From contig NZ_KI912608.1 of NCBI RefSeq assembly GCF_000519265.1, positions 881,665 to 945,664 of the forward strand: 64,000 nucleotides of DNA, given 5' to 3'. The position numbers and the translations under genes are program-made. Of this stretch, positions 1 through 64,000 are shown one piece after another (positions within the stretch are counted from its first letter, which is position 1; each line of letters opens with the position of its first letter). A model generated the notes under the pieces. The model did no database searches and was not told where the DNA came from. It was given only the letters and a program-made list of their open reading frames with translations. Origin of the DNA: Desulfonatronum lacustre DSM 10312. GTDB lineage: Bacteria > Desulfobacterota > Desulfovibrionia > Desulfovibrionales > Desulfonatronaceae.

Positions 1-1293
1 ATGGGCCGGGTCTTCGACGTGCCTGCGCCCGAGAACGGCCAATTGGCGCTGATCCAGATCCTTTCCGACAACGACGCGGATGCGTGATTCGAAACGGTCC
101 AGGGACGCTTCCTCCTTCAGGAGGTACTCCCCCGGAAACTGGCGGGACAGCAGTTTCGCGGCCGGGAGGTAACCGATTCCGTAGTGGATGATGGTGCGGG
201 GATGGTCGAAATGGTCGGCGTTTTTTTTCCGGATCACCCGGAAGCCGTTTTTTTCCAGATACGAGCCGACATCGTGAGCAATACGGGTGACGCCGCTGCC
301 GTTGAGCACTTCCACCGGAACGGCTTTCAGGAAATCATGTTGGTTCGTCTGCCGGTCCGGAGTGACAGGCATCCCGGACGATGCCTGTCCGGTGGAAAGT
401 TGAAGCTCCGCGGCCGGGGCGGGGGAGGGCGTGGCGGTGGTTTGGGTTGCGGGATCGACCCGTGGTCCGGCCTGCTCGATCCGACGACGTATGGTGCGAG
501 GTTCAGTCCGATTTCCGGACTTTGGTTCGACCCGTGGTTCGACCTGTGGATCGATGTGGGGGGCGCTCACGGTGTTGCCCGGCGGTCTCGGCATCAGCTT
601 GCGGATCCAGTGGCGCGGCTCGGGCTCGAATTGGGCGGTTTCCGTCTGTTCAATTTCAGTTTGGTTGTCGAACAATGTCGTTGGGTCGACACGGGAAGCG
701 GGGTGTTCCGCATGGGGGTCGCGCTGGAACTTGGCCAGGGCCTGGTCGAACAGGCCTTTCTGTGCATAGGCCATGCCCAGATTGTTCAGAAAGATCGTGT
801 TGCTCTGGTCCAGGGTCACGGCTTTTTGGAAAGCCTCCACAGCCGCTGTGTAGTTGCCCTGGAGAAAGTAGGAGTATCCGAGGTTGTTGTAGATGTAGTC
901 CTGATCCGGGTCCAGGCTCAAGGCCTGCTTGTACAGCGCCACGGCCTGTTCGTAGTTTTCCAGTTTGTCGCAGGATACGGCCATGGCGTTGAGGGCCTTG
1001 ATGTGGTCGGGTTCCAGCAGGAGCACCTTGGCGAATTCATCCACGGCCAGTTTGTGCTGCCCGCGGGTTTGGAAATAGAGGCCCTGCCGAAAATGCATTT
1101 CCGGATTGCGGATGAACGGCCGGGCCGAGGCCACGAGGCGGCGCAGTTCCTGGTCGGACATGGTCGTACGGTGCTGCGTTCCCCAGGGTTGGGGCTCATG
1201 ATTCCTCTCCCACAGGGCGCAACCCGACAATCCCACCGCGATACAGACAGGAATGCCAATTTGTTTCAAATGCTCCCGCAACCCGTTTCCCAT
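1..1293 (-). CDS. TPR lipoprotein with LytR_C-like C-terminal domain (3' end outside window)
   Basis: Reads from an ATG at 1293 without a stop to base 1, so the C-terminus is missing; 431 codons are present. Seen: a short signal sequence with a lipobox (LSGC, Cys25), TPR-type helical repeats at about residues 50-165 (motifs such as NNLGYSYFLQGNY), a proline/arginine-rich linker at about 190-310, then a segment beginning VEVLNGSG near residue 324. That motif is typical of the LytR_C (LytR/CpsA/Psr C-terminal) domain. It follows tadD by 41 bp on the same strand and is probably the last gene of the Tad operon. Expected role: an outer-membrane or periplasmic assembly factor for the pilus; the LytR_C half has no assigned biochemical role. 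The domain reading is firm for TPR, good for LytR_C. Confidence 0.8.
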   Translation of the reverse strand, partial: MGNGLREHLKQIGIPVCIAVGLSGCALWERNHEPQPWGTQHRTTMSDQELRRLVASARPFIRNPEMHFRQGLYFQTRGQHKLAVDEFAKVLLLEPDHIKALNAMAVSCDKLENYEQAVALYKQALSLDPDQDYIYNNLGYSYFLQGNYTAAVEAFQKAVTLDQSNTIFLNNLGMAYAQKGLFDQALAKFQRDPHAEHPASRVDPTTLFDNQTEIEQTETAQFEPEPRHWIRKLMPRPPGNTVSAPHIDPQVEPRVEPKSGNRTEPRTIRRRIEQAGPRVDPATQTTATPSPAPAAELQLSTGQASSGMPVTPDRQTNQHDFLKAVPVEVLNGSGVTRIAHDVGSYLEKNGFRVIRKKNADHFDHPRTIIHYGIGYLPAAKLLSRQFPGEYLLKEEASLDRFESRIRVVVGKDLDQRQLAVLGRRHVEDPAH

Positions 1294-1334
1294 AATTGAC
1301 CCACCGTTTTTGAGTTTTGAACCGCTCGCTTCGA

Positions 1335-2231
1335 TCACTGCTCCTTCCCCAAACCCAATCTGGCTCGTTTCAGATTTTCGCCGGCCATGACGTAGAATCC
1401 CGGTTCGTGTTCGATGGCTTTTTCGAAAGAGCGGATGGCGTCTTCGTAACGGTTCTTGTTCAGGTAGACGCTGCCCAGGTTGTTGTAGGCCTGGGATTCG
1501 GTGCCGCCCTTGCGGAAGGCTTCCAAGGCGGCCTGGTAATGTCCCAGGTTGGAGAGGGCCAGGCCCAGGTTGTTGTAGACCCGGCGGTCCTGGAAATTAT
1601 GTTCCAGGGCCTTGTTGAAGGCGGCAACGGCCTTTTCGAAATTCCGGGACATGGTGAAGGAAACACCCAGGTTGTTGTACAGGGAGCCTTCGCCGGGCCG
1701 CAGGGTAATGGCCTTTTGGTGTTCGATCAGGGCCAGGGCGGTTTCGCCCCGGAGGTCGTGGATCATGCCCAGGTAGGCCCGGGATCGCCACAGGTCCGGG
1801 TTCAGACGCAGGGCCTGCTGCAGGCTGAGCAGGGCCTGGTCGAGGTTCCCGGCCTGGAAAGAGGCCCGCCCCATTCCTTCGTGGGCCAGTTCAAAATCGG
1901 GATTCTTGGCCAGAATTCGCTGGAATTCGCTGACAGCTTCCTGGTTGTGTTCCCCGTGAACAAAGACCAGACCCCGCTTGTACCTCGCGCTGAGATTGTC
2001 CGGGTTCTGTTCCAGGGCGCGGTCGAACTGGAACAGCGCCATCTGCAGGTTGTTGCCGGCCAGCAGGGCATCGCCCAACCGTTCGTGCTCCCGGCTGGTG
2101 ATGGTCAATCCGTCATCCCGGACCAGAGATATCTGTTGCTTGGCCGTACAGGAAATCATTCCCACGCTGAGGAGCAGTATCGTTGTCCAGCATGTCGCAA
2201 CCCCCATCATTCCAGCCTTGCGTTGTCTCAT
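1335..2231 (-). CDS. tadD: TadD-like TPR lipoprotein of the Flp/Tad pilus system
   Basis: 298 aa. N-terminal hydrophobic stretch ends in a lipobox-like GMISC (Cys28), then about six or seven TPR units fill the protein (LGVSFTMSRNFEKAVAAF, LGLALSNLGHYQAALEAF and similar). TadD is the TPR lipoprotein, related to PilF/PilW, that helps the secretin of Tad systems assemble in the outer membrane. Position fits: it follows tadC after a 283-bp gap that holds a repeat and hairpins. It starts MRQRKAGMMG; Met8 or Met9 is also possible. The assignment rests on architecture and synteny, since TPR proteins are poorly separated by sequence alone. Confidence 0.8.
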   Translation of the reverse strand: MRQRKAGMMGVATCWTTILLLSVGMISCTAKQQISLVRDDGLTITSREHERLGDALLAGNNLQMALFQFDRALEQNPDNLSARYKRGLVFVHGEHNQEAVSEFQRILAKNPDFELAHEGMGRASFQAGNLDQALLSLQQALRLNPDLWRSRAYLGMIHDLRGETALALIEHQKAITLRPGEGSLYNNLGVSFTMSRNFEKAVAAFNKALEHNFQDRRVYNNLGLALSNLGHYQAALEAFRKGGTESQAYNNLGSVYLNKNRYEDAIRSFEKAIEHEPGFYVMAGENLKRARLGLGKEQ

Positions 2232-2382
2232 GATTCGATCCTTCGTCCAGCGTTGGCGAGGTCCGCCGGAATGGCCACGGTTGATTGATTATGAACGTGA
2301 ATGATACTCAGTATTCCGCATTGTTGACGCCTGCCCCGGTAATAGCCCAAAAACTCCGGGCAACTCTTTTCATAATACCTAG

Positions 2383-2415
2383 AAACCCTGGGCAGACAGG
2401 CAAGATGCCTGTCCC
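2383..2415 (+). repeat. 33-bp repeat, copy 1 of an inverted pair flanking tadCBA
   Basis: Bases 2383-2415 are identical to the reverse complement of 6098-6130. Each copy has an inner hairpin with 8-base arms, GACAGGCA and TGCCTGTC, around a 3-base loop. It lies in the 283-bp gap between tadC and tadD. The same gap has a second hairpin near 2440-2460 (CGCCC, then GGGCG). These could act as transcript-stabilising or attenuating structures inside the operon. Confidence 0.75.
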
Positions 2416-2514
2416 GCTATAGAACAGATACCTGCCCCAGGTCGCCCGTGAAGGGCGGCCTAGGGATTTAGTGTCGGGTAGGTGTCGGGTCGGATGTTGC
2501 ATCGTTGCGGTGCG

Positions 2515-3483
2515 CTACATCTGGATCAGTGTCCGATAAATCTGAATCATTCCAGGGCCAAGGATGACCACGAACAGTGCTGGAAAAATAAAGAGGATCA
2601 TGGGGAACAGCATCTTGACCGGCAACTGGGCGGCCACGGTTTCGGCGCGTTGAAAACGCTGCGTGCGCATGCTGTCGGAGTAGACCTTCAAGGCCTGGCT
2701 GACGCTGGTGCCGAATTTGTCCGTTTGGATGAGCAGGGTCGTCAGATTGTGCATTTCGGAGAGATCCGTGCGCATGGCCAGGTTCTTCAAGGCGTCATGG
2801 CGCAGCATTCCGGCCCGAAGCTCCAATGAGTAGAGCATCAGTTCGTCGCTCAGTGTTTGGTTGTCGAGCCGGATTTCGTTGGCCACTCGTTGCATGCTGG
2901 CGTCCATGCCCATGCCCGCTTCAACCCCCACAACCAGCATGTCCAATGCGTCAGGAAAGCCGTCCAGGATGATTTGTTTGCGTTTGAGCGTCCTGTTGTA
3001 AAGGAGCAGGTCTGGCAGGTAATAACCGGTCAGGGCCGCTGCCGTGAGAGCCAGGATCATGACTGTCGGAGAGATGGTTATGTGGGGGGTGGAAAGCTTG
3101 AACAACAGAATACCCGAGGGCAGGAGCAGGGCCAGAAGGAACTTCGTGCCCCAGAAGACGGCAGGGGCCCCTTCGCTCCGGATTCCGGCCTTCAGAAATC
3201 GGACCCGCATCCGGGAATGTTCCGCGACGCTGTCCTTGGTGATTTTGCTTCCCAGCAGGCCGATGAGGTCGTAGACCATGCCTCCCTTGGAAGATGACTT
3301 CTGGTTTTTGCCCTGAACCGGTTCAGCCGTGGAAGCGGAGAGGGGAAAGCGGGCTCTTTCCAGGAGCGCTCGTTGTCGCGCGGCGTGCCGAGTGTGCTGA
3401 ACAACGCCGAACAGCAGCAATACGAAGGAAAATGCAAGCATGCCCACGCCGGCAAGCAGCAAATGATCTCCTTGAATAGGCAT
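2515..3483 (-). CDS. tadC: TadC, inner-membrane platform protein of Tad pilus
   Basis: 322 aa, with a T2SSF (GspF) domain in the middle third (DGFPDALDMLVVGVEAGMGM, then HNLTTLLIQTDKFGTSVSQA). Hydrophobic segments are seen near residues 8-28, about 115-165 in two stretches, and at the C-terminus (MLFPMILFIFPALFVVILGP). With TadB it forms the inner-membrane core that couples the TadA ATPase to Flp pilin assembly. It starts 18 bp after the tadB stop, with CGGAG upstream of the ATG, so the two are translated together. Length and order are normal for the family. Confidence 0.93.
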   Translation of the reverse strand: MPIQGDHLLLAGVGMLAFSFVLLLFGVVQHTRHAARQRALLERARFPLSASTAEPVQGKNQKSSSKGGMVYDLIGLLGSKITKDSVAEHSRMRVRFLKAGIRSEGAPAVFWGTKFLLALLLPSGILLFKLSTPHITISPTVMILALTAAALTGYYLPDLLLYNRTLKRKQIILDGFPDALDMLVVGVEAGMGMDASMQRVANEIRLDNQTLSDELMLYSLELRAGMLRHDALKNLAMRTDLSEMHNLTTLLIQTDKFGTSVSQALKVYSDSMRTQRFQRAETVAAQLPVKMLFPMILFIFPALFVVILGPGMIQIYRTLIQM

Positions 3484-3501
3484 TTTTGACTCCGAAAATG
3501 T

Positions 3502-4467
3502 CTAGACCTTGATTTTGACCATGTTCTTCATGACGATTGCCCCGAAAATCATCATGATCGAGGCTCCGCCAAGCAGGAACCAACCTATGGTTTCCTCAAA
3601 CATGACGCTCATATAGTCGGGGTTCAAAAAGTAGATCACGATTCCGATAAAAAACGGCAGAATCAGGAGCACGTACATGGAAAGCACGGCCTCAGCCGCC
3701 AGGGCCTTGACTTTTCCGAACAGCTTGAATCGCTCCCGGATCAATGTAGCGATTTTGTCGATGATTTCGGCAAGATTGCCGCCGGTTTCCCGTTGGAGGA
3801 TAACCGCTACCACGAAAAAGTTCAGATCCTTGCACTCCACACGCTCGGTCATTTTTCGCAGGGCCTCGGGAACGCCCACGCCGAAGTTGATTTCGTCCAG
3901 GGTGGTTTCAAACTCCGGTCCCAAGGGGTCCTCGAATTCTTCCGCCGCGAGCTGCATGCCCGTACTGAAGGCGTGGCCGGCCCGCAGGGACCGGGCAATC
4001 AGGTCCAGGGCCTCGGGCAGTTGCCGCATGAATTTGGCGGACCTTTTTTTCTTCTGCCTGGACAGATAGACAAAGGGCGACAAGCCGCCCGCCAATCCTG
4101 CGCCGAAAGCCGGAAGAGTCGAATATTTCAGGGAGACGAGCAAATAAAACGACATGAACAACAGCACGCTCAAGAGAATGAAGAATCCGGCGGAACGGCG
4201 GGCATTGGCCTGGAGGAGCAATCGATTCAGTTGATGGGCCGGGGAGAATCGCAACAGGATGGAATTGAAGGTCTTGATTTCGCTGAGAACTAATTTGCGT
4301 GTGATTTCAGAAACTTCTTGTCTTTCCTCTCGCAAGGCGATTCGTTTCAATTTGCGACGGATCGCAGCCCGGTCAGGATTTGTGATCATCTGATAGGAGT
4401 AGTACGCTGCTTGCAGCATAATCACCGTGACGATGAAAAGAATCGCAGCTATTGCGTAGATGTTCAT
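3502..4467 (-). CDS. tadB: TadB, inner-membrane platform protein of Tad pilus
   Basis: 321 aa. N-terminal transmembrane helix at about residues 3-25, two central helices at about 95-135, the conserved T2SSF core (LPEALDLIARSLRAGHAFST, then FGVGVPEALRKM and QRETGGNLAEIIDKIA), and a C-terminal hydrophobic pair ending in MIFGAIVMKNMVKIKV. It is the partner of TadC. It sits between tadA (123-bp gap) and tadC (18 bp). The ETGGNL motif is a strong family mark. Confidence 0.94.
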   Translation of the reverse strand: MNIYAIAAILFIVTVIMLQAAYYSYQMITNPDRAAIRRKLKRIALREERQEVSEITRKLVLSEIKTFNSILLRFSPAHQLNRLLLQANARRSAGFFILLSVLLFMSFYLLVSLKYSTLPAFGAGLAGGLSPFVYLSRQKKKRSAKFMRQLPEALDLIARSLRAGHAFSTGMQLAAEEFEDPLGPEFETTLDEINFGVGVPEALRKMTERVECKDLNFFVVAVILQRETGGNLAEIIDKIATLIRERFKLFGKVKALAAEAVLSMYVLLILPFFIGIVIYFLNPDYMSVMFEETIGWFLLGGASIMMIFGAIVMKNMVKIKV

Positions 4468-4590
4468 ACCCGCCTCCCCGCGCTGCCCGGTTCGTTGAAC
4501 ATTCCGATCGCAGCGTGATGCATACAGATTAACCTCTCAGGCTTGCTCGAAGGGTTGAGCGAACCTCGATGAAGAACTTTCAAGAATCTG

Positions 4591-5964
4591 TCATATCTCA
4601 TGAATTTTATCCGGATTGAAAATTTTTTGATCTATTGGAATGCCGTATTGGGTGAACTTTTCCACAAACCTCGGCCTCACTCCGCTGAATCGGAAAAATC
4701 CCCTGATTTTTCCGTCGTTGTCGATGCTCTTGGTGGTGAAGGCGAATATTTCCTGGGTGGTGATGACGTTGCCTTCCATGCCGGTGATTTCCTGGATGCT
4801 GGTGACTTTTCGAGTGCCGTCGGTCAGGCGGGCGGTCTGGATGACCACCTGGATGGCGGAACTGATGAACCGACGCATGAAATCCGAAGAAATATCCAGG
4901 TTGGCCATGGAAACCATGCTTTCCAGACGCATCAGGGCGTCCCGGGGGGAGTTGGCGTGGATGGTGGTCAATGATCCGTCATGGCCGGTATTCATGGCCT
5001 GAAGCATGTCAAAAGCCTCCTGTCCCCGCACTTCGCCGACGATGATTCTGTCAGGCCGCATCCGCAGGCTGTTGCGCACGAGATCCCTGGCGGTCACTTC
5101 GCCCCTGCCTTCGATATTCGAGGGCCTTGTTTCCAGACGGACCACATGATCCTGCTTGAGCTGCAATTCCGCCGCGTCCTCAATGGTGATGACCCGTTCA
5201 GATACGGGCACGAATTGGGAGAGGACGTTCAACAGGGTGGTTTTTCCGCTGCCGGTGCCTCCGGAAATCAGGACATTCAAACGGGAACGGACGATTCCCT
5301 TCAGGATTTCACCTATTTCCGGAGTCATTGCCCGGAGCATTATCAAGTCTTCCAGCATCAGGGGATCGCGTCCGAATCTGCGGATGGAGAGAATTGGTCC
5401 GTCCAGGGCCAGGGGAGGGATGATCACGTTTACCCGGGAACCGTCGGCCAGTCGCGCATCCACCATGGGCGAGGATTCATCGATCCGCCGGCCCACGGAG
5501 GAGACGATCTTGTCGATGATTTTCATCAAATGTGAGTTATCCTTGAATGACGACTCGGACAGTTCAAGTTTCCCGAAGCGCTCCACGTAGATCTGGTTGT
5601 GAGTGTTGACCAGGATGTCGGCGATGGTGTCGTCCTTGAGATATGGTTCCAGCGGACCCAGCCCCAGGACTTCGTCTTCGATATCCTGGAAAAGTCGTTC
5701 TCTCTCGCTCAGGTTCAGGGGGACTTTTTTGAACCCGTTTTCGTCCATGATTCTGCCCAGCAAAGTCCGGATCTGGGATTTCAAAACACTGCGTTCCAAG
5801 GAATCCAGCAGCGTCAGGTCCACGAGATCCAATAGCCGCGAATGGATATTGCTTTTGAGCTGAAAATAGTCATCGCTCACTTTTCGTGCAGTCGGCGCTT
5901 CGACAACAGGACGGGAGGGCGGGCTGGGGGCTTCTTCGATTGTTTTCTTGCTGTTGAAAAACAT
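4591..5964 (-). CDS. tadA: TadA/CpaF, Tad pilus assembly ATPase
   Basis: Secretion ATPase of the VirB11/GspE superfamily that powers Flp pilus assembly in the cytoplasm. Counting from the ATG at 5964: Walker A GGTGSGKT at about 235-242, an acidic box DAAEL near 263, Walker B with RIIVGEVRG at about 306-314, and a His box [11 protein letters not shown] at about 328-338. An upstream in-frame ATG at 6000 exists, but 5964 has GGAGAAG at a proper distance and begins [11 protein letters not shown], so I take that start (457 aa). All catalytic motifs are intact. The gap upstream to tadZ carries copy 2 of the 33-bp repeat. Confidence 0.95.
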
Positions 5965-6097
5965 GCGGACTTCTCCACTCAACCAGGTGTTTGCTCGCAA
6001 TTTGATAACTGCTCAAAAAAACAGGCATTCTCCACCGGGCAGCCGTTACACATAATGCAACTTCTGCCTTATTCGGACGACATAGAAACACAGTAGT

Positions 6098-6130
6098 GGG
6101 ACAGGCATCTTGCCTGTCTGCCCAGGGTTT
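6098..6130 (-). repeat. 33-bp repeat, copy 2 of an inverted pair flanking tadCBA
   Basis: Exact inverted copy of 2383-2415. It abuts the tadZ stop codon at 6131-6133 and contains the hairpin GACAGGCA/TGCCTGTC. The two copies face each other across 3.7 kb of tadC, tadB and tadA. Confidence 0.75.
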
Positions 6131-7282
6131 TCAAAACAGCCACCACGATTTTTTCTTGGCCGCTTTGTCGCCCTCCGCGGGGGACAGGGATTCGGCCAAT
6201 TGTTTAAAGCTTTTGGTGATCTCCTCTTTGGCCGCGAATTTGGCCAGGGGCTGGCCCTTGTTGATGGCCGATATCGTGGTGGCATAATCATTGGGGACGG
6301 TCCAAAACACCTTCTGGCCCAGGGAACGCTCCACGTCTTCCAGAGTGATGCTGGTTTTTTTCATGTATCTGTTCAGAATGATATGGATTTTGTTTTGCTC
6401 CGGGTATCCAAGGTCGCGAAAGGAGCGCAGCAGTTTGTTGGTGGTGGCCAGGCATGGCAGACTCTGAACGGAAACAAGGAAAAGCATGTCGGATTTTTCC
6501 ATGAACTTCAGGGTATTGTCGTTCATCACCTGCCCCACGTCCACGATTATGAAATCGAACATCTGGATCAGAACGTCCAGCAGATGCTGGATGACTTCCG
6601 GTGTGGCAAGGTACTGGCTTTCCATGTATCCGGGAGAAGGCAGGACCTGGACTCCAGAGGGATCCACGGCCAGGATGTTTTTTAGGAACGTGGAATCCAG
6701 CCGGGAGATGTTCTTGATGATTTCACTCCAAGTGTAGGCGGGTTCGATTTCCATGAACAGCGGAATGTCGCCGAAGAGGTTCATGTCCAGCAAAACAACG
6801 GATGTCGGCTGCTTCTGATTCGCCAGGCTCACGGCCAGATTCACGGCGACGGTCGTGGTTCCTACTCCGCCTTTGCTGCCGGAAACGGTGATGATTCGCC
6901 CCCTGTTCTTCCGGCCGGCGTCGTCGACGCCCTTTCGACGGTCCATGAACCGTTCCAGAGCGGCCTGGATCTCTGCATCCTCCGCGTTGGGGCCGAAAAA
7001 TTCCCTTGCTCCCGCCCGGATGGCCTTCAGCAGAATAGCCTGGTCCGGGTTGCCGGAAGCCAGGAATATTTCCCTGGCTGATCCATTCCCGGCAACCTGC
7101 TGCACCAGCTTGAAATCCGCATCCACATCCGGGCTCAATTCGAGAATCAGGAGGTCAGTGGGGCCGGTATCCGTTTCTTTTTGCAGTTCAAGCTGCTTAA
7201 AACGGCCGATAACATGCTCAAGCTGCTTTCTGAGACCATGATTCTGAATTCTCAATCTGATATGGGATGTTTCAGCCGACAT
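6131..7282 (-). CDS. tadZ: TadZ/CpaE, MinD/ParA-type ATPase for pilus localisation
   Basis: 383 aa. The N-terminal 120 residues look like the atypical receiver domain of CpaE/TadZ proteins. Then comes a deviant Walker A, KGGVGTTT, at about 137-144, followed by DMNLFGD and FDFIIVDVGQ (Walker B region). TadZ proteins are polar hub ATPases that place the Tad machine. The Walker A has the signature lysine (SGSKGGVGTTT), unlike some degenerate CpaE proteins, so ATP binding is likely. It starts with ATG at 7282 after GGAGG and lies 44 bp from the TadG-like gene. Confidence 0.92.
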   Translation of the reverse strand: MSAETSHIRLRIQNHGLRKQLEHVIGRFKQLELQKETDTGPTDLLILELSPDVDADFKLVQQVAGNGSAREIFLASGNPDQAILLKAIRAGAREFFGPNAEDAEIQAALERFMDRRKGVDDAGRKNRGRIITVSGSKGGVGTTTVAVNLAVSLANQKQPTSVVLLDMNLFGDIPLFMEIEPAYTWSEIIKNISRLDSTFLKNILAVDPSGVQVLPSPGYMESQYLATPEVIQHLLDVLIQMFDFIIVDVGQVMNDNTLKFMEKSDMLFLVSVQSLPCLATTNKLLRSFRDLGYPEQNKIHIILNRYMKKTSITLEDVERSLGQKVFWTVPNDYATTISAINKGQPLAKFAAKEEITKSFKQLAESLSPAEGDKAAKKKSWWLF

Positions 7283-7326
7283 TGCTCCTCCACTTCTGTT
7301 AAGGGGCCAGAATGTTTCCCGTCGCG

Positions 7327-8688
7327 TTACTGAATGAGCCGCAGTTTGATCTGTCTGGCCACTTCCTGGAAAATGGCCTCCAGGTCCGAGGAATTGGGCG
7401 TGTAGTAGGTGAAGGAGGGGCCGCTGGATATGGCTTCCAGAAAACCCTCGTCCACATTACCGAGACCGATGGCGTAGATCTTGATGTTTCGGTCCTTTAA
7501 GACCTGGATGTTATCCAGGGACTTGGTCCTGGCCACGTTGCAGATGTGCCGGGCCATTCGGGAAAAATAATTCGAGTCCGGCTGATTGTCGTCATACGGG
7601 CTGGACCATTTGGCGCATTGAGCCGCCGGGTAGGGGGAGGCATTGGGCCGGGGAATGGGCCGCTCTTCAAATATTTCCCATTTGGTGTTCAGATATCTGG
7701 TAAACGTTTGGTTCCACCACCATCCGCTCGTATAGCCGCAGCTTGTCAGGGGGGTTGCGGCGGTCCGCAATCCGTCGCCGGTGTCGCGGGGATCAATGCT
7801 CAGCCATGTCTCCACGCTGTGGTTTCCCAACTGAGTGTGTACCACGGGGGTTTCGTTCGGCCGGCAATTGCTGGTCACCACCCCCACGGCGTCATGGACG
7901 ATGTTGTTGTGACGGAAGGTTCCCCGGAATGCCGTGGGGTTGCCGTCGGAAAAAAAGACCATGAACTGCTCCACCCGCTGGTCCCCGGGAATTCCGCTCT
8001 GATCCGCGAACTGCGCCCCGGAGCGGGTGACGGCGTCCTCGATGTTTGTTGCTCCCACGGCTTGTAGGTTGGTAATGGCCGTATTCATGGCCGTGACGTA
8101 ATTGGTGCCCATGGGGCGGTTCACCGTCACGGAGGTGGCGAAGGAGACCAGTCCCATCCTGTCCGTGTCCTGGGTATCCTCGAAAAAGTCCACAAAGGAT
8201 CTGGCCGCGGACTTCAGATTGGTCATCGGGGTTCCGCTCATGGAGCCCGAGCGGTCCAGAACCACCATGATTTCGACTTCCTTTTTCTGGGCCACGCCTT
8301 CACTGCTGATTGCCGTCACGTCCATGCCGAACAGCCGGGACAGGGTGGCCTGGGCCGAGACCTGTCCCACGACTCGAACCCTGTTAAAGGGCTCCCGCGT
8401 TCCGGTGAAGATGACGGCTTCCGAGCCGGATAGCGGCGTGCCGAGAAATCCCGGGGAAAAGTTCTCGTATCCGAAATCCTCGGCAATGACTTCCGGAGCC
8501 ACATAGGGGTTGGAGATGTTGGCCGCCGCGGAAAGGGCCGCGGAGTCGGCGGCTTTGGACAGTTCCGAGCGGACCAGGTACCAGTAGCCGACTTCGTAGG
8601 CCAGGGCAGTGAATCCGAGCAGAACCATGAGCATGACCGCGAAGGTGACCAGCACCGCTCCCTGTTCGTTTGCGCCTTTTCTGTTCAT
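7327..8688 (-). CDS. tadG: TadG-like pilus protein with von Willebrand A domain
   Basis: 453 aa. The N-terminus (EQGAVLVTFAVMLMVLLGF) is the TadE/TadG-type hydrophobic segment, followed by the YEVGYWYLVRSELSKAADSA region found in Flp-associated TadG proteins. A VWA domain runs from about residue 138 to the end. Its MIDAS motif is DRSGSMS (Asp145, Ser147, Ser149), so metal-dependent adhesion is plausible. VWA-TadG proteins are tied to surface attachment in other bacteria. It is the first of three consecutive genes with TadE/G-like N-terminal helices (7327-9865). Confidence 0.9.
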   Translation of the reverse strand: MNRKGANEQGAVLVTFAVMLMVLLGFTALAYEVGYWYLVRSELSKAADSAALSAAANISNPYVAPEVIAEDFGYENFSPGFLGTPLSGSEAVIFTGTREPFNRVRVVGQVSAQATLSRLFGMDVTAISSEGVAQKKEVEIMVVLDRSGSMSGTPMTNLKSAARSFVDFFEDTQDTDRMGLVSFATSVTVNRPMGTNYVTAMNTAITNLQAVGATNIEDAVTRSGAQFADQSGIPGDQRVEQFMVFFSDGNPTAFRGTFRHNNIVHDAVGVVTSNCRPNETPVVHTQLGNHSVETWLSIDPRDTGDGLRTAATPLTSCGYTSGWWWNQTFTRYLNTKWEIFEERPIPRPNASPYPAAQCAKWSSPYDDNQPDSNYFSRMARHICNVARTKSLDNIQVLKDRNIKIYAIGLGNVDEGFLEAISSGPSFTYYTPNSSDLEAIFQEVARQIKLRLIQ

Positions 8689-8720
8689 CTGTACCTCCAG
8701 GGCTCCGACTCGGAGTGCAG

Positions 8721-9341
8721 TCAGATCTGCACGAACTGCAGAACGCTGCGGCTGCCGATGATCATTCCGCCGTCATCGGGAAACAGGTTCTCCCGGAGAA
8801 AATTGGGCAGCGGCGTCACCGGGCGAAAATGAAAAAAGACCTCCACCACCACCACTTCCGAGATGATCGAGGTGTTGTGCGTTTCATTGAATAGGAGATA
8901 GGTGTAGATGGTTTCGGTAAACCCCATGTTCAGACGGTTTTCATGGATGCTGCTGGAAGCGTTCAGGCTGCCGCGACTGCTTACGCTCGCTATCCGGGGA
9001 ACCCGCAAATCCTCGGGAATCCCCGTGCCCGCCCGCACCCGGGTGATGAGGATTCTGCCTTCCCCGTGCAGGTCGAGAGGTTCGGCGGAAGCCTGGAGCA
9101 TGTTCAGCAGCTGATCGCCGGATTTGAATCCGCGGGAGGCGATGCTTCCTCCTTCCCGGCTGACATTGGTCACGATGAGTCTGGCGTGGAAAAGCCTGCC
9201 GAAATCGATGACCACGAAGGCAAGCAAAGCCAGCAGGGGAAGGATCAGGGCGAACTCAATGAGCGCGACGCCTTGTTCTCCGTTTCGCGGCGTCCGATGA
9301 CGACTTCGGCGGCATGCTTGCAAAAAGTTGCGGCCTTTCAT
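8721..9341 (-). CDS. TadE-family pseudopilin-like protein
   Basis: 206 aa. The basic N-terminus is followed by GEQGVALIEFALILPLLALL, the TadE signature: Gly then Glu at position +5 and a hydrophobic helix at about residues 25-45. TadE and TadF are minor pilins cut by the same prepilin peptidase as Flp. The rest of the protein is a soluble periplasmic domain without recognised motifs. It lies between the second TadE-like gene (44-bp gap) and the VWA-TadG gene (32-bp gap). Confidence 0.88.
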   Translation of the reverse strand: MKGRNFLQACRRSRHRTPRNGEQGVALIEFALILPLLALLAFVVIDFGRLFHARLIVTNVSREGGSIASRGFKSGDQLLNMLQASAEPLDLHGEGRILITRVRAGTGIPEDLRVPRIASVSSRGSLNASSSIHENRLNMGFTETIYTYLLFNETHNTSIISEVVVVEVFFHFRPVTPLPNFLRENLFPDDGGMIIGSRSVLQFVQI

Positions 9342-9385
9342 GGCGATTCTCCAATGGCTCCGGTCTTCACGAGGCCTTCTCGGAC

Positions 9386-9865
9386 CTAATCGAAAAACTC
9401 ATTGCGATAGACCGCCTGGACTTGGACCCAGACTTTGTTGTCCGGGAAAAAGGCGCCGATGATCGGAGTCAGGAAGGAAAAATGATATCTGGTCCTAACG
9501 CGCATGTAGCTGCCCGGCTGGCCGGCGTCCTGGATGTCCTCCCAGTTTTCCGGGTCGCTGTAGTCCGGATTCACTTCAAAAATGCTGATGTTCAGGTTGT
9601 CGGGGTTCAAGGCCAGGGAAGCCTGCTCCCGGATGGTGATGATCATGGAATTGGTTCGATCCTGCAGCTCGTCCTCCCTCTCTATCCTGCCGCCCACGAG
9701 AGCCAGGCGCATGCCCTCCCTGGTGGCGTACTGCAGGGTATGCTGGGTGAAGAAGTACATGCCGAAGTCGATGACGGCGAACATCAGCAGCACGAACAGG
9801 GGCAAAATCAGCGCGAATTCCACTGCTGTCGCACCTTTTTGTCCGGGACGTCCGGTCTGGTTCAT
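9386..9865 (-). CDS. tadE: TadE-family pseudopilin-like protein
   Basis: ATG at 9865 follows GAGGG and gives 159 aa beginning MNQTGRPGQKGATAVEFALI; a longer ORF from 9901 is less likely. The KGATAVEFALILPLFVLLM segment is the standard TadE prepilin-like motif with cleavage expected after Gly and a conserved Glu five residues later. The soluble part (about 45-159) is typical in size. It is a minor pilin candidate, near-tandem with the TadE-like gene at 8721. Confidence 0.9.
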   Translation of the reverse strand: MNQTGRPGQKGATAVEFALILPLFVLLMFAVIDFGMYFFTQHTLQYATREGMRLALVGGRIEREDELQDRTNSMIITIREQASLALNPDNLNISIFEVNPDYSDPENWEDIQDAGQPGSYMRVRTRYHFSFLTPIIGAFFPDNKVWVQVQAVYRNEFFD

Positions 9866-9924
9866 GGGGTTACCCTCACAGTGTGCCGCACGCACGGGCA
9901 AATCATCTCATCGCGCCGACCGGT

Positions 9925-10239
9925 CTAATTTTTCGGGGTGATGGTGAATACGGGGCTGACGCGATCTATGGGATCCACTTCCTTCTCGATGGAGAATGTT
10001 CTGCGGTATTTTTCTGTGGCCAGCCCGCCGGTCCGTCCGTCCATCCCTTCCACGGGTTCCCTGGTCAGGCCGGCGGTGGGATTCAGGGTCTGGTTGGAAT
10101 TGGCGGATTGAACGGACCGGCCCCAATTATCCTGGAGGAAAGTCACCCTTTGGCTTTCCGGCAGATTTCCGGCACAACCCAGAATCATGATGGAAACAGC
10201 CGGCAGTATGGCCAGGCCAAGCATTGCGATTCTGCTCAT
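9925..10239 (-). CDS. Small lipoprotein of the Tad locus
   Basis: 104 aa from the ATG at 10239, which has GGAGAG just upstream; a longer ORF from 10314 overlaps the secretin gene and lacks a good ribosome site. The signal sequence ends in a lipobox (SIMILGC), followed by about 80 polar residues (NLPESQRVTFLQDNWGRSV). Directly after the secretin gene, this is where CpaD/RcpB-type lipoproteins often sit, so it may be an outer-membrane partner of the secretin. I see no strong sequence match to CpaD, so the role is an inference from position. Confidence 0.72.
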   Translation of the reverse strand: MSRIAMLGLAILPAVSIMILGCAGNLPESQRVTFLQDNWGRSVQSANSNQTLNPTAGLTREPVEGMDGRTGGLATEKYRRTFSIEKEVDPIDRVSPVFTITPKN

Positions 10240-10310
10240 CCCGCTCTCCTTCGCAGTGGTTTCGGTACAGGCCGCGCGGGCCTGGGCCGGTAAGTGGGTG
10301 ATCTTTCCAA

Positions 10311-11711
10311 TCACGGCACGACAACATGCCCGAATTGTCCATCAAACATCGCGGATCTGTAGTGTGGCGAATGCTGCTGGGATTGTCCGAAAACTCCCCA
10401 GATGTAGAATTCCGCGTCGTCCGGCCCGATGAGAAAGTCCGTGGGCAGGCGTTGTTCCGCCGCGACGATAGGTCTGACCAGGCGAGGGGTGACCAGAATG
10501 ACCAATTCGGTTTCATTGGACTGAAAGCTTTTGCTGGAAAACAGGGCGCCCAGCACGGGCAGATCGCCCAGAGCCGGAAATTTGGATACCGCCTCACGGG
10601 AGGTTTCGCTGAGCAAGCCGGCAATGGCAAAGCTCTGCCCGTCTCCCAACTCGACGGTTGTAATCGCCCTGCGGACGTTAAGGCCCGGTATGAAGGCCCC
10701 GGCGATGACCGCTCCCCTGTTGGGATCGATTTCGGAAACCACCGGAACCACATTGATGGCGATCCGGTCTTCGCTGAGCACCGTGGGGGTGAAGGCCAGT
10801 TCAATGCCGTAGGGCTTGAACTCAACGCCGATGTTTCCCTCTTTATCCACTTCAGGGATGGGAAATTCGCCGCCGGCGAGGAAGCTCGCGGTCTGACCGC
10901 TCAAGGCGACCAGTGACGGTTCGGCCAGGATTTTGGCCATGTCGTTTTCCTTGAGAACGTCGAAAATGCCGCGCCACTGCACCGACTGCCCCGGTCCGGT
11001 GTGCAGGGACATTGTCCCGCTGGCCGGCCGCAACGGATCAACCAGGCTTCCGAGAAAGCCCAGGGCAAACCGGCCGCTTTCGTTCACCAGGTTGAAGTTC
11101 ACGCCCAGCCGTTGCAGCGACTCCCGGGAAACGTCCGCGATTTTCACTTCCAGCATCACCTGGTGCACGCCGCCCACCTGAACCATGTTGCGAATGTTCT
11201 CCCGGGGGGCGAAGGCTTCCGTGAGGACCAGGATCTGGTCCAGTTTGGACATGCTGGAAACTCGCCCGGACAACGTCAGGGAATCGTTGGTGGACAGGAT
11301 CCGCAGGTCCGTTTCCTCGGGGAAGATTTCATTGATGCGTTGCTTCAGCCGGGCGATCTCGTAGCGCACTTCCAGCTCGTAAATCGCCGAAATCCGGTCG
11401 TCCTGCCACATCATCAGATTGGTGCTGCCCGCGGCCACGGGTCTCAGGTAGAGCTCTCGGGCGGAGATGGCCCGGACGCTGACCACATCCGGGTCGGCCA
11501 CCAGAGCGCGGTCCACTGCCGTGGGTGTTCTGAGAATGACGGCCCGTCCGTATTCCAGCTGCAACCGCCGCGGCTGTTCCAGGTTCACGACGACTTCGTC
11601 GGGGACCACCTGGAAGTTCTGGGCTCGGCTTTCCAGGGGGAGCAACCAGGAGATGGCTACCAAGTGCAGAAGAACAGCGGCTGTTTTCCAGGATCTGATT
11701 GCGGCAGGCAT
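10311..11711 (-). CDS. cpaC: CpaC/RcpA, Tad pilus secretin
   Basis: 466 aa with a cleavable signal peptide (about residues 1-30, ending SRAQ). The N-terminal pilus-formation domain follows (GRAVILRTPTAVDRALVADP), then a BON-like segment, and the C-terminal secretin domain (MLEVKIADVSRESLQRLGVN, then AEPSLVALSGQTASFLAGGE, then TELVILVTPRLV). This is the outer-membrane channel for the Flp pilus. A good site AAGGAG precedes the ATG. The secretin domain is full length. Confidence 0.94.
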   Translation of the reverse strand: MPAAIRSWKTAAVLLHLVAISWLLPLESRAQNFQVVPDEVVVNLEQPRRLQLEYGRAVILRTPTAVDRALVADPDVVSVRAISARELYLRPVAAGSTNLMMWQDDRISAIYELEVRYEIARLKQRINEIFPEETDLRILSTNDSLTLSGRVSSMSKLDQILVLTEAFAPRENIRNMVQVGGVHQVMLEVKIADVSRESLQRLGVNFNLVNESGRFALGFLGSLVDPLRPASGTMSLHTGPGQSVQWRGIFDVLKENDMAKILAEPSLVALSGQTASFLAGGEFPIPEVDKEGNIGVEFKPYGIELAFTPTVLSEDRIAINVVPVVSEIDPNRGAVIAGAFIPGLNVRRAITTVELGDGQSFAIAGLLSETSREAVSKFPALGDLPVLGALFSSKSFQSNETELVILVTPRLVRPIVAAEQRLPTDFLIGPDDAEFYIWGVFGQSQQHSPHYRSAMFDGQFGHVVVP

Positions 11712-11751
11712 GGATATCCATTCTCCTTGCTGGTTGATAGCTAGTTGATAG

Positions 11752-12624
11752 CTATTGGATGAATTTGAACTGCTCGACCTTGTTGCCCTCGATCACTTCC
11801 ATGATGAACTCCGAGCGTCTCGGGGGCGGCGGATTATTGATCCGGGGGGCGGGGCCGGCTGCCAGGCGGACGGGTTGGGGATTGAGGTAGTTCATGGCGT
11901 GTCTGGTCGTGGCTCCCCGGGTGACCACCGAATTGACGTCGATGGGGCTGCGCAGGGCGAACTGGAGCCGGCCCTGGTTGCGGACATGGGTCAGGATTTC
12001 GGTTTCTTCCGGAGTCAGCTCCAGGGTGTAGACATCCACAGGTGCCGTTGCGCCGTTTTCTGTCTCCTGCATTACTGTTCCCGTGGCCAGGACCGTGACG
12101 TTCTCCAGGACGATCTTGGTGACGTCTTCCTCGGTTTCCGCGTCCATCCAGGTTACAAGCACGTCCACTTTGTTGCCGGGGTGGATGAAGCCGGAAAGGC
12201 CGATCACCTTGTCCCCCTCCACGGCCACGGCCCGTTTGCCTTCGCCAAGTAAGGCCGAAACACCGCCGGTGCGGATGTCGATGGGCGCCAGACGGTGTTC
12301 GATGATCGCCTCGCCTTCCTTGAGGGGAACGATGGCCACCCGGCCGATCAGGTCGGATGAATTCCGGAAGTGGCCCTGGGGCAGATTTTTCAGGATCTGT
12401 TCCCGGTCGGCGATCATCTCCGCGGACAATCTGGTTCCCGCGGCAAGGTCGAACGCCGCCACGGCTACGGGCCCGATATCCGGCCGCTCCTTCTGGATTT
12501 CCTCCACCACCTTCGCGGGGATGCCGGTGTTCTGCTGCTGCAACCAGTTGTAGATGAACATGCTGCCCACCACGGCGATGGCCATGGCGAGAGTGATCGG
12601 TATCAAAGCCTTCCACCTGCCCAT
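11752..12624 (-). CDS. cpaB: CpaB/RcpC, Tad pilus periplasmic subunit
   Basis: 290 aa from the ATG at 12624, preceded by AGGAGG; an ORF extending to 12795 is probably untranslated leader. One N-terminal helix (about residues 5-25, LIPITLAMAIAVVGSMFIYN) is followed by a SAF domain (VAAFDLAAGTRLSAEMI) and the RcpC domain (VAVEGDKVIGLSGFIHPGNK). CpaB proteins are periplasmic or secretin-linked parts of the Tad machine. It is separated from the prepilin peptidase gene by 245 bp that hold interspersed hairpins. Confidence 0.93.
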   Translation of the reverse strand: MGRWKALIPITLAMAIAVVGSMFIYNWLQQQNTGIPAKVVEEIQKERPDIGPVAVAAFDLAAGTRLSAEMIADREQILKNLPQGHFRNSSDLIGRVAIVPLKEGEAIIEHRLAPIDIRTGGVSALLGEGKRAVAVEGDKVIGLSGFIHPGNKVDVLVTWMDAETEEDVTKIVLENVTVLATGTVMQETENGATAPVDVYTLELTPEETEILTHVRNQGRLQFALRSPIDVNSVVTRGATTRHAMNYLNPQPVRLAAGPAPRINNPPPPRRSEFIMEVIEGNKVEQFKFIQ

Positions 12625-12798
12625 AAGTCCTCCTGGATTGCGAATTCGAAACGCGGAGCTTGTTTGAAACTTGAGAGATGAAATTGAAATGCAACGACCC
12701 GGCTCATCCGAGTAAAGCGTCCTGGATACTCGCTTCCCCGTCTGCACGGGGACAGCTCCCGCGGGTGTGGCTGACCCGGAGAGGCATAAAAACACGTC

Positions 12799-12818
12799 AT
12801 TCCCGCGAAGACGGGAAT
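12799..12818. repeat. Short interspersed GC-rich hairpin (ATTCCCG type)
   Basis: ATTCCCG, a 6-base loop, then CGGGAAT. The 245-bp gap between cpaB and cpaA (12625-12869) also has a weaker relative at 12737-12752 (CCCCGT/ACGGGG). A related hairpin lies at 17438-17457. These resemble the common GC-rich interspersed palindromes of many proteobacterial genomes; no protein is encoded in the gap. Confidence 0.6.
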
Positions 12819-12869
12819 CCAGTTCTGATTAGTGTCCGGTCATCGGAAAATCATCGACTTTGGAACGTA

Positions 12870-13448
12870 TCAGATGCCGAGAAACTCAAACCCGACATGG
12901 TTCAGCGCCAGGTAGGTAATGGTTCCTAAAGCAATTGCCACGCCATAACAGAGTTTTGGTTTGTTTTCGATTGGATGAGGAGTGGTTACGGGTACATATT
13001 GGCGGGTCAGCAGGAAGGTTTTGAGAACGGCCCATGTCCGGGAAAACAAGATTCGTCCGTATTGGCGGTGGATGGCCAGCAAGAGCAGGGCATACACCCC
13101 GCCGTACAGGGCGGTGAAAATCGCTGAGATAAACACCCCCTTGGCCCCGACCACGGCCCCCACGGCCCCCATGAGCTTGGCGTCCCCGGCGCCCATGCCG
13201 CCGAAAATGTAGAGAGGAAGGAAAATGGCTATGCCCAGCAGAAGACCGGAAATACCAAACAAGAAACCTTCAAGCCCAAATAGTAAAGCGTGGAAAGCCA
13301 ATGCGAGCCCCATGATGGGGAAGGTGAGAAAATTCGGGATTTTTTGGTACTTAAGATCTGTAATGGATACAACAATAAGAACAGGGATAAGCAAAAAAAT
13401 GAAATAATTCAAATGTGACATGATTATTTCAAAAAAAAAATAATTCAT
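12870..13448 (-). CDS. cpaA: CpaA/TadV, prepilin peptidase (type IV, A24 family)
   Basis: 192 aa, almost entirely membrane helices. The two catalytic aspartates of A24A peptidases are visible: one in SITDLKYQKIPN (first cytoplasmic loop) and one in GGMGAGDAKLMGA (the GxGD motif). The N-terminal methyltransferase half of PilD is absent, as usual for TadV/CpaA. It processes Flp and TadE-type prepilins. Start is unsure: ATG at 13448 or at 13421 (MSHLNYF); neither has a good Shine-Dalgarno. It lies 187 bp downstream of flp, beyond an AT-rich hairpin. Confidence 0.92.
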   Translation of the reverse strand: MNYFFFEIIMSHLNYFIFLLIPVLIVVSITDLKYQKIPNFLTFPIMGLALAFHALLFGLEGFLFGISGLLLGIAIFLPLYIFGGMGAGDAKLMGAVGAVVGAKGVFISAIFTALYGGVYALLLLAIHRQYGRILFSRTWAVLKTFLLTRQYVPVTTPHPIENKPKLCYGVAIALGTITYLALNHVGFEFLGI

Positions 13449-13565
13449 TTTGATATTTCATTTTGTTATAATTATTTAAAAATTTAAGTAACTCTCTGCG
13501 ATCATTATATTTTCATAACTTATTCAATTATGTAATGTATATCAAACAAATAATGTAACAGGTTT

Positions 13566-13612
13566 ATATAGTGTATATATGATTACAATTATTAACCATA
13601 TATACACTATAT
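13566..13612. repeat. Perfect 16-bp AT-rich inverted repeat between flp and cpaA
   Basis: Arms 13566-13581 and 13597-13612 pair perfectly over 16 bases (core TAGTGTATATATG) with a 15-base loop. It starts 24 bases beyond the flp stop. It has no run of U on the flp transcript side, so it may be an RNA-stabilising or attenuating stem that keeps pilin mRNA high over downstream genes, rather than a classical terminator. An operator role is also possible. Confidence 0.65.
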
Positions 13613-13635
13613 TTGAAATTATCCGTCGGCAGGGG

Positions 13636-13800
13636 TTAGGGGGTTAGTGCGGTATCAACTTCTTCGAACGCAGCCTCAATCTTCGGTCCAATGGTAATTA
13701 AAAAGGCAATCGCTGCTATAGAAATCAAAGCAACCAATAAACCATACTCCACCATCGTCGCCCCTTCCTCGTCCTTCAAGAAATTCATCAGCTTTTCCAT
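13636..13800 (-). CDS. flp: Flp-type major pilin
   Basis: 54 aa from the ATG at 13800, which follows CAGGAGGACACC; a longer upstream reading lacks such a site. Seen: a short leader MEKLMNFLKDEEG, then ATMVEYGLLVALISIAAIAF, the classic Flp motif with a Glu-Tyr pair and a hydrophobic helix. Cleavage is expected after the Gly of DEEG by CpaA. The short acidic tail (EEVDTALTP) is typical. As the first gene of the Tad locus it is probably expressed far more strongly than the rest. Confidence 0.95.
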   Translation of the reverse strand: MEKLMNFLKDEEGATMVEYGLLVALISIAAIAFLITIGPKIEAAFEEVDTALTP

Positions 13801-13900
13801 GGTGTCCTCCTGGATAAATGTGGTTGAAGGTGTTGATACAACATGGGGAACCAAATCAGCCAAAGATTTTGAATTCCCTGGGCCTGAGATGCTCTTGTCT

Positions 13901-13916
13901 ATCAAAAATCGGGCCA
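13901..13916 (-). promoter_or_regulatory. Possible sigma-54-like promoter of flp
   Basis: On the minus strand the sequence TGGCCCGATTTTTGAT has a -24-like TGGCCC and a -12-like TTGAT with ten bases between the GG and the GA. The -12 GC is replaced by GA, so the match is imperfect. It lies about 100 bases upstream of the flp start. Confidence 0.28.
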
Positions 13917-14473
13917 AATATTATTTTGCGCTTAACTTTCTAATATTAAAGATTAAGTTTCTTTGTGAACATGATTTGTGGGGGGAGATTTGGGCTTGGA
14001 ACTGTCTTGTTGTCCGAGAAAAGGCGATTTGGGGAGGGGATGATGGTTTTGATAGTAACTGTTTGGAGTTAAAAGAAATGTAAAACATGACGGGCCGGCG
14101 GGTGACCGAGATACCTGGATTGGGTGGCTGATTGGTACGGGGAGCGTTCTGTCGGTGAAATCGACACTGAGTGTAAAGAAATCTGACAAGTCCATGGAGA
14201 TAAATCGGGTGTTGTGTCCATGATGAAGGTGTTCTGTTCAGATATTCTTTTTTTCACTCAAGAAAAAATATTCAATGGAGTCTTGGGGAGAAGATCGAGT
14301 GATTATTTGTGTCAATATTTTTAACACAACATGAAAAAACAACAGACTTGGATTTAATATCAACAAATTTAATAGGATATGATCTAGTTTTCGTGGATGT
14401 GTCCGTCTTTTCAGGACAGGTCAGTGCGAGACAGGTCAGTCTTGTAATACAGGATAGATGGTAGTCAGGAATC

Positions 14474-14501
14474 AGGAGGCAGGAGGCAGGAGGCAGGAGA
14501 C
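14474..14501 (+). repeat. Tandem AGGAGGC repeat (four 7-base units)
   Basis: Three exact AGGAGGC units and a fourth reading AGGAGAC. It lies in the non-coding gap before the GGDEF/EAL gene end. Likely a slippage product; no function seen. Confidence 0.6.
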
Positions 14502-14614
14502 CCGACCGTTCCCACGCTCCAAGGGGTACACTGCTAAAATGTGTCAACCTTTTCTGAACCATCCCAAAAATGTTTCCCCTTTGCGTCCTTCGCGCCTTGA
14601 GCGAAGCGGGCGGT

Positions 14615-17377
14615 TCAAAAACACTGTATTGGAATGGTGGAATGAACGGAATCGGATTGGGGGTGGAACGGCGCTTCGGTTGAGCGGGATTTTGGGGGGA
14701 TGATCCAGGTTTTATCGATATCCGCGGGATCCATGGGTTTGGCGAACAGGTATCCCTGACCGTAATGACACTTGTAGGTCTTGATCAGGTCGCATTGGGA
14801 CTGGGTTTCGATGCCTTCGGCCACCATTTCCAGATTCAAGCCCAACGCCATTTCCACAATGGCATGGATGATCGTGTTTTTCGCGGGGATGACGTTGATG
14901 GCGCTGACGAAGGAGCGGTCGATCTTCAGTTCGTCCAGAGGGAAGCGCTGCAAGTGGGCCAGGGAGGAATAACCGGTTCCGAAATCGTCGATGCTCAGCC
15001 GGGCGCCCATATACTTGAGCCGCTTCAGCGTGCGAAGGTTCGTATCCATGTTGGACATGGCCATGGTTTCCGTCACTTCCAGGTTCAGACAGCCCGGGTC
15101 GAGACTGTATTCCTGCAGAACCTGATAGATCTTTCCTTCCAGCCCGGGTTTGGCGAGCTGCTTGCCGGAGATGTTCACGTTCAAAATCAGCGAGGTATTG
15201 GTTTCACGCCACTTTCCAATTTGGCGGCAGGATTCCTGGAGCACCCAGTCCCCGATGGGTTCGATCAGTCCGGTTTCCTCGGCCAGGGGAATGAACATGG
15301 CCGGGGAAATCAGGCCGTTGTCCGGATGCTTCCAGCGGATCAGGGCTTCCAGGCCCTTGAGTTCGCCGCTGTCCAGCTTCACGATGGGCTGGTAGTTGAT
15401 GAACAGTTCGTCCCGTTCCATGGCCCGGCGGAGTTCCTTTTCCATGATCGTTCGCCGGCTCTTGCGCTGGTAGATCTCCGAACTGAAGACGGCGCAGCGG
15501 TTTTTGCCCTGCTGCTTGGCTTGCTGCATGGCCAGTTCCGCGTCCCGGAGCATGTCGTCCGCGCGGACGTAGTTGGGGTTGTAGGCCAGGATGCCGAAGC
15601 TGGCGGTGATGAAAATCTCGTGGCCATCCACCTGAAAGGGGTCTTCCAGCTTTGTCCTGATCTTCTCGGCCAGGGTCATGGTGTCCCCGGGCAGGGCGTC
15701 TTCCGTGAGCACGCAGAATTCATCCGAGCTGAAACGGGCCAGGGTGTCCGTGGGACGCAGCTGGTCCCGGACCCGCTGGGAGATTTCCAGGAACATCCGG
15801 TCGCCGACGAAATGGCCGAAGCTGTCGTTGACCGTGCCGAACCCGTCCAGATCAAAGATCATCAACCCGAAAAGTTGGTTCGGGTCGTTGGCCGCCTTTT
15901 TCAAGGACTGGTCCAATTTTTCCAAACAATAGGATCGGTTGGGCAGGTTGGTGCGCTGGTCGTAGAGAACCTGATGCATCAGGCGCTCGTCGTTTTGCTT
16001 CCGGACCGTGATGTCCGTGATGCTGCCGGCGAACTGGATGATTTCGCCCTTGTCATCGCGCACGGTTCGGGCGTTTTCAGCGATCCAGACCGGACTGCCG
16101 TCCTTGCGGCGGACCAGGGTTTCCATCTGCAGGATTTCGCCCTTGTTCCGAAGCGCGGCAAGTCTGCTTTCCCGGACCTTGGGGATCAAATAGATTTGCG
16201 AAAATTGCGTTGCGCGGTTTGCGGCTTCGAACTCCTCGGGAGAGGCGTAGCCGAGGATTTCGGCAAAGGAGCTGTTCACGCAGACCACCGTGTCGTCGGC
16301 CCTGGTCAGGTACATCCCGTCCGGGGCATGGGCGAACAGGGCCCGGTAGGTGGACTCGGATTTGCGCAGTTTGACCTCGGCCTCATGCTTTTCGGTGATG
16401 TCGGCCATGGTCCCGGCGAGCATCAGATTTCCGTTGCCGTTGTAGCTCAGGGCCTTGCCCCGAAGGCGAATCCAGCGCCACTCCCGTGTGTCGGTCTTCA
16501 TCCGGAAGCGGTGCTCGAAATGCTCCCCGTTGTCGGTAGCGTACAGCCTGAGCTGCTCCTGAAGCTGTTCCCAGTCCTCGGGATGGACCAGGGTATCGAA
16601 GGCGGCGTGGTGTTTCAGCTTTGCGGAGGATTCTCTTTCCGTGTGCCCATTGCCGGGCAGGTCCACCGTCATCTTATACGAGTTCATGTCCATCTCGCAG
16701 ACCAGTTGCCGAGCGCCCTCCAAGGCAGCCCGCAGGCGCTTTTGGTCCAGCTCGATGGATTCCTCGATCTGCTTGCGCTCCGTGAAATCCTCCAGCTTGA
16801 CGAAGACCTTTTCCACCAGCCCGGTGGTGTTGCGCACCGGGATGAAGGTCACGCGCAGGAAAACGGTCTTAGAGTTCGGCTCCGGGTAAGCCCTGGGCAG
16901 CTTCCGCCACGTTTCGGGCAGGACCACTGTTTCCCCCAGACGAACTCTGGAAAAGACGTCGTTCAGGCCCCAGTCCGAAGTGCGGTGGTCTGTCATGACG
17001 GCAAATTGCTCGCCCGGCGTCAGGCCCATCAGCTCGGCGAAGGAATCGTTGAATATCAGGGTAGTGCCGACGGGATCGCAGATCAGGGTCGGGTGGGGAT
17101 TGGAGCGGATGATGTCTTCAAGTTCCCGGTTCTTGTTGTTTTGGTGCCTGCTCAGGCCCGGGAAGAACAGCCCCAGCGTGCTTTTGAGGTTCAACCCCAT
17201 GAAGAGGGATGCGGTGAGGAGCAGGTCGATGAGTTTGTCGGGCCGGGGGTGGTGACTGTGGCAGACTGCGATCCAGAACACCGTGCAGATCACAATGAAC
17301 CATATCACCATTGCCGGGGGCGGAACCCTTTGTGCGGTTTTGTCGTCCGCCTGGGCGGTGGTGATCATGGAATCCAT
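14615..17377 (-). CDS. PAS-GGDEF-EAL protein, cyclase site degenerate, phosphodiesterase site intact
   Basis: 920 aa from the ATG at 17377 (MDSMITTAQ); a longer ORF to 17494 runs through a repeat. Two membrane helices (about 22-40 and 50-75), three PAS/PAC units (about 86-205, 215-330, 340-462), GGDEF domain (about 470-635), EAL domain (about 645-890). The GGDEF signature is SSDEF (550-554), so cyclase activity is unlikely, yet an RxxD inhibitory-site motif (RPTD) is kept five residues before it. The EAL domain keeps GLEALIRW, DDFGTGYSS and the KIDRSF loop, so c-di-GMP hydrolysis is expected. The decayed GGDEF may sense GTP or c-di-GMP. Its neighbour upstream is the MshEN-ATPase. Confidence 0.92.
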   Translation of the reverse strand: MDSMITTAQADDKTAQRVPPPAMVIWFIVICTVFWIAVCHSHHPRPDKLIDLLLTASLFMGLNLKSTLGLFFPGLSRHQNNKNRELEDIIRSNPHPTLICDPVGTTLIFNDSFAELMGLTPGEQFAVMTDHRTSDWGLNDVFSRVRLGETVVLPETWRKLPRAYPEPNSKTVFLRVTFIPVRNTTGLVEKVFVKLEDFTERKQIEESIELDQKRLRAALEGARQLVCEMDMNSYKMTVDLPGNGHTERESSAKLKHHAAFDTLVHPEDWEQLQEQLRLYATDNGEHFEHRFRMKTDTREWRWIRLRGKALSYNGNGNLMLAGTMADITEKHEAEVKLRKSESTYRALFAHAPDGMYLTRADDTVVCVNSSFAEILGYASPEEFEAANRATQFSQIYLIPKVRESRLAALRNKGEILQMETLVRRKDGSPVWIAENARTVRDDKGEIIQFAGSITDITVRKQNDERLMHQVLYDQRTNLPNRSYCLEKLDQSLKKAANDPNQLFGLMIFDLDGFGTVNDSFGHFVGDRMFLEISQRVRDQLRPTDTLARFSSDEFCVLTEDALPGDTMTLAEKIRTKLEDPFQVDGHEIFITASFGILAYNPNYVRADDMLRDAELAMQQAKQQGKNRCAVFSSEIYQRKSRRTIMEKELRRAMERDELFINYQPIVKLDSGELKGLEALIRWKHPDNGLISPAMFIPLAEETGLIEPIGDWVLQESCRQIGKWRETNTSLILNVNISGKQLAKPGLEGKIYQVLQEYSLDPGCLNLEVTETMAMSNMDTNLRTLKRLKYMGARLSIDDFGTGYSSLAHLQRFPLDELKIDRSFVSAINVIPAKNTIIHAIVEMALGLNLEMVAEGIETQSQCDLIKTYKCHYGQGYLFAKPMDPADIDKTWIIPPKSRSTEAPFHPQSDSVHSTIPIQCF

Positions 17378-17437
17378 TGTTGCCCGTTGTCTAAAAAAAC
17401 AATTGTAACAACTCAGCTTATTCAAAGTGCGGCCTGG

Positions 17438-17457
17438 ATACCCGCCTTCGCGGGTAT
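17438..17457. repeat. Short interspersed GC-rich hairpin (ATACCCGC type)
   Basis: ATACCCGC, loop CTTC, GCGGGTAT. It lies in the 270-bp gap between the AAA+ gene and the GGDEF/EAL gene and is related to the hairpin at 12799-12818. It could be a leader structure, but the type is common as dispersed repeats. Confidence 0.6.
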
Positions 17458-17647
17458 GAGTGCGCCCGTGAAGGCGGTAATTCAGCCTCGGCATGAGGCT
17501 CTACTCAGGCTGTGCTGAACAGTTGTAAAGCGATCTTGTTTTCCCGGACTGTGATTGATCTTGTTTTTCCGGATCGTGTTGCCTTGTGATCTGTTTTCTA
17601 TGTGGTCGAATGCATCAGGAGGATAAATAGCAACATGCGTGCCTGAG

Positions 17648-19057
17648 CTACGCGACGAACAGGTTGTCCCAGGCCATGGCGATCTTTTCTTCGCTCAGCT
17701 CGGGATGGCGGCCGTGGTAGTACGCTTCGTCAATGATGTGGTCGATGATGTCCCGGGGCTGGCACGCGGAGAGGCGAACATCCATGCGTTTGTAATACTG
17801 GTCCATCAGAAATTCGAAGACATCTTCCTTGAACTCGACGTTGTTCGCCTGGCAGACCTTGATGAATATCCGGCGGTAGTCCACGGGAGAGGGGTGGTCG
17901 ATTTTGATTTTGTAGCGCAGCCGGCGCAGGAAGGCCATGTCCACCAGCTGCTTGGGATCAATGTTGGTGGCGAAGACGATCAGCTGGTCAAAGGGCACAA
18001 CGAACTTGCGGCCCGTGTGCAGGGTGAGTAGGTCCATGCGCCGGGCCAGGGGGATGATCCAGCGGTTGAGCAGGGTCTGGATGTCCATTTCCTGGCGACC
18101 CAGGTCGTCGATGATGAACAGGCCGTTGTTGGCCTTGACCTGGAGCGGGGCCTCGTAGAACTTGGCGATGGGGTTGAAATCCAGGTCCAGGGTGCGCATG
18201 GTCAGCTCCCCGCCGACCATGATGGTGGGTCGCTTCACCCGGATCCAGCGCTGGTCGGCGGGCGGAACGTCCGTAGCGGGCGGCACGGGCAGATGCACGG
18301 ACTTGTCGAACACCGTGATGATTTCGCCGCCCACGATGAAGGCGTGGGGCACGTAGACCTCGCCGGGCAAGGCGCGGCCCATGGCTTCGGCAATGGTGGA
18401 CTTGCCGTTGCCGGGCGGGCCGTACAGGAAAATCGCCCGTCCGGAGCAGGCCGCGGGCCCCAGGGTGTTCAGCACCGACTCGCTGACCACGAGATGGGAA
18501 AAGGCCTTGTTGAAGTGCTCCGGCTTGATCACGATGTTCATCACGGTCTGCAGTTCGATCTGTTTGCTGTACTCGGCCAGGAGCACCGGGGCGGGCCCTG
18601 TGTAGCGGCAGACGTTCAGAAGCTCCGCGGCCCGGTTGCGCCCGATGTCCGTCATGGCGAACTTGTAGGAGGTCTTGGTCAGGTGCTCCGCGCCCTTGAC
18701 CATGATGCACTGCTCCCGGCGCAAAATCTCCATGGCCTCGTCCACCACGGGGATGGGCAGCTTGACGCTGTCGGCCACCGTGGGAATCGTGAATTCGCCC
18801 ATGAAGACCACGTGCTTGTTGATCAGGTCCACGATGAAGGTCAGGGACAGGCCGGTCTCCTCCACAGTGCGCGGCGGCGGGGGCGTCTTGCGGAAGAAGT
18901 CGGCCAGATCCGTTTCATTGATAAAGCCCAGGGTCACCAGGTTATACCCCAACCGCCCCCCGGACATCCGCTGCCGCTCCAGGGCCATCTCCAACTGTTC
19001 CTCGTTCACCAGATTCTTCTCCACCAAACGCGAACCTAAAAGAGCGTGAGCTTCCAT
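17648..19057 (-). CDS. AAA+ ATPase with N-terminal MshEN-like domain
   Basis: 469 aa. Residues about 5-55 (LGSRLVEKNLVNEEQLEMAL, then RLGYNLVTLGFINETDLADF) match the twin-LG pattern of MshEN/GspE_N domains, which in MshE bind c-di-GMP. The AAA+ core follows: Walker A GPPGNGKST (213-221), Walker B FIIDD (314-318), a sensor region FATNIDPKQLVD and arginine-rich FLRRLRYK. It is not a GspE-type ATPase, because the hexameric secretion motifs are absent. It starts MEAHALLGSR after AGAGAGG. It lies upstream of the PAS-GGDEF-EAL gene and near the Tad locus. Role unknown; I infer a c-di-GMP-gated remodelling ATPase tied to pilus or surface behaviour. Confidence 0.85.
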   Translation of the reverse strand: MEAHALLGSRLVEKNLVNEEQLEMALERQRMSGGRLGYNLVTLGFINETDLADFFRKTPPPPRTVEETGLSLTFIVDLINKHVVFMGEFTIPTVADSVKLPIPVVDEAMEILRREQCIMVKGAEHLTKTSYKFAMTDIGRNRAAELLNVCRYTGPAPVLLAEYSKQIELQTVMNIVIKPEHFNKAFSHLVVSESVLNTLGPAACSGRAIFLYGPPGNGKSTIAEAMGRALPGEVYVPHAFIVGGEIITVFDKSVHLPVPPATDVPPADQRWIRVKRPTIMVGGELTMRTLDLDFNPIAKFYEAPLQVKANNGLFIIDDLGRQEMDIQTLLNRWIIPLARRMDLLTLHTGRKFVVPFDQLIVFATNIDPKQLVDMAFLRRLRYKIKIDHPSPVDYRRIFIKVCQANNVEFKEDVFEFLMDQYYKRMDVRLSACQPRDIIDHIIDEAYYHGRHPELSEEKIAMAWDNLFVA

Positions 19058-19353
19058 TTGTTTCCTCTCTTTTTGGTATGATCCCGTGTCAGCTCTGTAT
19101 TGTATGCAATATATTTGCCGGAATGAGGCCGTTGAGGGGGGGCTGCCTCAAAAAACTTGCGGAAATTGACTGCCGGAAATGCTGTCTCCTCTTCATAATC
19201 CGCATGACCAGGAAAAGATGTCGACCTTTGACGCATACGTTGAGTCGTCCCGAAAAAAAGGCTAAAGCGACGTCGGAGGAAGGGACGTCCATTCCGAGTA
19301 AGGGCGGGTTGTGGCCGCAACGGGCGTTCGAACCAGGGAGAAAGGCGAGGCAT
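19058..19353. other. Divergent intergenic region between AAA+ gene and cheR
   Basis: 296 bp with no gene that I accept. It must hold promoters for both neighbours. A small palindrome TATTGTATGCAATA lies at 19098-19111 near the ATPase start and might be an operator. An in-frame upward extension of the cheR ORF to 19078 has no family resemblance. Confidence 0.4.
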
Positions 19354-20181
19354 ATGCTTGGAACCATGAAGGAACGCGATTTCCGACGGCTCAGTGAATT
19401 CGTGCAGAAAAACTGCGGCATCAAGATGCCGCCGAGTAAAAAAACCATGATGGAAGCCCGGTTGCAGCGTCGTCTTCGGGCATTGAATTTAACCGAATAC
19501 CACAACTACTGCGAATACGTCTTCAGCCCCCAGGGAACGGAAAGCGAGATCCCTCATCTGATCGACGCCCTGAGCACCAACACCACCAGTTTTTTTCGCG
19601 AACCGCACCATTTCCAATATCTGACTTCCACGATTCTGCCGACTTGGTGGCAACGCTTCGGCCATGCTCGGGAATTGGCGGTCTGGAGCGCGGGGTGTTC
19701 GTCCGGGGAGGAGCCTTACACATTGACCATGGTTCTGGCCGAGTTCCAGGAACAGTACCCGCTGTTTCGCTGGTTCATCCTGGCCACGGACATCAATACC
19801 CAGGTTCTGGAGCGGGCGGCCAAGGGCGTTTATCCGGACGACAAGCTTCACACCATCCCCAGGGCTTTGCATCAGAAGTATCTGTTGCGCAGCAAGGACC
19901 GAACCAAGAAGCTGATTCGGATCGTCCCCGGATTACGCGAAAAGATTCGATTTCGTCGCCTGAACTTCATGGAGCGATTCAGTTTTCGCGAGCCCATGGA
20001 CATCATTTTTTGCCGCAACGTGATGATCTACTTCGAGCGGGACGTCCAGGAACGCCTGATCCGCAATTTCCTGGAGCATTTGCATCCCTGGGGGCACTTG
20101 ATCATCGGTCACTCGGAAAGCCTCGCCGGGATGGATCTCGGTCTGATTCAGGTGGCGCCGACGGTGTATCGCAAGGCGTAG
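19354..20181 (+). CDS. cheR: CheR-type chemoreceptor glutamate methyltransferase (stand-alone)
   Basis: 275 aa from the ATG at 19354, preceded by GGGAGAAAGGCGAGG; an ATG at 19366 is an alternative. The N-terminal all-alpha domain (DFRRLSEFVQKNCGIKMPPS) is followed by the SAM-binding domain with NTTSFFREPHHF, WSAGCSSGEEPYTL and DIIFCRNVMIYF. All are diagnostic of CheR, which methylates receptor glutamates with S-adenosylmethionine. It is unlinked to the che operon at 56-64 kb, which has its own CheR, so this copy may serve another receptor array or the pilus-linked system beside it. Confidence 0.94.
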   Translation: MLGTMKERDFRRLSEFVQKNCGIKMPPSKKTMMEARLQRRLRALNLTEYHNYCEYVFSPQGTESEIPHLIDALSTNTTSFFREPHHFQYLTSTILPTWWQRFGHARELAVWSAGCSSGEEPYTLTMVLAEFQEQYPLFRWFILATDINTQVLERAAKGVYPDDKLHTIPRALHQKYLLRSKDRTKKLIRIVPGLREKIRFRRLNFMERFSFREPMDIIFCRNVMIYFERDVQERLIRNFLEHLHPWGHLIIGHSESLAGMDLGLIQVAPTVYRKA

Positions 20182-20246
20182 TTTCTTCTCCGTAGCCTGA
20201 ATAAGAATGGAGTTCTCTTGGATTGGAAAAAGAGTGCGGCACTCCC

Positions 20247-20277
20247 TTGACAGCCGACAGTCTCTTGGCTAGATACT
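20247..20277 (+). promoter_or_regulatory. Probable sigma-70 promoter of the tRNA cluster
   Basis: TTGACA at 20247-20252 and TAGATACT at 20270-20277 (17-19 base spacing depending on the hexamer chosen), ending about 12 bases before the first tRNA. The -35 is a perfect consensus; the -10 is partial. Confidence 0.55.
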
Positions 20278-20288
20278 CACCTCTTCGA

Positions 20289-20363
<75 letters not shown>

Positions 20364-20375
20364 TTTTTTTTTTGA

Positions 20376-20450
20376 GGCGGCATAGCCAAGTGGTAAGGCA
20401 GCGGTCTGCAAAACCGCCATTCTCCGGTTCAAATCCGGATGCCGCCTCCA
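20376..20450 (+). tRNA. tRNA-Cys (GCA)
   Basis: 75 bases with encoded CCA. Acceptor GGCGGCA/TGCCGCC, anticodon loop CTGCAAA giving GCA, T-arm CCGGTTCAAATCCGG. It lies 12 bases after the first tRNA-Gly. Confidence 0.95.
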
Positions 20451-20475
20451 AATTTGATTCGTACTTTCCCATCAA

Positions 20476-20550
<75 letters not shown>

Positions 20551-20607
20551 TATTTCCTTCTTTCCCCTACTGATTCACCTCCTCATATTTTCGAGCCCTT
20601 CCCCGAC

Positions 20608-21456
20608 ATGGCCATGTCCAATACCGGCAAAACTGGATCGCCGACCGGCAATTCCCGATTGCATCTGCTCAGCCGGTCCGTGTCCAAGTCGGAGTTGTCA
20701 CGGCTTCTTGAACAGGCCTCTCTTGATCAGCTTTTGGAACTTGTCTCCGCCAGGCACGCGGTGCATTTCGAAACCGTGCGCATCGGGGAGGACGTCCTGG
20801 AATGCCTCCAGCTTTCGGACATGGAAGCGTATATCGAGCAGCGCCTGAACGTGCCTTCCCCCGAAGTCGGTCCAGAAACGGGAACGGGAGCCGGGATAGA
20901 CGCTTTACCGCTTTGGGCTAAAATATGGCCGGCCTCCCTGCCCCTGGCCATGTATATGCGCGGCGTCGTCCCTGGTCACGGGGAGCGGGTCCTGGAGATC
21001 GGGGCCGGACTGGGCTTGACCGGCTTGTTCGCGGCCAAACGCGGGTTTTCCGTGGTGCTCAGCGATATTGTCCCCGAAGCTTTGCTTTTTGCGCGGATCA
21101 ATGCATTGCGCAACGGGCTCGGCGACACAGTCGTCGTTCAGTCCGTGAACTTCATTAAAGAAGACCATCCGGATCGCTATCACCGAATAATTGCTTCAGA
21201 AGTTCTCTACCGTGAGCAATTTTTCGACCCATTGCTTTCTTTTTTTCGGACCCATTTGGAACCCATGGCCACTGCTGAAATCGTGCTTTCCGCGAATGCA
21301 GGGCGGCGTGCGATCAAATTTTTTGCGGCTGCGAAGGATTACTTTCAAATCTCACGTTCTTGTGTTCCCTCACCGGTACCCGCGGTCGATTTTCACGGAC
21401 TTCCTGGGACCGAAGCCAACCAGAAAACGTATCTCTACCGACTGAGGCCTCGATGA
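20608..21456 (+). CDS. Class I SAM-dependent methyltransferase (METTL21/lysine-methyltransferase-like)
   Basis: 282 aa from ATG at 20608 (ATG at 20614 also possible; neither has a strong ribosome site). The SAM-binding motif I is GERVLEIGAGLGLTGLFAAK, followed by an acidic loop VVLSDIVPEALLFARINA and a DRYHRIIASEVLY segment. This pattern, with ALPLWAKIWPASLPLA before it, recalls the Methyltransf_16 family that methylates protein lysines. Its stop overlaps the YcaO start by four bases (ATGA), so the two are translationally coupled. The target is unknown; the partner genes (YcaO-TPR, dsrC) point to a protein-modification role, by inference. Confidence 0.8.
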   Translation: MAMSNTGKTGSPTGNSRLHLLSRSVSKSELSRLLEQASLDQLLELVSARHAVHFETVRIGEDVLECLQLSDMEAYIEQRLNVPSPEVGPETGTGAGIDALPLWAKIWPASLPLAMYMRGVVPGHGERVLEIGAGLGLTGLFAAKRGFSVVLSDIVPEALLFARINALRNGLGDTVVVQSVNFIKEDHPDRYHRIIASEVLYREQFFDPLLSFFRTHLEPMATAEIVLSANAGRRAIKFFAAAKDYFQISRSCVPSPVPAVDFHGLPGTEANQKTYLYRLRPR

Positions 21457-23186
21457 GCATTCGTCTGCGATCATGTCCCAAGGGACATACCAAAGAACTG
21501 GACAAGGTTTGTCCTCCCCAGGAAACGGTTGTCAGGGTTCGGGCCTCTCTGGAGGCATTTGGGGAAGACGTTCTGGCTGAGACCCGGCGCATCGACACCG
21601 GGCGGCTGGGCATCCCCGTTTATCTGAGCGTCTGTGGACAATCAGCCCGCCGAATCATGCCCACCCGCAAGCAGATGGGCAAAGGAGCGTCCGCCATCCA
21701 GGCCGAGGCCTCGGCCTTGGTGGAGTTGACGGAGCGGTTCAGCTTTTTCAGTTTCTGGCAAGGCGTTCAGGATATTGAGCCCTGCTCCTGGAGCGAGGCC
21801 CAGCGGAAATGGCCGGGGAGGGTTCTGCCTGTCTCCGAGATCGCCTTGTCCGTCTCCGACGCGTTGCCCGACGAGCAAATCAGAAGCCTGATGGACCTCG
21901 TTGCCTGGCGCTTCGTGCCGGCAACGCGGCTGGATACCGGACAGGAGTTTCTCGTCCCTCTGGAATGGTTTCGGAAGATTAATGAATTTAACGGCTCATC
22001 CGCCGGAAATACCCCTGAGGAGTCGATCCTCCAGGGCGTGTGCGAACTTGTGGAACGTCATGTCTGCGCCGTGGTGGACCGGGACCGTCAAAAAACGCCT
22101 ACCCTTGATCCGGAAAGCTTCACGGACCCCGTTCTTCGCGACCTGATGGACGCTTTCAAGCGCGAGGGCATCGTCGTCGTTTTGAAGGACTTCTCCCTTG
22201 GCCTGCCCGTGCCCACCGTGGCCGCCGTGGCCTACGATCCTGCAACGTTTCCGGAACGCAGCGAAATCGTCTTCACCGCCGGAACCGCCTCAACGCCATC
22301 CAAGGCGGCCATTCGCGCCCTGACAGAGGTTGCGCAGCTGGCCGGAGACTTCGAAACCGGCAGCAACTACGAAGCCTCCGGACTTCCAAAATTTACGGAA
22401 TTGGCGCAAATCGCCTGGTTGCTGGAGGGGGATACGGTTTCTCTATCCAGCTTGCCGGACATCGGACGCGAGGATATTCTGGATGAACTGACGGAGCTTT
22501 GCAACGGGTTGGAGCGAATGGGCTTTCGGGCGTACAGCGTGGAGACGACGCATCCGAAGTTGGGAATTCCGGCTCATTACTCCTTCGTGCCGGGCTTTCA
22601 GTTCCGTGAGCGGGCCCTGAATCCCTGCGTGGGCTTGTTCGTCGGGCGCATGTTGGCCGAGGAAGTCCCTCCGGAGCAAGCCAAGACCGGCTTAGAGCAC
22701 TTGGCCCTGTTGTATCCCGACGCCTCCTTTCCGCTGTTTTTTCAAGGGCTGCTGGCCGTGCGTCAAGGACGCTTTTCCAAGGCCTTGGAAGCCCTGGGCA
22801 AAAGCGAGTTGGGGCTGGAGCAACGTGACGACCAAGCCCTGGCTGCCTTTTATCAGGGGTACGCCATGAGCCGGGAGGAGCGCTGGACGAGCAGCCTTCC
22901 GCATTTGGATCGGGCGATCAAACTTTGTCCGGAGGTCAAGGAGTACTTTAATCTTCGCGGAGTGGCCAAATTCAAACTGGGCGAATACGCCGGAGCTGAG
23001 TCGGACTTTCGAAGCGCGTTGGACTTGGACAGCGGCTCAGCCATGGATCTGGCGAACATGGGGCTGTGCGTCAAGTTTCAAGGTCGCGCTGAAGAAGCTG
23101 AGGCCTTGCTGCGCTCCGCTTTGGAACTCGATTCGAGCCTGGATTTTGCTCGCGACCACCTTCGGGAATTGCAATCCTTCGAATAA
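21453..23186 (+). CDS. YcaO-domain protein with C-terminal TPR repeats
   Basis: 577 aa. The YcaO fold spans about residues 1-370: an ATP-binding glutamate motif in QAEASALVELTERFSFF and a second in ESILQGVCELVERHVCAV, then a STPSKAAIRALTEVAQ segment. YcaO enzymes use ATP to activate peptide backbone amides for cyclodehydration or thioamide formation. From about 400 to the end are TPR-like repeats (RAIKLCPEVKEYFNLRGVAK, then AESDFRSALDLDSG). The start ATG overlaps the upstream methyltransferase stop. dsrC begins 295 bp downstream. The substrate is unknown; E. coli YcaO is tied to ribosomal protein S12 methylthiolation, archaeal ones to McrA thioglycine. Confidence 0.88.
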   Translation: MSIRLRSCPKGHTKELDKVCPPQETVVRVRASLEAFGEDVLAETRRIDTGRLGIPVYLSVCGQSARRIMPTRKQMGKGASAIQAEASALVELTERFSFFSFWQGVQDIEPCSWSEAQRKWPGRVLPVSEIALSVSDALPDEQIRSLMDLVAWRFVPATRLDTGQEFLVPLEWFRKINEFNGSSAGNTPEESILQGVCELVERHVCAVVDRDRQKTPTLDPESFTDPVLRDLMDAFKREGIVVVLKDFSLGLPVPTVAAVAYDPATFPERSEIVFTAGTASTPSKAAIRALTEVAQLAGDFETGSNYEASGLPKFTELAQIAWLLEGDTVSLSSLPDIGREDILDELTELCNGLERMGFRAYSVETTHPKLGIPAHYSFVPGFQFRERALNPCVGLFVGRMLAEEVPPEQAKTGLEHLALLYPDASFPLFFQGLLAVRQGRFSKALEALGKSELGLEQRDDQALAAFYQGYAMSREERWTSSLPHLDRAIKLCPEVKEYFNLRGVAKFKLGEYAGAESDFRSALDLDSGSAMDLANMGLCVKFQGRAEEAEALLRSALELDSSLDFARDHLRELQSFE

Positions 23187-23243
23187 ACCGAAGAGTGACA
23201 TCCGGATCGCGATAAAAGGTTTCGTTTTTTTCGCCATCCAGCA

Positions 23244-23273
23244 TTGACAACGAATGTCCTTGCATTTTACAAG
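23244..23273 (+). promoter_or_regulatory. Candidate promoter for dsrC
   Basis: TTGACA at 23244-23249 and TACAAG at 23268-23273 with an 18-base spacer, downstream of the YcaO stop. It would give a leader of about 200 bases. A second TTGACA at 23407 has no good -10. Confidence 0.35.
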
Positions 23274-23372
23274 ATAAAAGGATTCAACGCGCATCACGAA
23301 TGAATCGCGGAATTCTCCGCTGTTTCTGTTCTCACGGAATGTCCCGGAATGGATTTTCGGGCATTTCTGATT

Positions 23373-23404
23373 ATCACGGGATTCCCCGATTTGGGCCTCG
23401 TGAT
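23373..23404 (+). promoter_or_regulatory. Stem-loop in the dsrC leader
   Basis: ATCACGGG at 23373-23380 pairs with CTCGTGAT at 23397-23404 (one G-T pair) around a 16-base loop. It is 77 bases before the dsrC start and could stabilise the abundant dsrC mRNA. No riboswitch class recognised. Confidence 0.35.
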
Positions 23405-23481
23405 TTTTGACAAGGGTCCCGGTCAGGTGCTAACTGCACACTCATTTTGAGACTTAACAAACGCTTAAGGAGGTTTGGACA

Positions 23482-23799
23482 ATGGCCACTGTAGAATTCA
23501 AGGGAAATAACTTTGAAGTTGATGAAGACGGTTTTTTGCAGCGTTTTGAAGACTGGAACCCGGATTGGGTGGAATTCGTCATGGAGAGTGAAGGCATTAA
23601 AGAAATGACCGATGAGCACCAGAAGGTCATCGATTTTCTGCAGGACTATTACAAGAAGAACGGTATCGCCCCGATGGTGCGCATCCTGTCCAAGGTGACC
23701 GGCTACAAGCTGAAGCACATTTACGAGCTGTTCCCCTCCGGACCCGGTAAGGGAGCCTGTAAAATGGCCGGTCTCCCCAAGCCCACCGGTTGCGTATAA
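23482..23799 (+). CDS. dsrC: DsrC, sulfur-carrier protein of dissimilatory sulfite reduction
   Basis: 105 aa. The flexible C-terminal arm ends GKGACKMAGLPKPTGCV, with the two conserved cysteines Cys93 and penultimate Cys104 ten residues apart. These carry sulfite-derived sulfur as a trisulfide that is reduced by the DsrMKJOP membrane complex, so this is a true DsrC rather than a TusE/RspA relative lacking one cysteine. AAGGAGG lies at an ideal distance. A strong terminator follows, so the gene is transcribed alone or with a long leader. dsrAB is not in the window; dsrC unlinked from dsrAB is normal in sulfate reducers. Confidence 0.97.
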   Translation: MATVEFKGNNFEVDEDGFLQRFEDWNPDWVEFVMESEGIKEMTDEHQKVIDFLQDYYKKNGIAPMVRILSKVTGYKLKHIYELFPSGPGKGACKMAGLPKPTGCV

Positions 23800-23827
23800 A
23801 TCACTACTTTACCGGTTTTAAAAAAAA

Positions 23828-23858
23828 AGCGGAGCCCATTGGGCTCCGCTTTTTTTTT
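23828..23858 (+). terminator. Rho-independent terminator of dsrC
   Basis: AGCGGAGCCC, loop ATT, GGGCTCCGCT followed by a run of nine T. The A run before the stem means it can also work on the minus strand. Confidence 0.95.
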
Positions 23859-24043
23859 GTATGCGCACTCAGCAGAAGGTTCGTGCGAACAGATATCTTC
23901 GGACGTCCCACAGGGTTGCCAAAGCGGCGGTGCGGTATGGGCGCACTTGACGTTCCAGTTCAACGGATTATGTGAAACGAACGGTAGTGAGCAGTGAGCA
24001 CGACCTGGACGACCTTGATCGACACGAAACAGAGAGGATGAAT

Positions 24044-25393
24044 ATGCATCACCGGAATTCCGACTTTGCACGACGGATCGCGAGCCGGTCCATGACCAGA
24101 CGGGATTTTATGTGGTTGGCCACGGTGGGAGCCGCCGGGGCCACGGCGGGGTGCGCCGCGAACCCGGTCACGGGCCGGCAACAGTTGATGATTCTGTCCG
24201 AGGCCAATGAAATAGCCTTGGACAAGGAGCATTCGCCGCATCAGTTTTCCGCGGACTACGGGGCGGTCCAGGATGTTCGACTGAACCAGTACATCACCAC
24301 GGTGGGGGAGAGCATGACGGGGTTCACCCACCGTCCGCACATGCCCTACTCGTATCGGTGCGTGAACGCGACCTACGTCAATGCCTACACCTTCCCAGGA
24401 GGCAGCATGGCCACCACCCGGGGGATCATGCTGGAAATGCAGGACGAGGCTGAATTGGCCGGGCTGCTGGGTCACGAGATGGGCCATGTCAACGCCCGGC
24501 ATACGGCGGCACGGATGTCCACGGGCATCCTGACCAGTGTGGTCCTCCTGGGCGCTTCGGCGGCCCTGGCGTCCCAAGGTGAAACCTGGGGAGCCGTTGC
24601 CGCCGGTTTGGGCGGGGTGGCAGCCGGGGCGCTGTTGGCCCACTATAGTCGCAACGACGAGCGGCAGGCGGACAATTTGGGCATGGAGTACATGACCAAA
24701 TCCGGCTACAGCTCCGAGGGCATGGTCGGCCTGATGGACGTGTTGCGCAACATGCAAAAGAACAACCCCTCGGCCATTGAGATGATGTTCTCCACCCATC
24801 CCATGAGCGAAGAACGTTATCAGACTGCTGTTCGGGAGGCCGCAAGCACGTATGGTCATGCCCGAACCCAGCCCCTGTATCGGGAGCGGTATATGGATCA
24901 CACCGCCGGGCTGCGCCGGATCAAGGGGGCCATTGAGAAGATGCAGGAAGGGGAAAAGCTGATGCGCCAGGAACAGTTCTCCCCGGCCGAAACCGCCCTG
25001 GACGACGCCTTGCGCCAAGCCCCGGAGGACTATGCCGGATTGATGCTGATGGCCAAGTGCCAACTGGCCATGGACCGGCCCCGGCGGGCCGAATTCTTCG
25101 CGGACAAGGCCCGGACCATTTATCCAGCCGAAGCCCAGGCCCATCATGTCAGTGGTGTGGCGAAACTCAAGTTGGACCAGTTCGAAGCCGCCTACGATCA
25201 GTTTGATCGCTATGAAAAGCTGCTCCCCGGCAACCCGAACACGGTTTTTCTCAAGGGCATCTCCCAGGAAGCCATGGGGCGCCGCAATCAGGCCGCCCAG
25301 GAGTATCAGCGTTTTCTCGGCACCGTCCGCCAGGGCGAACAAGCCGAGTACGCCTATGGCCGTTTGGTGGAGTGGGGCGTTATCGCGCCTTGA
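24044..25393 (+). CDS. Tat-exported M48 family metallopeptidase lipoprotein with TPR repeats
   Basis: 449 aa from ATG at 24044, six bases after GAGAGG; ATG at 24038 is the alternative. A twin-arginine motif (MTRRDFMW, Arg19-Arg20) leads to a hydrophobic stretch and lipobox (TAGC, Cys37). The zinc motif HEMGH is at 144-148, and a third ligand is likely Glu206 in NDERQAD. TPR-like helices fill about 300-449. The layout is like BepA/YfgC or LoiP, periplasmic proteases that work on outer-membrane assembly. The Tat plus lipobox combination is less common. It is a single gene between dsrC and a small unknown gene. Confidence 0.88.
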   Translation: MHHRNSDFARRIASRSMTRRDFMWLATVGAAGATAGCAANPVTGRQQLMILSEANEIALDKEHSPHQFSADYGAVQDVRLNQYITTVGESMTGFTHRPHMPYSYRCVNATYVNAYTFPGGSMATTRGIMLEMQDEAELAGLLGHEMGHVNARHTAARMSTGILTSVVLLGASAALASQGETWGAVAAGLGGVAAGALLAHYSRNDERQADNLGMEYMTKSGYSSEGMVGLMDVLRNMQKNNPSAIEMMFSTHPMSEERYQTAVREAASTYGHARTQPLYRERYMDHTAGLRRIKGAIEKMQEGEKLMRQEQFSPAETALDDALRQAPEDYAGLMLMAKCQLAMDRPRRAEFFADKARTIYPAEAQAHHVSGVAKLKLDQFEAAYDQFDRYEKLLPGNPNTVFLKGISQEAMGRRNQAAQEYQRFLGTVRQGEQAEYAYGRLVEWGVIAP

Positions 25394-25545
25394 GAGCCTG
25401 TCTTCTCACACCCAAGACTTGTCTTTTGACTTGTCCGTCCTTGCATCGGAAAGGTGAACGGCCTTTATTTTGCAATGCTCTCTGATTTGAGGGCAAGGCT
25501 GAATTTTTTGACCACCTTTATTCCTGACAAGGAAGGAGCAAGACC

Positions 25546-25833
25546 ATGAAGATCGACGGGAGCGACAGTGCATTTGCCGGCCATGACTACTTGAAGGCCC
25601 TCCAGGATAAAATTCAGGATCTGAAACGTGGTGCCGGACCTTTGGCGGACGGGGACCGAACGAGTATTCATCCGCGGCGCGCCTTTGTCGGAGCGGGAGA
25701 AGAGGTTTCGTTCGGCGATGCCCGGCAGAGCCTTGAGCAGATCAAACGGACAGGACAGGGGTCTCAGCTAGGGGATTTGCATGTCAATCTGAACATGGAC
25801 CGGGTCCGGGAGCTGTTGAGCCCTTTGGGCTGA
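25546..25833 (+). CDS. Small conserved-looking protein of unknown function
   Basis: 95 aa, no signal peptide or membrane segment. GGAAGGAG precedes the ATG, supporting translation. It is charged and mostly polar: an N-terminal helix (YLKALQDKIQDLKRG), then SIHPRRAFVGAGEEVSFGDA, and a C-terminal DLHVNLNMDRVRELLSPLG. The C-terminal helix faintly recalls FlgM anti-sigma factors, but the match is too weak to name it. It lies between the M48 gene and htpG. Function unknown. Confidence 0.6.
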   Translation: MKIDGSDSAFAGHDYLKALQDKIQDLKRGAGPLADGDRTSIHPRRAFVGAGEEVSFGDARQSLEQIKRTGQGSQLGDLHVNLNMDRVRELLSPLG

Positions 25834-25855
25834 GTGTTTGGCTTGGGCATTTTTT

Positions 25856-25877
25856 CCGATTTCGATTTCGATTTTTG
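25856..25877. repeat. One-arm remnant of the six-base palindrome family
   Basis: CCGATTTCGATTTCGATTTT has the same six-base period and ATCGAA-type units (on the minus strand) as the larger elements at 28.0, 34.5, 37.4, 38.8 and 45.0 kb. No matching second arm is found nearby. Confidence 0.5.
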
Positions 25878-26010
25878 AGGTTCAAAAACAGAATTCCGCT
25901 CCTGAGCCCTTTCCCTTGGGTTGACGCCGCCGCATAAAATATTATCTGTAGGCACTTTTTGCTGTGTGGCGCATCAAGAATCATCCCAAGAACGGTGAAG
26001 GAGAACGGAT

Positions 26011-27933
26011 ATGAACGTGGACGCATCGCAAGGCCCTGGCGAGACCAGGGAGTTTCAGGCCGAGGTCAAGAAGATCCTCGATATCGTGATCAATTCGTTG
26101 TACACGGAGCGGGAAATCTTTCTGCGGGAATTGATTTCCAACTCCGCGGACGCCCTGGAGCGCTATCGGCATCAGAGCTTGACCGACCCGGGTGCGTACC
26201 CGGATTTGCCTTTGGAGATCCGGATCGTGGTGGATAAGGATGCCAAGACCCTGACCATCACGGATACCGGCATCGGCATGGATCGCGGCGAGTTGGAAGC
26301 CAACCTGGGAACCATCGCCCATTCCGGGACCAAGACTTTCCTGTCCCAACTGGCCGAGGGGACCAAGGACGTCAACCTGATCGGCCAGTTCGGCGTCGGG
26401 TTCTACGCCGCCTTCATGGTCGCGGGCAAGGTCCGGGTGACCTCCCGATCGTATCGCCAGGACGACTCCGGGCATCTCTGGGAGTCCGACGGCGGCGGGG
26501 CCTACACCATCTCAACGGCATCCGAATTGCCGCGGGGCACGTCTATTGTCCTGGAACTCAAGGACGACGCGGCTGAATTCGCGGACCCAGAGCGGATCAA
26601 GCGGATCATCAAGCAATACTCCAGTTTCGTGCCCTTCCCGATCCTGCTGGACAACGAGGCAGTGAATACGGTCCAGGCCCTGTGGACCAAGAACAAAAGC
26701 GAGATCACGGACGAGGAGTACACCGAATTCTACAAGTTCGTGGGCAATGCCTTTGACGACCCTCTGCTCCGGTTGCATTTCGACACCGACGCCCCCCTGG
26801 CCATCAAGGCCCTGCTGTTCGTGCCCAAGGACAACTTCGAGAAGTACGGCCTGGGCCGAACCGAGCCCGGGGTGAACCTGTACTGCCAGCGCGTACTCAT
26901 CGAGCAGCATTCCAAGACCATCCTTCCGGAATGGCTGCGCTTCCTCAAGGGCGTGATCGACTCCGAGGATCTGCCCCTGAACATTTCCCGCCAAGCCCTG
27001 CAGGACAGTTCCCTGGTGCGCAAGATCAATTCCGTGGTCACCAAACGCTTCCTGAAGCACCTGGAAGAGACGGCCAAAAACCAGCCCGAGACCTACGAGA
27101 CCTTTTGGCGTGATTTCGGCTACTTCCTGAAGGAAGGGGTGGTCAGCGACTTCGGCCATCGGGAAGCCCTGGGCAAGCTGCTGCGCTTCGAATCCTCCAC
27201 CACCGAACCCGGCAAACTGACCTCCCTGGTCGACTACCTGGGCCGGATGAAGATCGCCCAGAAGGAAATCTTCTACATTCACGGCTCCAACCGCGAAGCC
27301 ATCGAGGCCGGTCCGTACATCGAGGCCTTCCGCAAGCGCGACCTGGAAGTGATCTACACCATGGACCCCATCGATGACTTCGTGATGGGCCACCTGGCGG
27401 AATTCGAGGGCAAGAAGCTGGTTTCCGCGGACCGGGGCGACATTGAGCTGCCGGAACTGGACGAGGACAAGAAAGATCAAAAAGACCAGCCCGAAGCCGA
27501 AAAGGAAATGGACAAGGCCCAGGCCACGGATTTGGCCGCCTGGATGAAGGGCGTGCTCGGCGACCGGGTCAAGGAGGTCAAGGAGTCCAAGCGCCTGGAA
27601 GGCAGCCCGGCCATGATCGTTAATCCGGACGCGCATATGACCAGCTCCATGGAACGGATCATGCGCGCCGCCGGCCGCCAGGGCGATCTGCCCATCTCGG
27701 CCAAGGACCTGGAAATCAACGCCCGCCATCCCCTGATCAAGGGCCTGGCCGCCCTGCGCCAAACCGACGAACCTTTCGCCCGCACCGTGGCCGAACAAAT
27801 CCTGGACAACGCCATGGTCCAGGCCGGCCTGCTGATCGAGCCCAGAAACATGGTGGACCGGACGTATCGGATTCTGGAGCGGGCCGTGGGTGGAGCAGGG
27901 GAGGCACCTAAAAAGGTGGAGTCAGATTCCTGA
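26011..27933 (+). CDS. htpG: HtpG, Hsp90 family molecular chaperone
   Basis: 640 aa. The GHKL ATP-binding domain shows YTEREIFLRELISNSADALE, DTGIGM, GTIAHSGTKTF and IGQFGVGFYAAFMVA. The middle domain has LRFLKGVIDSEDLPLNISR, and the C-terminal dimerisation domain completes the standard Hsp90 length. AAGGAG lies before the ATG. A promoter with TTGACG at 25921 and a loose -10 is possible. A strong terminator follows at 28087. A cytosolic chaperone, probably monocistronic. Confidence 0.97.
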   Translation: MNVDASQGPGETREFQAEVKKILDIVINSLYTEREIFLRELISNSADALERYRHQSLTDPGAYPDLPLEIRIVVDKDAKTLTITDTGIGMDRGELEANLGTIAHSGTKTFLSQLAEGTKDVNLIGQFGVGFYAAFMVAGKVRVTSRSYRQDDSGHLWESDGGGAYTISTASELPRGTSIVLELKDDAAEFADPERIKRIIKQYSSFVPFPILLDNEAVNTVQALWTKNKSEITDEEYTEFYKFVGNAFDDPLLRLHFDTDAPLAIKALLFVPKDNFEKYGLGRTEPGVNLYCQRVLIEQHSKTILPEWLRFLKGVIDSEDLPLNISRQALQDSSLVRKINSVVTKRFLKHLEETAKNQPETYETFWRDFGYFLKEGVVSDFGHREALGKLLRFESSTTEPGKLTSLVDYLGRMKIAQKEIFYIHGSNREAIEAGPYIEAFRKRDLEVIYTMDPIDDFVMGHLAEFEGKKLVSADRGDIELPELDEDKKDQKDQPEAEKEMDKAQATDLAAWMKGVLGDRVKEVKESKRLEGSPAMIVNPDAHMTSSMERIMRAAGRQGDLPISAKDLEINARHPLIKGLAALRQTDEPFARTVAEQILDNAMVQAGLLIEPRNMVDRTYRILERAVGGAGEAPKKVESDS

Positions 27934-27986
27934 TCAGGTCATTCATTTTGTAGGGGATGAGCGCATACACAGTTGCGCCCCCCCTT

Positions 27987-28075
27987 TTATCGGTATCGGA
28001 ATCGGAATCGGGATCGATACGGTTTGTTCGCCAATAGTCCTATTTCGATACCGATACCGACCCCGACCCCGATAA
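27987..28075. repeat. Six-base-unit palindrome, element B
   Basis: Left arm from 27987 (TTATCGGTATCGGAATCGG and on) and right arm to 28075 (ending CCCCGACCCCGATAA) are phase-matched inverted arrays of TCGGnn units, with the two variable bases often unmatched. The loop is about 22 bases and includes GCCAATA. It lies between convergent htpG and flgE, just before the terminator. Confidence 0.7.
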
Positions 28076-28086
28076 CTGCATTATAT

Positions 28087-28122
28087 AAAAGCCCCTGGAG
28101 GTGATCCTCCAGGGGCTTTTTT
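28087..28122 (+). terminator. Bidirectional rho-independent terminator between htpG and flgE
   Basis: AAAAGCCCCTGGAGG, loop TGAT, CCTCCAGGGGCTTTT with flanking A and T runs. The symmetry lets it end both htpG (plus) and the fliK-flgD-flgE operon (minus, about 100 bases after the flgE stop). Confidence 0.95.
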
Positions 28123-28219
28123 CGGTCTTCTCGATTACCCCTTTGCCTCGCCTCACCAAAAACAACAGGCCGGAAGCATCTCGCTCCCGGCCTGTCCTGA
28201 TTACCGATCCGTCAACCCG

Positions 28220-29713
28220 TTATCTCTTCATCCGAATCACTTCATCCAGCATCGTGTCCGTGGTGGTGATGGTCTTGCTGTTGGCCTGGAAGCCTTTCTG
28301 GGTGCTGATCATCTTCACGAATTCCGTGGCCAGATCCACGTTGGAGAGTTCCAAGGTGTTGGAGGAAACCGTCCCCAGGTTGCCCGTACCGGCTATGCCC
28401 GTTAATGGAGGCCCCGAAGCTCCGGTTGCCGCGAACAGGTTACCGCCTTCCCGGTTCAATCCCCAGATGTTGTTGAAGTTGTTGATGGTCAGCGCATACA
28501 GATCGAGAACTTGTCCGTTGGAATAGCGTCCGGTCAGGACGCCTTCCCTGTTGACGGAAATGTTCTGTAAAAAACCAGCGGTATAGCCATCCTGGGTTTG
28601 ATACAATGTGGTTGAAGCATTATTGTAAGCTGTTGTGGAGAGAGCATTTCTTTGCCAATCAGCAATGTCGCCCGCAAAAGCTCCTGCTACGTATCCAGCG
28701 ACATCGCCTACAAATCTTGTTCCTAGAGTGAATTCAATATTTTGAGGTTCTCCAAGAAAATTTGCAGCAAATGTTGGATAGCCATTTCGTGAAATAAAAT
28801 ATGGATCGCCATTGCCATCTTCTGTTTCGAGAGTTGGGTCTGCTCGCATATTGATAATCTCTCCAGCAGGATTAAACAGAAGATCTCCTGTCATTAACAA
28901 TCCAGTGCCATTTTCTTGATCATCTTCAGGTGGAATCGTTACAATAAATTGCCATATTGTAGTTCCATCTGGGGGATCAGGCTGGTCAGCATCCGGCCTT
29001 TTATCAAAGTATACCGTTACATTATGAGCGCCGCCGTTCGCATCGTAAATCTTCATTGTAGTTTGATATTCAAACTCTTGATTTCCTATATCACCAGGTG
29101 GTGGGCCATCCCATGCATCTATAAGATCGTCGACACTGGACCTGGCGGCGGAATCAAGGTTGACCACGGCGTTGACAGTTGATGTCGGTGATGGAGGTGA
29201 TTGGAAGTTGTCTAATTGAATGTCTCTGGGAACACCTTGGATATTGACACGTCGAGCACCGACACCTTCACCATCAACCTCATCGACCAATGGGTCGACC
29301 GTATCCCGGGCAATACCCCAGCCTTGAACCCTATACCCATGCGGATCGACGAGAAATCCTTCCTGGTCAAAACGGAAGTTTCCGGCGCGGGTGTAGTAAT
29401 TTATTTCATCACCAGGAGGGCTGACGGTAAAGAAACCGTTGCCGGTGATGGCCACGTCGGTGGACTCGTTGGTGGTTTCAAGGGAACCCTGGCTGAAGTC
29501 GCCCAGGACGGCGCCGACCGCGACGCCGCGACCTATCTGGCCCACACCGTTGGCCACGCTGACGTTCTGGCTCATGAAGTCTTCAAAGTGCATGCGAGAG
29601 CCTTTGAACCCGACGGTACTCACGTTGGCGATGTTGTTGCCGATCACCCCCATTTTCTGGCCGTGCCCCTTGAGGCCGCTGACTCCCGTCCACATTGATG
29701 CGGTGAGACTCAT
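28220..29713 (-). CDS. flgE: FlgE, flagellar hook protein
   Basis: 497 aa. N-terminal rod/hook motif SLTASMWTGVSGLKGHGQKM followed by GNNIANVSTVGFKGSRMHF, and a C-terminal LSNVDLATEFVKMISTQKGF, both diagnostic. It polymerises to the hook joint outside the cell. The middle third (about residues 170-370) is the surface-exposed D2/D3 region and has a clearly lower GC content than either end: 40% by hand count over 28741-28980 versus 64% at 29461-29580. That suggests replacement or recombination of the exposed domain. The gene is last in fliK-flgD-flgE. Confidence 0.95.
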   Translation of the reverse strand: MSLTASMWTGVSGLKGHGQKMGVIGNNIANVSTVGFKGSRMHFEDFMSQNVSVANGVGQIGRGVAVGAVLGDFSQGSLETTNESTDVAITGNGFFTVSPPGDEINYYTRAGNFRFDQEGFLVDPHGYRVQGWGIARDTVDPLVDEVDGEGVGARRVNIQGVPRDIQLDNFQSPPSPTSTVNAVVNLDSAARSSVDDLIDAWDGPPPGDIGNQEFEYQTTMKIYDANGGAHNVTVYFDKRPDADQPDPPDGTTIWQFIVTIPPEDDQENGTGLLMTGDLLFNPAGEIINMRADPTLETEDGNGDPYFISRNGYPTFAANFLGEPQNIEFTLGTRFVGDVAGYVAGAFAGDIADWQRNALSTTAYNNASTTLYQTQDGYTAGFLQNISVNREGVLTGRYSNGQVLDLYALTINNFNNIWGLNREGGNLFAATGASGPPLTGIAGTGNLGTVSSNTLELSNVDLATEFVKMISTQKGFQANSKTITTTDTMLDEVIRMKR

Positions 29714-29771
29714 GATTGTGCTCCTTTGTATAGCCCGCTCGCGCTCTTAAGAGGTGAGGGGGTGAAATGAA

Positions 29772-30593
29772 TTACTGGGTCAGACTGTTCAGAAGGTCTT
29801 CGGTGGAGGATGATCCGCCGAACAATCCGTTAAGATTCGCCAGGTTTCCTGTAATATTTTGGAGTTCCGATGCCAGCGCATTGCCTTGCGCCGCCCCTGC
29901 TCCGACGACTTCCTTAACGTCCGTGATATTGACTCTTCGTCCGTCCTGAAGGCGGAGGAAGGTTTGCCCATCCTCGCTGACCACCGCTGAAACCACTCCG
30001 CTCGTCTTGGTGGAAACCATCAACGGCTCTCCGTGCTTGCCTTCCGCGGCCATGGCAATACTGTATACTCCGTCGGGCAGCGGATTGCCGGAGTGGTCCC
30101 GGCCATCCCAGACAAATTCGTGTTCGCCGGGCATGCGACCGGGCAACGTGATGGTGCGGACGATGTTGCCGAAGGAATCGAAGATGTTCATGTGCAGCTT
30201 TTCAGCCACGTCCGGCAGGGAATAGGTGAAGGAGCTGACGGAGTCTCCATCCTTGCTGATGCTTCGCCCTTCGGCTCGAATCTCTTTGCCGATGAAGTTG
30301 ACTGCGTTCAACGTTTCCTGACGGGCAAACGAATCCTTGAAGCCCTCGATGGACTCGGAGATGTTGCTGAGTTGCTCCAGGCTGGAGAATTGAGCCAATT
30401 GAGCGACGAATTCCTTGTCGTCCAAGGGGTTGAGAGGATCTTGGTTGGCAAGCTGGGTGGTCAACAAGCGCAGAAAGGCATCTCTGTCCAATCCGCTTTT
30501 ATCGCCTGTCCTCGGGTCCGGTGGAGCGAAGTCTCGTTCGGCTCGGCCGACCAGATTGCCAGCGTGGGGGCTGACATATGGGCTTGTCGACAT
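29772..30593 (-). CDS. flgD: FlgD, flagellar hook-capping protein
   Basis: 273 aa. The conserved N-terminus LDRDAFLRLLTTQLANQDPL with NPLDDKEFVAQLAQFSSLEQ identifies FlgD. A FlgD tudor-like and Ig-like region follows (RTITLPGRMPGEHEFVWDGR, then GNPLPDGVYSI). It caps the growing hook so FlgE subunits can add. It lies 58 bp upstream of flgE and 30 bp downstream of fliK on the same strand. The C-terminal extension (about 235-273) is longer than in enteric FlgD. Confidence 0.95.
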   Translation of the reverse strand: MSTSPYVSPHAGNLVGRAERDFAPPDPRTGDKSGLDRDAFLRLLTTQLANQDPLNPLDDKEFVAQLAQFSSLEQLSNISESIEGFKDSFARQETLNAVNFIGKEIRAEGRSISKDGDSVSSFTYSLPDVAEKLHMNIFDSFGNIVRTITLPGRMPGEHEFVWDGRDHSGNPLPDGVYSIAMAAEGKHGEPLMVSTKTSGVVSAVVSEDGQTFLRLQDGRRVNITDVKEVVGAGAAQGNALASELQNITGNLANLNGLFGGSSSTEDLLNSLTQ

Positions 30594-30623
30594 GATCGTT
30601 CTCCTGGAAAGAGGAAAATTTTG

Positions 30624-32564
30624 CTAGGCGATCAGGTTGATGCCGCCTTCTCGGGGTGAATTAAGCAAAATCGATGCCTGTTCCGAAGCGTCCTGGCCTC
30701 CGGCATCATTTTTTTGCAAGCCTCGCCCCAGGGCGGCCCACTGGGTATTGGCACCCTGTTCCTGGAACTTTTGTCCGTCCGAGCCCTGCCAGAGCTGGGT
30801 GAACTGGTTCTGGTCCTGCAACTGGGTCGAAACTTCCAGGCGCGTGACCCGCAGGCCCTGGGACTCCAGGGACTGGCGGAGCAAAGGCATGTTTTCGGCG
30901 ATGATCTGGCGGGCTTCCTGGTTTTCCGCGCGCAGCACAGCCTGGACTTCTTTGCCTACCACTCTGAGGTTCACGGTCAGGCTGCCCAGATCCGCGGGAT
31001 GCAGCTGCAAGGTCAATTGCTGGCGGCCCTGGCCCATGTTCTGGAGCAGGCCGGAATGGACCTGATTCAGGACGGCCCGGTGCGGAGCCGGGGCATTGGC
31101 CAGGACCTTGCGGGCCGCGGCTTCGGTATTGGTGGCCGCGGTGGTCTGGCCCAGGATGGATCGTGGGTCCGTGCCGGCATCCTTGAGCAGGCCCCCGGAT
31201 GCCTCGCCGCTGCCCTGGACGCTGACCTTGTTCCAGAAGGATTCCCAGCCCTGGGCGGACTGGTTCGCGGCATTCTGGGCATTGGGGTTTTGCCAGGGCG
31301 TTCCCTGGCCGTTGCGGTCCATCATGCCGGAATTTTTGCCGTCGCCTCCCGAGGATACTGTTTTAAGCGCGTTCACGGCCTCGGTCATGGACATCCGGTG
31401 GGCGTTGGGGCCGTTGTCCGCGGCCTGCATCCGGAGATCACGGTTTTCAGAAGCTGCCATAATCCTTTGGATTTCCGCCAGTAATCGGTTTCTGTCCTGA
31501 TCCGAGCCAGCTGCGGCCTCCTTGATCATGCCCAGGATTTTTTTCAGCTCCTCAGGAGACAGTTCCTTTTCCGTGGCCTGCTGCAGGATTTGGTCGAGGT
31601 TCGGAGATGATCCGCCTGCGTTCTGTTTGAGAGCGTTCTGAAACGCGGCCAGGGTCTCCGAATTCAGCTTCAGCTCGCCCTTGGCCGCGGCGTCAGAGAC
31701 TCTTTGCAGCAGATCGGCGTTTTCCCGGAGCGCCTTGTGGACCACGGAACGTAGTTCAGCCGTCATTTCGATTCCAGCCTTTCTCATGGCCTCGGCAATG
31801 GCTTGCATGGCCTGCACGGATTTCGGGTCCACATTCCCGAAACTTTCGCCGCTCAATCCGAAAAACTTCCCCAGAGCGGGGTCCGTCGTCCCGGAAGCCT
31901 TGTCGCCGCCCATCAGGCCCAGGGCTTGCAGCAAAGCCAGGATTTCCGCCGAGGTAAAGGAAAATTTCTCCTCGCCGGTCAGGTTGGAAAGCAATTCCTC
32001 GATGCGCTTGAAGACCGCGTCCAGTTTATTGTCCAGGATGTCACCAGCCAGGGCCAGGGCGTCGTCCGGAGAGAAGCCGATCTTTTCCAGCAGGCTGATC
32101 AGGTCCTTTTCCTGCTCCGGAGTGAGCTTGATATTGGCCAGTTCCTTCAGCGGCTCGCGCAAGACGTCCAGGACTTGCCGCCACGTGACGGTCTCGTTGG
32201 AATCAAAGAGATCCTCAAGACGATCCAGAGTTTCCTCGTCCACGCCCAGCTCTTCCAGCTTCGGGCGCAACTCGGCAAAATCTTCCCTGTTTACGGGCAC
32301 GTCTAATTCTCGGGAACGTGGAAGATCCTGGTGAACGGACTTGGGCGGTTCCGGATGGTTTCGCCGGTCGTCGCTTCGAACGTGTTCCGAACGCGTCGTC
32401 TCCGGCGAAGGATGGAATGGTGCATCGTCCCGAGTGTCGCGCAGGAATGCCCCGAACACATCTTCGAAATTTTTGTTTCCGAGGTTGAACAGCGGAGCGT
32501 CCAGGGCGAACCCCGTGTTGGCCGAGGAACCGGATTGGGCTGAAAAAGAGGGAAAAATCTGCAT
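30624..32564 (-). CDS. fliK: FliK, flagellar hook-length control protein
   Basis: 646 aa, long and low in hydrophobicity over most of its length, as expected for a molecular ruler. The C-terminal Flg_hook domain is clear: QQLTLQLHPADLGSLTVNLR, then AVLRAENQEARQII and LLRQSLESQGLRVTRLEVS (about residues 515-600). It is secreted through the flagellar export gate and switches export from hook to filament. An AAGGAGAAA site precedes the ATG. First gene of the operon. Confidence 0.93.
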   Translation of the reverse strand: MQIFPSFSAQSGSSANTGFALDAPLFNLGNKNFEDVFGAFLRDTRDDAPFHPSPETTRSEHVRSDDRRNHPEPPKSVHQDLPRSRELDVPVNREDFAELRPKLEELGVDEETLDRLEDLFDSNETVTWRQVLDVLREPLKELANIKLTPEQEKDLISLLEKIGFSPDDALALAGDILDNKLDAVFKRIEELLSNLTGEEKFSFTSAEILALLQALGLMGGDKASGTTDPALGKFFGLSGESFGNVDPKSVQAMQAIAEAMRKAGIEMTAELRSVVHKALRENADLLQRVSDAAAKGELKLNSETLAAFQNALKQNAGGSSPNLDQILQQATEKELSPEELKKILGMIKEAAAGSDQDRNRLLAEIQRIMAASENRDLRMQAADNGPNAHRMSMTEAVNALKTVSSGGDGKNSGMMDRNGQGTPWQNPNAQNAANQSAQGWESFWNKVSVQGSGEASGGLLKDAGTDPRSILGQTTAATNTEAAARKVLANAPAPHRAVLNQVHSGLLQNMGQGRQQLTLQLHPADLGSLTVNLRVVGKEVQAVLRAENQEARQIIAENMPLLRQSLESQGLRVTRLEVSTQLQDQNQFTQLWQGSDGQKFQEQGANTQWAALGRGLQKNDAGGQDASEQASILLNSPREGGINLIA

Positions 32565-32590
32565 GGTCTTTTCTCCTTGTCCGCGTATGT

Positions 32591-32606
32591 TTCAAGAGTC
32601 GTTCCA
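32591..32606 (-). promoter_or_regulatory. Candidate sigma-54 promoter of fliK-flgD-flgE
   Basis: On the minus strand TGGAACGACTCTTGAA has TGG and TTG at the right spacing for -24/-12 (ten bases between GG and GA); the -12 GC is GA. It is about 30 bases upstream of the fliK ATG. Sigma-54 control of hook genes is common in polar-flagellated bacteria. Confidence 0.4.
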
Positions 32607-32682
32607 ACTTCCTCGCTTCCGGTACTGGGGGCGTCCCACGTCGCCCTTGTCCGCGACGGCCTGTTGCGATAGGAGAAAGGTC

Positions 32683-33066
32683 ATGTCTTCGCCACGGGCG
32701 ACTTCTCGGAAGCCCCCTCAAAAAATATATCAGACGACCTCTCAGGCGACCTCCCAGGCGACGTCTCGGTCACTTCCGCGGTATTCAAGCCGCATGTACC
32801 TGCAACTCGCCCCGGACGGCATCTCTCTGCTGAAGTTTCTTCTGGAGGCCGAGGACAATCTGGCCTATTTGAGCACGGTGAGCCCGCACACGGCGGTGGT
32901 CAAGCTGGTTTTCGCCCCGGGCCGGGAGCGGGAAATTTGGAAGTTTCTGGAGACGGCGCACCATCAATTGACGTTTCGTGAGGTGGTTACGTTCCCGGGT
33001 GGGTGGAAGAGCGAGGAAAAACGGAAGGAATCAAGAAAGGATACGGAGGAACGGGATGCAAAATGA
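32683..33066 (+). CDS. DUF4911-like protein
   Basis: 127 aa from ATG at 32683 after AGGAGAAAGG. The N-terminal 37 residues are low complexity with a 12-base repeat that gives TTSQATSQATSR. The rest (MYLQLAPDGISLLKFLLEAE, then AVVKLVFAPGREREIWKFLE) matches the shape of the DUF4911 family: a short alpha/beta domain starting MYLxL. Function of the family is unknown. It overlaps the next gene by 11 bases, so the pair is probably co-translated. Confidence 0.72.
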   Translation: MSSPRATSRKPPQKIYQTTSQATSQATSRSLPRYSSRMYLQLAPDGISLLKFLLEAEDNLAYLSTVSPHTAVVKLVFAPGREREIWKFLETAHHQLTFREVVTFPGGWKSEEKRKESRKDTEERDAK

Positions 33067-33529
33067 ACGATGTCGCCGTATGACGACACCATGGATGGCC
33101 GTGCTGCTGGTCGCGGCCTGGTTGAGTCTGGGGATGGGCGGGCTCGGCGACTCGGATGTGGTCACCAAAATTCCCAAGCCGGAGCGGTCGTTTCTGGTGG
33201 AATTGGTGGACGCCGACGACGTCTCCTTCGCCTTGCACGACTTTTCCATGAACGGCCTGACCATGCTCCCGGTCACGGCGGGAAAGGCGGACATCAGTCT
33301 GGATTTCGCCGAAATCATGGAAGCCCGGATGTATCTCCAGGACGACCGAGTCCTGTCCAAGGTTTTGTTTCGGAATCAAACCACCCAAGAGTTTATGATC
33401 GATCCGGGTCTGGCGTTCTATGGATTGACGGATTGGGGCAAGTTGAAGATCACGGCCGGAAATATCCGACGGATCACGTTTTTGGGCCGGGCGGACAAGC
33501 CCTTGCCTGCCGGAGCGGGGACGGATTGA
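33056..33529 (+). CDS. Secreted or membrane-anchored protein of unknown function
   Basis: 157 aa from ATG at 33056, after ACGGAGGAACGGG; ATG at 33080 (MTTPWMAVLL) is the alternative. An N-terminal hydrophobic segment (WMAVLLVAAWLSLGMGGLG) looks like a signal peptide, without a lipobox. The mature part includes FLVELVDADDVSFALHDFSM and a basic C-terminus. No family recognised. It overlaps the DUF4911 gene, suggesting a joint function. Confidence 0.65.
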   Translation: MQNERCRRMTTPWMAVLLVAAWLSLGMGGLGDSDVVTKIPKPERSFLVELVDADDVSFALHDFSMNGLTMLPVTAGKADISLDFAEIMEARMYLQDDRVLSKVLFRNQTTQEFMIDPGLAFYGLTDWGKLKITAGNIRRITFLGRADKPLPAGAGTD

Positions 33530-33538
33530 ACCTCCTTT

Positions 33539-34381
33539 TCATTCGTCCAAATTGAAAAACGCTCGGGCCGTGTCCCCGCAGGCCGTCCAGATATCCTGAA
33601 TCGGCTGGCCGCGCAGGTCGGCGACGGCTTGGGCCGTATAGCAGAGATAGGCCGGTTCGTTGCGCTTGCCTCGAAAGGGATGCGGGGTCAGGAACGGGCA
33701 GTCCGTTTCCAGAACCATCCGGGACAAGGGAATGTGGGGGATTGCCTCTCGCAGGGCCGTGCTTTTGGGAAAGGTGACCGGGCCGGGGATGGAGATATGC
33801 CAGCCGTCGGCCAAAATCTGTTCCGCCAACTCCCGGCCCTGGCCGAAACAGTGCCAGAGCAGCGGGCGATCCCTGAACCCCAGGTCCCGCAAGATGGTCA
33901 GGGTTTCCGGCTCGGCTTCTCGGCTGTGGACGATCACGGGCAGATCCAACTCCCTGGCCAGGGCCAATTGCTCCTGGAAAGCCCGAATCTGGACGTCCCT
34001 GGGACTGCGGTCCCAGTAGAAGTCCAGCCCGATTTCGCCCAGGGCGCGCAGCCCCTTGTCCTCATCCTGGTCCTGATTTTGGGCGAACAGCGCGGCCATG
34101 TCCGCCAGGACGTCCGGCGTGACGGTGGACGCCTCGTGCGGGTGGATGCCCAGGGTGAAGAACATCCCGGCAATGGTGGACAATCGCGGCTGGTGGGCCC
34201 GGTACGCCTCGGGCGACAGAAAGACGTTGCCGAACCAGGCCACTCCGGCCGCCCTGGCCCGATCCAGGACGTCATCCAGGTCCTCGGCGAAGTCCGGAAA
34301 ATCCAGGTGAGCATGAGTTTCCACGCCCCCGGGGGGCAGGCCGAACGTCTCCGGCAAGGGGATGTTTTTTTTTGACGACAT
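33539..34381 (-). CDS. tatD: TatD family metal-dependent hydrolase
   Basis: 280 aa. Metal ligands of the TIM-barrel family are visible: ETHAHLDF (His23, His25), GIHPHEA, GEIGLDFYWD, VIVHSREAE and LETDCPFLTPHPFRG. TatD proteins are Mg-dependent DNases or deoxyribonuclease-like hydrolases in the cytoplasm. It converges with the gene before it, ending 9 bp from its stop. Start ATG at 34381 follows AGGAGGAGCAC. Confidence 0.93.
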   Translation of the reverse strand: MSSKKNIPLPETFGLPPGGVETHAHLDFPDFAEDLDDVLDRARAAGVAWFGNVFLSPEAYRAHQPRLSTIAGMFFTLGIHPHEASTVTPDVLADMAALFAQNQDQDEDKGLRALGEIGLDFYWDRSPRDVQIRAFQEQLALARELDLPVIVHSREAEPETLTILRDLGFRDRPLLWHCFGQGRELAEQILADGWHISIPGPVTFPKSTALREAIPHIPLSRMVLETDCPFLTPHPFRGKRNEPAYLCYTAQAVADLRGQPIQDIWTACGDTARAFFNLDE

Positions 34382-34472
34382 ATGGTGCTCCTCCTTCGGG
34401 CGGGGAACCTACGGCAGGCGGCGTTGGTTTGTCACGCGCCGCGGGCCGAACCTCCGGGTCAAACCTGTTCTC

Positions 34473-34562
34473 ATCGAAATCGCGATCGAAATCGAAATCG
34501 GAACATGCTGTGAGTAAGGCATCTTTATAGACATGATGTTCGATTTCGATCACGATTTCGAT
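34473..34562. repeat. Six-base-unit palindrome, element C
   Basis: Arms 34473-34496 and 34539-34562 pair at 23 of 24 positions (units ATCGAA and ATCGCG). The 42-base loop holds CATGCTGTGAGTAAGGC. Single units continue to about 34600 (ATACCGATTC, then TATCGAAATC). It sits in the divergent gap between tatD and the next gene, so it must be close to one or both promoters. Confidence 0.75.
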
Positions 34563-34625
34563 ACCGATTCAGGTAACGAGTGAGTATCGAAATCAAATCA
34601 GTTCAAAACTACAACTACCCTCGCG

Positions 34626-36284
34626 ATGACATTACGCACCTGCATCACCCCTGAAGGTCGATTCCGCTTCGGCGTCCACCGACCTTCCTACACAGTGGCC
34701 AACCTGCGGGCCGAGGACCATCTTGAGGCCCTGGGTCGAACGGAAACCGGGAAGGAGGTGAACAACCAGCGCAACTTTCCCGTCGGAGACGTCCAGGTGG
34801 ACCGGGCCTCCGTGATCTACGAAATCCCCAATGCCTTTCCATTCCGGGGCACGACCTACGTCGATTCCTCCTGGGCCGACGCCAAGGCCCACGATCCGCT
34901 TTGCATCGCGCTTCCCGCGCCGGAAAAAACATCCATGCACGATGCGTTGGACTCCATCTTCGACGCCGCGGGAAGCAAGACCCCATCATCGGACAAAGCC
35001 GCGCTCTTCGCGGCTCTGCCTGAATCCGTGCTCCTGGCCGTGGCCGTCACGTCCACGGACCCGAAGGATCTGCAAATCATCGCGTCTCTGTCCTGCGATC
35101 TGTTGTTTGGCGACACGGATGATCCTTCAGGAGCCGTCCCCACGGGGTTGCGCTACATCAAGGACGCGGATGGTCGGGTCCGCCCCGTGATGCATCGTCA
35201 CGATCTGTTCGAAGCCGTGGTGAACAATCCCCGACTGCCGGACGCCTACAAGGTGGCCATGGTTCTTCGGCCCGGTGTTCAGGGGGCCAGCGAGGTGGTG
35301 GGGGACGTTCGCTTCGGTCCGGACGGGCGCACGCACGTATTCGAGTATCTGCGCCGCAACAGCTACATTCCTTGGGGCCATTTCGCCGCGAACATGGCCC
35401 ACGACGCCGTGCGGTACGGAATCCGCGAACTGGACGTGGAGGACATTCTCGGCCTTCGTCACCTGTATTATCAGCGAACCTACATTCGGCTGGCGGAGCT
35501 GTGCGGCCTGGCCACGCCCCGGCATCGGCGGTTGACCGTTGAAGAGCTGGAGGAACTGCGGATCACGACCCTGGAGCACGTCCGCCGGGCCGCGGCTCGC
35601 GGCGAGGAGCTTGCCTACAGCGCCACACTCTGGGGCTGGAATTTCGGGTTTGATTTCGCGCCCAGCGGCTATCGCCTCCACGCTTCCCATCAGCAGGTGC
35701 ATCAGCAGTACGCCTTGATTCCAAGCTCGTTGCCGATCACCGAGGCGTTGAGTGAGGGCGGGACGTTTCGTCCGTATGCCTGCGGCGATCTGGTGGCCGA
35801 CGCCGTAGATCGCTATCGGGTCGAGACCGGACAAGGGTTGTTCACGGACTATCTGCGGGCCATCCGCGCCAATCAACGCACCGACGGCCGTCCTGGGGAA
35901 GCGGACTTGGTGGTCCATGAGGACGAGCACGTGCTGCTCTTCGTACCCAAGGCCCAGGCCGCCGGGTTCGAGTTGCAACTGATGCCGCTGCGTCCGGTGG
36001 GCAACGTGCTGGAGGCGGACGCGACCTGCCGCGCGGCCCTGGACAAGGCCATGCTCATCGCCCAGCGGGCCTTGGAAGGCCTTGGTGCGCGGATGGTCAC
36101 CAGCATTGAGTATTCCCGCCGCCTGGATGCCGGAGATCCGGACCAACGTCTGCTGTACGCCTTTCTGCCCAAACTGCCCTATGCCCCCGGCGGGTTCAGC
36201 GAGGCCCAGGCCCGGTGCATCGTCGGCCACTATCCCGAGGATTTCGCCCTGGCCTGCCGAATAGTTCTGGCCAGGGACATGTGA
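34626..36284 (+). CDS. Large protein with HIT/GalT-like histidine motif, function unknown
   Basis: 552 aa, no signal peptide or membrane helix. The middle has TLWGWNFGFDFAPSGYRLHA followed by SHQQVHQQYALIPSS, with His-x4-His spacing and an upstream His-Ala, which recalls the HxHxH/HxHxQ active site of HIT-superfamily nucleotidyl transferases such as GalT. The C-terminal third has EDEHVLLFVPKAQAAGFELQ, also GalT-like in feel. I do not recognise a named family. Start ATG at 34626 has a poor ribosome site. It is followed six bases later by azlC. Confidence 0.7.
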   Translation: MTLRTCITPEGRFRFGVHRPSYTVANLRAEDHLEALGRTETGKEVNNQRNFPVGDVQVDRASVIYEIPNAFPFRGTTYVDSSWADAKAHDPLCIALPAPEKTSMHDALDSIFDAAGSKTPSSDKAALFAALPESVLLAVAVTSTDPKDLQIIASLSCDLLFGDTDDPSGAVPTGLRYIKDADGRVRPVMHRHDLFEAVVNNPRLPDAYKVAMVLRPGVQGASEVVGDVRFGPDGRTHVFEYLRRNSYIPWGHFAANMAHDAVRYGIRELDVEDILGLRHLYYQRTYIRLAELCGLATPRHRRLTVEELEELRITTLEHVRRAAARGEELAYSATLWGWNFGFDFAPSGYRLHASHQQVHQQYALIPSSLPITEALSEGGTFRPYACGDLVADAVDRYRVETGQGLFTDYLRAIRANQRTDGRPGEADLVVHEDEHVLLFVPKAQAAGFELQLMPLRPVGNVLEADATCRAALDKAMLIAQRALEGLGARMVTSIEYSRRLDAGDPDQRLLYAFLPKLPYAPGGFSEAQARCIVGHYPEDFALACRIVLARDM

Positions 36285-36290
36285 GCATTC

Positions 36291-37016
36291 ATGTCCACAC
36301 CCTCAATTTCCTCGTCACAGCCGATAACGTTCACGCTTTCCGGCGTCCGGCGCGGCTTCCAAAGCTGCCTGCCCCTGGGATTGAGCGTGTTCGCCTACGG
36401 CTTGGTCTTCGGCATCCTGGCCGTGCAGGCCGGGATGAGCGCGGCGCAGGCCGGGGCCATGAGCCTGACCACCTTTGCCGGGGCGTCCCAGCTTATGGTG
36501 CTGGAGTTCTGGGGACCGGTCCTGCCCTTTTTGGGCATCGTGCTGACAACATTCATCGTCAATCTACGCCACGTACTCATGGGCGCGGCCCTCAGGGATT
36601 GGCTGGTCGGCCTTCCCCCTTGGAAAGCCTATGGTTCGTTGTTCTTCATGACCGACGAGTCCTGGGCCCTGTCCATGCGCGAAATGGGTTCAGGCGGACG
36701 GGACGCCGCGTTTCTGCTGGGCGCGGGGCTGTGCATTTACCTGTTCTGGTTTTCGGCCACGATTCTTGGTGCATCCAGCGTTTTTTTTCTCGGTACGGCC
36801 ATGAGCGACCCGGCCCGCTGGGGCCTGGACTTCGCGTTCACCGCCGTGTTCATCAGCCTGTTGATTTTTTTCTGGAAAGGCCGACACGACCTGCCGGTCT
36901 GGCTGGTAGCCGCCGCTGCGGCCTGGATCGGATGGGCGCTGCTGCCCGGTAAATGGTACATACTTTGCGGCGGTCTGGCCGGGGGGCTGTACGGGGCATG
37001 GCGACATGGACGCTGA
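36291..37016 (+). CDS. azlC: AzlC, branched-chain amino acid exporter large subunit
   Basis: 241 aa with about six membrane helices. Typical AzlC segments: LPLGLSVFAYGLVFGILAVQ, then MSLTTFAGASQLMVLEFWG, and FIVNLRHVLMGAALRDWL. AzlC/AzlD pairs (BrnFE type) export branched-chain amino acids or analogues. It overlaps azlD by 11 bases, so the two are translationally coupled. Confidence 0.93.
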   Translation: MSTPSISSSQPITFTLSGVRRGFQSCLPLGLSVFAYGLVFGILAVQAGMSAAQAGAMSLTTFAGASQLMVLEFWGPVLPFLGIVLTTFIVNLRHVLMGAALRDWLVGLPPWKAYGSLFFMTDESWALSMREMGSGGRDAAFLLGAGLCIYLFWFSATILGASSVFFLGTAMSDPARWGLDFAFTAVFISLLIFFWKGRHDLPVWLVAAAAAWIGWALLPGKWYILCGGLAGGLYGAWRHGR

Positions 37017-37386
37017 TCTCGCCCTTGCGGCCCTGACCGGCGTTTCGAGCCCGAGTTTTTTAGGGGTGTCCGTGGGAGGAGCCGGGGGAGAAGCCTGGGG
37101 CGTGTTCTGGGTTTTGCTGGGCATGGCCGCGGCGACCTATCTCACCCGGGCCGCTGGTTTGTTTCTGATCAGCCGGGTTTCGCCCACGCCGCGAGTGGAG
37201 GCCTTTCTCCGGCATGTCCCGGCCTCGATCCTGGTGGCCATCGTCGTGCCCAACCTTGTTCAAGGCGGGCCGGCGGAACGGGCCGCCGCCGGAATCACGG
37301 CCCTGGTCGCCATCCTGACCCGCAACCTGATCGCCGCCCTGTTCGCCGGCGTCCTGGCCGTGGTCGCGTTGCGGGGAGTGATATAG
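37006..37386 (+). CDS. azlD: AzlD, small subunit of branched-chain amino acid exporter
   Basis: 126 aa with four hydrophobic helices. AAATYLTRAAGLFLISR and LRHVPASILVAIVVPNLVQ are the AzlD family signature. The first 30 residues (MDADLALAALTGVSSPSFLG) form a glycine-rich extension; translation could instead start within it. It is followed by palindrome element D 11 bases after the stop. Confidence 0.93.
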   Translation: MDADLALAALTGVSSPSFLGVSVGGAGGEAWGVFWVLLGMAAATYLTRAAGLFLISRVSPTPRVEAFLRHVPASILVAIVVPNLVQGGPAERAAAGITALVAILTRNLIAALFAGVLAVVALRGVI

Positions 37387-37397
37387 TGATCTTACCG

Positions 37398-37490
37398 CGG
37401 TGTCGGAATCGGTATCGGAATCGGTATCGAACTCAGGTTATTGGCATACAAACAATATCGATTCCGATACCGACACCGACACCGACACCG
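37398..37490. repeat. Six-base-unit palindrome, element D
   Basis: Arm ends CGGTGTCGG (37398-37406) and CCGACACCG (37482-37490) match exactly; inside are phase-matched TCGGnn units (GGAATCGGTATCGGAATCGG) with mismatches at the variable bases. The loop includes TTATTGGCATAC, whose reverse complement carries GCCAATA, also found in the loop of element B. It separates azlD from the FemAB-like gene. Confidence 0.72.
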
Positions 37491-37512
37491 AAAGAGAATT
37501 GTTGAATTGGAA

Positions 37513-38694
37513 ATGGTATTACCCATGACCACCATCCCCACCCTGACCGCGATTTGGCATAACGCCATTGCCGACATTGATCCCGATGCCTGGAACAGGC
37601 TGTGTTCCGGTCGGGATGTTCCTTTTTTGCGCTGGGAGTGGCTGCATTTATTGGAAGCGTCCGGTAGCGTCGGCTCTGAAAGCGGCTGGCAGCCGTGTCA
37701 CCTGACGATTCACGATCAGGGGCGGATGGTCGGGGCCGCGCCGCTGTATTTGAAAACGCACAGCGACGGGGAGTTCGTCTTTGATCATGCCTGGGCCCAT
37801 CTGGCCGCGAGCATGCGGGTGCGCTACTACCCCAAACTGGTAGGCATGAGTCCGTTCAGTCCGGTCACGGCTTATCGCTTTCTGATGGCCGGGAACGTGA
37901 ATCAGGCCAAGTTGAGCGCGGCCATGATTCTGGAAATCGAGAACTTTTGTCGGCGACGCGGGGTGTCCGGGTGCGGGTTTCACTTCGTGACCACCAACTG
38001 GGGGCGAATTCCGGAAAGCCTGGGTTACAAGGTCTGGGTGCATCAGGGGTTCGTCTGGCTGAATCCCGGCTTCACTTCCTTTGACGAGTATCTGAACGGG
38101 CTGAAGGCCAATCAGCGCCGCAACGTACGTCGGGAGCGCGACCGTCTGGTCCGGCGCAAAATCACCACTCAATGCCTGTTCGGTCGGGAGATTCCGGAGT
38201 CCTATTTCGCCCTGATGTACGAACTGTATGCCCGGCACAACGATCGGTTCGGGCAGTGGAGCTGCAAGTTTCTGACCCCGGCCTTTTTTCAGGGACTCCG
38301 GAAAACCTTTCGTGACAACCTGTTGATCATCGCGGCCTTCGAACCGGATGAACCTACTCCCATGGCCATGTCGCTGCTCATCACGGACGGGGACCGGCTC
38401 TACGGGAGATACTGGGGCACGTGGCGGGACGAAGAGTTCCTGCATTTCGAACTGTGCTACTACAAGCCCATGGAATGGATGATTAGGAAAGGAATCCGGC
38501 TCTTTGACCCGGGCATGGGCGGCGTGCACAAGGCGCTGCGCGGATTCGTCTCCGCGCCCAATTACAGCTTGCATAAATTTTTCGATCCCCGGCTGCACGG
38601 AGTGATGGAATCCACCATTTCGGAATACAACCAGATGGAAATGCGGGACATCGCCGCCCTGAACAGCATCCTGCCCTACAAGCGACGAGGGTGA
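37513..38694 (+). CDS. GNAT/FemAB-like protein (DUF482, peptidoglycan-type N-acyltransferase fold)
   Basis: 393 aa from ATG at 37513 (or 37525); an ORF start at 37441 lies inside the palindrome and reads RFRYRHRHRHRKR, so I reject it. Seen: WEWLHLLEASGSVG, then PLYLKTHSDGEFVFDHAW and YYPKLVGMSPFSPVTAYRF, and a C-terminal half FRDNLLIIAAFEPDEPTPMA followed by YGRYWGTWRDEEFLHFELCY. This is the pattern of the FemAB-related DUF482 proteins, N-acyltransferases of unknown substrate. No secretion signal. Its 5' end is set by palindrome D and its 3' end is followed by E. Confidence 0.85.
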   Translation: MVLPMTTIPTLTAIWHNAIADIDPDAWNRLCSGRDVPFLRWEWLHLLEASGSVGSESGWQPCHLTIHDQGRMVGAAPLYLKTHSDGEFVFDHAWAHLAASMRVRYYPKLVGMSPFSPVTAYRFLMAGNVNQAKLSAAMILEIENFCRRRGVSGCGFHFVTTNWGRIPESLGYKVWVHQGFVWLNPGFTSFDEYLNGLKANQRRNVRRERDRLVRRKITTQCLFGREIPESYFALMYELYARHNDRFGQWSCKFLTPAFFQGLRKTFRDNLLIIAAFEPDEPTPMAMSLLITDGDRLYGRYWGTWRDEEFLHFELCYYKPMEWMIRKGIRLFDPGMGGVHKALRGFVSAPNYSLHKFFDPRLHGVMESTISEYNQMEMRDIAALNSILPYKRRG

Positions 38695-38708
38695 ACGGGG
38701 GGATACAT

Positions 38709-38834
38709 CGGATCGGTATTGAAATCGAAATCGTGGTCGAAATCGAACGTCATATCCAAGAAGATGGCGTAATCACCGAGTGATGCACAATTTTTTCCAG
38801 ATTCCGTTTTCGATTTCGATTTCGATCGCGATTT
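38709..38834. repeat. Six-base-unit palindrome, element E
   Basis: Left arm 38709-38745 (GAAATCGAAATCGTGGTCGA core) and right arm 38811-38834 (CGATTTCGATTTCGATCGCG) are inverted arrays in the same phase. The 65-base loop holds GGCGTAATCACCG, related to the loops of C and F. It lies between the GNAT gene and plsC. Confidence 0.7.
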
Positions 38835-38919
38835 GGATTATTGATGAGAACAGATTTGCCCTGATCATTTCCTGGCCGCATTTACATTTTGATCATAACA
38901 GATTAGGAGAGGGCGCTGC

Positions 38920-39645
38920 ATGTTGTCCATTATTCCTTTCTATCTTTTCTTTGTTCCGCTGACCATTTTCTTCGCGATCGTCGTCATAATCGCTTCTTTT
39001 TTCGACCGTAGCGGAAATCTTTCGAACCGGATCAGTATCTTCTGGGGCGGGCTGGTTTGCCGGTTGGCCGGGGTCACGGTGCATGTGGACCGCGGAGATT
39101 TCGATCCGGATGGAAAGTATATCCTGATGGTCAATCACCAGAGCTGGTTCGATATTCCGGTGTTGCTGGCGGCCTTAAAAGGGCATCAGTTCCGGTTCGT
39201 GGCCAAGAAAAGCCTGTTTCGCATCCCCTTTTTCGGTCAGGCCATGTCCCGAATCGGGTACATCGGCATTGACCGGGAAAATCCTCGCCGCGGGATCAAG
39301 AGCATTCAGGAAGCCATCGCCAAGTCCGACCACGCCTCCATTCTTATTTTTCCCGAAGGCTCCCGCTTCGAAAAGCTTGGGAGCTTCAAAATCGGGCCGA
39401 TGATCCTGGCCATCAAAAGCGGACGTCCCGTGGTGCCGGTATTGATCTCCGGAACCTACGCCGTGCTCCCGAAAGATTCCTGGCGCATCCGACCGGGTTC
39501 CGTCGCGGTGCGGTTCTTTCCCGCCCACGCGATCCAAGACGCCTACACGCTCAAGGAGCGTGAACGACTCAAAGAGGATATATGGAAAATCATGCACGCG
39601 CACTCCAAGGAGACTGACGAATGGTTGGACAAGAAACGTCCGTGA
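38920..39645 (+). CDS. plsC: PlsC-type 1-acylglycerol-3-phosphate acyltransferase
   Basis: 241 aa. One N-terminal hydrophobic segment (about 5-28), then the catalytic HxxxxD as NHQSWFD (His73, Asp78) and the substrate motif FPEGSR (144-149), with GSFKIGPMILAIKSGRPVVP downstream. It makes phosphatidic acid from lysophosphatidate at the inner membrane. AGGAGAGGG precedes the ATG. The 3' end overlaps the RNase J gene by 25 bases. Confidence 0.94.
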   Translation: MLSIIPFYLFFVPLTIFFAIVVIIASFFDRSGNLSNRISIFWGGLVCRLAGVTVHVDRGDFDPDGKYILMVNHQSWFDIPVLLAALKGHQFRFVAKKSLFRIPFFGQAMSRIGYIGIDRENPRRGIKSIQEAIAKSDHASILIFPEGSRFEKLGSFKIGPMILAIKSGRPVVPVLISGTYAVLPKDSWRIRPGSVAVRFFPAHAIQDAYTLKERERLKEDIWKIMHAHSKETDEWLDKKRP

Positions 39646-41279
39646 CCCTGACCCCTCTGGGAGGGTTGGGCGAGATCGGGATGAACTGCATGCTGCTGGA
39701 GTCCGCCGACGGCATGATCATTATCGATTGCGGACTGATGTTTCCCAGTGACTTTCATTACGGCGTGGACGTTCTGATCCCGCGCTTCGAAACCATCCTG
39801 GCCCGGAAGGACAAGCTCCGGGGCATCGTCCTGACCCACGGCCACGAGGACCATATCGGAGCCTTGCCTTGGCTGCTGCCCTACGTGGACGCCCCGCTGT
39901 TCAGTTCCGAGTTTACTCTGGCCCTGCTGGAGAACAAGCTGCGTGAGCACAACCTGAACAAATACGTGGATTTTCGCCGGGTGAACAGCAACGACTCCGT
40001 GGAGTTGGGGCCATTTACCGTGCATTTTTTCCAGGTCTGTCACTCCATCATCAACGGTTACGGCCTGGGCATCGAAACCCCGGTGGGCCGGATCGTGCAC
40101 AGCGGCGACTTCAAGATCGACCCCACGCCCATGGACGACCAGTTTACCGACCTGGAAGCCTTTGCCAAATTTTCCGAACCCGGCGTGCATCTGCTGCTTT
40201 CCGACTCCACCAATATTGAACGGGAAGGGGCGACCTTGACCGAGCTGGAGATCAAGGGTGCACTGGAGCGGGTCTTCCGACAAACCGAAGGCCGGATCAT
40301 CATCACCTTGTTTTCCAGCCATATCCAGCGGATGCAGGAAGTCTTCGACCTGGCGGCCTTGACTGGAAGAAAGGTCGCCGTCAGCGGACGCAGCCTGGTG
40401 AACAACATCGCCCTGGCTAAGGACCTCGGGTATCTGCGCTTGGCCCCGGACGCTCTCTGTTCTCTGGACGACATCGAGGACCTGCGCGACGATCAACTGG
40501 TTCTACTGGTCACCGGCTCCCAGGGCGAACCCCTGTCCGTGCTCAGTCGGATCGCCCAGGGAGAACACCGCCAGATCAGCATCCGTCGGGGAGACCTGGT
40601 CCTGATGTCCTCACGGATCATTCCGGGCAACACCAAGGCCATTTCGCGGCTGATCAACAACTTGTACCGCCTGGGCGCGGAAGTGCTGTACGAAAAGGTC
40701 CAGGGCATCCACGCCTCGGGCCATGCCCACCGGGACGAATTGGTCACCATGCTGAACACGGTCAAGCCCAAATTTTTCGTGCCCGTTCACGGGGAATACC
40801 GGCACTTGGTCAAACACTGTCAACTGGCCCGGGAGTGCGGAGTGGCCCCGGAGCGGGCCATCGTCCTGGACAACGGACAACCATTGACGTTTTTCGAGCG
40901 CGGGATCCGCTTCGACGATCGCATCCGGGTGGATTCGACCCTGGTGGACGGCAAAGGCGTCGGCGACGTGGGCGCCAGCGTGCTCAAGGAGCGCAAACTG
41001 CTGGCCGAGGAAGGCCTGGTGGTGGTGCACGTGGTCATCGACCAGGAGACGGGACACATTCTGGTCGGCCCGGAATTGATCTCCAAGGGGTTTGTCTTTG
41101 AACAGCAGTTCGAGCACGTCCTGGATGATTCCAAGTGCCTGATCCTGGACGTGTTCGAGTCCAATCCCAAGGCCTCACCCAAAAAAAACGCGGAACGCAT
41201 CCGCGTGGTCCTGCGCAACTTTTTCCGCAAGGTCCTTCACCGCGATCCCGTGGTTTTGCCCGTGGTGGTCGGGGTGTGA
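39621..41279 (+). CDS. rnj: Ribonuclease J
   Basis: 552 aa. The beta-lactamase fold has the metal motif HGHEDHIG (His73, His75, Asp77, His78), and beta-CASP features GEYRHLVKHCQLA and HASGHAHRDEL follow. RNase J is a 5'-3' exonuclease and endonuclease in mRNA turnover and rRNA maturation. The C-terminal domain is present to RVVLRNFFRKVLHRDPVVLP. The start ATG at 39621 lies inside plsC, so expression is coupled to lipid synthesis genes only by position. Confidence 0.95.
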   Translation: MVGQETSVTLTPLGGLGEIGMNCMLLESADGMIIIDCGLMFPSDFHYGVDVLIPRFETILARKDKLRGIVLTHGHEDHIGALPWLLPYVDAPLFSSEFTLALLENKLREHNLNKYVDFRRVNSNDSVELGPFTVHFFQVCHSIINGYGLGIETPVGRIVHSGDFKIDPTPMDDQFTDLEAFAKFSEPGVHLLLSDSTNIEREGATLTELEIKGALERVFRQTEGRIIITLFSSHIQRMQEVFDLAALTGRKVAVSGRSLVNNIALAKDLGYLRLAPDALCSLDDIEDLRDDQLVLLVTGSQGEPLSVLSRIAQGEHRQISIRRGDLVLMSSRIIPGNTKAISRLINNLYRLGAEVLYEKVQGIHASGHAHRDELVTMLNTVKPKFFVPVHGEYRHLVKHCQLARECGVAPERAIVLDNGQPLTFFERGIRFDDRIRVDSTLVDGKGVGDVGASVLKERKLLAEEGLVVVHVVIDQETGHILVGPELISKGFVFEQQFEHVLDDSKCLILDVFESNPKASPKKNAERIRVVLRNFFRKVLHRDPVVLPVVVGV

Positions 41280-41307
41280 GGGACGAATTCAAAAACGGGA
41301 GTTTTTT

Positions 41308-42087
41308 ATGCGAGTCGTGCGAGTGCAGTATGCGGGGAAGACGTTTTACGCCACCCTGGAGCCGGACCATGTGCTGTGTCTGAACAGGGACATCGGGTTG
41401 AATGATCCGATCCCTCTGGACCAGGTGGTCTTGCTGCCTCCGGTCGCGCCCAGCAAAATCATCTGCGCGGCCTTGAACTACCATGCCCATGCCGAGGAAA
41501 TGGGCAAGACCGTACCGGAGGAGCCGGTATTGTTCTTCAAGCCGCCGTCCTCGATCATCGGTGCGTGGCAGTCCATTGTCCTGCCGTCGCAATCCTCACG
41601 GGTGGATTATGAAGGGGAGTTGGCCGTGGTCATCGGCAAACCGTGCCGCCGGGTCGGCGTGGCCGAGGCCTCGGAATACATTTTCGGCTACACCTGCGCC
41701 AACGACGTCACGGCTCGGGACCTGCAGGCCAAGGACGGTTTGTACGGCCGCGCCAAGGGCTTCGATACCTTTGGCCCCATCGGGCCCTGGATCGAGACCG
41801 AGGTGCCGGACCCGGCCGCATTGACCCTGACCACCCGGGTCAACGGCGAGGTCCGCCAGGAAGGCAGTACCGGCGACATGATTTTCAGCGCCTGGGAGTT
41901 GCTCAGCTTCGCCTCCAGCGTGATGACCCTGCTGCCCGGAGACGTGATCCTGACCGGAACGCCGCCCGGAATCGGACCGATGCGTCCGGGCGATGAAGTT
42001 CAGGTGGAAATCTCCGAGGTGGCCCTGCTGACCAACACCGTGGTGGCGGAGCAGGCTCAGGAATCGGAATTCACGGTCATTCAATAA
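41308..42087 (+). CDS. Fumarylacetoacetate hydrolase family protein
   Basis: 259 aa. FAH core: KIICAALNYHAHAEEMGKTV, then FFKPPSSIIGAWQSIVLP, VDYEGELAVVIGKPCRRVG and GYTCANDVTARDLQAKDGLY, with metal-binding Glu/Asp residues in DYEGELA. Members include acylpyruvase (FAHD1-like), 5-oxopent-3-ene-tricarboxylate decarboxylase and 2-hydroxyhepta-diene-dioate isomerases; the substrate cannot be chosen from sequence. GGGAG precedes the ATG. Probably part of the plus-strand run with rnj and the RdgC-like gene. Confidence 0.9.
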   Translation: MRVVRVQYAGKTFYATLEPDHVLCLNRDIGLNDPIPLDQVVLLPPVAPSKIICAALNYHAHAEEMGKTVPEEPVLFFKPPSSIIGAWQSIVLPSQSSRVDYEGELAVVIGKPCRRVGVAEASEYIFGYTCANDVTARDLQAKDGLYGRAKGFDTFGPIGPWIETEVPDPAALTLTTRVNGEVRQEGSTGDMIFSAWELLSFASSVMTLLPGDVILTGTPPGIGPMRPGDEVQVEISEVALLTNTVVAEQAQESEFTVIQ

Positions 42088-42111
42088 CCATGATTGGATA
42101 GGGAGTCGAAC

Positions 42112-42840
42112 GTGGGTTTTCTTTCCGCGAGCACGGGACTGACCAGATACCGTCTGCCGGACGAGGTCGGGGACGACGTGCTTTCCGATGTCCAGCTCAG
42201 GCTGAAACGGTTTGCCTTCGTGGACATCGACCAGAGCATGGAGGAGCGGTCCTTCGGCTGGGTCTGCTTCGACGACCTGTTGGACGCGGAGTGGACCACG
42301 GCTGGTCCGGAAAAAGGACCGTACTTGGCCTTTTCCCTGCGCCTGGACACCCGGCGCGTCCCTCCGGCGGTGTTCAAGAAACATTGGATGATCGCCCTGC
42401 GGGAGCGGATGGCCCAACTGGTCGCGGAAGGCAAGAAGTTTCTGAGCAAGGACCAAAAAACCGAACTGCGCGATCAGGTCCGGCAACGCCTGCTGATGCG
42501 CAGTCTGCCCATCCCGGCGGTGTTCGACGTGGTCTGGAGCGTACGGGACAACCGGGTGTATCTGGCCACCACCAATACCAAGGTCCGCACCCTGTTCGAG
42601 GAACTGTTCGCCCGAACCTTCGATGCCGAGCTGGAGCCGCTGACTCCGGTGGTTCTGGCGCTGGAACTCCTGGGAGAAGCGGCGGAAGGTCGGTTGACCG
42701 GATTTGAGGGATCGATGTTCGTTCCGATCCGTCGAGCCGCCGTGGAGACAGCCCGAGAGGCTTTTGGGCAGGCCGCCGCGCGGCGCGAAAGTGACCGCGT
42801 TCGCGACGCATCCGATGAAGAAGGGGAGGGCGTGTCGTGA
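42112..42840 (+). CDS. RdgC-like recombination-associated protein
   Basis: 242 aa with a GTG start at 42112 after AGGGAG; an earlier TTG at 42094 lacks a site. Segments VVPPAVFKKHW-like (RRVPPAVFKKHWMIALRERM), KKFLSKDQKTELRDQVRQRL and VFDVVWSVRDNRVYLATTNT follow the order of RdgC, a ring-shaped DNA-binding protein that limits RecA. It is shorter than E. coli RdgC (about 300 aa), and the next gene overlaps it by four bases, so the two may act together. Similarity is moderate, so the role is inferred. Confidence 0.7.
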   Translation: MGFLSASTGLTRYRLPDEVGDDVLSDVQLRLKRFAFVDIDQSMEERSFGWVCFDDLLDAEWTTAGPEKGPYLAFSLRLDTRRVPPAVFKKHWMIALRERMAQLVAEGKKFLSKDQKTELRDQVRQRLLMRSLPIPAVFDVVWSVRDNRVYLATTNTKVRTLFEELFARTFDAELEPLTPVVLALELLGEAAEGRLTGFEGSMFVPIRRAAVETAREAFGQAAARRESDRVRDASDEEGEGVS

Positions 42841-43376
42841 GTCTGGAAACCATCAAAGCCAAGGACCTGGCTCTGGGGCAGGAATTTTTGACCTGGATCT
42901 GGTTTCGCAGCGAACGCAGCAACGGCCAGTGGCAAACCACGGACGGCATCCCCTTTGGCCTGACCTTCGAGGGCCGAGTCATGGTCCAAAGTGGTGAAGG
43001 CGAATACCTGGAAACCGCGGTCAGCAGCGGCCCCGGCGCGGAACTGCACGAGGCAAAAAGCGGTTTGTTGCGCGGCAAGAAGGTGCATCAGGCCAAGCTG
43101 CGCGTGGAAGAGGACGGCCACGGCTGGCAGGTAACGGTAAAGGCCGAGGATTTTTCCACGGCCGGCTTCAAGACGCCCAAGGTGGAGTTTCGCCTGGAAG
43201 AGGGCCAGGACCCGGACGGTCCGTTCCTGGAGAAGATGTACCTGTTGGAGCGGGCCTTGTTCTTTTTTGACCAGATGTTCTTACAATTTTTAAAATTGCG
43301 GTTTTCCTCCGAATGGAGCGACGAATTGAACGCCGTTCGCCGGTGGGTCGACACGACCTCCGGTTCCACTCCGTAA
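42837..43376 (+). CDS. Conserved-looking partner of the RdgC-like gene, unknown function
   Basis: 179 aa from GTG at 42837, overlapping the RdgC-like stop (GTGA). It is soluble and acidic, with no motif I can name. Segments: FLTWIWFRSERSNGQWQTTD, then VSSGPGAELHEAKSGLLRGK, and a hydrophobic helix RALFFFDQMFLQFLKL near the C-terminus. The overlap with the RdgC-like gene suggests a subunit or a split C-terminal part. Confidence 0.6.
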   Translation: MSLETIKAKDLALGQEFLTWIWFRSERSNGQWQTTDGIPFGLTFEGRVMVQSGEGEYLETAVSSGPGAELHEAKSGLLRGKKVHQAKLRVEEDGHGWQVTVKAEDFSTAGFKTPKVEFRLEEGQDPDGPFLEKMYLLERALFFFDQMFLQFLKLRFSSEWSDELNAVRRWVDTTSGSTP

Positions 43377-43423
43377 CCCCAAATCAGCCGTTGCCCAAAC
43401 GACCCTTCACAGGAGCATATTGT

Positions 43424-44848
43424 ATGTCCGATTCCCAGATGGAGCAGAGCTTTGCCGAGATGTTCGAGGCCTCTGAAATGGAAATGAAGCCCGACCTGCG
43501 CGTGGGCGACCGGATCAAGGGGCGGATCATCGCCGTCAGCGAGGAAATGGTCTACGTTGACACCGGAACCAAAAGCGACGGGGTGATCGAGAAGCAGGAA
43601 CTCCTGGACAAGGACGACGTATTCTCGTTGCGGGAAGGCGATGAGGTTGAATTGTTCGTAGTGGCCGTCCAGGGCGGCCAGATCCGCCTGGCCAAGGCCC
43701 TGAGCGGAGAAGGCGGCCTGGAACAATTGCGGCAGGCCATGGAAGAAGGCATTCCGGTGGAAGGCAAGATCAAGGAAACCTGCAAGGGCGGGTTCCGGGT
43801 CCGGATTCTGGACAAGACGGCCTTCTGTCCGCTCAGCCAGGTGGACCGTCGTCCCGTGGTGGATCCGGAAGCCCTGGTGGGCGAAACCATGCAGTTTCTG
43901 ATCACCAAGGTTGAGGAGCGCGGACGAAATATCGTGGTGTCCCGCCGGGCGCTTTTGGATCTGGAATTGGCCGAGACCTTGGCCGAATTTCTTAAAAAAG
44001 TCTCGGTCGGGGATCTGCTCCAGGGCACGGTATCCCGGTTGGCCCCTTTCGGTGCGTTCGTGGAATTGGCCCCGAGTCTGGAAGGGCTGGTGCACGTCTC
44101 CGAACTGGGCTGGTCCCGCAATGTTTCTCCGGAAGACGTGGTGTCCGTGGGCGACCAAGTCACGGTCAAACTGCTCAAAGTCGACGACCAGGGCAAGGGA
44201 ATCCGCCTGGAATTGTCCATGAAACAGGCCATGGAAGACCCGTGGAGCCGGTTGGCCGACGAGGTCCGGGTGGGGGCCAAGCTGAGCGGACGGGTGACCA
44301 ACCTGGCCCCGTTCGGTGCGTTCATGGAAATCGTTCCCGGAATCGAAGGCCTCGTGCATGTGAGTGAGATGAGCTACCTGAAGCGGGTGCACAAGCCCGG
44401 AGACATGGTGGCCGTGGGCGACAGCGTCCCGGTGATGGTTAAGTCCATTGATCCGCAAACCCGGCGCATCGCTTTGTCCATGCGCGACGCCGAGGGCGAT
44501 CCCTGGGAGGGAGTGGCCGAACGATTCAAGAAAGGCCAGATGATTCAGGGGACCATGGAAAAGCGGGAAAAATTCGGCATGTTCGTCCGGCTCGAGCCCG
44601 GAGTCGTGGGCCTGTTGCCCCTTTCCCGTCTGGAACGCGCCGAGGACGAGGCCTATGCCAAGGCCAAGCCCGGAGACGTGCTGTCGGTTGTCGTCGACGT
44701 CGTGGACGTGGACAAGCGTCGTATCTCCTTGGCTCTGCCCGGTGCCGACCAGGGCGAGGACTGGCGTGGCCACGCGGCCCAGGAAACGGCTCCCATGGGG
44801 TCATTGGGCGAGCAGTTGAAAAAGGCCATGGAGGCCAAGGAAGAGTAA
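43424..44848 (+). CDS. S1 RNA-binding domain protein, ribosomal protein S1-like
   Basis: 474 aa from ATG at 43424 after AGGAG (ORF to 43313 is rejected). It has five S1-type OB units: about residues 25-95 (VGDRIKGRIIAVSEEMVYVD), 104-170 (weaker), 190-258 (VGDLLQGTVSRLAPFGAFVE), 276-345 (VGAKLSGRVTNLAPFGAFME) and 365-430 (KKGQMIQGTMEKREKFGMFV). Units three and four carry the LAPFGAF core. It may be a shorter S1 or an S1-like RNA chaperone; the true rpsA may be elsewhere. Palindrome F follows. Confidence 0.88.
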   Translation: MSDSQMEQSFAEMFEASEMEMKPDLRVGDRIKGRIIAVSEEMVYVDTGTKSDGVIEKQELLDKDDVFSLREGDEVELFVVAVQGGQIRLAKALSGEGGLEQLRQAMEEGIPVEGKIKETCKGGFRVRILDKTAFCPLSQVDRRPVVDPEALVGETMQFLITKVEERGRNIVVSRRALLDLELAETLAEFLKKVSVGDLLQGTVSRLAPFGAFVELAPSLEGLVHVSELGWSRNVSPEDVVSVGDQVTVKLLKVDDQGKGIRLELSMKQAMEDPWSRLADEVRVGAKLSGRVTNLAPFGAFMEIVPGIEGLVHVSEMSYLKRVHKPGDMVAVGDSVPVMVKSIDPQTRRIALSMRDAEGDPWEGVAERFKKGQMIQGTMEKREKFGMFVRLEPGVVGLLPLSRLERAEDEAYAKAKPGDVLSVVVDVVDVDKRRISLALPGADQGEDWRGHAAQETAPMGSLGEQLKKAMEAKEE

Positions 44849-44887
44849 AGAGGGGAGGCGCGGGCTATTGTTTAGGAGATGCTCGGG

Positions 44888-45118
44888 GTTGAAATCGAAA
44901 TCGGTATCGTAACTATTCAGCATAGAGTAATGCCGTTGTCGGGGTCGGTATCGGGATCGAAAACGCTGGGTAGCGTTCAAATTTTTCCTGTTCCGATTCC
45001 GATTCCGATAGCGACCCCGACTCCGATTGCCGGAGCAAGGGCGGAAACAAAATGTGCTGAATAGATACTCGGTATCAAAGCTTTTTTTGATTTCGATACC
45101 GATTTCGATTTTGTCGGC
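44888..45118. repeat. Six-base-unit palindrome, element F (outer), interrupted by an inner palindrome
   Basis: Outer arms: AAATCGAAATCGGTATCG at 44892-44909 pairs exactly with 45094-45111, and TATTCAGCA at 44914-44922 pairs exactly with TGCTGAATA at 45055-45063. The inner palindrome at 44938-45021 sits wholly inside the outer loop. It lies between the S1 gene and the ntrY 3' end, abutting the latter by 10 bases. Confidence 0.75.
44938..45021. repeat. Inner palindrome nested in element F
   Basis: GTCGGGGTCG at 44938-44947 pairs with CGACCCCGAC at 45012-45021; between them are phase-matched TCGGnn units. It has the same build as elements B and D and sits inside the loop of the outer element, as if one copy had been inserted into another. 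Confidence 0.65.
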
Positions 45119-45127
45119 AAAGTGGAG

Positions 45128-47329
45128 CTATGCTGGCAGGACGACCTCGAAGACACACCCACGCGGGGTGTTGGGCAGGACCCTGATCGTCCCCTGGTGC
45201 TCCCCGACGATGGACTTGGCGATGGTCAAACCCAGGCCGGTCCCGCCTTTCTTGCGGGAAAAGTAAGGCTCGAAGATGTTTTGCATGTCGTCGACCTGAC
45301 TGAGACCCTGCCCGTTGTCCTGGAACTCGATGCGCACCGACTGATTTTCCGGGTCGTGGCTGAGCCGGGTTCGTACTTCCGGTTGGTCCTGATCCTCCAG
45401 GGCCTCCACGGCGTTGGTCAGCAGGTTGATCCAGACCCGGCGCAGGGCTTCGGGGTCGAAACGTACCAGGGGAATCGGGCCGTCCACGTCCAGGGTCCAT
45501 TTGATGCGCACATGGCTGTTGCGGAACATGTCCACGATTTCCTCCAGATGCGGCTCCAGGGCGTTCTCGAAGGCCCGGACCTCCGGCAGCTTTGCAAAGG
45601 AAGAAAACTCCTGAACCATGCGCTGGAGATGTTCTACCTGGCGAATAATGATTTTGGTACACTGGTCAAAGACGGTTCGGTCGTCCACCTGGGCGGCGAA
45701 CTTGCGCTCCAACCGCTGAGCTGAAAGCTTGATGGGCGTCAGCGGATTCTTGATTTCATGGGCGATCCGACGAGCCACATCCTTCCAGGCGGCTAGGCGC
45801 TGCATCTTCTCCAGTTCCGTGACGTCCTCGAACACCGCAATGACCCCGCCCTGATCCTGCAGGTGGACGATGTTCACCAACAGCTTGATTTCCCTGGACC
45901 CCATGCGCAGATCCAATTGCCGCTGCCATTTGGCCCGGGGGTGGACGTGCAGGTGCTTGATCACGCCCTGGAGCATGCCCAGATAATCCTGATGCAGAAA
46001 CTGGTTGGGCGTCTTGCCCAGGATTTGCCGGGAGTCGAAATTCAGGATCGCCTCGGCGGCCTTGTTCACCGTGCTCACCCGTCCGTCCGGGCCGATGGAG
46101 ACCACTCCGGAAGTGATGTTGTCCAGTACGGCCTCCATATACTGGCCCCTGGTCTCCAATTCCTGGTTTTGATCTTCCAGGCGGGCGTTGGCCTGGGTCA
46201 GTTTAGCCCGGCTGGACTCCAGATCCCGGACCATATGGTTGAAGGACTGAACCAGCATGCCCAGTTCGTCCTTGGCGTCATCCTGGAGGCGAAAGGCCAG
46301 GTCCCCCTCGGCGATGCGCTGGGTGCCCAGAGCCAGGGCCTGGACCGGGGCGGAAAGTTCCTTGGCCAGGCGAAAGCCGAACCAGGTCGCGGCAAGGACG
46401 ATCAGCAGGGTGGTCAGCCCCAGGACCAAGTAGAGCGTCACCTTCAAGGGATACTTCAGGGTTTGCAATTTTTTGTATTCGTCCACGCCCCGGACGATCT
46501 GGCGCAACTTGAACAGCAGCCCCTCGCCCAGGCTGTCGCCCAGGACCAGATAGCCGGTCCGCCCGCCGTCCACAGGCAGCACTCCCACGACCAGATCGGA
46601 ACTGGGTCCGGGATGAATGGCGGAGAGAATCCGGGGGGAGTCCAGCAGGGATTCCAGGTTCATCTCCGTGCGGACGCTGGGCCAGGCCGCGGCCCAGTCC
46701 TCGTTGGCGTGCCAATTCTGCTCGGTCAGCCCCGGAGAGAGGACGCCGGTCAGCCCCAGCCCGTATTCCTGGCGTTTTTCGTCCAGAAAGGCGTGCATGG
46801 GCCGTCCGCCCCAGGAATATTGGCGTTCTCGGATATGGTTGACCAAAAATTCACCGCGCTGCTCCAGACGTTCCTGAGCCGAGGAATAAAAGGATTGGCC
46901 GACGGTCAGGGCTTGTTCCAGGGATTTTTCCATCTGCCCTTCGAACCAGAAGTCCACGGATGTGCGCACGAAGATCAGGGAAATCAGAAATAGCAGAACC
47001 GTGGGGACCAGGGAGAGGGACACGAAGGCCAGGACCAGTCGAGTGCGCAGCCGGACCCCGATGACCTTGCGTCGTCGCTCCAGGATGAGCTTGACCACGT
47101 TTCTGGCCACCAAAAACAGGACGACCAGCAACAGGATGAAGTTCAGGTTGTACAGGGCGAAAAAAACGTAGGAGTCGACCCGCAGGAAATTGAGCTGCAC
47201 CCAGACCAACACGACCACGGCAATAAAACCGAACAGTGCCAAGTACAACTCACGCTGCCGGCGTTTGCGTTGGACCCTGTCCGGAACGCTGATCTTGATC
47301 GGGTCGGGGGAAGGCGAAGGTTCGGGCAT
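45128..47329 (-). CDS. ntrY: NtrY-like sensor histidine kinase
   Basis: 733 aa from ATG at 47329; TTG at 47350 would add seven residues and neither has a strong ribosome site. Order: a proline-rich start, two or three N-terminal membrane helices (about 30-125), a periplasmic or sensory region (about 125-300), another helix, HAMP (KELSAPVQALALGTQRIAEG), PAS (LDNITSGVVSIGPDGRVSTV), HisKA with VARRIAHEIKNPLTPIKLSA, and HATPase with NAVEALED and GGTGLGLTIAKSI. It phosphorylates a NtrX-type regulator that is not in this window. It ends 10 bases from palindrome F. The upstream gene is DUF4390. Confidence 0.93.
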   Translation of the reverse strand: MPEPSPSPDPIKISVPDRVQRKRRQRELYLALFGFIAVVVLVWVQLNFLRVDSYVFFALYNLNFILLLVVLFLVARNVVKLILERRRKVIGVRLRTRLVLAFVSLSLVPTVLLFLISLIFVRTSVDFWFEGQMEKSLEQALTVGQSFYSSAQERLEQRGEFLVNHIRERQYSWGGRPMHAFLDEKRQEYGLGLTGVLSPGLTEQNWHANEDWAAAWPSVRTEMNLESLLDSPRILSAIHPGPSSDLVVGVLPVDGGRTGYLVLGDSLGEGLLFKLRQIVRGVDEYKKLQTLKYPLKVTLYLVLGLTTLLIVLAATWFGFRLAKELSAPVQALALGTQRIAEGDLAFRLQDDAKDELGMLVQSFNHMVRDLESSRAKLTQANARLEDQNQELETRGQYMEAVLDNITSGVVSIGPDGRVSTVNKAAEAILNFDSRQILGKTPNQFLHQDYLGMLQGVIKHLHVHPRAKWQRQLDLRMGSREIKLLVNIVHLQDQGGVIAVFEDVTELEKMQRLAAWKDVARRIAHEIKNPLTPIKLSAQRLERKFAAQVDDRTVFDQCTKIIIRQVEHLQRMVQEFSSFAKLPEVRAFENALEPHLEEIVDMFRNSHVRIKWTLDVDGPIPLVRFDPEALRRVWINLLTNAVEALEDQDQPEVRTRLSHDPENQSVRIEFQDNGQGLSQVDDMQNIFEPYFSRKKGGTGLGLTIAKSIVGEHQGTIRVLPNTPRGCVFEVVLPA

Positions 47330-47415
47330 GGGCGGTGAGTGCGCGGTCAACCTTGGACGATGGGTGCGCGGGTCACCCTTGAGCGACGAGCGCGGTCAAC
47401 CATGACCGACGGCGC

Positions 47416-48030
47416 TCAAGGGACGGAGAATTCCAGTTCATAGCGAATCGGGGTCATCACTTCCCAGGACCAAAAGAAGAGCACGCGGCGCATCCACACG
47501 GGGATGTCCCGGCGATCCAGGGTGACTTCCAATTCCATGTGATAGGTCTGGCCCGGAACCAGCATGGACCATTCGCCCATTTCCAGGCTGATCTCCCGCC
47601 AATGTTCGGTGATCAAGTCCTTGAGTTCCTTGGCCTTGACCAGATGTTCCTTCTGGGGCAACGTCAACTCGTATTCTTGAGTCAACGGGTTCCATTCCAA
47701 GACATGCTCAAAGATCTGTTCGTGAAGGATTCTGTTGGGCAAGAATAAGCGCTTGGAGATCAGACGGGCGGTCCCTTCCAACCAGAGGTCGACTCCTTCG
47801 TGCAGGACCGCGGCGACGGGTTCGGGCTGTTCCAGACGCAACCCGAAGCGGAGATGAATTTTTTCGGCTTGGCTGTCCACCACCAAGTTGTCCAGAGCCA
47901 GCAACGTGGCCCCCATGCCGGGGATCGGAATTGCGACCACGGTCAGGACCAGCAGACAACTCAGGATAAAATGGCGAATATGGAGCATCAAATGGGGGAT
48001 GGATGATATTTGAGGAGAAGCCCTGCGCAT
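47416..48030 (-). CDS. DUF4390 protein, partner of NtrY-type kinase
   Basis: 204 aa from ATG at 48030. A signal peptide (about 14-42, FILSCLLVLTVVAIPIPGMG) precedes a beta-rich domain with LRFGLRLEQPEPVAAVLHEG, then LTLPQKEHLVKAKELKDLIT and VLFFWSWEVMTPIRYELEFS. The family is DUF4390, which lies directly upstream of ntrY-like kinases in many proteobacteria and is thought to be an exported sensor partner (inference). The 86-bp gap to ntrY has two copies of GCGCGGTCAACC at 47341 and 47390. Confidence 0.85.
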   Translation of the reverse strand: MRRASPQISSIPHLMLHIRHFILSCLLVLTVVAIPIPGMGATLLALDNLVVDSQAEKIHLRFGLRLEQPEPVAAVLHEGVDLWLEGTARLISKRLFLPNRILHEQIFEHVLEWNPLTQEYELTLPQKEHLVKAKELKDLITEHWREISLEMGEWSMLVPGQTYHMELEVTLDRRDIPVWMRRVLFFWSWEVMTPIRYELEFSVP

Positions 48031-48098
48031 CAAGATGATCCTCTACCCTTATTGGCATGCCTTTGACAACCAGCAAGGCTTTGTTTAGCGGAGCGCAT

Positions 48099-50261
48099 AT
48101 GCAACTGAACGAACATGACGGCAAGACACTCTTCGAGGAATCGGGCGTTCCCACGCCCAAAGGCCTGTTGCTTTCTCCCGACGATTTGACCGAAGGGCGA
48201 CGCTTGGAACTGATGTCCCGGTTGGTCGGAATACCCTCGCCCTGGATGCTCAAGGTTCAGGTGCTCTCCGGCGGACGCGGCAAGCAAGGGGGGATCGTCT
48301 CCGTGGACTCCCTTGAAGAATTGGTCACCAACGCCGAGGGCCTGTTTCAAATGATCGTCAGTGACCGGAAGGTTCCGTTGCTGCGTATTGAACAACGGGC
48401 GGACATCGCCCGGGAATTCTATCTCAGCCTGACCCTGCATCGGGAGTGGGGCTGCCCGGTGCTGACCATCGGCCGTCGGGGCGGAGTAGATGTGGAAGCC
48501 ATCGGCGCCGAGGATCCGGAAAATCTTTTCATTCAGAAAATCAATCCTTTGGCCGGGTTGATGGATCATCACATTCGCGCGGCATTTTTTCATTTGGGAC
48601 TGGACCGAGACGCGATCAAGGCCTTTTGGCCGGGCTTTCAAACTCTGGTGCGCAACCTCTGGAACTGCTTCCTGCGCAACGGTTTGCTGCTGGCGGAAAT
48701 CAACCCCTTGGTGCTGACGGGGGACGATCGCTGGCTGGCCCTGGACGGCAAGGTGGAGGTGGACGACAACTTGGCGGATCAGCGACCGGAGTTGCGGCGC
48801 TATGAACGGGACCTCTACTTCAGCGATCAGGAGTGCAGGGCCAGGCAGGCTGGATTGAGCTATCACCGCTTCGGCGGCCGGGTGGGTCTGATGGTCAACG
48901 GGGCCGGGCTGGCCATGGCCACCATGGATCTGCTTACCTTTTCCGGTCTGGAGCCGGCAAATTTTCTCGACCTGGGCGGAGGCGCCGGTCAAAAGGCCAT
49001 GGACGCGGCCATGGCCATCCTGCTCGACGATCCTCAGGTCGAAGCCGTGTTGATCAACCTGTTCGGTGGCATCCTTTCCTGTGAAAAGGTGGCCGCGGCC
49101 TTGAAGAACGCCCTGGGCGGCCGCCCGCCGTCCAAATCGGTGGTGGTGCGGCTTTCCGGGCATGGGGCAGAGGCCGGTTGTGCTTTACTGGCGGACGTGC
49201 CCGGAAACACTTTGCATGTGACCGACGACTTGAGCCAAGCCCTGGCCGTGTTGAAGACGCTTGTCCCGAGTCGGACTCCGGTCGCGGAGGCAACCGGCGG
49301 ATCGGGCTCTGGTTTGTCCACGGCGTCCTTCACGGGGGCATCGTCCATCCCCGTCGCCGAAAGTTTACCTCGTGACCGGCCCTTCGGCCTGAATGCTTCC
49401 TCCCAAGTTTTGGTGCAGGGGCTGACCGGAAGGGAAGGGCAGCGCCATGCCGCCCTGATGCAGGAATATGGAACCCTGGTTGTGGCCGGAGTGACGCCCT
49501 TCAAGGGCGGGGAGAACGTGCTCGGGCTGCCGGTCTATTCCAGCGTGGCCGCGGCGGTGTCCAAACACCGGATCGACGTCTCCATTATTTTCGTTCCCGC
49601 CGCGGTGGCCGCGGACGCCATCCTGGAGGCGGCCCAGGCCGGAGTGCCCTGGATCGTCTGCATTACCGAGGGCATTCCCCAGATGGACATGCTCCGGGTG
49701 CTCAAGCAGCTCGACGGCTCGCCCAGCAGGTTGGTCGGTCCCAATACTCCCGGCCTGATCGTGCCCGGTGAGATCAAGGTCGGGATCATGCCCGGCCATA
49801 TCTTCACCCCCGGGCCGGTGGCCGTGCTCTCCCGCAGCGGCACGCTGACCTATGAAACCGTGCACCGCCTCTCAGCGGCCGGCATCGGCCAATCCGTATG
49901 CATCGGCGTGGGCGGAGACCCCTACGTCGGTTTGGGGTTGACGCCCTGCGCCGAGTTGGTGATCGCTGATCCCCGGACCGAAGCCGTGTTGATCCTGGGC
50001 GAGATCGGCGGTCGGGCCGAAGAGGAAACCGCCGAGCACCTGCGGACCATGGGCTGGAACGGACCGATCCTGGCCTTCATCGCCGGACGGACCGCCCCCG
50101 AGGGCAAGCGTCTCGGCCATGCCGGAGCCATTCTGGAAAAGGGCGGCGGCGGCATCCAGGCCAAACTCGATCGCCTCCAGGCCGCCGGCGTGACCCTCTG
50201 CACGAATCTGGACGACATCGCCCGGCTGACCGGGGAGGCATTAGAAATAGGGCGCGGATGA
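48099..50261 (+). CDS. Succinyl-CoA synthetase-type enzyme, beta and alpha subunits fused
   Basis: 720 aa from ATG at 48099 after GCGGAG. The N-terminal half is SucC-like (KVQVLSGGRGKQGGIVSVD, then LMVNGAGLAMATMDLLTFSG, and NFLDLGGGAGQKAMDAAMAI with LINLFGGILSCEKVA). The C-terminal half is SucD-like (SQVLVQGLTGREGQRHAAL, GVTPFKGGENVLGLPVYSS, and LSRSGTLTYETVHRLS) with the phosphohistidine in RLGHAGAIL (about His674). A roughly 60-residue linker (TPVAEATGGSGSG) joins the halves. All catalytic motifs remain, so it should make succinyl-CoA or a related acyl-CoA with ATP. The fused beta-alpha order is unusual against the standard two-gene sucCD. Confidence 0.9.
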   Translation: MQLNEHDGKTLFEESGVPTPKGLLLSPDDLTEGRRLELMSRLVGIPSPWMLKVQVLSGGRGKQGGIVSVDSLEELVTNAEGLFQMIVSDRKVPLLRIEQRADIAREFYLSLTLHREWGCPVLTIGRRGGVDVEAIGAEDPENLFIQKINPLAGLMDHHIRAAFFHLGLDRDAIKAFWPGFQTLVRNLWNCFLRNGLLLAEINPLVLTGDDRWLALDGKVEVDDNLADQRPELRRYERDLYFSDQECRARQAGLSYHRFGGRVGLMVNGAGLAMATMDLLTFSGLEPANFLDLGGGAGQKAMDAAMAILLDDPQVEAVLINLFGGILSCEKVAAALKNALGGRPPSKSVVVRLSGHGAEAGCALLADVPGNTLHVTDDLSQALAVLKTLVPSRTPVAEATGGSGSGLSTASFTGASSIPVAESLPRDRPFGLNASSQVLVQGLTGREGQRHAALMQEYGTLVVAGVTPFKGGENVLGLPVYSSVAAAVSKHRIDVSIIFVPAAVAADAILEAAQAGVPWIVCITEGIPQMDMLRVLKQLDGSPSRLVGPNTPGLIVPGEIKVGIMPGHIFTPGPVAVLSRSGTLTYETVHRLSAAGIGQSVCIGVGGDPYVGLGLTPCAELVIADPRTEAVLILGEIGGRAEEETAEHLRTMGWNGPILAFIAGRTAPEGKRLGHAGAILEKGGGGIQAKLDRLQAAGVTLCTNLDDIARLTGEALEIGRG

Positions 50262-50725
50262 AAGCCATAGCCTGTCTGGCGGTGGGGCGGTTGAAAACGC
50301 CGCACTGGGTGCGGGCCGCGGAGCACTACGCGACGTTGATTGGGCGGTTCGTCCGGTTTGAACGTGTGGAGGTCAAGGACGCTCCGGGCCACTTGACCCT
50401 GGAACGGCGGATCGACATGGAGAGCAAGGCACTGCTGGCCAAACTGGGACCCAAGGACCGGGTCCTGGGTTTGGACGCGGCGGGACGGGGGTATTCATCG
50501 GAAGCCTTTGCTACGGCCCTGGAAGCATGGTGGGAAGACCCGGTGCGCCGACCTTGTTTCGTGCTGGGCGGCGCCTTCGGCTTTTCCGGAGAGTTTCGGG
50601 AGCGCTGCGATCAATTGATCAGCCTGAGTCCCATGACCTTGCCCCATGAACTGGCCCGTGTGGTGCTTTTCGAACAGGTTTACCGAGCCCTGACCATCCA
50701 GCGGGGGACGGGCTATCACCATTGA
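50258..50725 (+). CDS. rlmH: RlmH, 23S rRNA pseudouridine-1915 N3-methyltransferase
   Basis: 155 aa SPOUT methyltransferase. Family marks: GLDAAGRGYSSEAFA, VLGGAFGFSGEFRER, LSLSPMTLPHELARVVLFEQ and the ending TIQRGTGYHH. It methylates the pseudouridine at E. coli position 1915 of 23S rRNA on intact ribosomes. It overlaps the preceding gene by four bases and is followed 22 bases later by the CpoB-like gene. Confidence 0.97.
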   Translation: MKAIACLAVGRLKTPHWVRAAEHYATLIGRFVRFERVEVKDAPGHLTLERRIDMESKALLAKLGPKDRVLGLDAAGRGYSSEAFATALEAWWEDPVRRPCFVLGGAFGFSGEFRERCDQLISLSPMTLPHELARVVLFEQVYRALTIQRGTGYHH

Positions 50726-50747
50726 ACGGTTGGGAAGGAGATATTCC

Positions 50748-51605
50748 ATGAGACGGCATTGGATGCCCTTGGTCATCGGGGCGGGTCTGCTCGTTCTGGG
50801 ACTTGCCGGTTGCGCCTCTCCGTCGTTGCAGCAAGGCCGTATCGGCAATCTGGAGTATGCCCTGGTGGAAGTCCGCGACCGCCAGGACCGACTGGCGGAT
50901 GAATTCCGGGAACGCCTGGACTCCATGGAGCTGTCGCTGTTGCAACAGGAACGCTTTCTCCAGGATGTCTTGGCCGCGCAAGATCCGACCAAGTCGGTCG
51001 TCGAGGAAACTTCCCGAAGCACTCCGAAGTCCGCGGATGCAATGACGCCGCCCTCCGCAACGCCTTTCGAGGCGGACCAGACAGAGGCGGTTCCAGCACT
51101 ACGGACGCCTTCCGAACCCGCATCCGTTCCTGGACCTCGCCTGACTCCGGAACCCGAGGTCCGACCCTCGCCGACTCCCAAGCCTCAACCGTCCGCTTCA
51201 GCCGATTCACGGGATCAAAACGAGGCCAAGGAACTGTACGATCAGGCCTTGGCAAAATATTATCGAGGCGAATACGCCCAGGCCCGTGCGGACTTTTTCA
51301 CCTTTCAAGAACGTTTTCCGAACCACCCCCTGGTGCCCAACGCGCTGTATTGGCAAGCGGAAACCCACTACGCCCAAAAGCAGTTCGCACAGTCCATTCT
51401 GGTCTTCAAGGAACTGAGCCGACGGTTTCCCAAAAGCGCCAAGGCTCCCGACGCCCTGCTCAAGGCCGGGTTCGCCTATGAGCAGTTGGGGGACTATCCC
51501 AACGCCCGCTTTCATCTCCGGATCGTCATCGACGATTACCCCGACACTCCGGCCTCTCGGTTGGGCCGTGAGCGCCTGCCACAACTGCCGACCACCGCTT
51601 CGTGA
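50748..51605 (+). CDS. CpoB/YbgF-like lipoprotein with coiled coil and TPR
   Basis: 285 aa from ATG at 50748 after AAGGAG. Signal sequence with lipobox (LAGC), a coiled-coil segment (about 30-80, YALVEVRDRQDRLADEFRER), a proline-rich linker, then TPR units typical of YbgF (LYDQALAKYYRGEYAQARAD and AQSILVFKELSRRFPKSAKA). CpoB coordinates outer-membrane constriction and peptidoglycan synthesis with Tol-Pal. No tol genes are nearby, so the link is by architecture only. dprA overlaps its 3' end by four bases. Confidence 0.85.
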   Translation: MRRHWMPLVIGAGLLVLGLAGCASPSLQQGRIGNLEYALVEVRDRQDRLADEFRERLDSMELSLLQQERFLQDVLAAQDPTKSVVEETSRSTPKSADAMTPPSATPFEADQTEAVPALRTPSEPASVPGPRLTPEPEVRPSPTPKPQPSASADSRDQNEAKELYDQALAKYYRGEYAQARADFFTFQERFPNHPLVPNALYWQAETHYAQKQFAQSILVFKELSRRFPKSAKAPDALLKAGFAYEQLGDYPNARFHLRIVIDDYPDTPASRLGRERLPQLPTTAS

Positions 51606-52900
51606 GCCGAATACGCCTGAAAGCGCACCCGGATATGGACCCGGATCGTCGCGACGAATATCTGGCCAGCTTGGCGCTACGCAACAGCAGCGGCCTGGGG
51701 CCGCGGACCTGGAAGCGTCTTTTGGAGCATTTCGGGCGGGCCGCCGTGGCTGTCGAACACGCCGGGCAATGGCATGACCTCGGGCTGGCGCGGAAAAATC
51801 AGGTCCGGGAGTTTCTGGCCGGTTCCTGGCGAACGGCCGCGGAGCAGGAGGCCCAGGACGCCCGGAACAAGGGCATGGAGGTTCTGCTCTGGTCGGACAG
51901 GGACTATCCGGCGTTACTGCGCCGCATCCCCAACCCGCCGGCCTTGCTCTACCTGGCCGGAGATCGCGGTCTGCTCGGTTCCCCGGCCCTGGCCATGGTC
52001 GGCTCCCGGAAGTGTTCCCGCTACGGCATGGAAGCCGTGCGCTCCATCAGCCGGGATGTGTCTCGAGCCGGAATCTGCGTTATTTCCGGATTCGCCGCTG
52101 GGATCGACCGTCAGGCCCATGTTTCGGCCCTGGAGGAGATCGGCTCCAGCATCGCCGTTCTGGGCACGGGCTTGGATCTATTGTACCCCGCCGCGAACAA
52201 GGATCTCTGGCTGCGCCTGCTTCGCCAGGGACTGATCGTGACGGAGTTCGCGCCGGGCACTCGGCCGGACGCGGTCAATTTCCCGCACCGCAACCGGATC
52301 ATCAGCGGCTTGTGCCTCGGAGTCCTGGTGGTCGAAGCCGCCGTGCGCAGCGGCAGCCTGATCACGGCTTCCATCGCCCTGGAACAAGGACGCGAGGTTT
52401 TCGCCCTGCCCGGTCCGCTGAACATGGAGAGCTACAACGGCTGTCACCACTTGATTCGTCAAGGCGCGACCTTGGTCCGGACCGTGGAGGACATTCTGAC
52501 GGAACTGCGGCCTCAGCTCATCGGCATCAAAGGGTCGGGCGCCCCGGATACCGCCCCGAAGCCTTCGACATCCGATTCTCAAGGCACCGGTTCGGACAAG
52601 CCCATGGACCCGCCCAACCTCTTTTCCAAAGAAGTATCCGGCGACTCTCTCATGGTCTCCTCGACCTCCAAGCCCGACAACCACTTCGCATCGGCGGATG
52701 AAAGTTGTTGGGAGACGTTGAATCCGGAAGAAGAACGATTGGTCAAATTTCTTGAGCACCGGGGCAGGGTGCACATCGACGACATTTGCAACGGACTTGA
52801 TGATGAACCCTCGCGAATCAGTACGCTCTTGCTGCTTCTGGAAATGCGTTCTCTTGTCAGGCGATATCCGGGGATGTACTATTCGCTGTGCGGACGATAA
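51602..52900 (+). CDS. dprA: DprA/Smf DNA-processing protein
   Basis: 432 aa from GTG at 51602 overlapping the previous stop; ATG at 51635 is the alternative. The Rossmann core has AMVGSRKCSRYGMEAV, then ISGFAAGIDRQAHVSALEEI and VEAAVRSGSLITASIALEQG, all DprA marks. A SAM-like N-terminal region (SGLGPRTWKRLLEHFG) and a C-terminal winged helix (LVKFLEHRGRVHIDDICNGL) complete it. A low-complexity linker (about 320-360, KPSTSDSQGTGSDKP) is longer than usual. It binds ssDNA and loads RecA in transformation. Confidence 0.94.
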   Translation: MSRIRLKAHPDMDPDRRDEYLASLALRNSSGLGPRTWKRLLEHFGRAAVAVEHAGQWHDLGLARKNQVREFLAGSWRTAAEQEAQDARNKGMEVLLWSDRDYPALLRRIPNPPALLYLAGDRGLLGSPALAMVGSRKCSRYGMEAVRSISRDVSRAGICVISGFAAGIDRQAHVSALEEIGSSIAVLGTGLDLLYPAANKDLWLRLLRQGLIVTEFAPGTRPDAVNFPHRNRIISGLCLGVLVVEAAVRSGSLITASIALEQGREVFALPGPLNMESYNGCHHLIRQGATLVRTVEDILTELRPQLIGIKGSGAPDTAPKPSTSDSQGTGSDKPMDPPNLFSKEVSGDSLMVSSTSKPDNHFASADESCWETLNPEEERLVKFLEHRGRVHIDDICNGLDDEPSRISTLLLLLEMRSLVRRYPGMYYSLCGR

Positions 52901-52973
52901 ACGTTTTTTTTCCGGTCGGCGTTGTTCACCGATCCTGGTCTTGACACCCAGACGACAAGGCGCGACTCTATTT

Positions 52974-53357
52974 ATGCAAAAAATTCCATTAAATCTGGCC
53001 AAACCGGGCATGAAGCTGGCCAAGCCCATCCTCCGGGAAAACGGATTGGTATTGGTGGCCGAAAACACCGAACTTTCCGAGTCATTGCTGGAACGGCTGG
53101 AACGCATGGACGTGGCCATGATCACGGTCCAGGGCAATCCGGTGGACCTGGGAGGAGGGGGGAAGAATCCGTATACCATTCGGGTCGAGCGACTGGATCA
53201 TTTGTTTCGCAAGCACGGCGACGATCCCTGGATGGTCAAGCTCCGGGCCCATCTGAAAGATTATTTTCTGCTCAAGGCCGCCAGCGCTACAGTGATCGCT
53301 GAATCACCGGAGCAGACCCTGCCGGCTGAACAGAAGGAACAGGGGGGCGCGGCATGA
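52974..53357 (+). CDS. Small protein coupled to the HDOD gene, unknown function
   Basis: 127 aa from ATG at 52974 (ACAAGG upstream, weak). The N-terminal 50 residues, KIPLNLAKPGMKLAKPILRE followed by NGLVLVAENTELSESLLERL, look like the DUF3391-type leader segment found before HD-GYP domains, but no HD domain follows. The C-terminus is charged and variable. Its stop overlaps the HDOD gene start by four bases (ATGA), so the two are made together. A possible regulatory half of an HDOD/HD-GYP-type pair. Confidence 0.6.
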   Translation: MQKIPLNLAKPGMKLAKPILRENGLVLVAENTELSESLLERLERMDVAMITVQGNPVDLGGGGKNPYTIRVERLDHLFRKHGDDPWMVKLRAHLKDYFLLKAASATVIAESPEQTLPAEQKEQGGAA

Positions 53358-54196
53358 GCGAAGATCTGCGCACCGAGCGCAAGGGGCAATTGCTGGCGGT
53401 CAAGGATCTGCCCACGTTGCCCACGGTGTTGGAAGAAGTTTCCAAACTCCTGGAAGATCCCAACTCCTCAACCCAGCAGATCGCCAAACTGATCTCCCGG
53501 GACCAGGTGCTCTCGGCCAAGGTTCTGAAGATGGTCAATTCACCGATTTACGGGTTCCCCGGGCGGATCAGCACCATTCAACACGCCTTGGTCCTACTGG
53601 GGTTCAACGTCATCAAGGGGCTGATCATCAGCACCTCCGTATTCGAGTTGATGACCACTTCCATGGTCGGTCTGTGGGAACACAGCGTGGGGTGCGCCAT
53701 GGCCTGCAACGCCATTGCTCGGGAGGCCGGGTTCAAGGAGCCCGAAGAATATGCCGTGGCCGGTCTGCTGCACGACCTGGGCAAGGTCATCGTGGCTCTG
53801 CAATTGCCGACGGCCAAGGCGGAGATCGACGCCGTGGTCCGCCAGGATGACGTGCTTTATCTGGACGCGGAAAAGAAGGTGCTCGGCTTCGGCCATGACC
53901 GAATCAACTCCTGGGTCGCGGATCACTGGAACCTGCCCGTGAACCTGAAGATCGGTATTTCCGGTCATCACCGTCCCGTTGCCGCGCAACATTATCCAAA
54001 AATGGCCTGCGTGGTGCACGTGGGCGACTTTTTGATTCGAACCCTGGAAGTCGGCTCCGGTGGCGACGACTTGGTACCCCGCCTCGATTCCGAAGCCCTG
54101 GCCTTGTTGCAGTTGGACATGAGCCAACTGGACAAGGTCTTGGACGTCATGGTCGCGGAAATCGAAGGTGACGGGCTGTCCATGGGGTTGGGCTAA
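53354..54196 (+). CDS. HDOD domain signalling protein
   Basis: 280 aa. The HDOD domain shows LPTLPTVLEEVSKLLEDPNS, then ISRDQVLSAKVLKMVNSPIY, RISTIQHALVLLGFNVIKGL and AVAGLLHDLGKVIVALQLPT (the HD pair is in LLHDLGK, with GHHRPV later). HDOD proteins are regulatory relatives of HD-GYP phosphodiesterases and usually lack cyclic-nucleotide hydrolysis. It is flanked by overlapping or close genes (GGDEF protein two bases later), which suggests a signalling operon. Confidence 0.93.
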   Translation: MSEDLRTERKGQLLAVKDLPTLPTVLEEVSKLLEDPNSSTQQIAKLISRDQVLSAKVLKMVNSPIYGFPGRISTIQHALVLLGFNVIKGLIISTSVFELMTTSMVGLWEHSVGCAMACNAIAREAGFKEPEEYAVAGLLHDLGKVIVALQLPTAKAEIDAVVRQDDVLYLDAEKKVLGFGHDRINSWVADHWNLPVNLKIGISGHHRPVAAQHYPKMACVVHVGDFLIRTLEVGSGGDDLVPRLDSEALALLQLDMSQLDKVLDVMVAEIEGDGLSMGLG

Positions 54197-54198
54197 CC

Positions 54199-55140
54199 GT
54201 GCTGTGCGGGCGCAAGCTGCGTTTTTTCCTGGTTTGCGCGGATCGGGACCGGGTGGAGTTTTTCCAAAGTCTCTGGCCGTCGGACCAGGTGGAGTGGACG
54301 GTGTTCCAGCGCGGTCCCATGGCTCTGGAACAAGTCTTCAACGCCCCGCCGGACCTGCTCCTGGTGGACGACGACCTGCCCCAACTCTCCGGGCCGACCC
54401 TGGTGAACATGGTCAAGAGCGAGAATGTCTATCGCCAGTTGCCCGTGGTTCTTTGCCTGACCGAGGAAAAGCCGCTGGAAAACATGGATTTTCATGCGGT
54501 GGAGATGGATGACTTTCTTCTCTATCCCATCTCGCCCCTGGAAGCTCGGTCCCGTCTTAGCCTGACCCTGCATCGCGCTTCCCGCGAACTGGACGCCAAT
54601 CCACTGACCAAGCTGCCCGGCAATACCTCCATCATTCAGCGCATCCAGGATTTGATCGACCGCAAGGAACCTTTTGCCCTGGCATACGTGGACCTGGATC
54701 ACTTCAAGTCTTTCAACGACAAATACGGTTTTTCCCGGGGGGACGAGGTCCTGATGATGACCGCCCGGGTCATCGTGAACACCATCCGCTCCTTTGCCGG
54801 AAAACTCACCTTTGTAGGGCACGTGGGCGGAGACGATTTTGTCTTCATTCTGCCCCCGGACGCGGTGGAGTTCGCCTGTCAACGGGTCGTGGAGAGCTTC
54901 GACGGCATCGTCCCTCATTTTTACGACCAGGACGACCAGGAGCGCGGCTATATCCTTTCCACGGACCGCAAGGGCGCCTTGCAGCGTTTTTCCATGATGT
55001 CCGTATCCATCGCCGTGGTCTTCAACACCGACGGCCGACTCAAGCACTTCGGAGAGGCCTCGCAGATCGCCATGAACCTGAAGAAAAAGGCCAAGTCCAT
55101 CCCCGGCAGTTCCTATGTCCTGGATCGCCGACAAGAATGA
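54199..55140 (+). CDS. Receiver-like plus GGDEF (GGDDF) domain protein
   Basis: 313 aa from GTG at 54199, two bases after the HDOD stop. The N-terminal 120 residues resemble a receiver domain with an acidic pocket (FNAPPDLLLVDDDLPQLSGP). The GGDEF domain spans about 130-300, with DPLTKLPGN-like start (NPLTKLPGNTSII), ALAYVDLDHFKSFNDKYGFS and signature GGDDF. Asp-for-Glu variants of GGDEF can be active; the RxxD inhibitory site is missing. Probably a diguanylate cyclase or regulator working with the HDOD protein. It overlaps xerC by 26 bases. Confidence 0.85.
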   Translation: MLCGRKLRFFLVCADRDRVEFFQSLWPSDQVEWTVFQRGPMALEQVFNAPPDLLLVDDDLPQLSGPTLVNMVKSENVYRQLPVVLCLTEEKPLENMDFHAVEMDDFLLYPISPLEARSRLSLTLHRASRELDANPLTKLPGNTSIIQRIQDLIDRKEPFALAYVDLDHFKSFNDKYGFSRGDEVLMMTARVIVNTIRSFAGKLTFVGHVGGDDFVFILPPDAVEFACQRVVESFDGIVPHFYDQDDQERGYILSTDRKGALQRFSMMSVSIAVVFNTDGRLKHFGEASQIAMNLKKKAKSIPGSSYVLDRRQE

Positions 55141-56062
55141 TCTGTCCTCCTACGGGCGGATGTTCATGGCCCATTTGGGCGTGGAAAAAGGCTATGCCGA
55201 AGCCACCCTTGCCGCGTATGGGGTGGACCTGCTCCAGTTCGAGCATTTTGTCCGGGAGAAAGGCCTAGTCCCCGAGGCCCCGGAAAGCATTACCCGGGAC
55301 ACGGTGCGCGGCTACCTGGCCGATCTGCACCGCCGAGGCGTCAAACGCAGCTCCGTGGCCCGCAAGCTGGCCGCTCTGCGCTCCTACTTCCGCTTTCTGA
55401 TCCGTCAGGACATTCTCCGCGTCAGCCCCTGCGCCGCCATCATCAATCCCAGGCAGGACGTTCGTCACCCGACCACTCTGAACGTGGATCAGGCCCTGCG
55501 CTTGGTGGAGGCCTCTCAGGAGCCGGATCCCCGTTCGCTGCGGAACATGGCTCTGCTGGAACTGTTGTATGGATCGGGGTTGCGGATCAGCGAGGCCCTG
55601 GGGCTGGACCTGTACGACGTGGACATGAACCAAGGCATGGTTCGCGTTCTGGGCAAAGGGGCCAAGGAACGCCTAGCGCCCATGACCGAGCCCGGAGTGG
55701 AGCGGATGCGCGTCTACCTGGAACACAGGGGGGCGTTTGGCCCTAAACCGGAGGAACGGGCCGTCTTTCTGGGGATGCGCGGCGGCCGGTTGAACCGGCG
55801 CGAGGCCGCTAAAATCGTGGATAAGATCGCGGCCCAGGTCGGGCTGGAACGCCGGATCAGCCCCCACGTCCTGCGCCACAGTTTTGCCTCCCACCTGCTG
55901 GAATCCGGGGCGGACTTGCGCAGCGTCCAGGAACTCTTGGGCCATGCCCGGCTCAGCACCACACAGCGCTACACCCATCTGGACCTGGCCCGGATCGTCC
56001 AGGTCTACGATCAGGCCCATCCTCTGGCCGGAAACAGCGGGGGAGGGGAGGGGGAAGGGTGA
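55115..56062 (+). CDS. xerC: XerC/XerD-type tyrosine recombinase
   Basis: 315 aa. N-terminal SAM-like core (ATLAAYGVDLLQFEHFVREK), then the catalytic domain with Arg in LLYGSGLRISEALGLD, Lys in LGKGAKERLAP, His/Arg in HVLRHSFASHLLESGADLRS, GHARLSTTQ and nucleophile Tyr in TQRYTHLDLARI. All catalytic residues are present and the length is right for XerC/D, the chromosome dimer resolvases. Whether it is XerC or XerD cannot be told from this alone. It ends 37 bp from the convergent cheA gene. Confidence 0.93.
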   Translation: MSWIADKNDLSSYGRMFMAHLGVEKGYAEATLAAYGVDLLQFEHFVREKGLVPEAPESITRDTVRGYLADLHRRGVKRSSVARKLAALRSYFRFLIRQDILRVSPCAAIINPRQDVRHPTTLNVDQALRLVEASQEPDPRSLRNMALLELLYGSGLRISEALGLDLYDVDMNQGMVRVLGKGAKERLAPMTEPGVERMRVYLEHRGAFGPKPEERAVFLGMRGGRLNRREAAKIVDKIAAQVGLERRISPHVLRHSFASHLLESGADLRSVQELLGHARLSTTQRYTHLDLARIVQVYDQAHPLAGNSGGGEGEG

Positions 56063-56099
56063 AGATGGAGGGCACCCCCGCGTGCCTGCCCTGCGGAAC

Positions 56100-58988
56100 C
56101 TACCTCCCTGGGCGGGAAGTGGCCAGAAGATAGACTTCGTGCGGGTCGAGGATCAGGACCACGCTGCCGTCGCCCATGATCGTGGCCCCGGAAATGCCGT
56201 CGATGTCTCCCAGGTACGTGCCCAGCGGTTTGATGACCACTTCCTGACGTTCCAGCAAGCGATCCACCACCAAGCCCAAACGGCGATCGTTGTCCGTGAT
56301 CACCACCACCGGGAGAATCTCCCGTTGGCTGTTGTTCTTGGGCAGGCCGAGCAGGTCGGTCAATTCAACGATGCCCAGCACCTCGTCCCGCAAGGTGACC
56401 GCCTTGCGGCCGCTGACGTCGGTGAGAGTCTCGGTCTCGATTTTGGTCGTCTCGGATACCGCGTCCAGGGGGATGGCGTATGTGGCCCCGGCCACGGTGA
56501 CCATCAGGGCGTCGATAATGGCCAGGGTCAAAGGCAGGACCAGGGTCATCTTCGAGCCCTTGCCCAGTTCCGAGGTCACGTTGACCGTGCCCTTGAGGTT
56601 CTTGATGTTGGTCCGGACAACGTCCATGCCCACGCCCCGACCGGAAATGTCCGTGATTTTCTCGGCCGAGGAGAACCCCGGAGCGAAAATCAGCTCCACG
56701 GCCTCCCGGTCGTCAAGCCTGGCGGCCTCCTCCTCGGACATCAGTCCTTTTTTCACCGCCACCTTGCGCATTTTCCCCGGATCAATGCCTCGGCCGTCGT
56801 CTTCCACCTCAATGGCCACGGAATTGCCCTTGTGGTAGGCGCGTAGCCAAACCCGTCCGGTGGGCGGCTTGCCCGCGGCGACACGCTCTTCTCGTCCTTC
56901 CAGCCCGTGGTCCATGGAATTGCGGATCAAGTGAACCAGAGGGTCGCCGATGACTTCCACGATGCTCTTATCCAACTCGGTTTCCTCGCCCTCGGTGATC
57001 AGCTCCACGTCCTTGCCGCTTTTGCGGCTCAGGTCTCGAACCAGTCGGGGAAACCTGGAGAACACCGCGCTCACCGCGACCATGCGCACCTGCATGATGG
57101 TGTCCTGAAGATCGTCGGAAATTCTGGCCATGGCGTAGGTGGATTCGGTCAACTGCTGGGCGACCTGTTCCACTTGGTCCGGATTTTCCTCCAGGGACTT
57201 GGACAACATGGCGAAGCGGTTGCGGTTGATGATCAACTCGCCGATCAGGTTCATCAAATGATCCAGCCGTTCGTGGTCCACCCGGATGGTGGTGGACGTC
57301 TTGGGCTTGGGGGGAGCGGTGGAATCTTGACGTGAAGCCGGCTGCTCGGCGGAGGCTTCAGGGGAAGAGGGGGGGGGCGAGTCCGGAGTCTCCGTCCGGT
57401 CGTCGTTGGTGTTTGAAGCAGGCGTGGCGGCGGCTGCCTCGGGTTTCGGCGAAGGCGCGTCCCAGGAGGAAGTGCTCGCTACGGGCTCATCTTGAGACGG
57501 TTTTGGGGCTTGGGATACGGCTTCTTGTTGTTCACCGCCGGATTCTTCAAGTCGTGCTTCAGGTTGCGGCTGAGAAGAAGCGTCGAAAAGCGTATGCTTG
57601 TTCAAAACCGCCTCGACCATGTCCGCAATGATCTCCTTTTCCTGGTTGAGCAGGTCCAGGAACAGCTCGAATCCCATGTCCGCGCCGCGGGCCTGGTCCA
57701 CGAGCTTGGCCGTGCGCTCGGCGTAGACGTTCAAGTCGTCGTAGCCCATGTAGTTGGAGGAATTCTGGAGGGTCAGCAATGAGCGGTACAGGCCGTCAAT
57801 GGAATCCCGATGGGCGGGATTCTCGGCCAACAGACCCAACGCCATGCGCATGTTTTCCACCTGTTGACGAGCGGTTTCGCGAAAAATAGCGAAGTCTTCA
57901 GGATCCATCCCGTTCGGAACCACTGAGGGGGGCGCTGTGTTGTTGGAGGAAGGGGCTTGAAGCGGCTGGTCATGGGGGAGGGGGGCGACGTCCTCAACTT
58001 GGGCCGATACGTCCGGTTGTTCGTCCATGCCCGCATCTCCCAGGCGGGCTTGGTACAGCTTGGCGATCATCGGCTGAACATCCGTCGCGGTAACGGTCAT
58101 GGACTCGGCGTCCACCTTGGCCACCAAACCGTCGACTTGGTCCGTGGCGGCCAGGAGCAGGTCGATCAGATCCCGCTCCAGGGCGATCTCTCCTTTGCGG
58201 ACTTGGCCCAACAGGCTTTCAGCCTCATGGGCCAGAGCGTTGAGCTCGGAAAAACCCAGCAGGCCGCTGTTTCCCTTGAGGTTGTGCATGTAGCGGAAAA
58301 TATCGTTGATCAACTCGTCTTTTCCTTCCGGAGTCCGCTCCAACTCCAAAAGAGACTGGTTCAGGTTGGTGACGATTTCCTGGGCCTCTTCCAGAAAGTC
58401 CGCCAAGTGTTCCGCGCTGACCGCGTTCAAGGCATAGGTGTCCGAGGATGCCGGATGTCTGGCTGATGGGCCGTTTTCCGAGTCCGTCGAGGCTTGAGGT
58501 GGTGAGTCCGCTGGGGATTTCGGAGATGGTGCCGAGGGCGATGAGTTTTTCGGAGCCGTGGTTTCCTGAGAGACAGGCGCGGACGGGGCGCCGCCGCCTT
58601 CCAAAACGCCATTGATGCGAGCGATGATCTCCCGTGTTTCCACGTCGCCTTCCAAGCCGCTGATCTCCAGGTTGTCGATCATCGTTCGCAAGGCGTCGGT
58701 GGTCGCCAGGATGATGTCCATGATGTCGGGAGTGACCTGGAACTTGCCCTTGCGCAGTTCGTCCAGGATGTTCTCGGCCTTGTGGGCCAAATTGTTGATT
58801 TGAGGCAGGCCCAGAAAACCGGACGCCCCTTTCAGGGAGTGCATCGGCCGGAATATGGCATCCAAAAGCCCCACGTCCCGCGGCTGTTTTTCCAGAAGCA
58901 GCAGGTTGGGCTCAATGGTTTCCAGATGTTCCTTGGCCTCGATGATGAAATCGGAGAATATTTCCGGATCCGAGAACTCTTGGTTCAT
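56100..58988 (-). CDS. cheA: CheA, chemotaxis histidine kinase with three Hpt-like domains
   Basis: 962 aa. Hpt1 phospho-His50 in FRPMHSLKGASGF; Hpt2 phospho-His235 in FRYMHNLKGNSGLL; a third Hpt-like segment (about 365-440) has Leu405 where the His should be (SLLTLQNSSNYMGY), so it cannot accept phosphate. After a low-complexity linker come the dimer domain (LDHLMNLIGELIINRNRFAM), the HATPase (LVHLIRNSMDHGLEGREERV, then GRGVGMDVVRTNIKNLKGT) and the CheW-like P5 (about 830-960). It runs to the end of a seven-gene operon. Confidence 0.95.
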   Translation of the reverse strand: MNQEFSDPEIFSDFIIEAKEHLETIEPNLLLLEKQPRDVGLLDAIFRPMHSLKGASGFLGLPQINNLAHKAENILDELRKGKFQVTPDIMDIILATTDALRTMIDNLEISGLEGDVETREIIARINGVLEGGGAPSAPVSQETTAPKNSSPSAPSPKSPADSPPQASTDSENGPSARHPASSDTYALNAVSAEHLADFLEEAQEIVTNLNQSLLELERTPEGKDELINDIFRYMHNLKGNSGLLGFSELNALAHEAESLLGQVRKGEIALERDLIDLLLAATDQVDGLVAKVDAESMTVTATDVQPMIAKLYQARLGDAGMDEQPDVSAQVEDVAPLPHDQPLQAPSSNNTAPPSVVPNGMDPEDFAIFRETARQQVENMRMALGLLAENPAHRDSIDGLYRSLLTLQNSSNYMGYDDLNVYAERTAKLVDQARGADMGFELFLDLLNQEKEIIADMVEAVLNKHTLFDASSQPQPEARLEESGGEQQEAVSQAPKPSQDEPVASTSSWDAPSPKPEAAAATPASNTNDDRTETPDSPPPSSPEASAEQPASRQDSTAPPKPKTSTTIRVDHERLDHLMNLIGELIINRNRFAMLSKSLEENPDQVEQVAQQLTESTYAMARISDDLQDTIMQVRMVAVSAVFSRFPRLVRDLSRKSGKDVELITEGEETELDKSIVEVIGDPLVHLIRNSMDHGLEGREERVAAGKPPTGRVWLRAYHKGNSVAIEVEDDGRGIDPGKMRKVAVKKGLMSEEEAARLDDREAVELIFAPGFSSAEKITDISGRGVGMDVVRTNIKNLKGTVNVTSELGKGSKMTLVLPLTLAIIDALMVTVAGATYAIPLDAVSETTKIETETLTDVSGRKAVTLRDEVLGIVELTDLLGLPKNNSQREILPVVVITDNDRRLGLVVDRLLERQEVVIKPLGTYLGDIDGISGATIMGDGSVVLILDPHEVYLLATSRPGR

Positions 58989-59050
58989 TCGCGCACCTCT
59001 TGAAGGGGAAAAGGGAGAGGTTGGCTGAGTGTTGAGAAAACCTTATCCGT

Positions 59051-59174
59051 CAGTCCGTTCAAAAACCCCAAGTGCAAGAAGCAAAAAAAGTTCAAGGTCG
59101 AAGCGTATTTATTGATATGTGAGAGTTTGAACTTTTTGTAGCGACGCAGCAATTGGGAGTTTTTCAACGGACTG
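59051..59174. repeat. MITE-like long inverted repeat between cheA and cheY
   Basis: Terminal arms CAGTCCGTTCAAAAACCCC (59051-59069) and 59155-59174 (reverse complement CAGTCCGTTGAAAAACTCCC) match at 18 of 20 bases. An inner pair AAAGTTCAA (59087-59095) with TTGAACTTT (59127-59135) makes a 124-base hairpin. It fills most of the 191-bp gap and ends six bases from the cheY stop. Confidence 0.7.
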
Positions 59175-59179
59175 TTGGG

Positions 59180-59545
59180 CTATCCCAGAAGCATTTTTAC
59201 GTTGCGGACCAGTTTGTCGGGCTGTGCCGGCTTGACCATGTACAGATTCGCGCCCAGGCCGATCCCTTTTTGAATGTCTTCTTCCTGACCTTCAGTGGAG
59301 AGGACGATGATCGGGATATCGCGAAAAATATCTTGTTCACGGATATTCTTGATGAAAGTAAAGCCGTCCATCCGCGGCATATTGATGTCGCTGATGATCA
59401 GGTCCAGTTCACCGGCGGAAAAGAGCTTTTCCAGGCCGTCCATGCCGTCCTCGGCCATGGTCACCCGGAAGCCTTCCCGTTTCATGATGAAGGCGACAAG
59501 ATTGCGAACCGTTTTGGAGTCGTCGACGATGAGAATATGCTTCAC
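59180..59545 (-). CDS. cheY: CheY-like response regulator
   Basis: 121 aa from GTG at 59545, which has GAGG at a better distance than the GTG at 59554. Single receiver domain: acidic pair in HILIVDDSKTVRNLVAFIMK, phospho-acceptor Asp in DLIISDINMPRMDGFTF, Thr in VLSTEGQEED and Lys in MVKPAQPDKLVRNV. All switch residues are present, so it should pass phosphate from CheA to the flagellar switch or another output. Confidence 0.95.
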   Translation of the reverse strand: MKHILIVDDSKTVRNLVAFIMKREGFRVTMAEDGMDGLEKLFSAGELDLIISDINMPRMDGFTFIKNIREQDIFRDIPIIVLSTEGQEEDIQKGIGLGANLYMVKPAQPDKLVRNVKMLLG

Positions 59546-59555
59546 GAAAAACACC

Positions 59556-60278
59556 TCATGATTTCACCAGGGATTGAACAAGATGGTCCAGGGAGAGAAT
59601 GCTGATCAGGCGCTGATTTTCGGAACGAATCAGACCGCAGATCATCTCGTTTTGTACGCCCAGCAAGGACTCCACCGCCCAATCAATGCGCTCCTGCTTG
59701 ACTCGGTGCATGGTGGAGACGGCCTGGATTTGCAAGCCGACCTGCAAGCCCCCGTGACGACAGACGATGATGAACAGATCGTCCCCTGGAGGCAGACGGA
59801 GCAGATTGCGCAGGGAAACCAGGGGGGTGACCCGCCCCCGCAGATTGACCACGCCGGAAAGAAACGTCGGCGCGGAGGGCAGCTTGGTCGCCTCCACGGA
59901 TCGGATGACTTCCTGGATCACCTCAATGGGGAGGGCATAATCCTGATCCGCTAGACGAAAACCGATCAACTGCAGTTCAGGCTGTTCGCGCAGTGCTTTT
60001 TGCAGTTCCGCCGGATCCGAACCCATGGACGAACCTCGCGGGTCCGTCGAGCCTTCGGTCCCGGAGGCTACACCGGTTGGAGGCGTCGGCCCGGCCATGA
60101 CCTGTTCCGGATTTACGGTCTGGATCGCCGGTTCGTGGTCACCGGAGGGGCTCCCGAAACCGAGATATTTGCGTAAGAAAGCCTGTTCCGCGCTGGTCAA
60201 CTCCTCGCCGTCGCGGGGGGCCGCGATGTTGTCGGGCAGCAGCGGCTGATCCTTGAAATATTGTTCAAGCGTTTTCAT
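59556..60278 (-). CDS. cheW: CheW-like chemotaxis coupling protein with N-terminal extension
   Basis: 240 aa. The CheW domain occupies about 100-238 (LIGFRLADQDYALPIEVIQE, then SGVVNLRGRVTPLVSLRNLL and GLQVGLQIQAVSTMH). The first 95 residues are an acidic, proline-rich extension (FLRKYLGFGSPSG near 35-47) not found in short CheW proteins. It overlaps the ParA gene by 14 bases and precedes cheY. It bridges receptors and CheA; the extension may bind ParA, by analogy with ParP/CheW-type linkers, but that is an inference. Confidence 0.92.
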   Translation of the reverse strand: MKTLEQYFKDQPLLPDNIAAPRDGEELTSAEQAFLRKYLGFGSPSGDHEPAIQTVNPEQVMAGPTPPTGVASGTEGSTDPRGSSMGSDPAELQKALREQPELQLIGFRLADQDYALPIEVIQEVIRSVEATKLPSAPTFLSGVVNLRGRVTPLVSLRNLLRLPPGDDLFIIVCRHGGLQVGLQIQAVSTMHRVKQERIDWAVESLLGVQNEMICGLIRSENQRLISILSLDHLVQSLVKS

Positions 60279-61050
60279 TGGCGGTCAACTCCCTGGCCAG
60301 TTGTCGGTAGGCCTGCGCCCCCTTGGAGGATGGGGCGACGCCCAGGATGGTTTTCCCCAAACCACTGGCTTCCCGAAATTTGGTATCCATGGGGATGATG
60401 GTTTCGAACATCTTGGAAGCCGCCTTTTGGCGCAACAAGCGCAATACCCGCTGACAAGCCCCGGCCCGGCGGTCGAACATGGTGGGTAAAATTCGAAAAT
60501 CAATGGGTTTGGGCAAGGCTTTGTTCAGAGTCTTCATGGTCGCGAAGATCAGGCGCACGCCGTGCAGGGCCAGAAAATCCGTCTGCATGGGAATGATCAC
60601 CAGATCGCAGGCTACCAGGGCGTTGACCAGCAATATGCCGACATGAGGCGGACAGTCCAGGACCACGTAATCATATCGGTTCTCCAGGTGGCCCATGCAT
60701 TGCTTCAGGATCGCGCCCTTGCCCGCCCGGTCCCGGAGGTCCATCTCCAGTTCGGAGAGTCGAATGTGGCTGGGAGCGGCGTCGAATCCGGCATCGACGG
60801 CGGGGGAGATCATCGCGTCCAGGATGGTCGTGCGCTTGCCGGGATCCTCCTCGCGAAACAGGTCGTAGAGGGTCGTGCGCTCCTCTTCGGGATAAAACCC
60901 CAGATGGATGCTGGCGCAGGCGTGAGGATCCAGATCCATGACCAGAACGCGACGCCCCGTTTCGCCGAGCGCGGCGGCGAGGCTCAAGGCGGTGGTGGTC
61001 TTGCCGACACCGCCTTTCTGGTTGGCCACGGCCAGGACCGTTGGCTTCAC
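60265..61050 (-). CDS. ParA/MinD-type ATPase of the chemotaxis cluster (ParC-like)
   Basis: 261 aa. Deviant Walker A NQKGGVGKTTTALSLAAALG, Walker A' DLDPHACASIHLG and Walker B YDYVVLDCPPHVGILLVNAL identify a ParA ATPase. Placed inside a che operon, it is most like ParC or PpfA ATPases that set the position of chemoreceptor clusters. It overlaps cheW by 14 bases and the PilZ gene by four. No ParB is nearby, which argues against plasmid-type partitioning. Confidence 0.92.
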   Translation of the reverse strand: MKPTVLAVANQKGGVGKTTTALSLAAALGETGRRVLVMDLDPHACASIHLGFYPEEERTTLYDLFREEDPGKRTTILDAMISPAVDAGFDAAPSHIRLSELEMDLRDRAGKGAILKQCMGHLENRYDYVVLDCPPHVGILLVNALVACDLVIIPMQTDFLALHGVRLIFATMKTLNKALPKPIDFRILPTMFDRRAGACQRVLRLLRQKAASKMFETIIPMDTKFREASGLGKTILGVAPSSKGAQAYRQLARELTANENA

Positions 61051-61472
61051 GCGGCACCCTGTTTGCGCAGCTCCTTGAGGATCAGCGTGCGCAACGCCTG
61101 CCAGTCGTCCTCATAGATGTCCAAAAATTTCAAACCCAATCCATAATCCCGTAGCGGGATTACCTCCTGAACCCTGACCACCTCGGCCACTGCGGTCAAG
61201 GATTGGTCCACGTCGCTTTCGAAGACCTTGAAGAAACCAGGATGGTGCTTGTTCAGGCTGGGGATGAAGATGGTCACCTGCAACTTGTCCCCGACGGTGA
61301 ATCGCCGGGCGCAGTGAACGAGCAGCCCGCCTTCGCTGATGTCCACGGAATGGACTTCGGAAGTAGGCTGGCGTTGCAAGGGGAAGGCAAAAGGCCTGAT
61401 TTTCACCTCAAACGGTTTGGTCAGCCGGACATGGGCGCGTTTTTCCTCTTCAGTAAGCTCTTCATTAAGCAT
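61047..61472 (-). CDS. PilZ domain protein (c-di-GMP binding type)
   Basis: 141 aa from ATG at 61472, after AGGGAG; an ORF to 61535 is longer and less likely. The PilZ motifs are RAHVRLTKPFEV (R-x3-R) and HSVDISEGGLLVHCARRF (DxSxxG). Both are intact, so c-di-GMP binding is expected. It lies between cheR and the ParA gene, overlapping the latter by four bases. It is likely to tune chemotaxis or cluster position by c-di-GMP. Confidence 0.92.
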   Translation of the reverse strand: MLNEELTEEEKRAHVRLTKPFEVKIRPFAFPLQRQPTSEVHSVDISEGGLLVHCARRFTVGDKLQVTIFIPSLNKHHPGFFKVFESDVDQSLTAVAEVVRVQEVIPLRDYGLGLKFLDIYEDDWQALRTLILKELRKQGAA

Positions 61473-61531
61473 GCGGGACTCCCTTTCGCATTGATCGTGA
61501 ATCAATTCATCGCGGCGTCTCGTGGACCGGG

Positions 61532-62386
61532 TCATGTTTCTTTGTAATAGACGATGCTTCCAGGATGGTGTTTAGGGGTCAGGGTTCTGGAAACATGGTG
61601 CAGGGATTCGGAATGGCCGATGAACAGCACGCCGTCAGGCGCCAGATTGTCGTAAAAAGCATTGATTACCCGTTTCTTCATCGTATCGTCAAAGTAGATG
61701 ATGACGTTTCGGCAAAAAACGATCTCCGAGCGCGGAACCAGTTTCACTTGGCCGCGATCGTTCAGGTTGAGTTGGCCGAAGGTAATCATATTTTTCAAGT
61801 CCTGGCGTACCCTGAATCGTCCGGCTTCTTCGGCGAAGTACCGCTTGACGACATCCTCGGGCGTGGTGCGCAGGGCGTAATCGGAGTAGATGCCTTGACG
61901 CGCCGTACGGAGGACGGCTTCGGATAAATCATTGGCCGTGATCCGGATGTTCCAGGAGGCGATTTCAGACTTGAGCACCTCATGGATAATGATGGCCAGG
62001 GTGTACGGCTCTTCGCCGGTGGAACAGCCCGCGGACCAGATGTGCAGGCTGCGTTTCCCTTCCTTGCGAAGTCGCTCCAGTATCCGAGGCAGAACGATGT
62101 TCTGAAAGACGTTGAGTTGCGGTGGGTTGCGATAAAAACTGGTTTCATTGGTGGTGATGACCTCGAACAGCCTGGGCAGTTCCTGACGGCGTCCGCCGTC
62201 GTATTTCAGAAAGTGAAGATACTCTCCGTAATCCTTCAGGTTCAGATTCTTGACGCGGTTGGAAAGCCTGTTCTCCAGAAGATATTTCCGGTTGTCCGGG
62301 ATATAAATTCCGCTTTGCGCATAAATGAAATCTCGAAGTTGTTGAAACTCGGCATCCTTGATGTCCACCGTTCCCGCGGCGTTCAT
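61532..62386 (-). CDS. cheR: CheR, chemoreceptor glutamate methyltransferase
   Basis: 284 aa. Motifs: FQQLRDFIYAQSGIYIPDNR, ITTNETSFYRNPPQLNVFQN, IWSAGCSTGEEPYTLAIII, and EIVFCRNVIIYFDDTMKKRV. SAM-dependent methylation of receptor glutamates. It follows the HEAT gene by 8 bp and precedes the PilZ gene by 59 bp. No CheB or MCP lies in the window; a CheB is needed for demethylation. Confidence 0.95.
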   Translation of the reverse strand: MNAAGTVDIKDAEFQQLRDFIYAQSGIYIPDNRKYLLENRLSNRVKNLNLKDYGEYLHFLKYDGGRRQELPRLFEVITTNETSFYRNPPQLNVFQNIVLPRILERLRKEGKRSLHIWSAGCSTGEEPYTLAIIIHEVLKSEIASWNIRITANDLSEAVLRTARQGIYSDYALRTTPEDVVKRYFAEEAGRFRVRQDLKNMITFGQLNLNDRGQVKLVPRSEIVFCRNVIIYFDDTMKKRVINAFYDNLAPDGVLFIGHSESLHHVSRTLTPKHHPGSIVYYKET

Positions 62387-62394
62387 TGTTTCGC

Positions 62395-64000
62395 CTATCC
62401 TTCCTCACGTTCCTGGAGCACGGCGATGGCGTCCTCCACTGCGTTGATCAATTCCGAGTCGTCGCTGTCGAGCATGCTGAGCAGAACCTGGAAGGCGGCC
62501 TGGTTGCCGATCATCCCCAACGCTTCGATCACCTTGATGGAAATAAGTGGATTGTTTTCTTGCAAAAGAGGAGCCAAGTCCTTAACCGCGTCGGCGACCT
62601 GCAATCGTCCCAAGGCCTCGACGGCTCGGATCCGGATCCAATCGTCGGCGTCGCCCAGCGCGGATTTCAGAATCGGCGCCACATTGACCAGGCTGCACGC
62701 GCAGTCTCCGAGCAGGGCGACCAGGGTCAGCCGAACGTCCCGGTCTTCATCCTGCAAGCGCTGGGAAATCATTTCAAAGACTTCCCCGGTCAGGCCGCAG
62801 AGTTTGATGCTGGCTTCCAGGGCTGCCTTGCGCACGGCGGTGGACTCATCCTCCAGGGCTGAACGAATCACGTTCAGATGCGTGTCGCACCCCAGATTGC
62901 CCAGGCCGAGGATGGCCATGGCCCGTTTGTCCGCGGCCGGAGACGCGTACATCTGGTGAAATTTGTCCACCAGGGATTTTCCACCCAGGCTGATGCAGGC
63001 TTCCAGGGCAACACCGCGGACATCGGGGTAGGGGTGATCCAGAAATGTGAACAGTTTATCGGCCAGTTCCGGTTTTTTCTCCTGGGCGGCCTCACGGCTG
63101 AGAAAACGCATCGCCTGTTTGAGTACATGCCCGTCGTTGTGCCGATCGAGCAAATCGACGAAAAACGCCTCGGCCTCATCCCCGGCCACGTCGCACAGGG
63201 CATCCACCAATTCTCGCTGCACGTCTCGGTCGTGCTTCCAAAACGCATCCATCAGCAAACGGCTGGACTCCGCCCCCGGCAAGCGCCGCAAGGTCTTCAC
63301 CGTCAAGGCCATGGCCGCTGGGTCGGATTCCTGGAGGATTTGGCGCAAGGGTTCGGTGAAACTGATTTGGGCCAAAGCGTCGGCGATGGTTTCCAGACGG
63401 TCCTGATGCACCTCAAAGTTCGGATCCAGCTTGGCGGCCATCTTGATAATCGGGACGGCGGCTTCGGATACCTTTAGGGAAGCCAAACCGGATATGGCCA
63501 TATCCTGAATTTCTTCATCTTCATCTTCCAGCGCGGAGAGCAGGTAGTCCTTGAAATTGGCTTGTTCCAGGGCCGACAACAGGTTCAGGGTTCGTCCGCC
63601 CATGATTTGGACCACGGCCTTGACAATTTTGTTGCGTAACGCCCGTGGTGATTCGTCAAGTCGCTTGAGCAGCAAGGGAATGGACTTCAGGTTGCCCATT
63701 TCGCCCAAGGCGTCCACGATCATCGAGGCCACCAAGTCCGAGGACTGAGGCATGGCCCGGATCAAAGCATTGATGGAGGATTCATCCCGGATTTTCAACA
63801 GGGCTTCGATGACGGAAAACTGGACCCATTCTTCGTCGGAAAGGGCTTGGTTCAGACATTGAACGGCTTCGGCAAACCCCAGGCTGCCCAGGCTGACGGC
63901 GGCCTGGTATCGAACGTTGACTTCCGGATCATGGAGTAGGGCTTGGCACAAATGCGGCACGCCAAGGATGTTCCGGGTGGAACCGAGAATGTCCGAGGCG
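62395..64000 (-). CDS. HEAT-repeat protein (5' end outside window)
   Basis: Reads without a stop to the right edge, so the N-terminus is missing; a GTG at 63960 is only an internal candidate. The 535 codons present are a chain of about 15-17 HEAT-type helical repeats (VRYQAAVSLGSLGFAEAVQC, then IRIRAVEALGRLQVADAVKD, and VIEALGMIGNQAAFQVLLS). Such HEAT proteins are scaffolds. In deltaproteobacterial che operons a HEAT gene often comes first, before cheR. It ends eight bases before cheR. Confidence 0.85.
   Translation of the reverse strand, partial: ASDILGSTRNILGVPHLCQALLHDPEVNVRYQAAVSLGSLGFAEAVQCLNQALSDEEWVQFSVIEALLKIRDESSINALIRAMPQSSDLVASMIVDALGEMGNLKSIPLLLKRLDESPRALRNKIVKAVVQIMGGRTLNLLSALEQANFKDYLLSALEDEDEEIQDMAISGLASLKVSEAAVPIIKMAAKLDPNFEVHQDRLETIADALAQISFTEPLRQILQESDPAAMALTVKTLRRLPGAESSRLLMDAFWKHDRDVQRELVDALCDVAGDEAEAFFVDLLDRHNDGHVLKQAMRFLSREAAQEKKPELADKLFTFLDHPYPDVRGVALEACISLGGKSLVDKFHQMYASPAADKRAMAILGLGNLGCDTHLNVIRSALEDESTAVRKAALEASIKLCGLTGEVFEMISQRLQDEDRDVRLTLVALLGDCACSLVNVAPILKSALGDADDWIRIRAVEALGRLQVADAVKDLAPLLQENNPLISIKVIEALGMIGNQAAFQVLLSMLDSDDSELINAVEDAIAVLQEREEG

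What the first reader, a model, noticed from the sequence alone, without database searches (positions are those of the whole stretch)
27987..45118. A family of intergenic palindromes made of six-base units
Five full elements (28.0, 34.5, 37.4, 38.8, 45.0 kb) and one remnant (25.9 kb) share a build: two inverted arrays of ATCGNN or TCGGNN units in strict six-base phase, around a 22-130 base loop. The fixed bases pair and the two variable bases often do not, so the arms look repeatedly rewritten but kept in phase. They occur only between genes, in any gene orientation. ORFs through them read as dipeptide runs (Ile-Gly, Phe-Asp, Arg-Tyr) and are not genes. This could be a mobile palindrome, an RNA hairpin or a nucleoid/protein-binding site. 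I know of no named element of this type.
Basis: partly seen in the sequence, partly recalled or inferred. Interest (0 to 1): 0.75.

Follow-up and report, generated by a model that had tools for sequence, protein, structure and literature searches.

The report
Mobile palindromes related to a gene-carrying element
Hundreds of short DNA palindromes built from six-base units lie between this bacterium's genes and look like gene-less relatives of a mobile element that carries a small four-helix-bundle protein gene between two mirrored repeat arrays; the six-base rhythm appears to come from two codons of that protein's tail.

Summary
The genome holds about 285 such palindromes (61 found in 804 kb; none in shuffled or reversed sequence of 740 kb). 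All five full window elements are missing at the matching gap of congener G005, so they come and go. One family (window 44909-45068) is a MITE with 14-bp inverted ends and an 8-bp target duplication; it landed inside an older hexamer array.

What the elements are emerged outside the window. Two long copies enclose an open frame of the 23S-rRNA-intervening-sequence protein family (PF05635). The 3' array is translated: each hexamer is an Asp codon plus a variable codon (DFDHDFDFD). That explains the six-base phase and the two variable bases. Relatives 57-75% identical, in several phyla, mostly sit between mirrored arrays; the arms of a copy match each other while the unit differs between copies. 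Most sampled PF05635 genes outside this clade are bracketed by mirrored 7- or 8-bp arrays, mostly untranslated.

Best reading: ORF-less, MITE-like derivatives of free-standing, IVS-like mobile elements. Descent is supported, not proven; the mobilising enzyme is unknown. RAYT/REPIN is not supported.

The parts
25856..25873 (.). Remnant: three CGA units of one arm only
   Evidence: the gap in G007 also has a degraded CCGATTTCGACC, the gap in G005 none
27988..28075 (.). Full GG-type element: arm 27989-28016, loop with TTTGTTCGCCAATA, arm 28046-28072
   Evidence: no hexamer array seen in the matching gap of G001, G003, G004, G005, G007
34470..34579 (.). Full AA-type element: arms 34473-34500 and 34541-34579
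   Evidence: no array in the gap of G005 or G006; one-sided arrays in G003 and G004 and a short one in G001
37386..37524 (.). Insertion relative to G005 holding the GG-type palindrome (arms 37398-37430 and 37459-37491) and one MITE-like end GTAATACCATTTCCAATTC on the right side
   Evidence: (G005 reads GGAGTGATATA directly followed by ATGACC)
38705..38863 (.). Full AA-type element with long loop: arms 38712-38745 and 38811-38832; end GAGAACAGATTTGCCCTG
   Evidence: absent from G001, G003, G005, G006; G004 has a different, nested hexamer element in this gap
44883..44908 (.). Left part of an older AA-type hexamer array, split by the next element
44909..45068 (.). Family I MITE (160 bp): ends GTAACTATTCAGCA / TGCTGAATAGATAC, internal GG-type palindrome
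   Evidence: exact 8-bp duplication TCGGTATC at 44901-44908 and 45069-45076; no hexamer array in the 56-82 bp gaps of G001, G003, G005, G007
45069..45112 (.). Right part of the older AA-type element: duplicated TCGGTATC, then array GATTTCGATACCGATTTCGAT

Best explanation
The palindromes are short, ORF-less, MITE-like relatives of a free-standing palindromic mobile element resembling the intervening sequences of 23S rRNA genes. The full element is: array of 6-bp units, ORF of a four-helix-bundle protein (PF05635, TIGR02436), inverted array of the same units. Shown: two such full elements in this genome; relatives in several phyla; the 3' array translated as an acidic Asp/Glu-X tail, so a unit is two codons (GAY NNC) with fixed Asp bases and two variable bases; arms matching within a copy while the unit differs between copies; presence/absence between congeners; one family with inverted ends and 8-bp target duplications. 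Inferred: the arms pair in the transcript or in single-stranded DNA as a stem that the element's protein or RNase III recognises, as in rRNA IVSs, which makes insertions in transcribed gaps tolerable. Units are gained and lost by slippage in steps of six. Deletion of the ORF left arms that spread with the help of transposases encoded elsewhere.
For: Two G000 elements (330072-330531 and about 372072-372560) hold a PF05635 ORF between inverted arrays. Of 26 named genomes with the short palindrome, 12 hold a match of at least 57% identity to that protein, in Chromatiaceae, Planctomycetota, Lentisphaerae, Sumerlaeota and Desulfobacterota; one more has pieces of 44-56%, 6 have only distant matches, 7 none. 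Inverted arms (score >= 16) flank 20 of 21 clade loci, all 20 with period 6; 17 of 21 and 23 of 25 loci of other PF05635 genes, mostly period 7; and 2 of 196 control genes. Own-arm complementarity averages 23.3 against 13.9 for swapped arms, 0 of 20000 permutations as high (4 of its 32 rows are duplicates). The ORF stop lies beyond the 3' array in 12 of 15 hexamer loci; in the 7-mer and 8-mer loci of both other samples it lies before or inside the array in 26 of 29. The hexamer clade has 100/100 support. Among 61 order-level genomes the clade gene occurs in 6 of 14 with at least 5 pattern hits and 0 of 47 with at most 1. Of 61 palindromes, 13 keep a GARAAYAAA tail motif, 8 of them in the Asp frame. 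G005, one of the two closest congeners, lacks all five full window elements. Family I: 16 pairs of ends, 7 with exact 8-bp duplications.
Against: Genomes G004, G005, G007, G009 and G012 have 43 to 347 pattern hits but no clade gene, and G033, G038 and G045 have 5-8 hits without it. Loops of family I do not resemble the ORF by eye and those of 19 short G059 stretches match their ORF element in the arms only, apart from one 20-base chance-level piece, so for that family descent rests on arms and ends. In-frame retention, 8 of 13, is weak (about p 0.035 by my arithmetic). Variable bases do not covary within G000, which argues against a perfectly paired stem under selection there. Clean target duplications were found only for family I; none were convincing for the 13 copies of the 16-nt-loop family. 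Three of 15 clade loci stop before the 3' array, and three rows have poor arms. The 330k element replaced part of a gene rather than inserting cleanly. The protein has no match in the plasmid collection and the whole-element pattern none in viral contigs. I know of no demonstration that a PF05635 protein mobilises anything.
Confidence: 0.7

Rival explanations
1. Ordinary MITEs of unknown DDE transposases whose interior happens to be a slippage-prone hexamer palindrome; the likeness to PF05635 elements is convergence or chance capture.
For: Family I has classical ends and 8-bp duplications. The same end type bounds MITEs without hexamers, and family I ends are shared with G059 while loops differ. 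Five palindrome-rich genomes lack the clade gene.
Against: The same Asp-X grammar stands in translated arrays of the ORF elements. Clade gene and palindromes co-occur (6 of 14 against 0 of 47). Some AA copies carry tail remnants such as ENKIAL in the Asp frame and their 3' ends resemble the 372k ORF element.
Confidence: 0.2
2. REPIN-like elements moved by a RAYT (Y1 transposase).
For: Y1_Tnp genes occur in 37 of 61 genomes, including most palindrome-rich ones. Size and hairpin form resemble REPINs (PMC3116915, passages).
Against: G006 has palindromes and no Y1_Tnp match; G013, G024 and G060 have strong Y1 genes and no pattern hits; G033 has 31 matches and 8 hits. The Y1 genes of G000, G003, G004, G005, G009 and G018 that I fetched have no palindrome beside them within the stretches read; the nearest bona fide one is more than 5 kb away (some stretches end at contig ends, and the Y1 genes of G001 and G007 were not read). 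G012 is an exception: one of its two Y1 genes lies in a dense field of one-sided arrays.
Confidence: 0.04
3. A host-serving hairpin: terminator, mRNA processing site or nucleoid-protein site.
For: Stable predicted folds and mostly intergenic position.
Against: No clear excess between convergent genes. Elements are absent from the same gaps in congeners. At 28.0 kb a separate GC-rich hairpin with a T-run lies beside the element and is kept in G005 without it. Variable positions do not covary. Only tRNAs matched Rfam in 124 kb at the gathering threshold.
Confidence: 0.06

Closest known systems
Intervening sequences (IVS) of 23S rRNA genes with an S23p/PF05635 ORF (Coxiella, Leptospira)
   Same: About 430-bp unit, complementary ends that fold into a stem, S23p ORF in the loop; Coxiella has variable tandem heptamers (GACAGAT) upstream of the ORF (PMC4990558, abstract and passages).
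   Different: The two G000 ORF elements lie between protein genes, not in helix 45 or another site of 23S rRNA. Arms are mirrored arrays of 6-8 bp units, and in one clade the 3' array is translated. Hundreds of ORF-less copies exist. RNase III excision is untested here.
MITEs
   Same: Short, non-autonomous, many copies; family I has 14-bp inverted ends and 8-bp target duplications.
   Different: The interior is a phased hexamer palindrome with coding grammar; no transposase partner was found (no IS66 transposase in G000; apart from IS66 and Y1 I tested no transposase family).
REPINs and RAYTs
   Same: Dispersed extragenic inverted pairs that form hairpins (PMC3116915, passages).
   Different: No Y1 transposase beside them in the G000 stretches read; arms are variable unit arrays, not a conserved REP.
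TAACTGA heptamer repeats of Beggiatoaceae (PMC4679880, abstract and passages)
   Same: Short-unit intergenic arrays with patchy distribution over distant bacteria.
   Different: Described there as direct repeats, mostly upstream of start codons; a text search of that paper for 'helix bundle', 'S23' and 'intervening' found none.

Membership tests
PF05635 / TIGR02436 (for the ORF of the long elements) | Profile score above the curated cut-off | tested here: met
   P0001: 69.6 bits against cut-off 33.8 (Pfam), 65.1 against 24 (NCBIfam); second ORF 57.0 and 56.2 bits; PDB 2gsc E 9.6e-11
23S rRNA intervening sequence | Located inside a 23S rRNA gene | tested here: not met
   Both G000 ORF elements lie between protein-coding ORFs; gene names there are my reading, not a call
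23S rRNA intervening sequence | Complementary ends enclosing the ORF | tested here: met
   20 of 21 clade loci against 2 of 196 control genes
23S rRNA intervening sequence | Excised from RNA by RNase III | not testable with these tools
   needs RNA work
MITE | Terminal inverted repeats and target duplication (family I) | tested here: met
   16 end pairs, 7 with exact 8-bp duplications
MITE | Terminal inverted repeats and target duplication in the other palindrome families | tested here: inconclusive
   End-like sequences but no clear duplications
MITE | Autonomous partner with the same ends | tested here: inconclusive
   No IS66 transposase in G000; 76 + 80 copies of the end with up to one mismatch, 100 places listed and only some read
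REPIN/RAYT | RAYT gene flanked by the same palindrome | tested here: not met
   for the Y1 genes fetched from G000, G003, G004, G005, G009, G018; G012 differs

The most novel reading that the evidence does not exclude
PF05635 genes at large are the cargo of a superfamily of palindromic mobile elements whose arms are mirrored tandem arrays of 6-, 7- or 8-bp units, with rRNA intervening sequences as the sub-group that landed in rRNA genes. Many unexplained intergenic hexamer and heptamer repeats of bacteria would then be arms or ORF-less relics of these elements. Unit length would follow a coding rule: 6-bp arrays are translated as a tail, 7-bp and 8-bp arrays mostly are not.
Probability: 0.5. 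Interest if true: 0.88.

Novelty: new variant of a known kind. Interest (0 to 1): 0.77.

Why it matters
How rRNA intervening sequences move and what their S23p protein does is described as open in the one paper on them that I read in passages; it reports both a transposition-remnant and a mobile-element hypothesis (PMC4990558). Free-standing, multi-copy, cross-phylum relatives with readable ends make this testable. The result also gives a cause for a strict six-base phase in non-coding repeats (fossil codon pairs) and a candidate origin for short-unit intergenic arrays. It warns that such arrays can look like functional RNA or, perhaps, like CRISPR arrays.

Tried and rejected
RAYT/Y1 transposase as driver: searched in 61 genomes and flanks read in part; rejected for G000. 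IS66 as the transposase behind the GTAA ends (a recalled likeness): none in G000. Rfam: only three tRNAs in 124 kb. Plasmids (protein) and viral contigs (AA-type pattern): no match. RNA covariation at the variable bases: not found. Target duplications for the 16-nt-loop family: none convincing. ORF remnants in the loops of G059 short elements: none seen, arms match. G012's dense arrays are one-sided and part of a different tandem composite. One control gene with score 29 was explained by another dispersed repeat on both sides. A first version of the arm test, with another geometry, gave score >= 18 in 24 of 28 clade rows, 13 of 19 other PF05635 rows and 1 of 218 control genes.

Rows dropped: tree, 6 of 47 rows with frameshifted or truncated cores; 5 of 30 phylum loci and 8 of 29 order loci without usable flanks or match length (L207 moved out of the order set beforehand, as a clade member); in the clade set 3 duplicate loci, 7 loci of under 40% identity and 6 outside the length limits, leaving 21 of 37. 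One search was given a chosen list of 20 clade loci, 15 of which passed. In one search the frames chosen for L343 and L345 are probably wrong; they are counted as found. The 26 genomes were chosen, so they were selected for holding palindromes. The 25 phylum loci come from 30 loci given for the best matches, at most one per genome, out of 87 genomes with matches among 148.

Literature: none of the titles and abstract beginnings listed describes mirrored short-unit arrays around PF05635 genes or this palindrome (one search listed nothing); subscription papers are mostly not in that library. Passages were read in PMC4990558, PMC4679880, PMC10910872, PMC10053308 and PMC3116915; no paper was read whole.
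Full report
OBSERVATION. The five full elements and the remnant are real and well placed. The window is G000:881665-945664 of a 3.76-Mb single-contig genome. The array pattern occurs 587 times there, with none in the reversed control. In 804 kb (740 kb plus window) I found 61 paired elements, so about 285 per genome, with none in three shuffles or the reversal of the 740 kb. They split into a GG type (28, 22 of them with a 34-35 nt loop) and an AA type (33, 13 with a 16-nt loop). Loops are conserved within families while arms differ by whole six-base units (read by eye). The order is that of Desulfovibrionales and the genus is probably Desulfonatronum. This is an inference: congener G001 gives the same match coordinates as the genome of the record titled Desulfovibrionales bacterium GEM2.Bin26, and records titled Desulfonatronum sp. 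carry the 16-nt loop family.

MOBILITY. The gene order around the window is kept, in pieces, in six congeners. In G005, 86-92% identical over the long matched stretches, the gaps of all five full elements lack hexamer palindromes; at 37.4 kb G005 reads straight across. G007, where covered, lacks the 28.0 and 45.0 elements. Against a simple picture: the 34.5-kb gap has one-sided arrays in G003 and G004 and a short one in G001, and the 38.8-kb gap of G004 holds a different nested element, so some gaps are hit repeatedly or are older. Family I (160-187 bp) has ends GTAACTACTCAGCA/TGCTGAGTAGATAC. Of 16 end pairs, 7 have an exact 8-bp duplication (140672, 150826, 252390, 265753, 281932, 403004 and the window copy) and 9 do not. 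The window copy sits in an older AA array, duplicated as TCGGTATC; this explains the outer arms at 44.9-45.1 kb. Its subterminal sequence and arms recur in G059, a genome of another family of the order. The transposase is unknown.

WHAT THE HEXAMER IS. Two long elements of this genome hold an ORF between inverted arrays. Both proteins are PF05635/TIGR02436. The frame runs through the 3' array and reads ...GIDPDPDYDPDTEG and ...VDFDFDHDFDGDSRENKPEEAEQ. A unit is thus GAY NNC: Asp, then a codon whose first two bases vary. In 12 of 15 hexamer-clade loci the stop lies beyond the 3' array, in 3 before it; tails read, for instance, DFDYDNDND, ENENENED and CDHDHDCDH. The 5' array lies upstream of the core ORF and is its inverted copy.

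RELATIVES. I searched 26 of those genomes with the protein: 12 hold a match of at least 57% identity, in several of these phyla; one (G079) has pieces of 44-56%; 6 have only distant matches of 26-39%; 7 have none. Most of the close ORFs stand between mirrored arrays whose unit differs from copy to copy (TCGAAA, TCGTTG, CGTACG, TTCTCG, CGTCCC, TCTTAA) but agrees between the two arms. Own-arm complementarity averaged 23.3 against 13.9 for swapped arms, and 0 of 20000 permutations reached it; 4 of the 32 rows were second pieces of the same element. Rows without good arms exist (L222, L246, L221b), and L214 matches itself hardly better than others.

ASSOCIATION. Among 61 genomes of the order, clade genes (57% identity or more) occur in G000, G001, G003, G006 (fragments), G018 and G059, all with 17 or more pattern hits. 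They occur in 0 of 47 genomes with at most one hit. That is 6 of 14 against 0 of 47, about 5e-5 by my arithmetic, ignoring shared ancestry. G004 (347 hits), G009 (175), G012 (157), G005 (92), G007 (43) and three weak ones lack the gene, so short copies persist or spread without it.

SHARING OF THE UNIT. The 330k element, from array to array, matches one G059 contig at 81% DNA identity and its flanks do not. In all six congeners read, an ORF that I take for a thioesterase gene (my reading, no family search) fills this place; G000 keeps only its end, so the element replaced it. The 372k element is shared by G001 and G003 at the same place and absent in G004, G005 and G006, whose gaps hold other sequence; G007 gave no data.

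ARE THE SHORT COPIES DERIVATIVES? For: the same arms and Asp-X grammar; 3' ends of the AA families resemble the 372k element; 13 of 61 keep a GARAAYAAA tail motif and 8 of these are in the Asp frame, e.g. DFDHDFDFDTDPECPWFENKIAL (about p 0.035). Against: loops of family I and of G059 short copies do not match the ORF. I call descent probable for AA families and open for family I.

GENERALISATION. PF05635 genes outside the clade also have mirrored arms. With one geometry for all sets, a score of at least 16 is reached by 20 of 21 clade loci, 17 of 21 other loci of the order, 23 of 25 loci from a search of 148 genomes of the phylum, and 2 of 196 control genes. The periods are 6 in all 20 clade loci; in the order and phylum sets 7 in 11 and 17, 8 in 4 and 3, and none in 2 and 3. 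Across those two sets, the ORFs of 7-mer and 8-mer elements stop before or inside the 3' arm in 26 of 29. The hexamer clade is one well-supported branch (100/100; 20 of its 22 rows with hexamer arms, 0 of 19 outside). The Coxiella IVS, with a 28-bp stem and tandem heptamers upstream of its S23p ORF (PMC4990558), fits this plan. Avd of diversity-generating retroelements resembles PF05635 in sequence and structure (PMC10053308, passages), a hint that nucleic-acid handling may be the protein's job.

MECHANISM. Shown: mirrored arrays, translated 3' array, co-matching arms, presence/absence, one family with DDE-like ends and duplications. Inferred: stem pairing in RNA or single-stranded DNA, recognition by the protein or RNase III, slippage in units of six, loss of the ORF, spread with foreign transposases. 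The slight shortage of pairing at variable bases may reflect avoidance of long perfect hairpins, or nothing.

VERDICT. Not an element named in anything I found, and not a categorically new biology either: a new, free-standing and multi-copy variant of the IVS/S23p kind, with a clear and testable cause for the six-base phase.

Noticed in passing
window 17405 and onward: A GTAACAACTCAGC end followed by GATACCCGCCTTCGCGGGTATGAG: perhaps a MITE of the same end type with a different, non-hexamer palindrome.
   Followed up: no
window about 28087-28123: A GC-rich hairpin with T-run beside the 28.0-kb element; the hairpin is kept in G005, which lacks the element.
   Followed up: partly
window 20289-20547: Three tandem tRNA genes.
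   Followed up: no
L149 (G012:2160001-2180000): Dense one-sided hexamer arrays repeated about every 240 bp together with other palindromes, near a Y1 transposase gene; a different composite arrangement.
   Followed up: partly
G000 about 324060-325290 (in L040): Two copies of another dispersed repeat (CAGTCCGTTGAAAAACT...CCAATTGCTGCGTCGC) flank one gene; the same repeat fills part of a gap in G005.
   Followed up: no
G033: 31 Y1 transposase matches but only 8 palindrome hits.
   Followed up: no
[quoted passage not shown] mirrored 7-mer arrays might have been taken for CRISPR-like repeats (my guess; one passage read).
   Followed up: no
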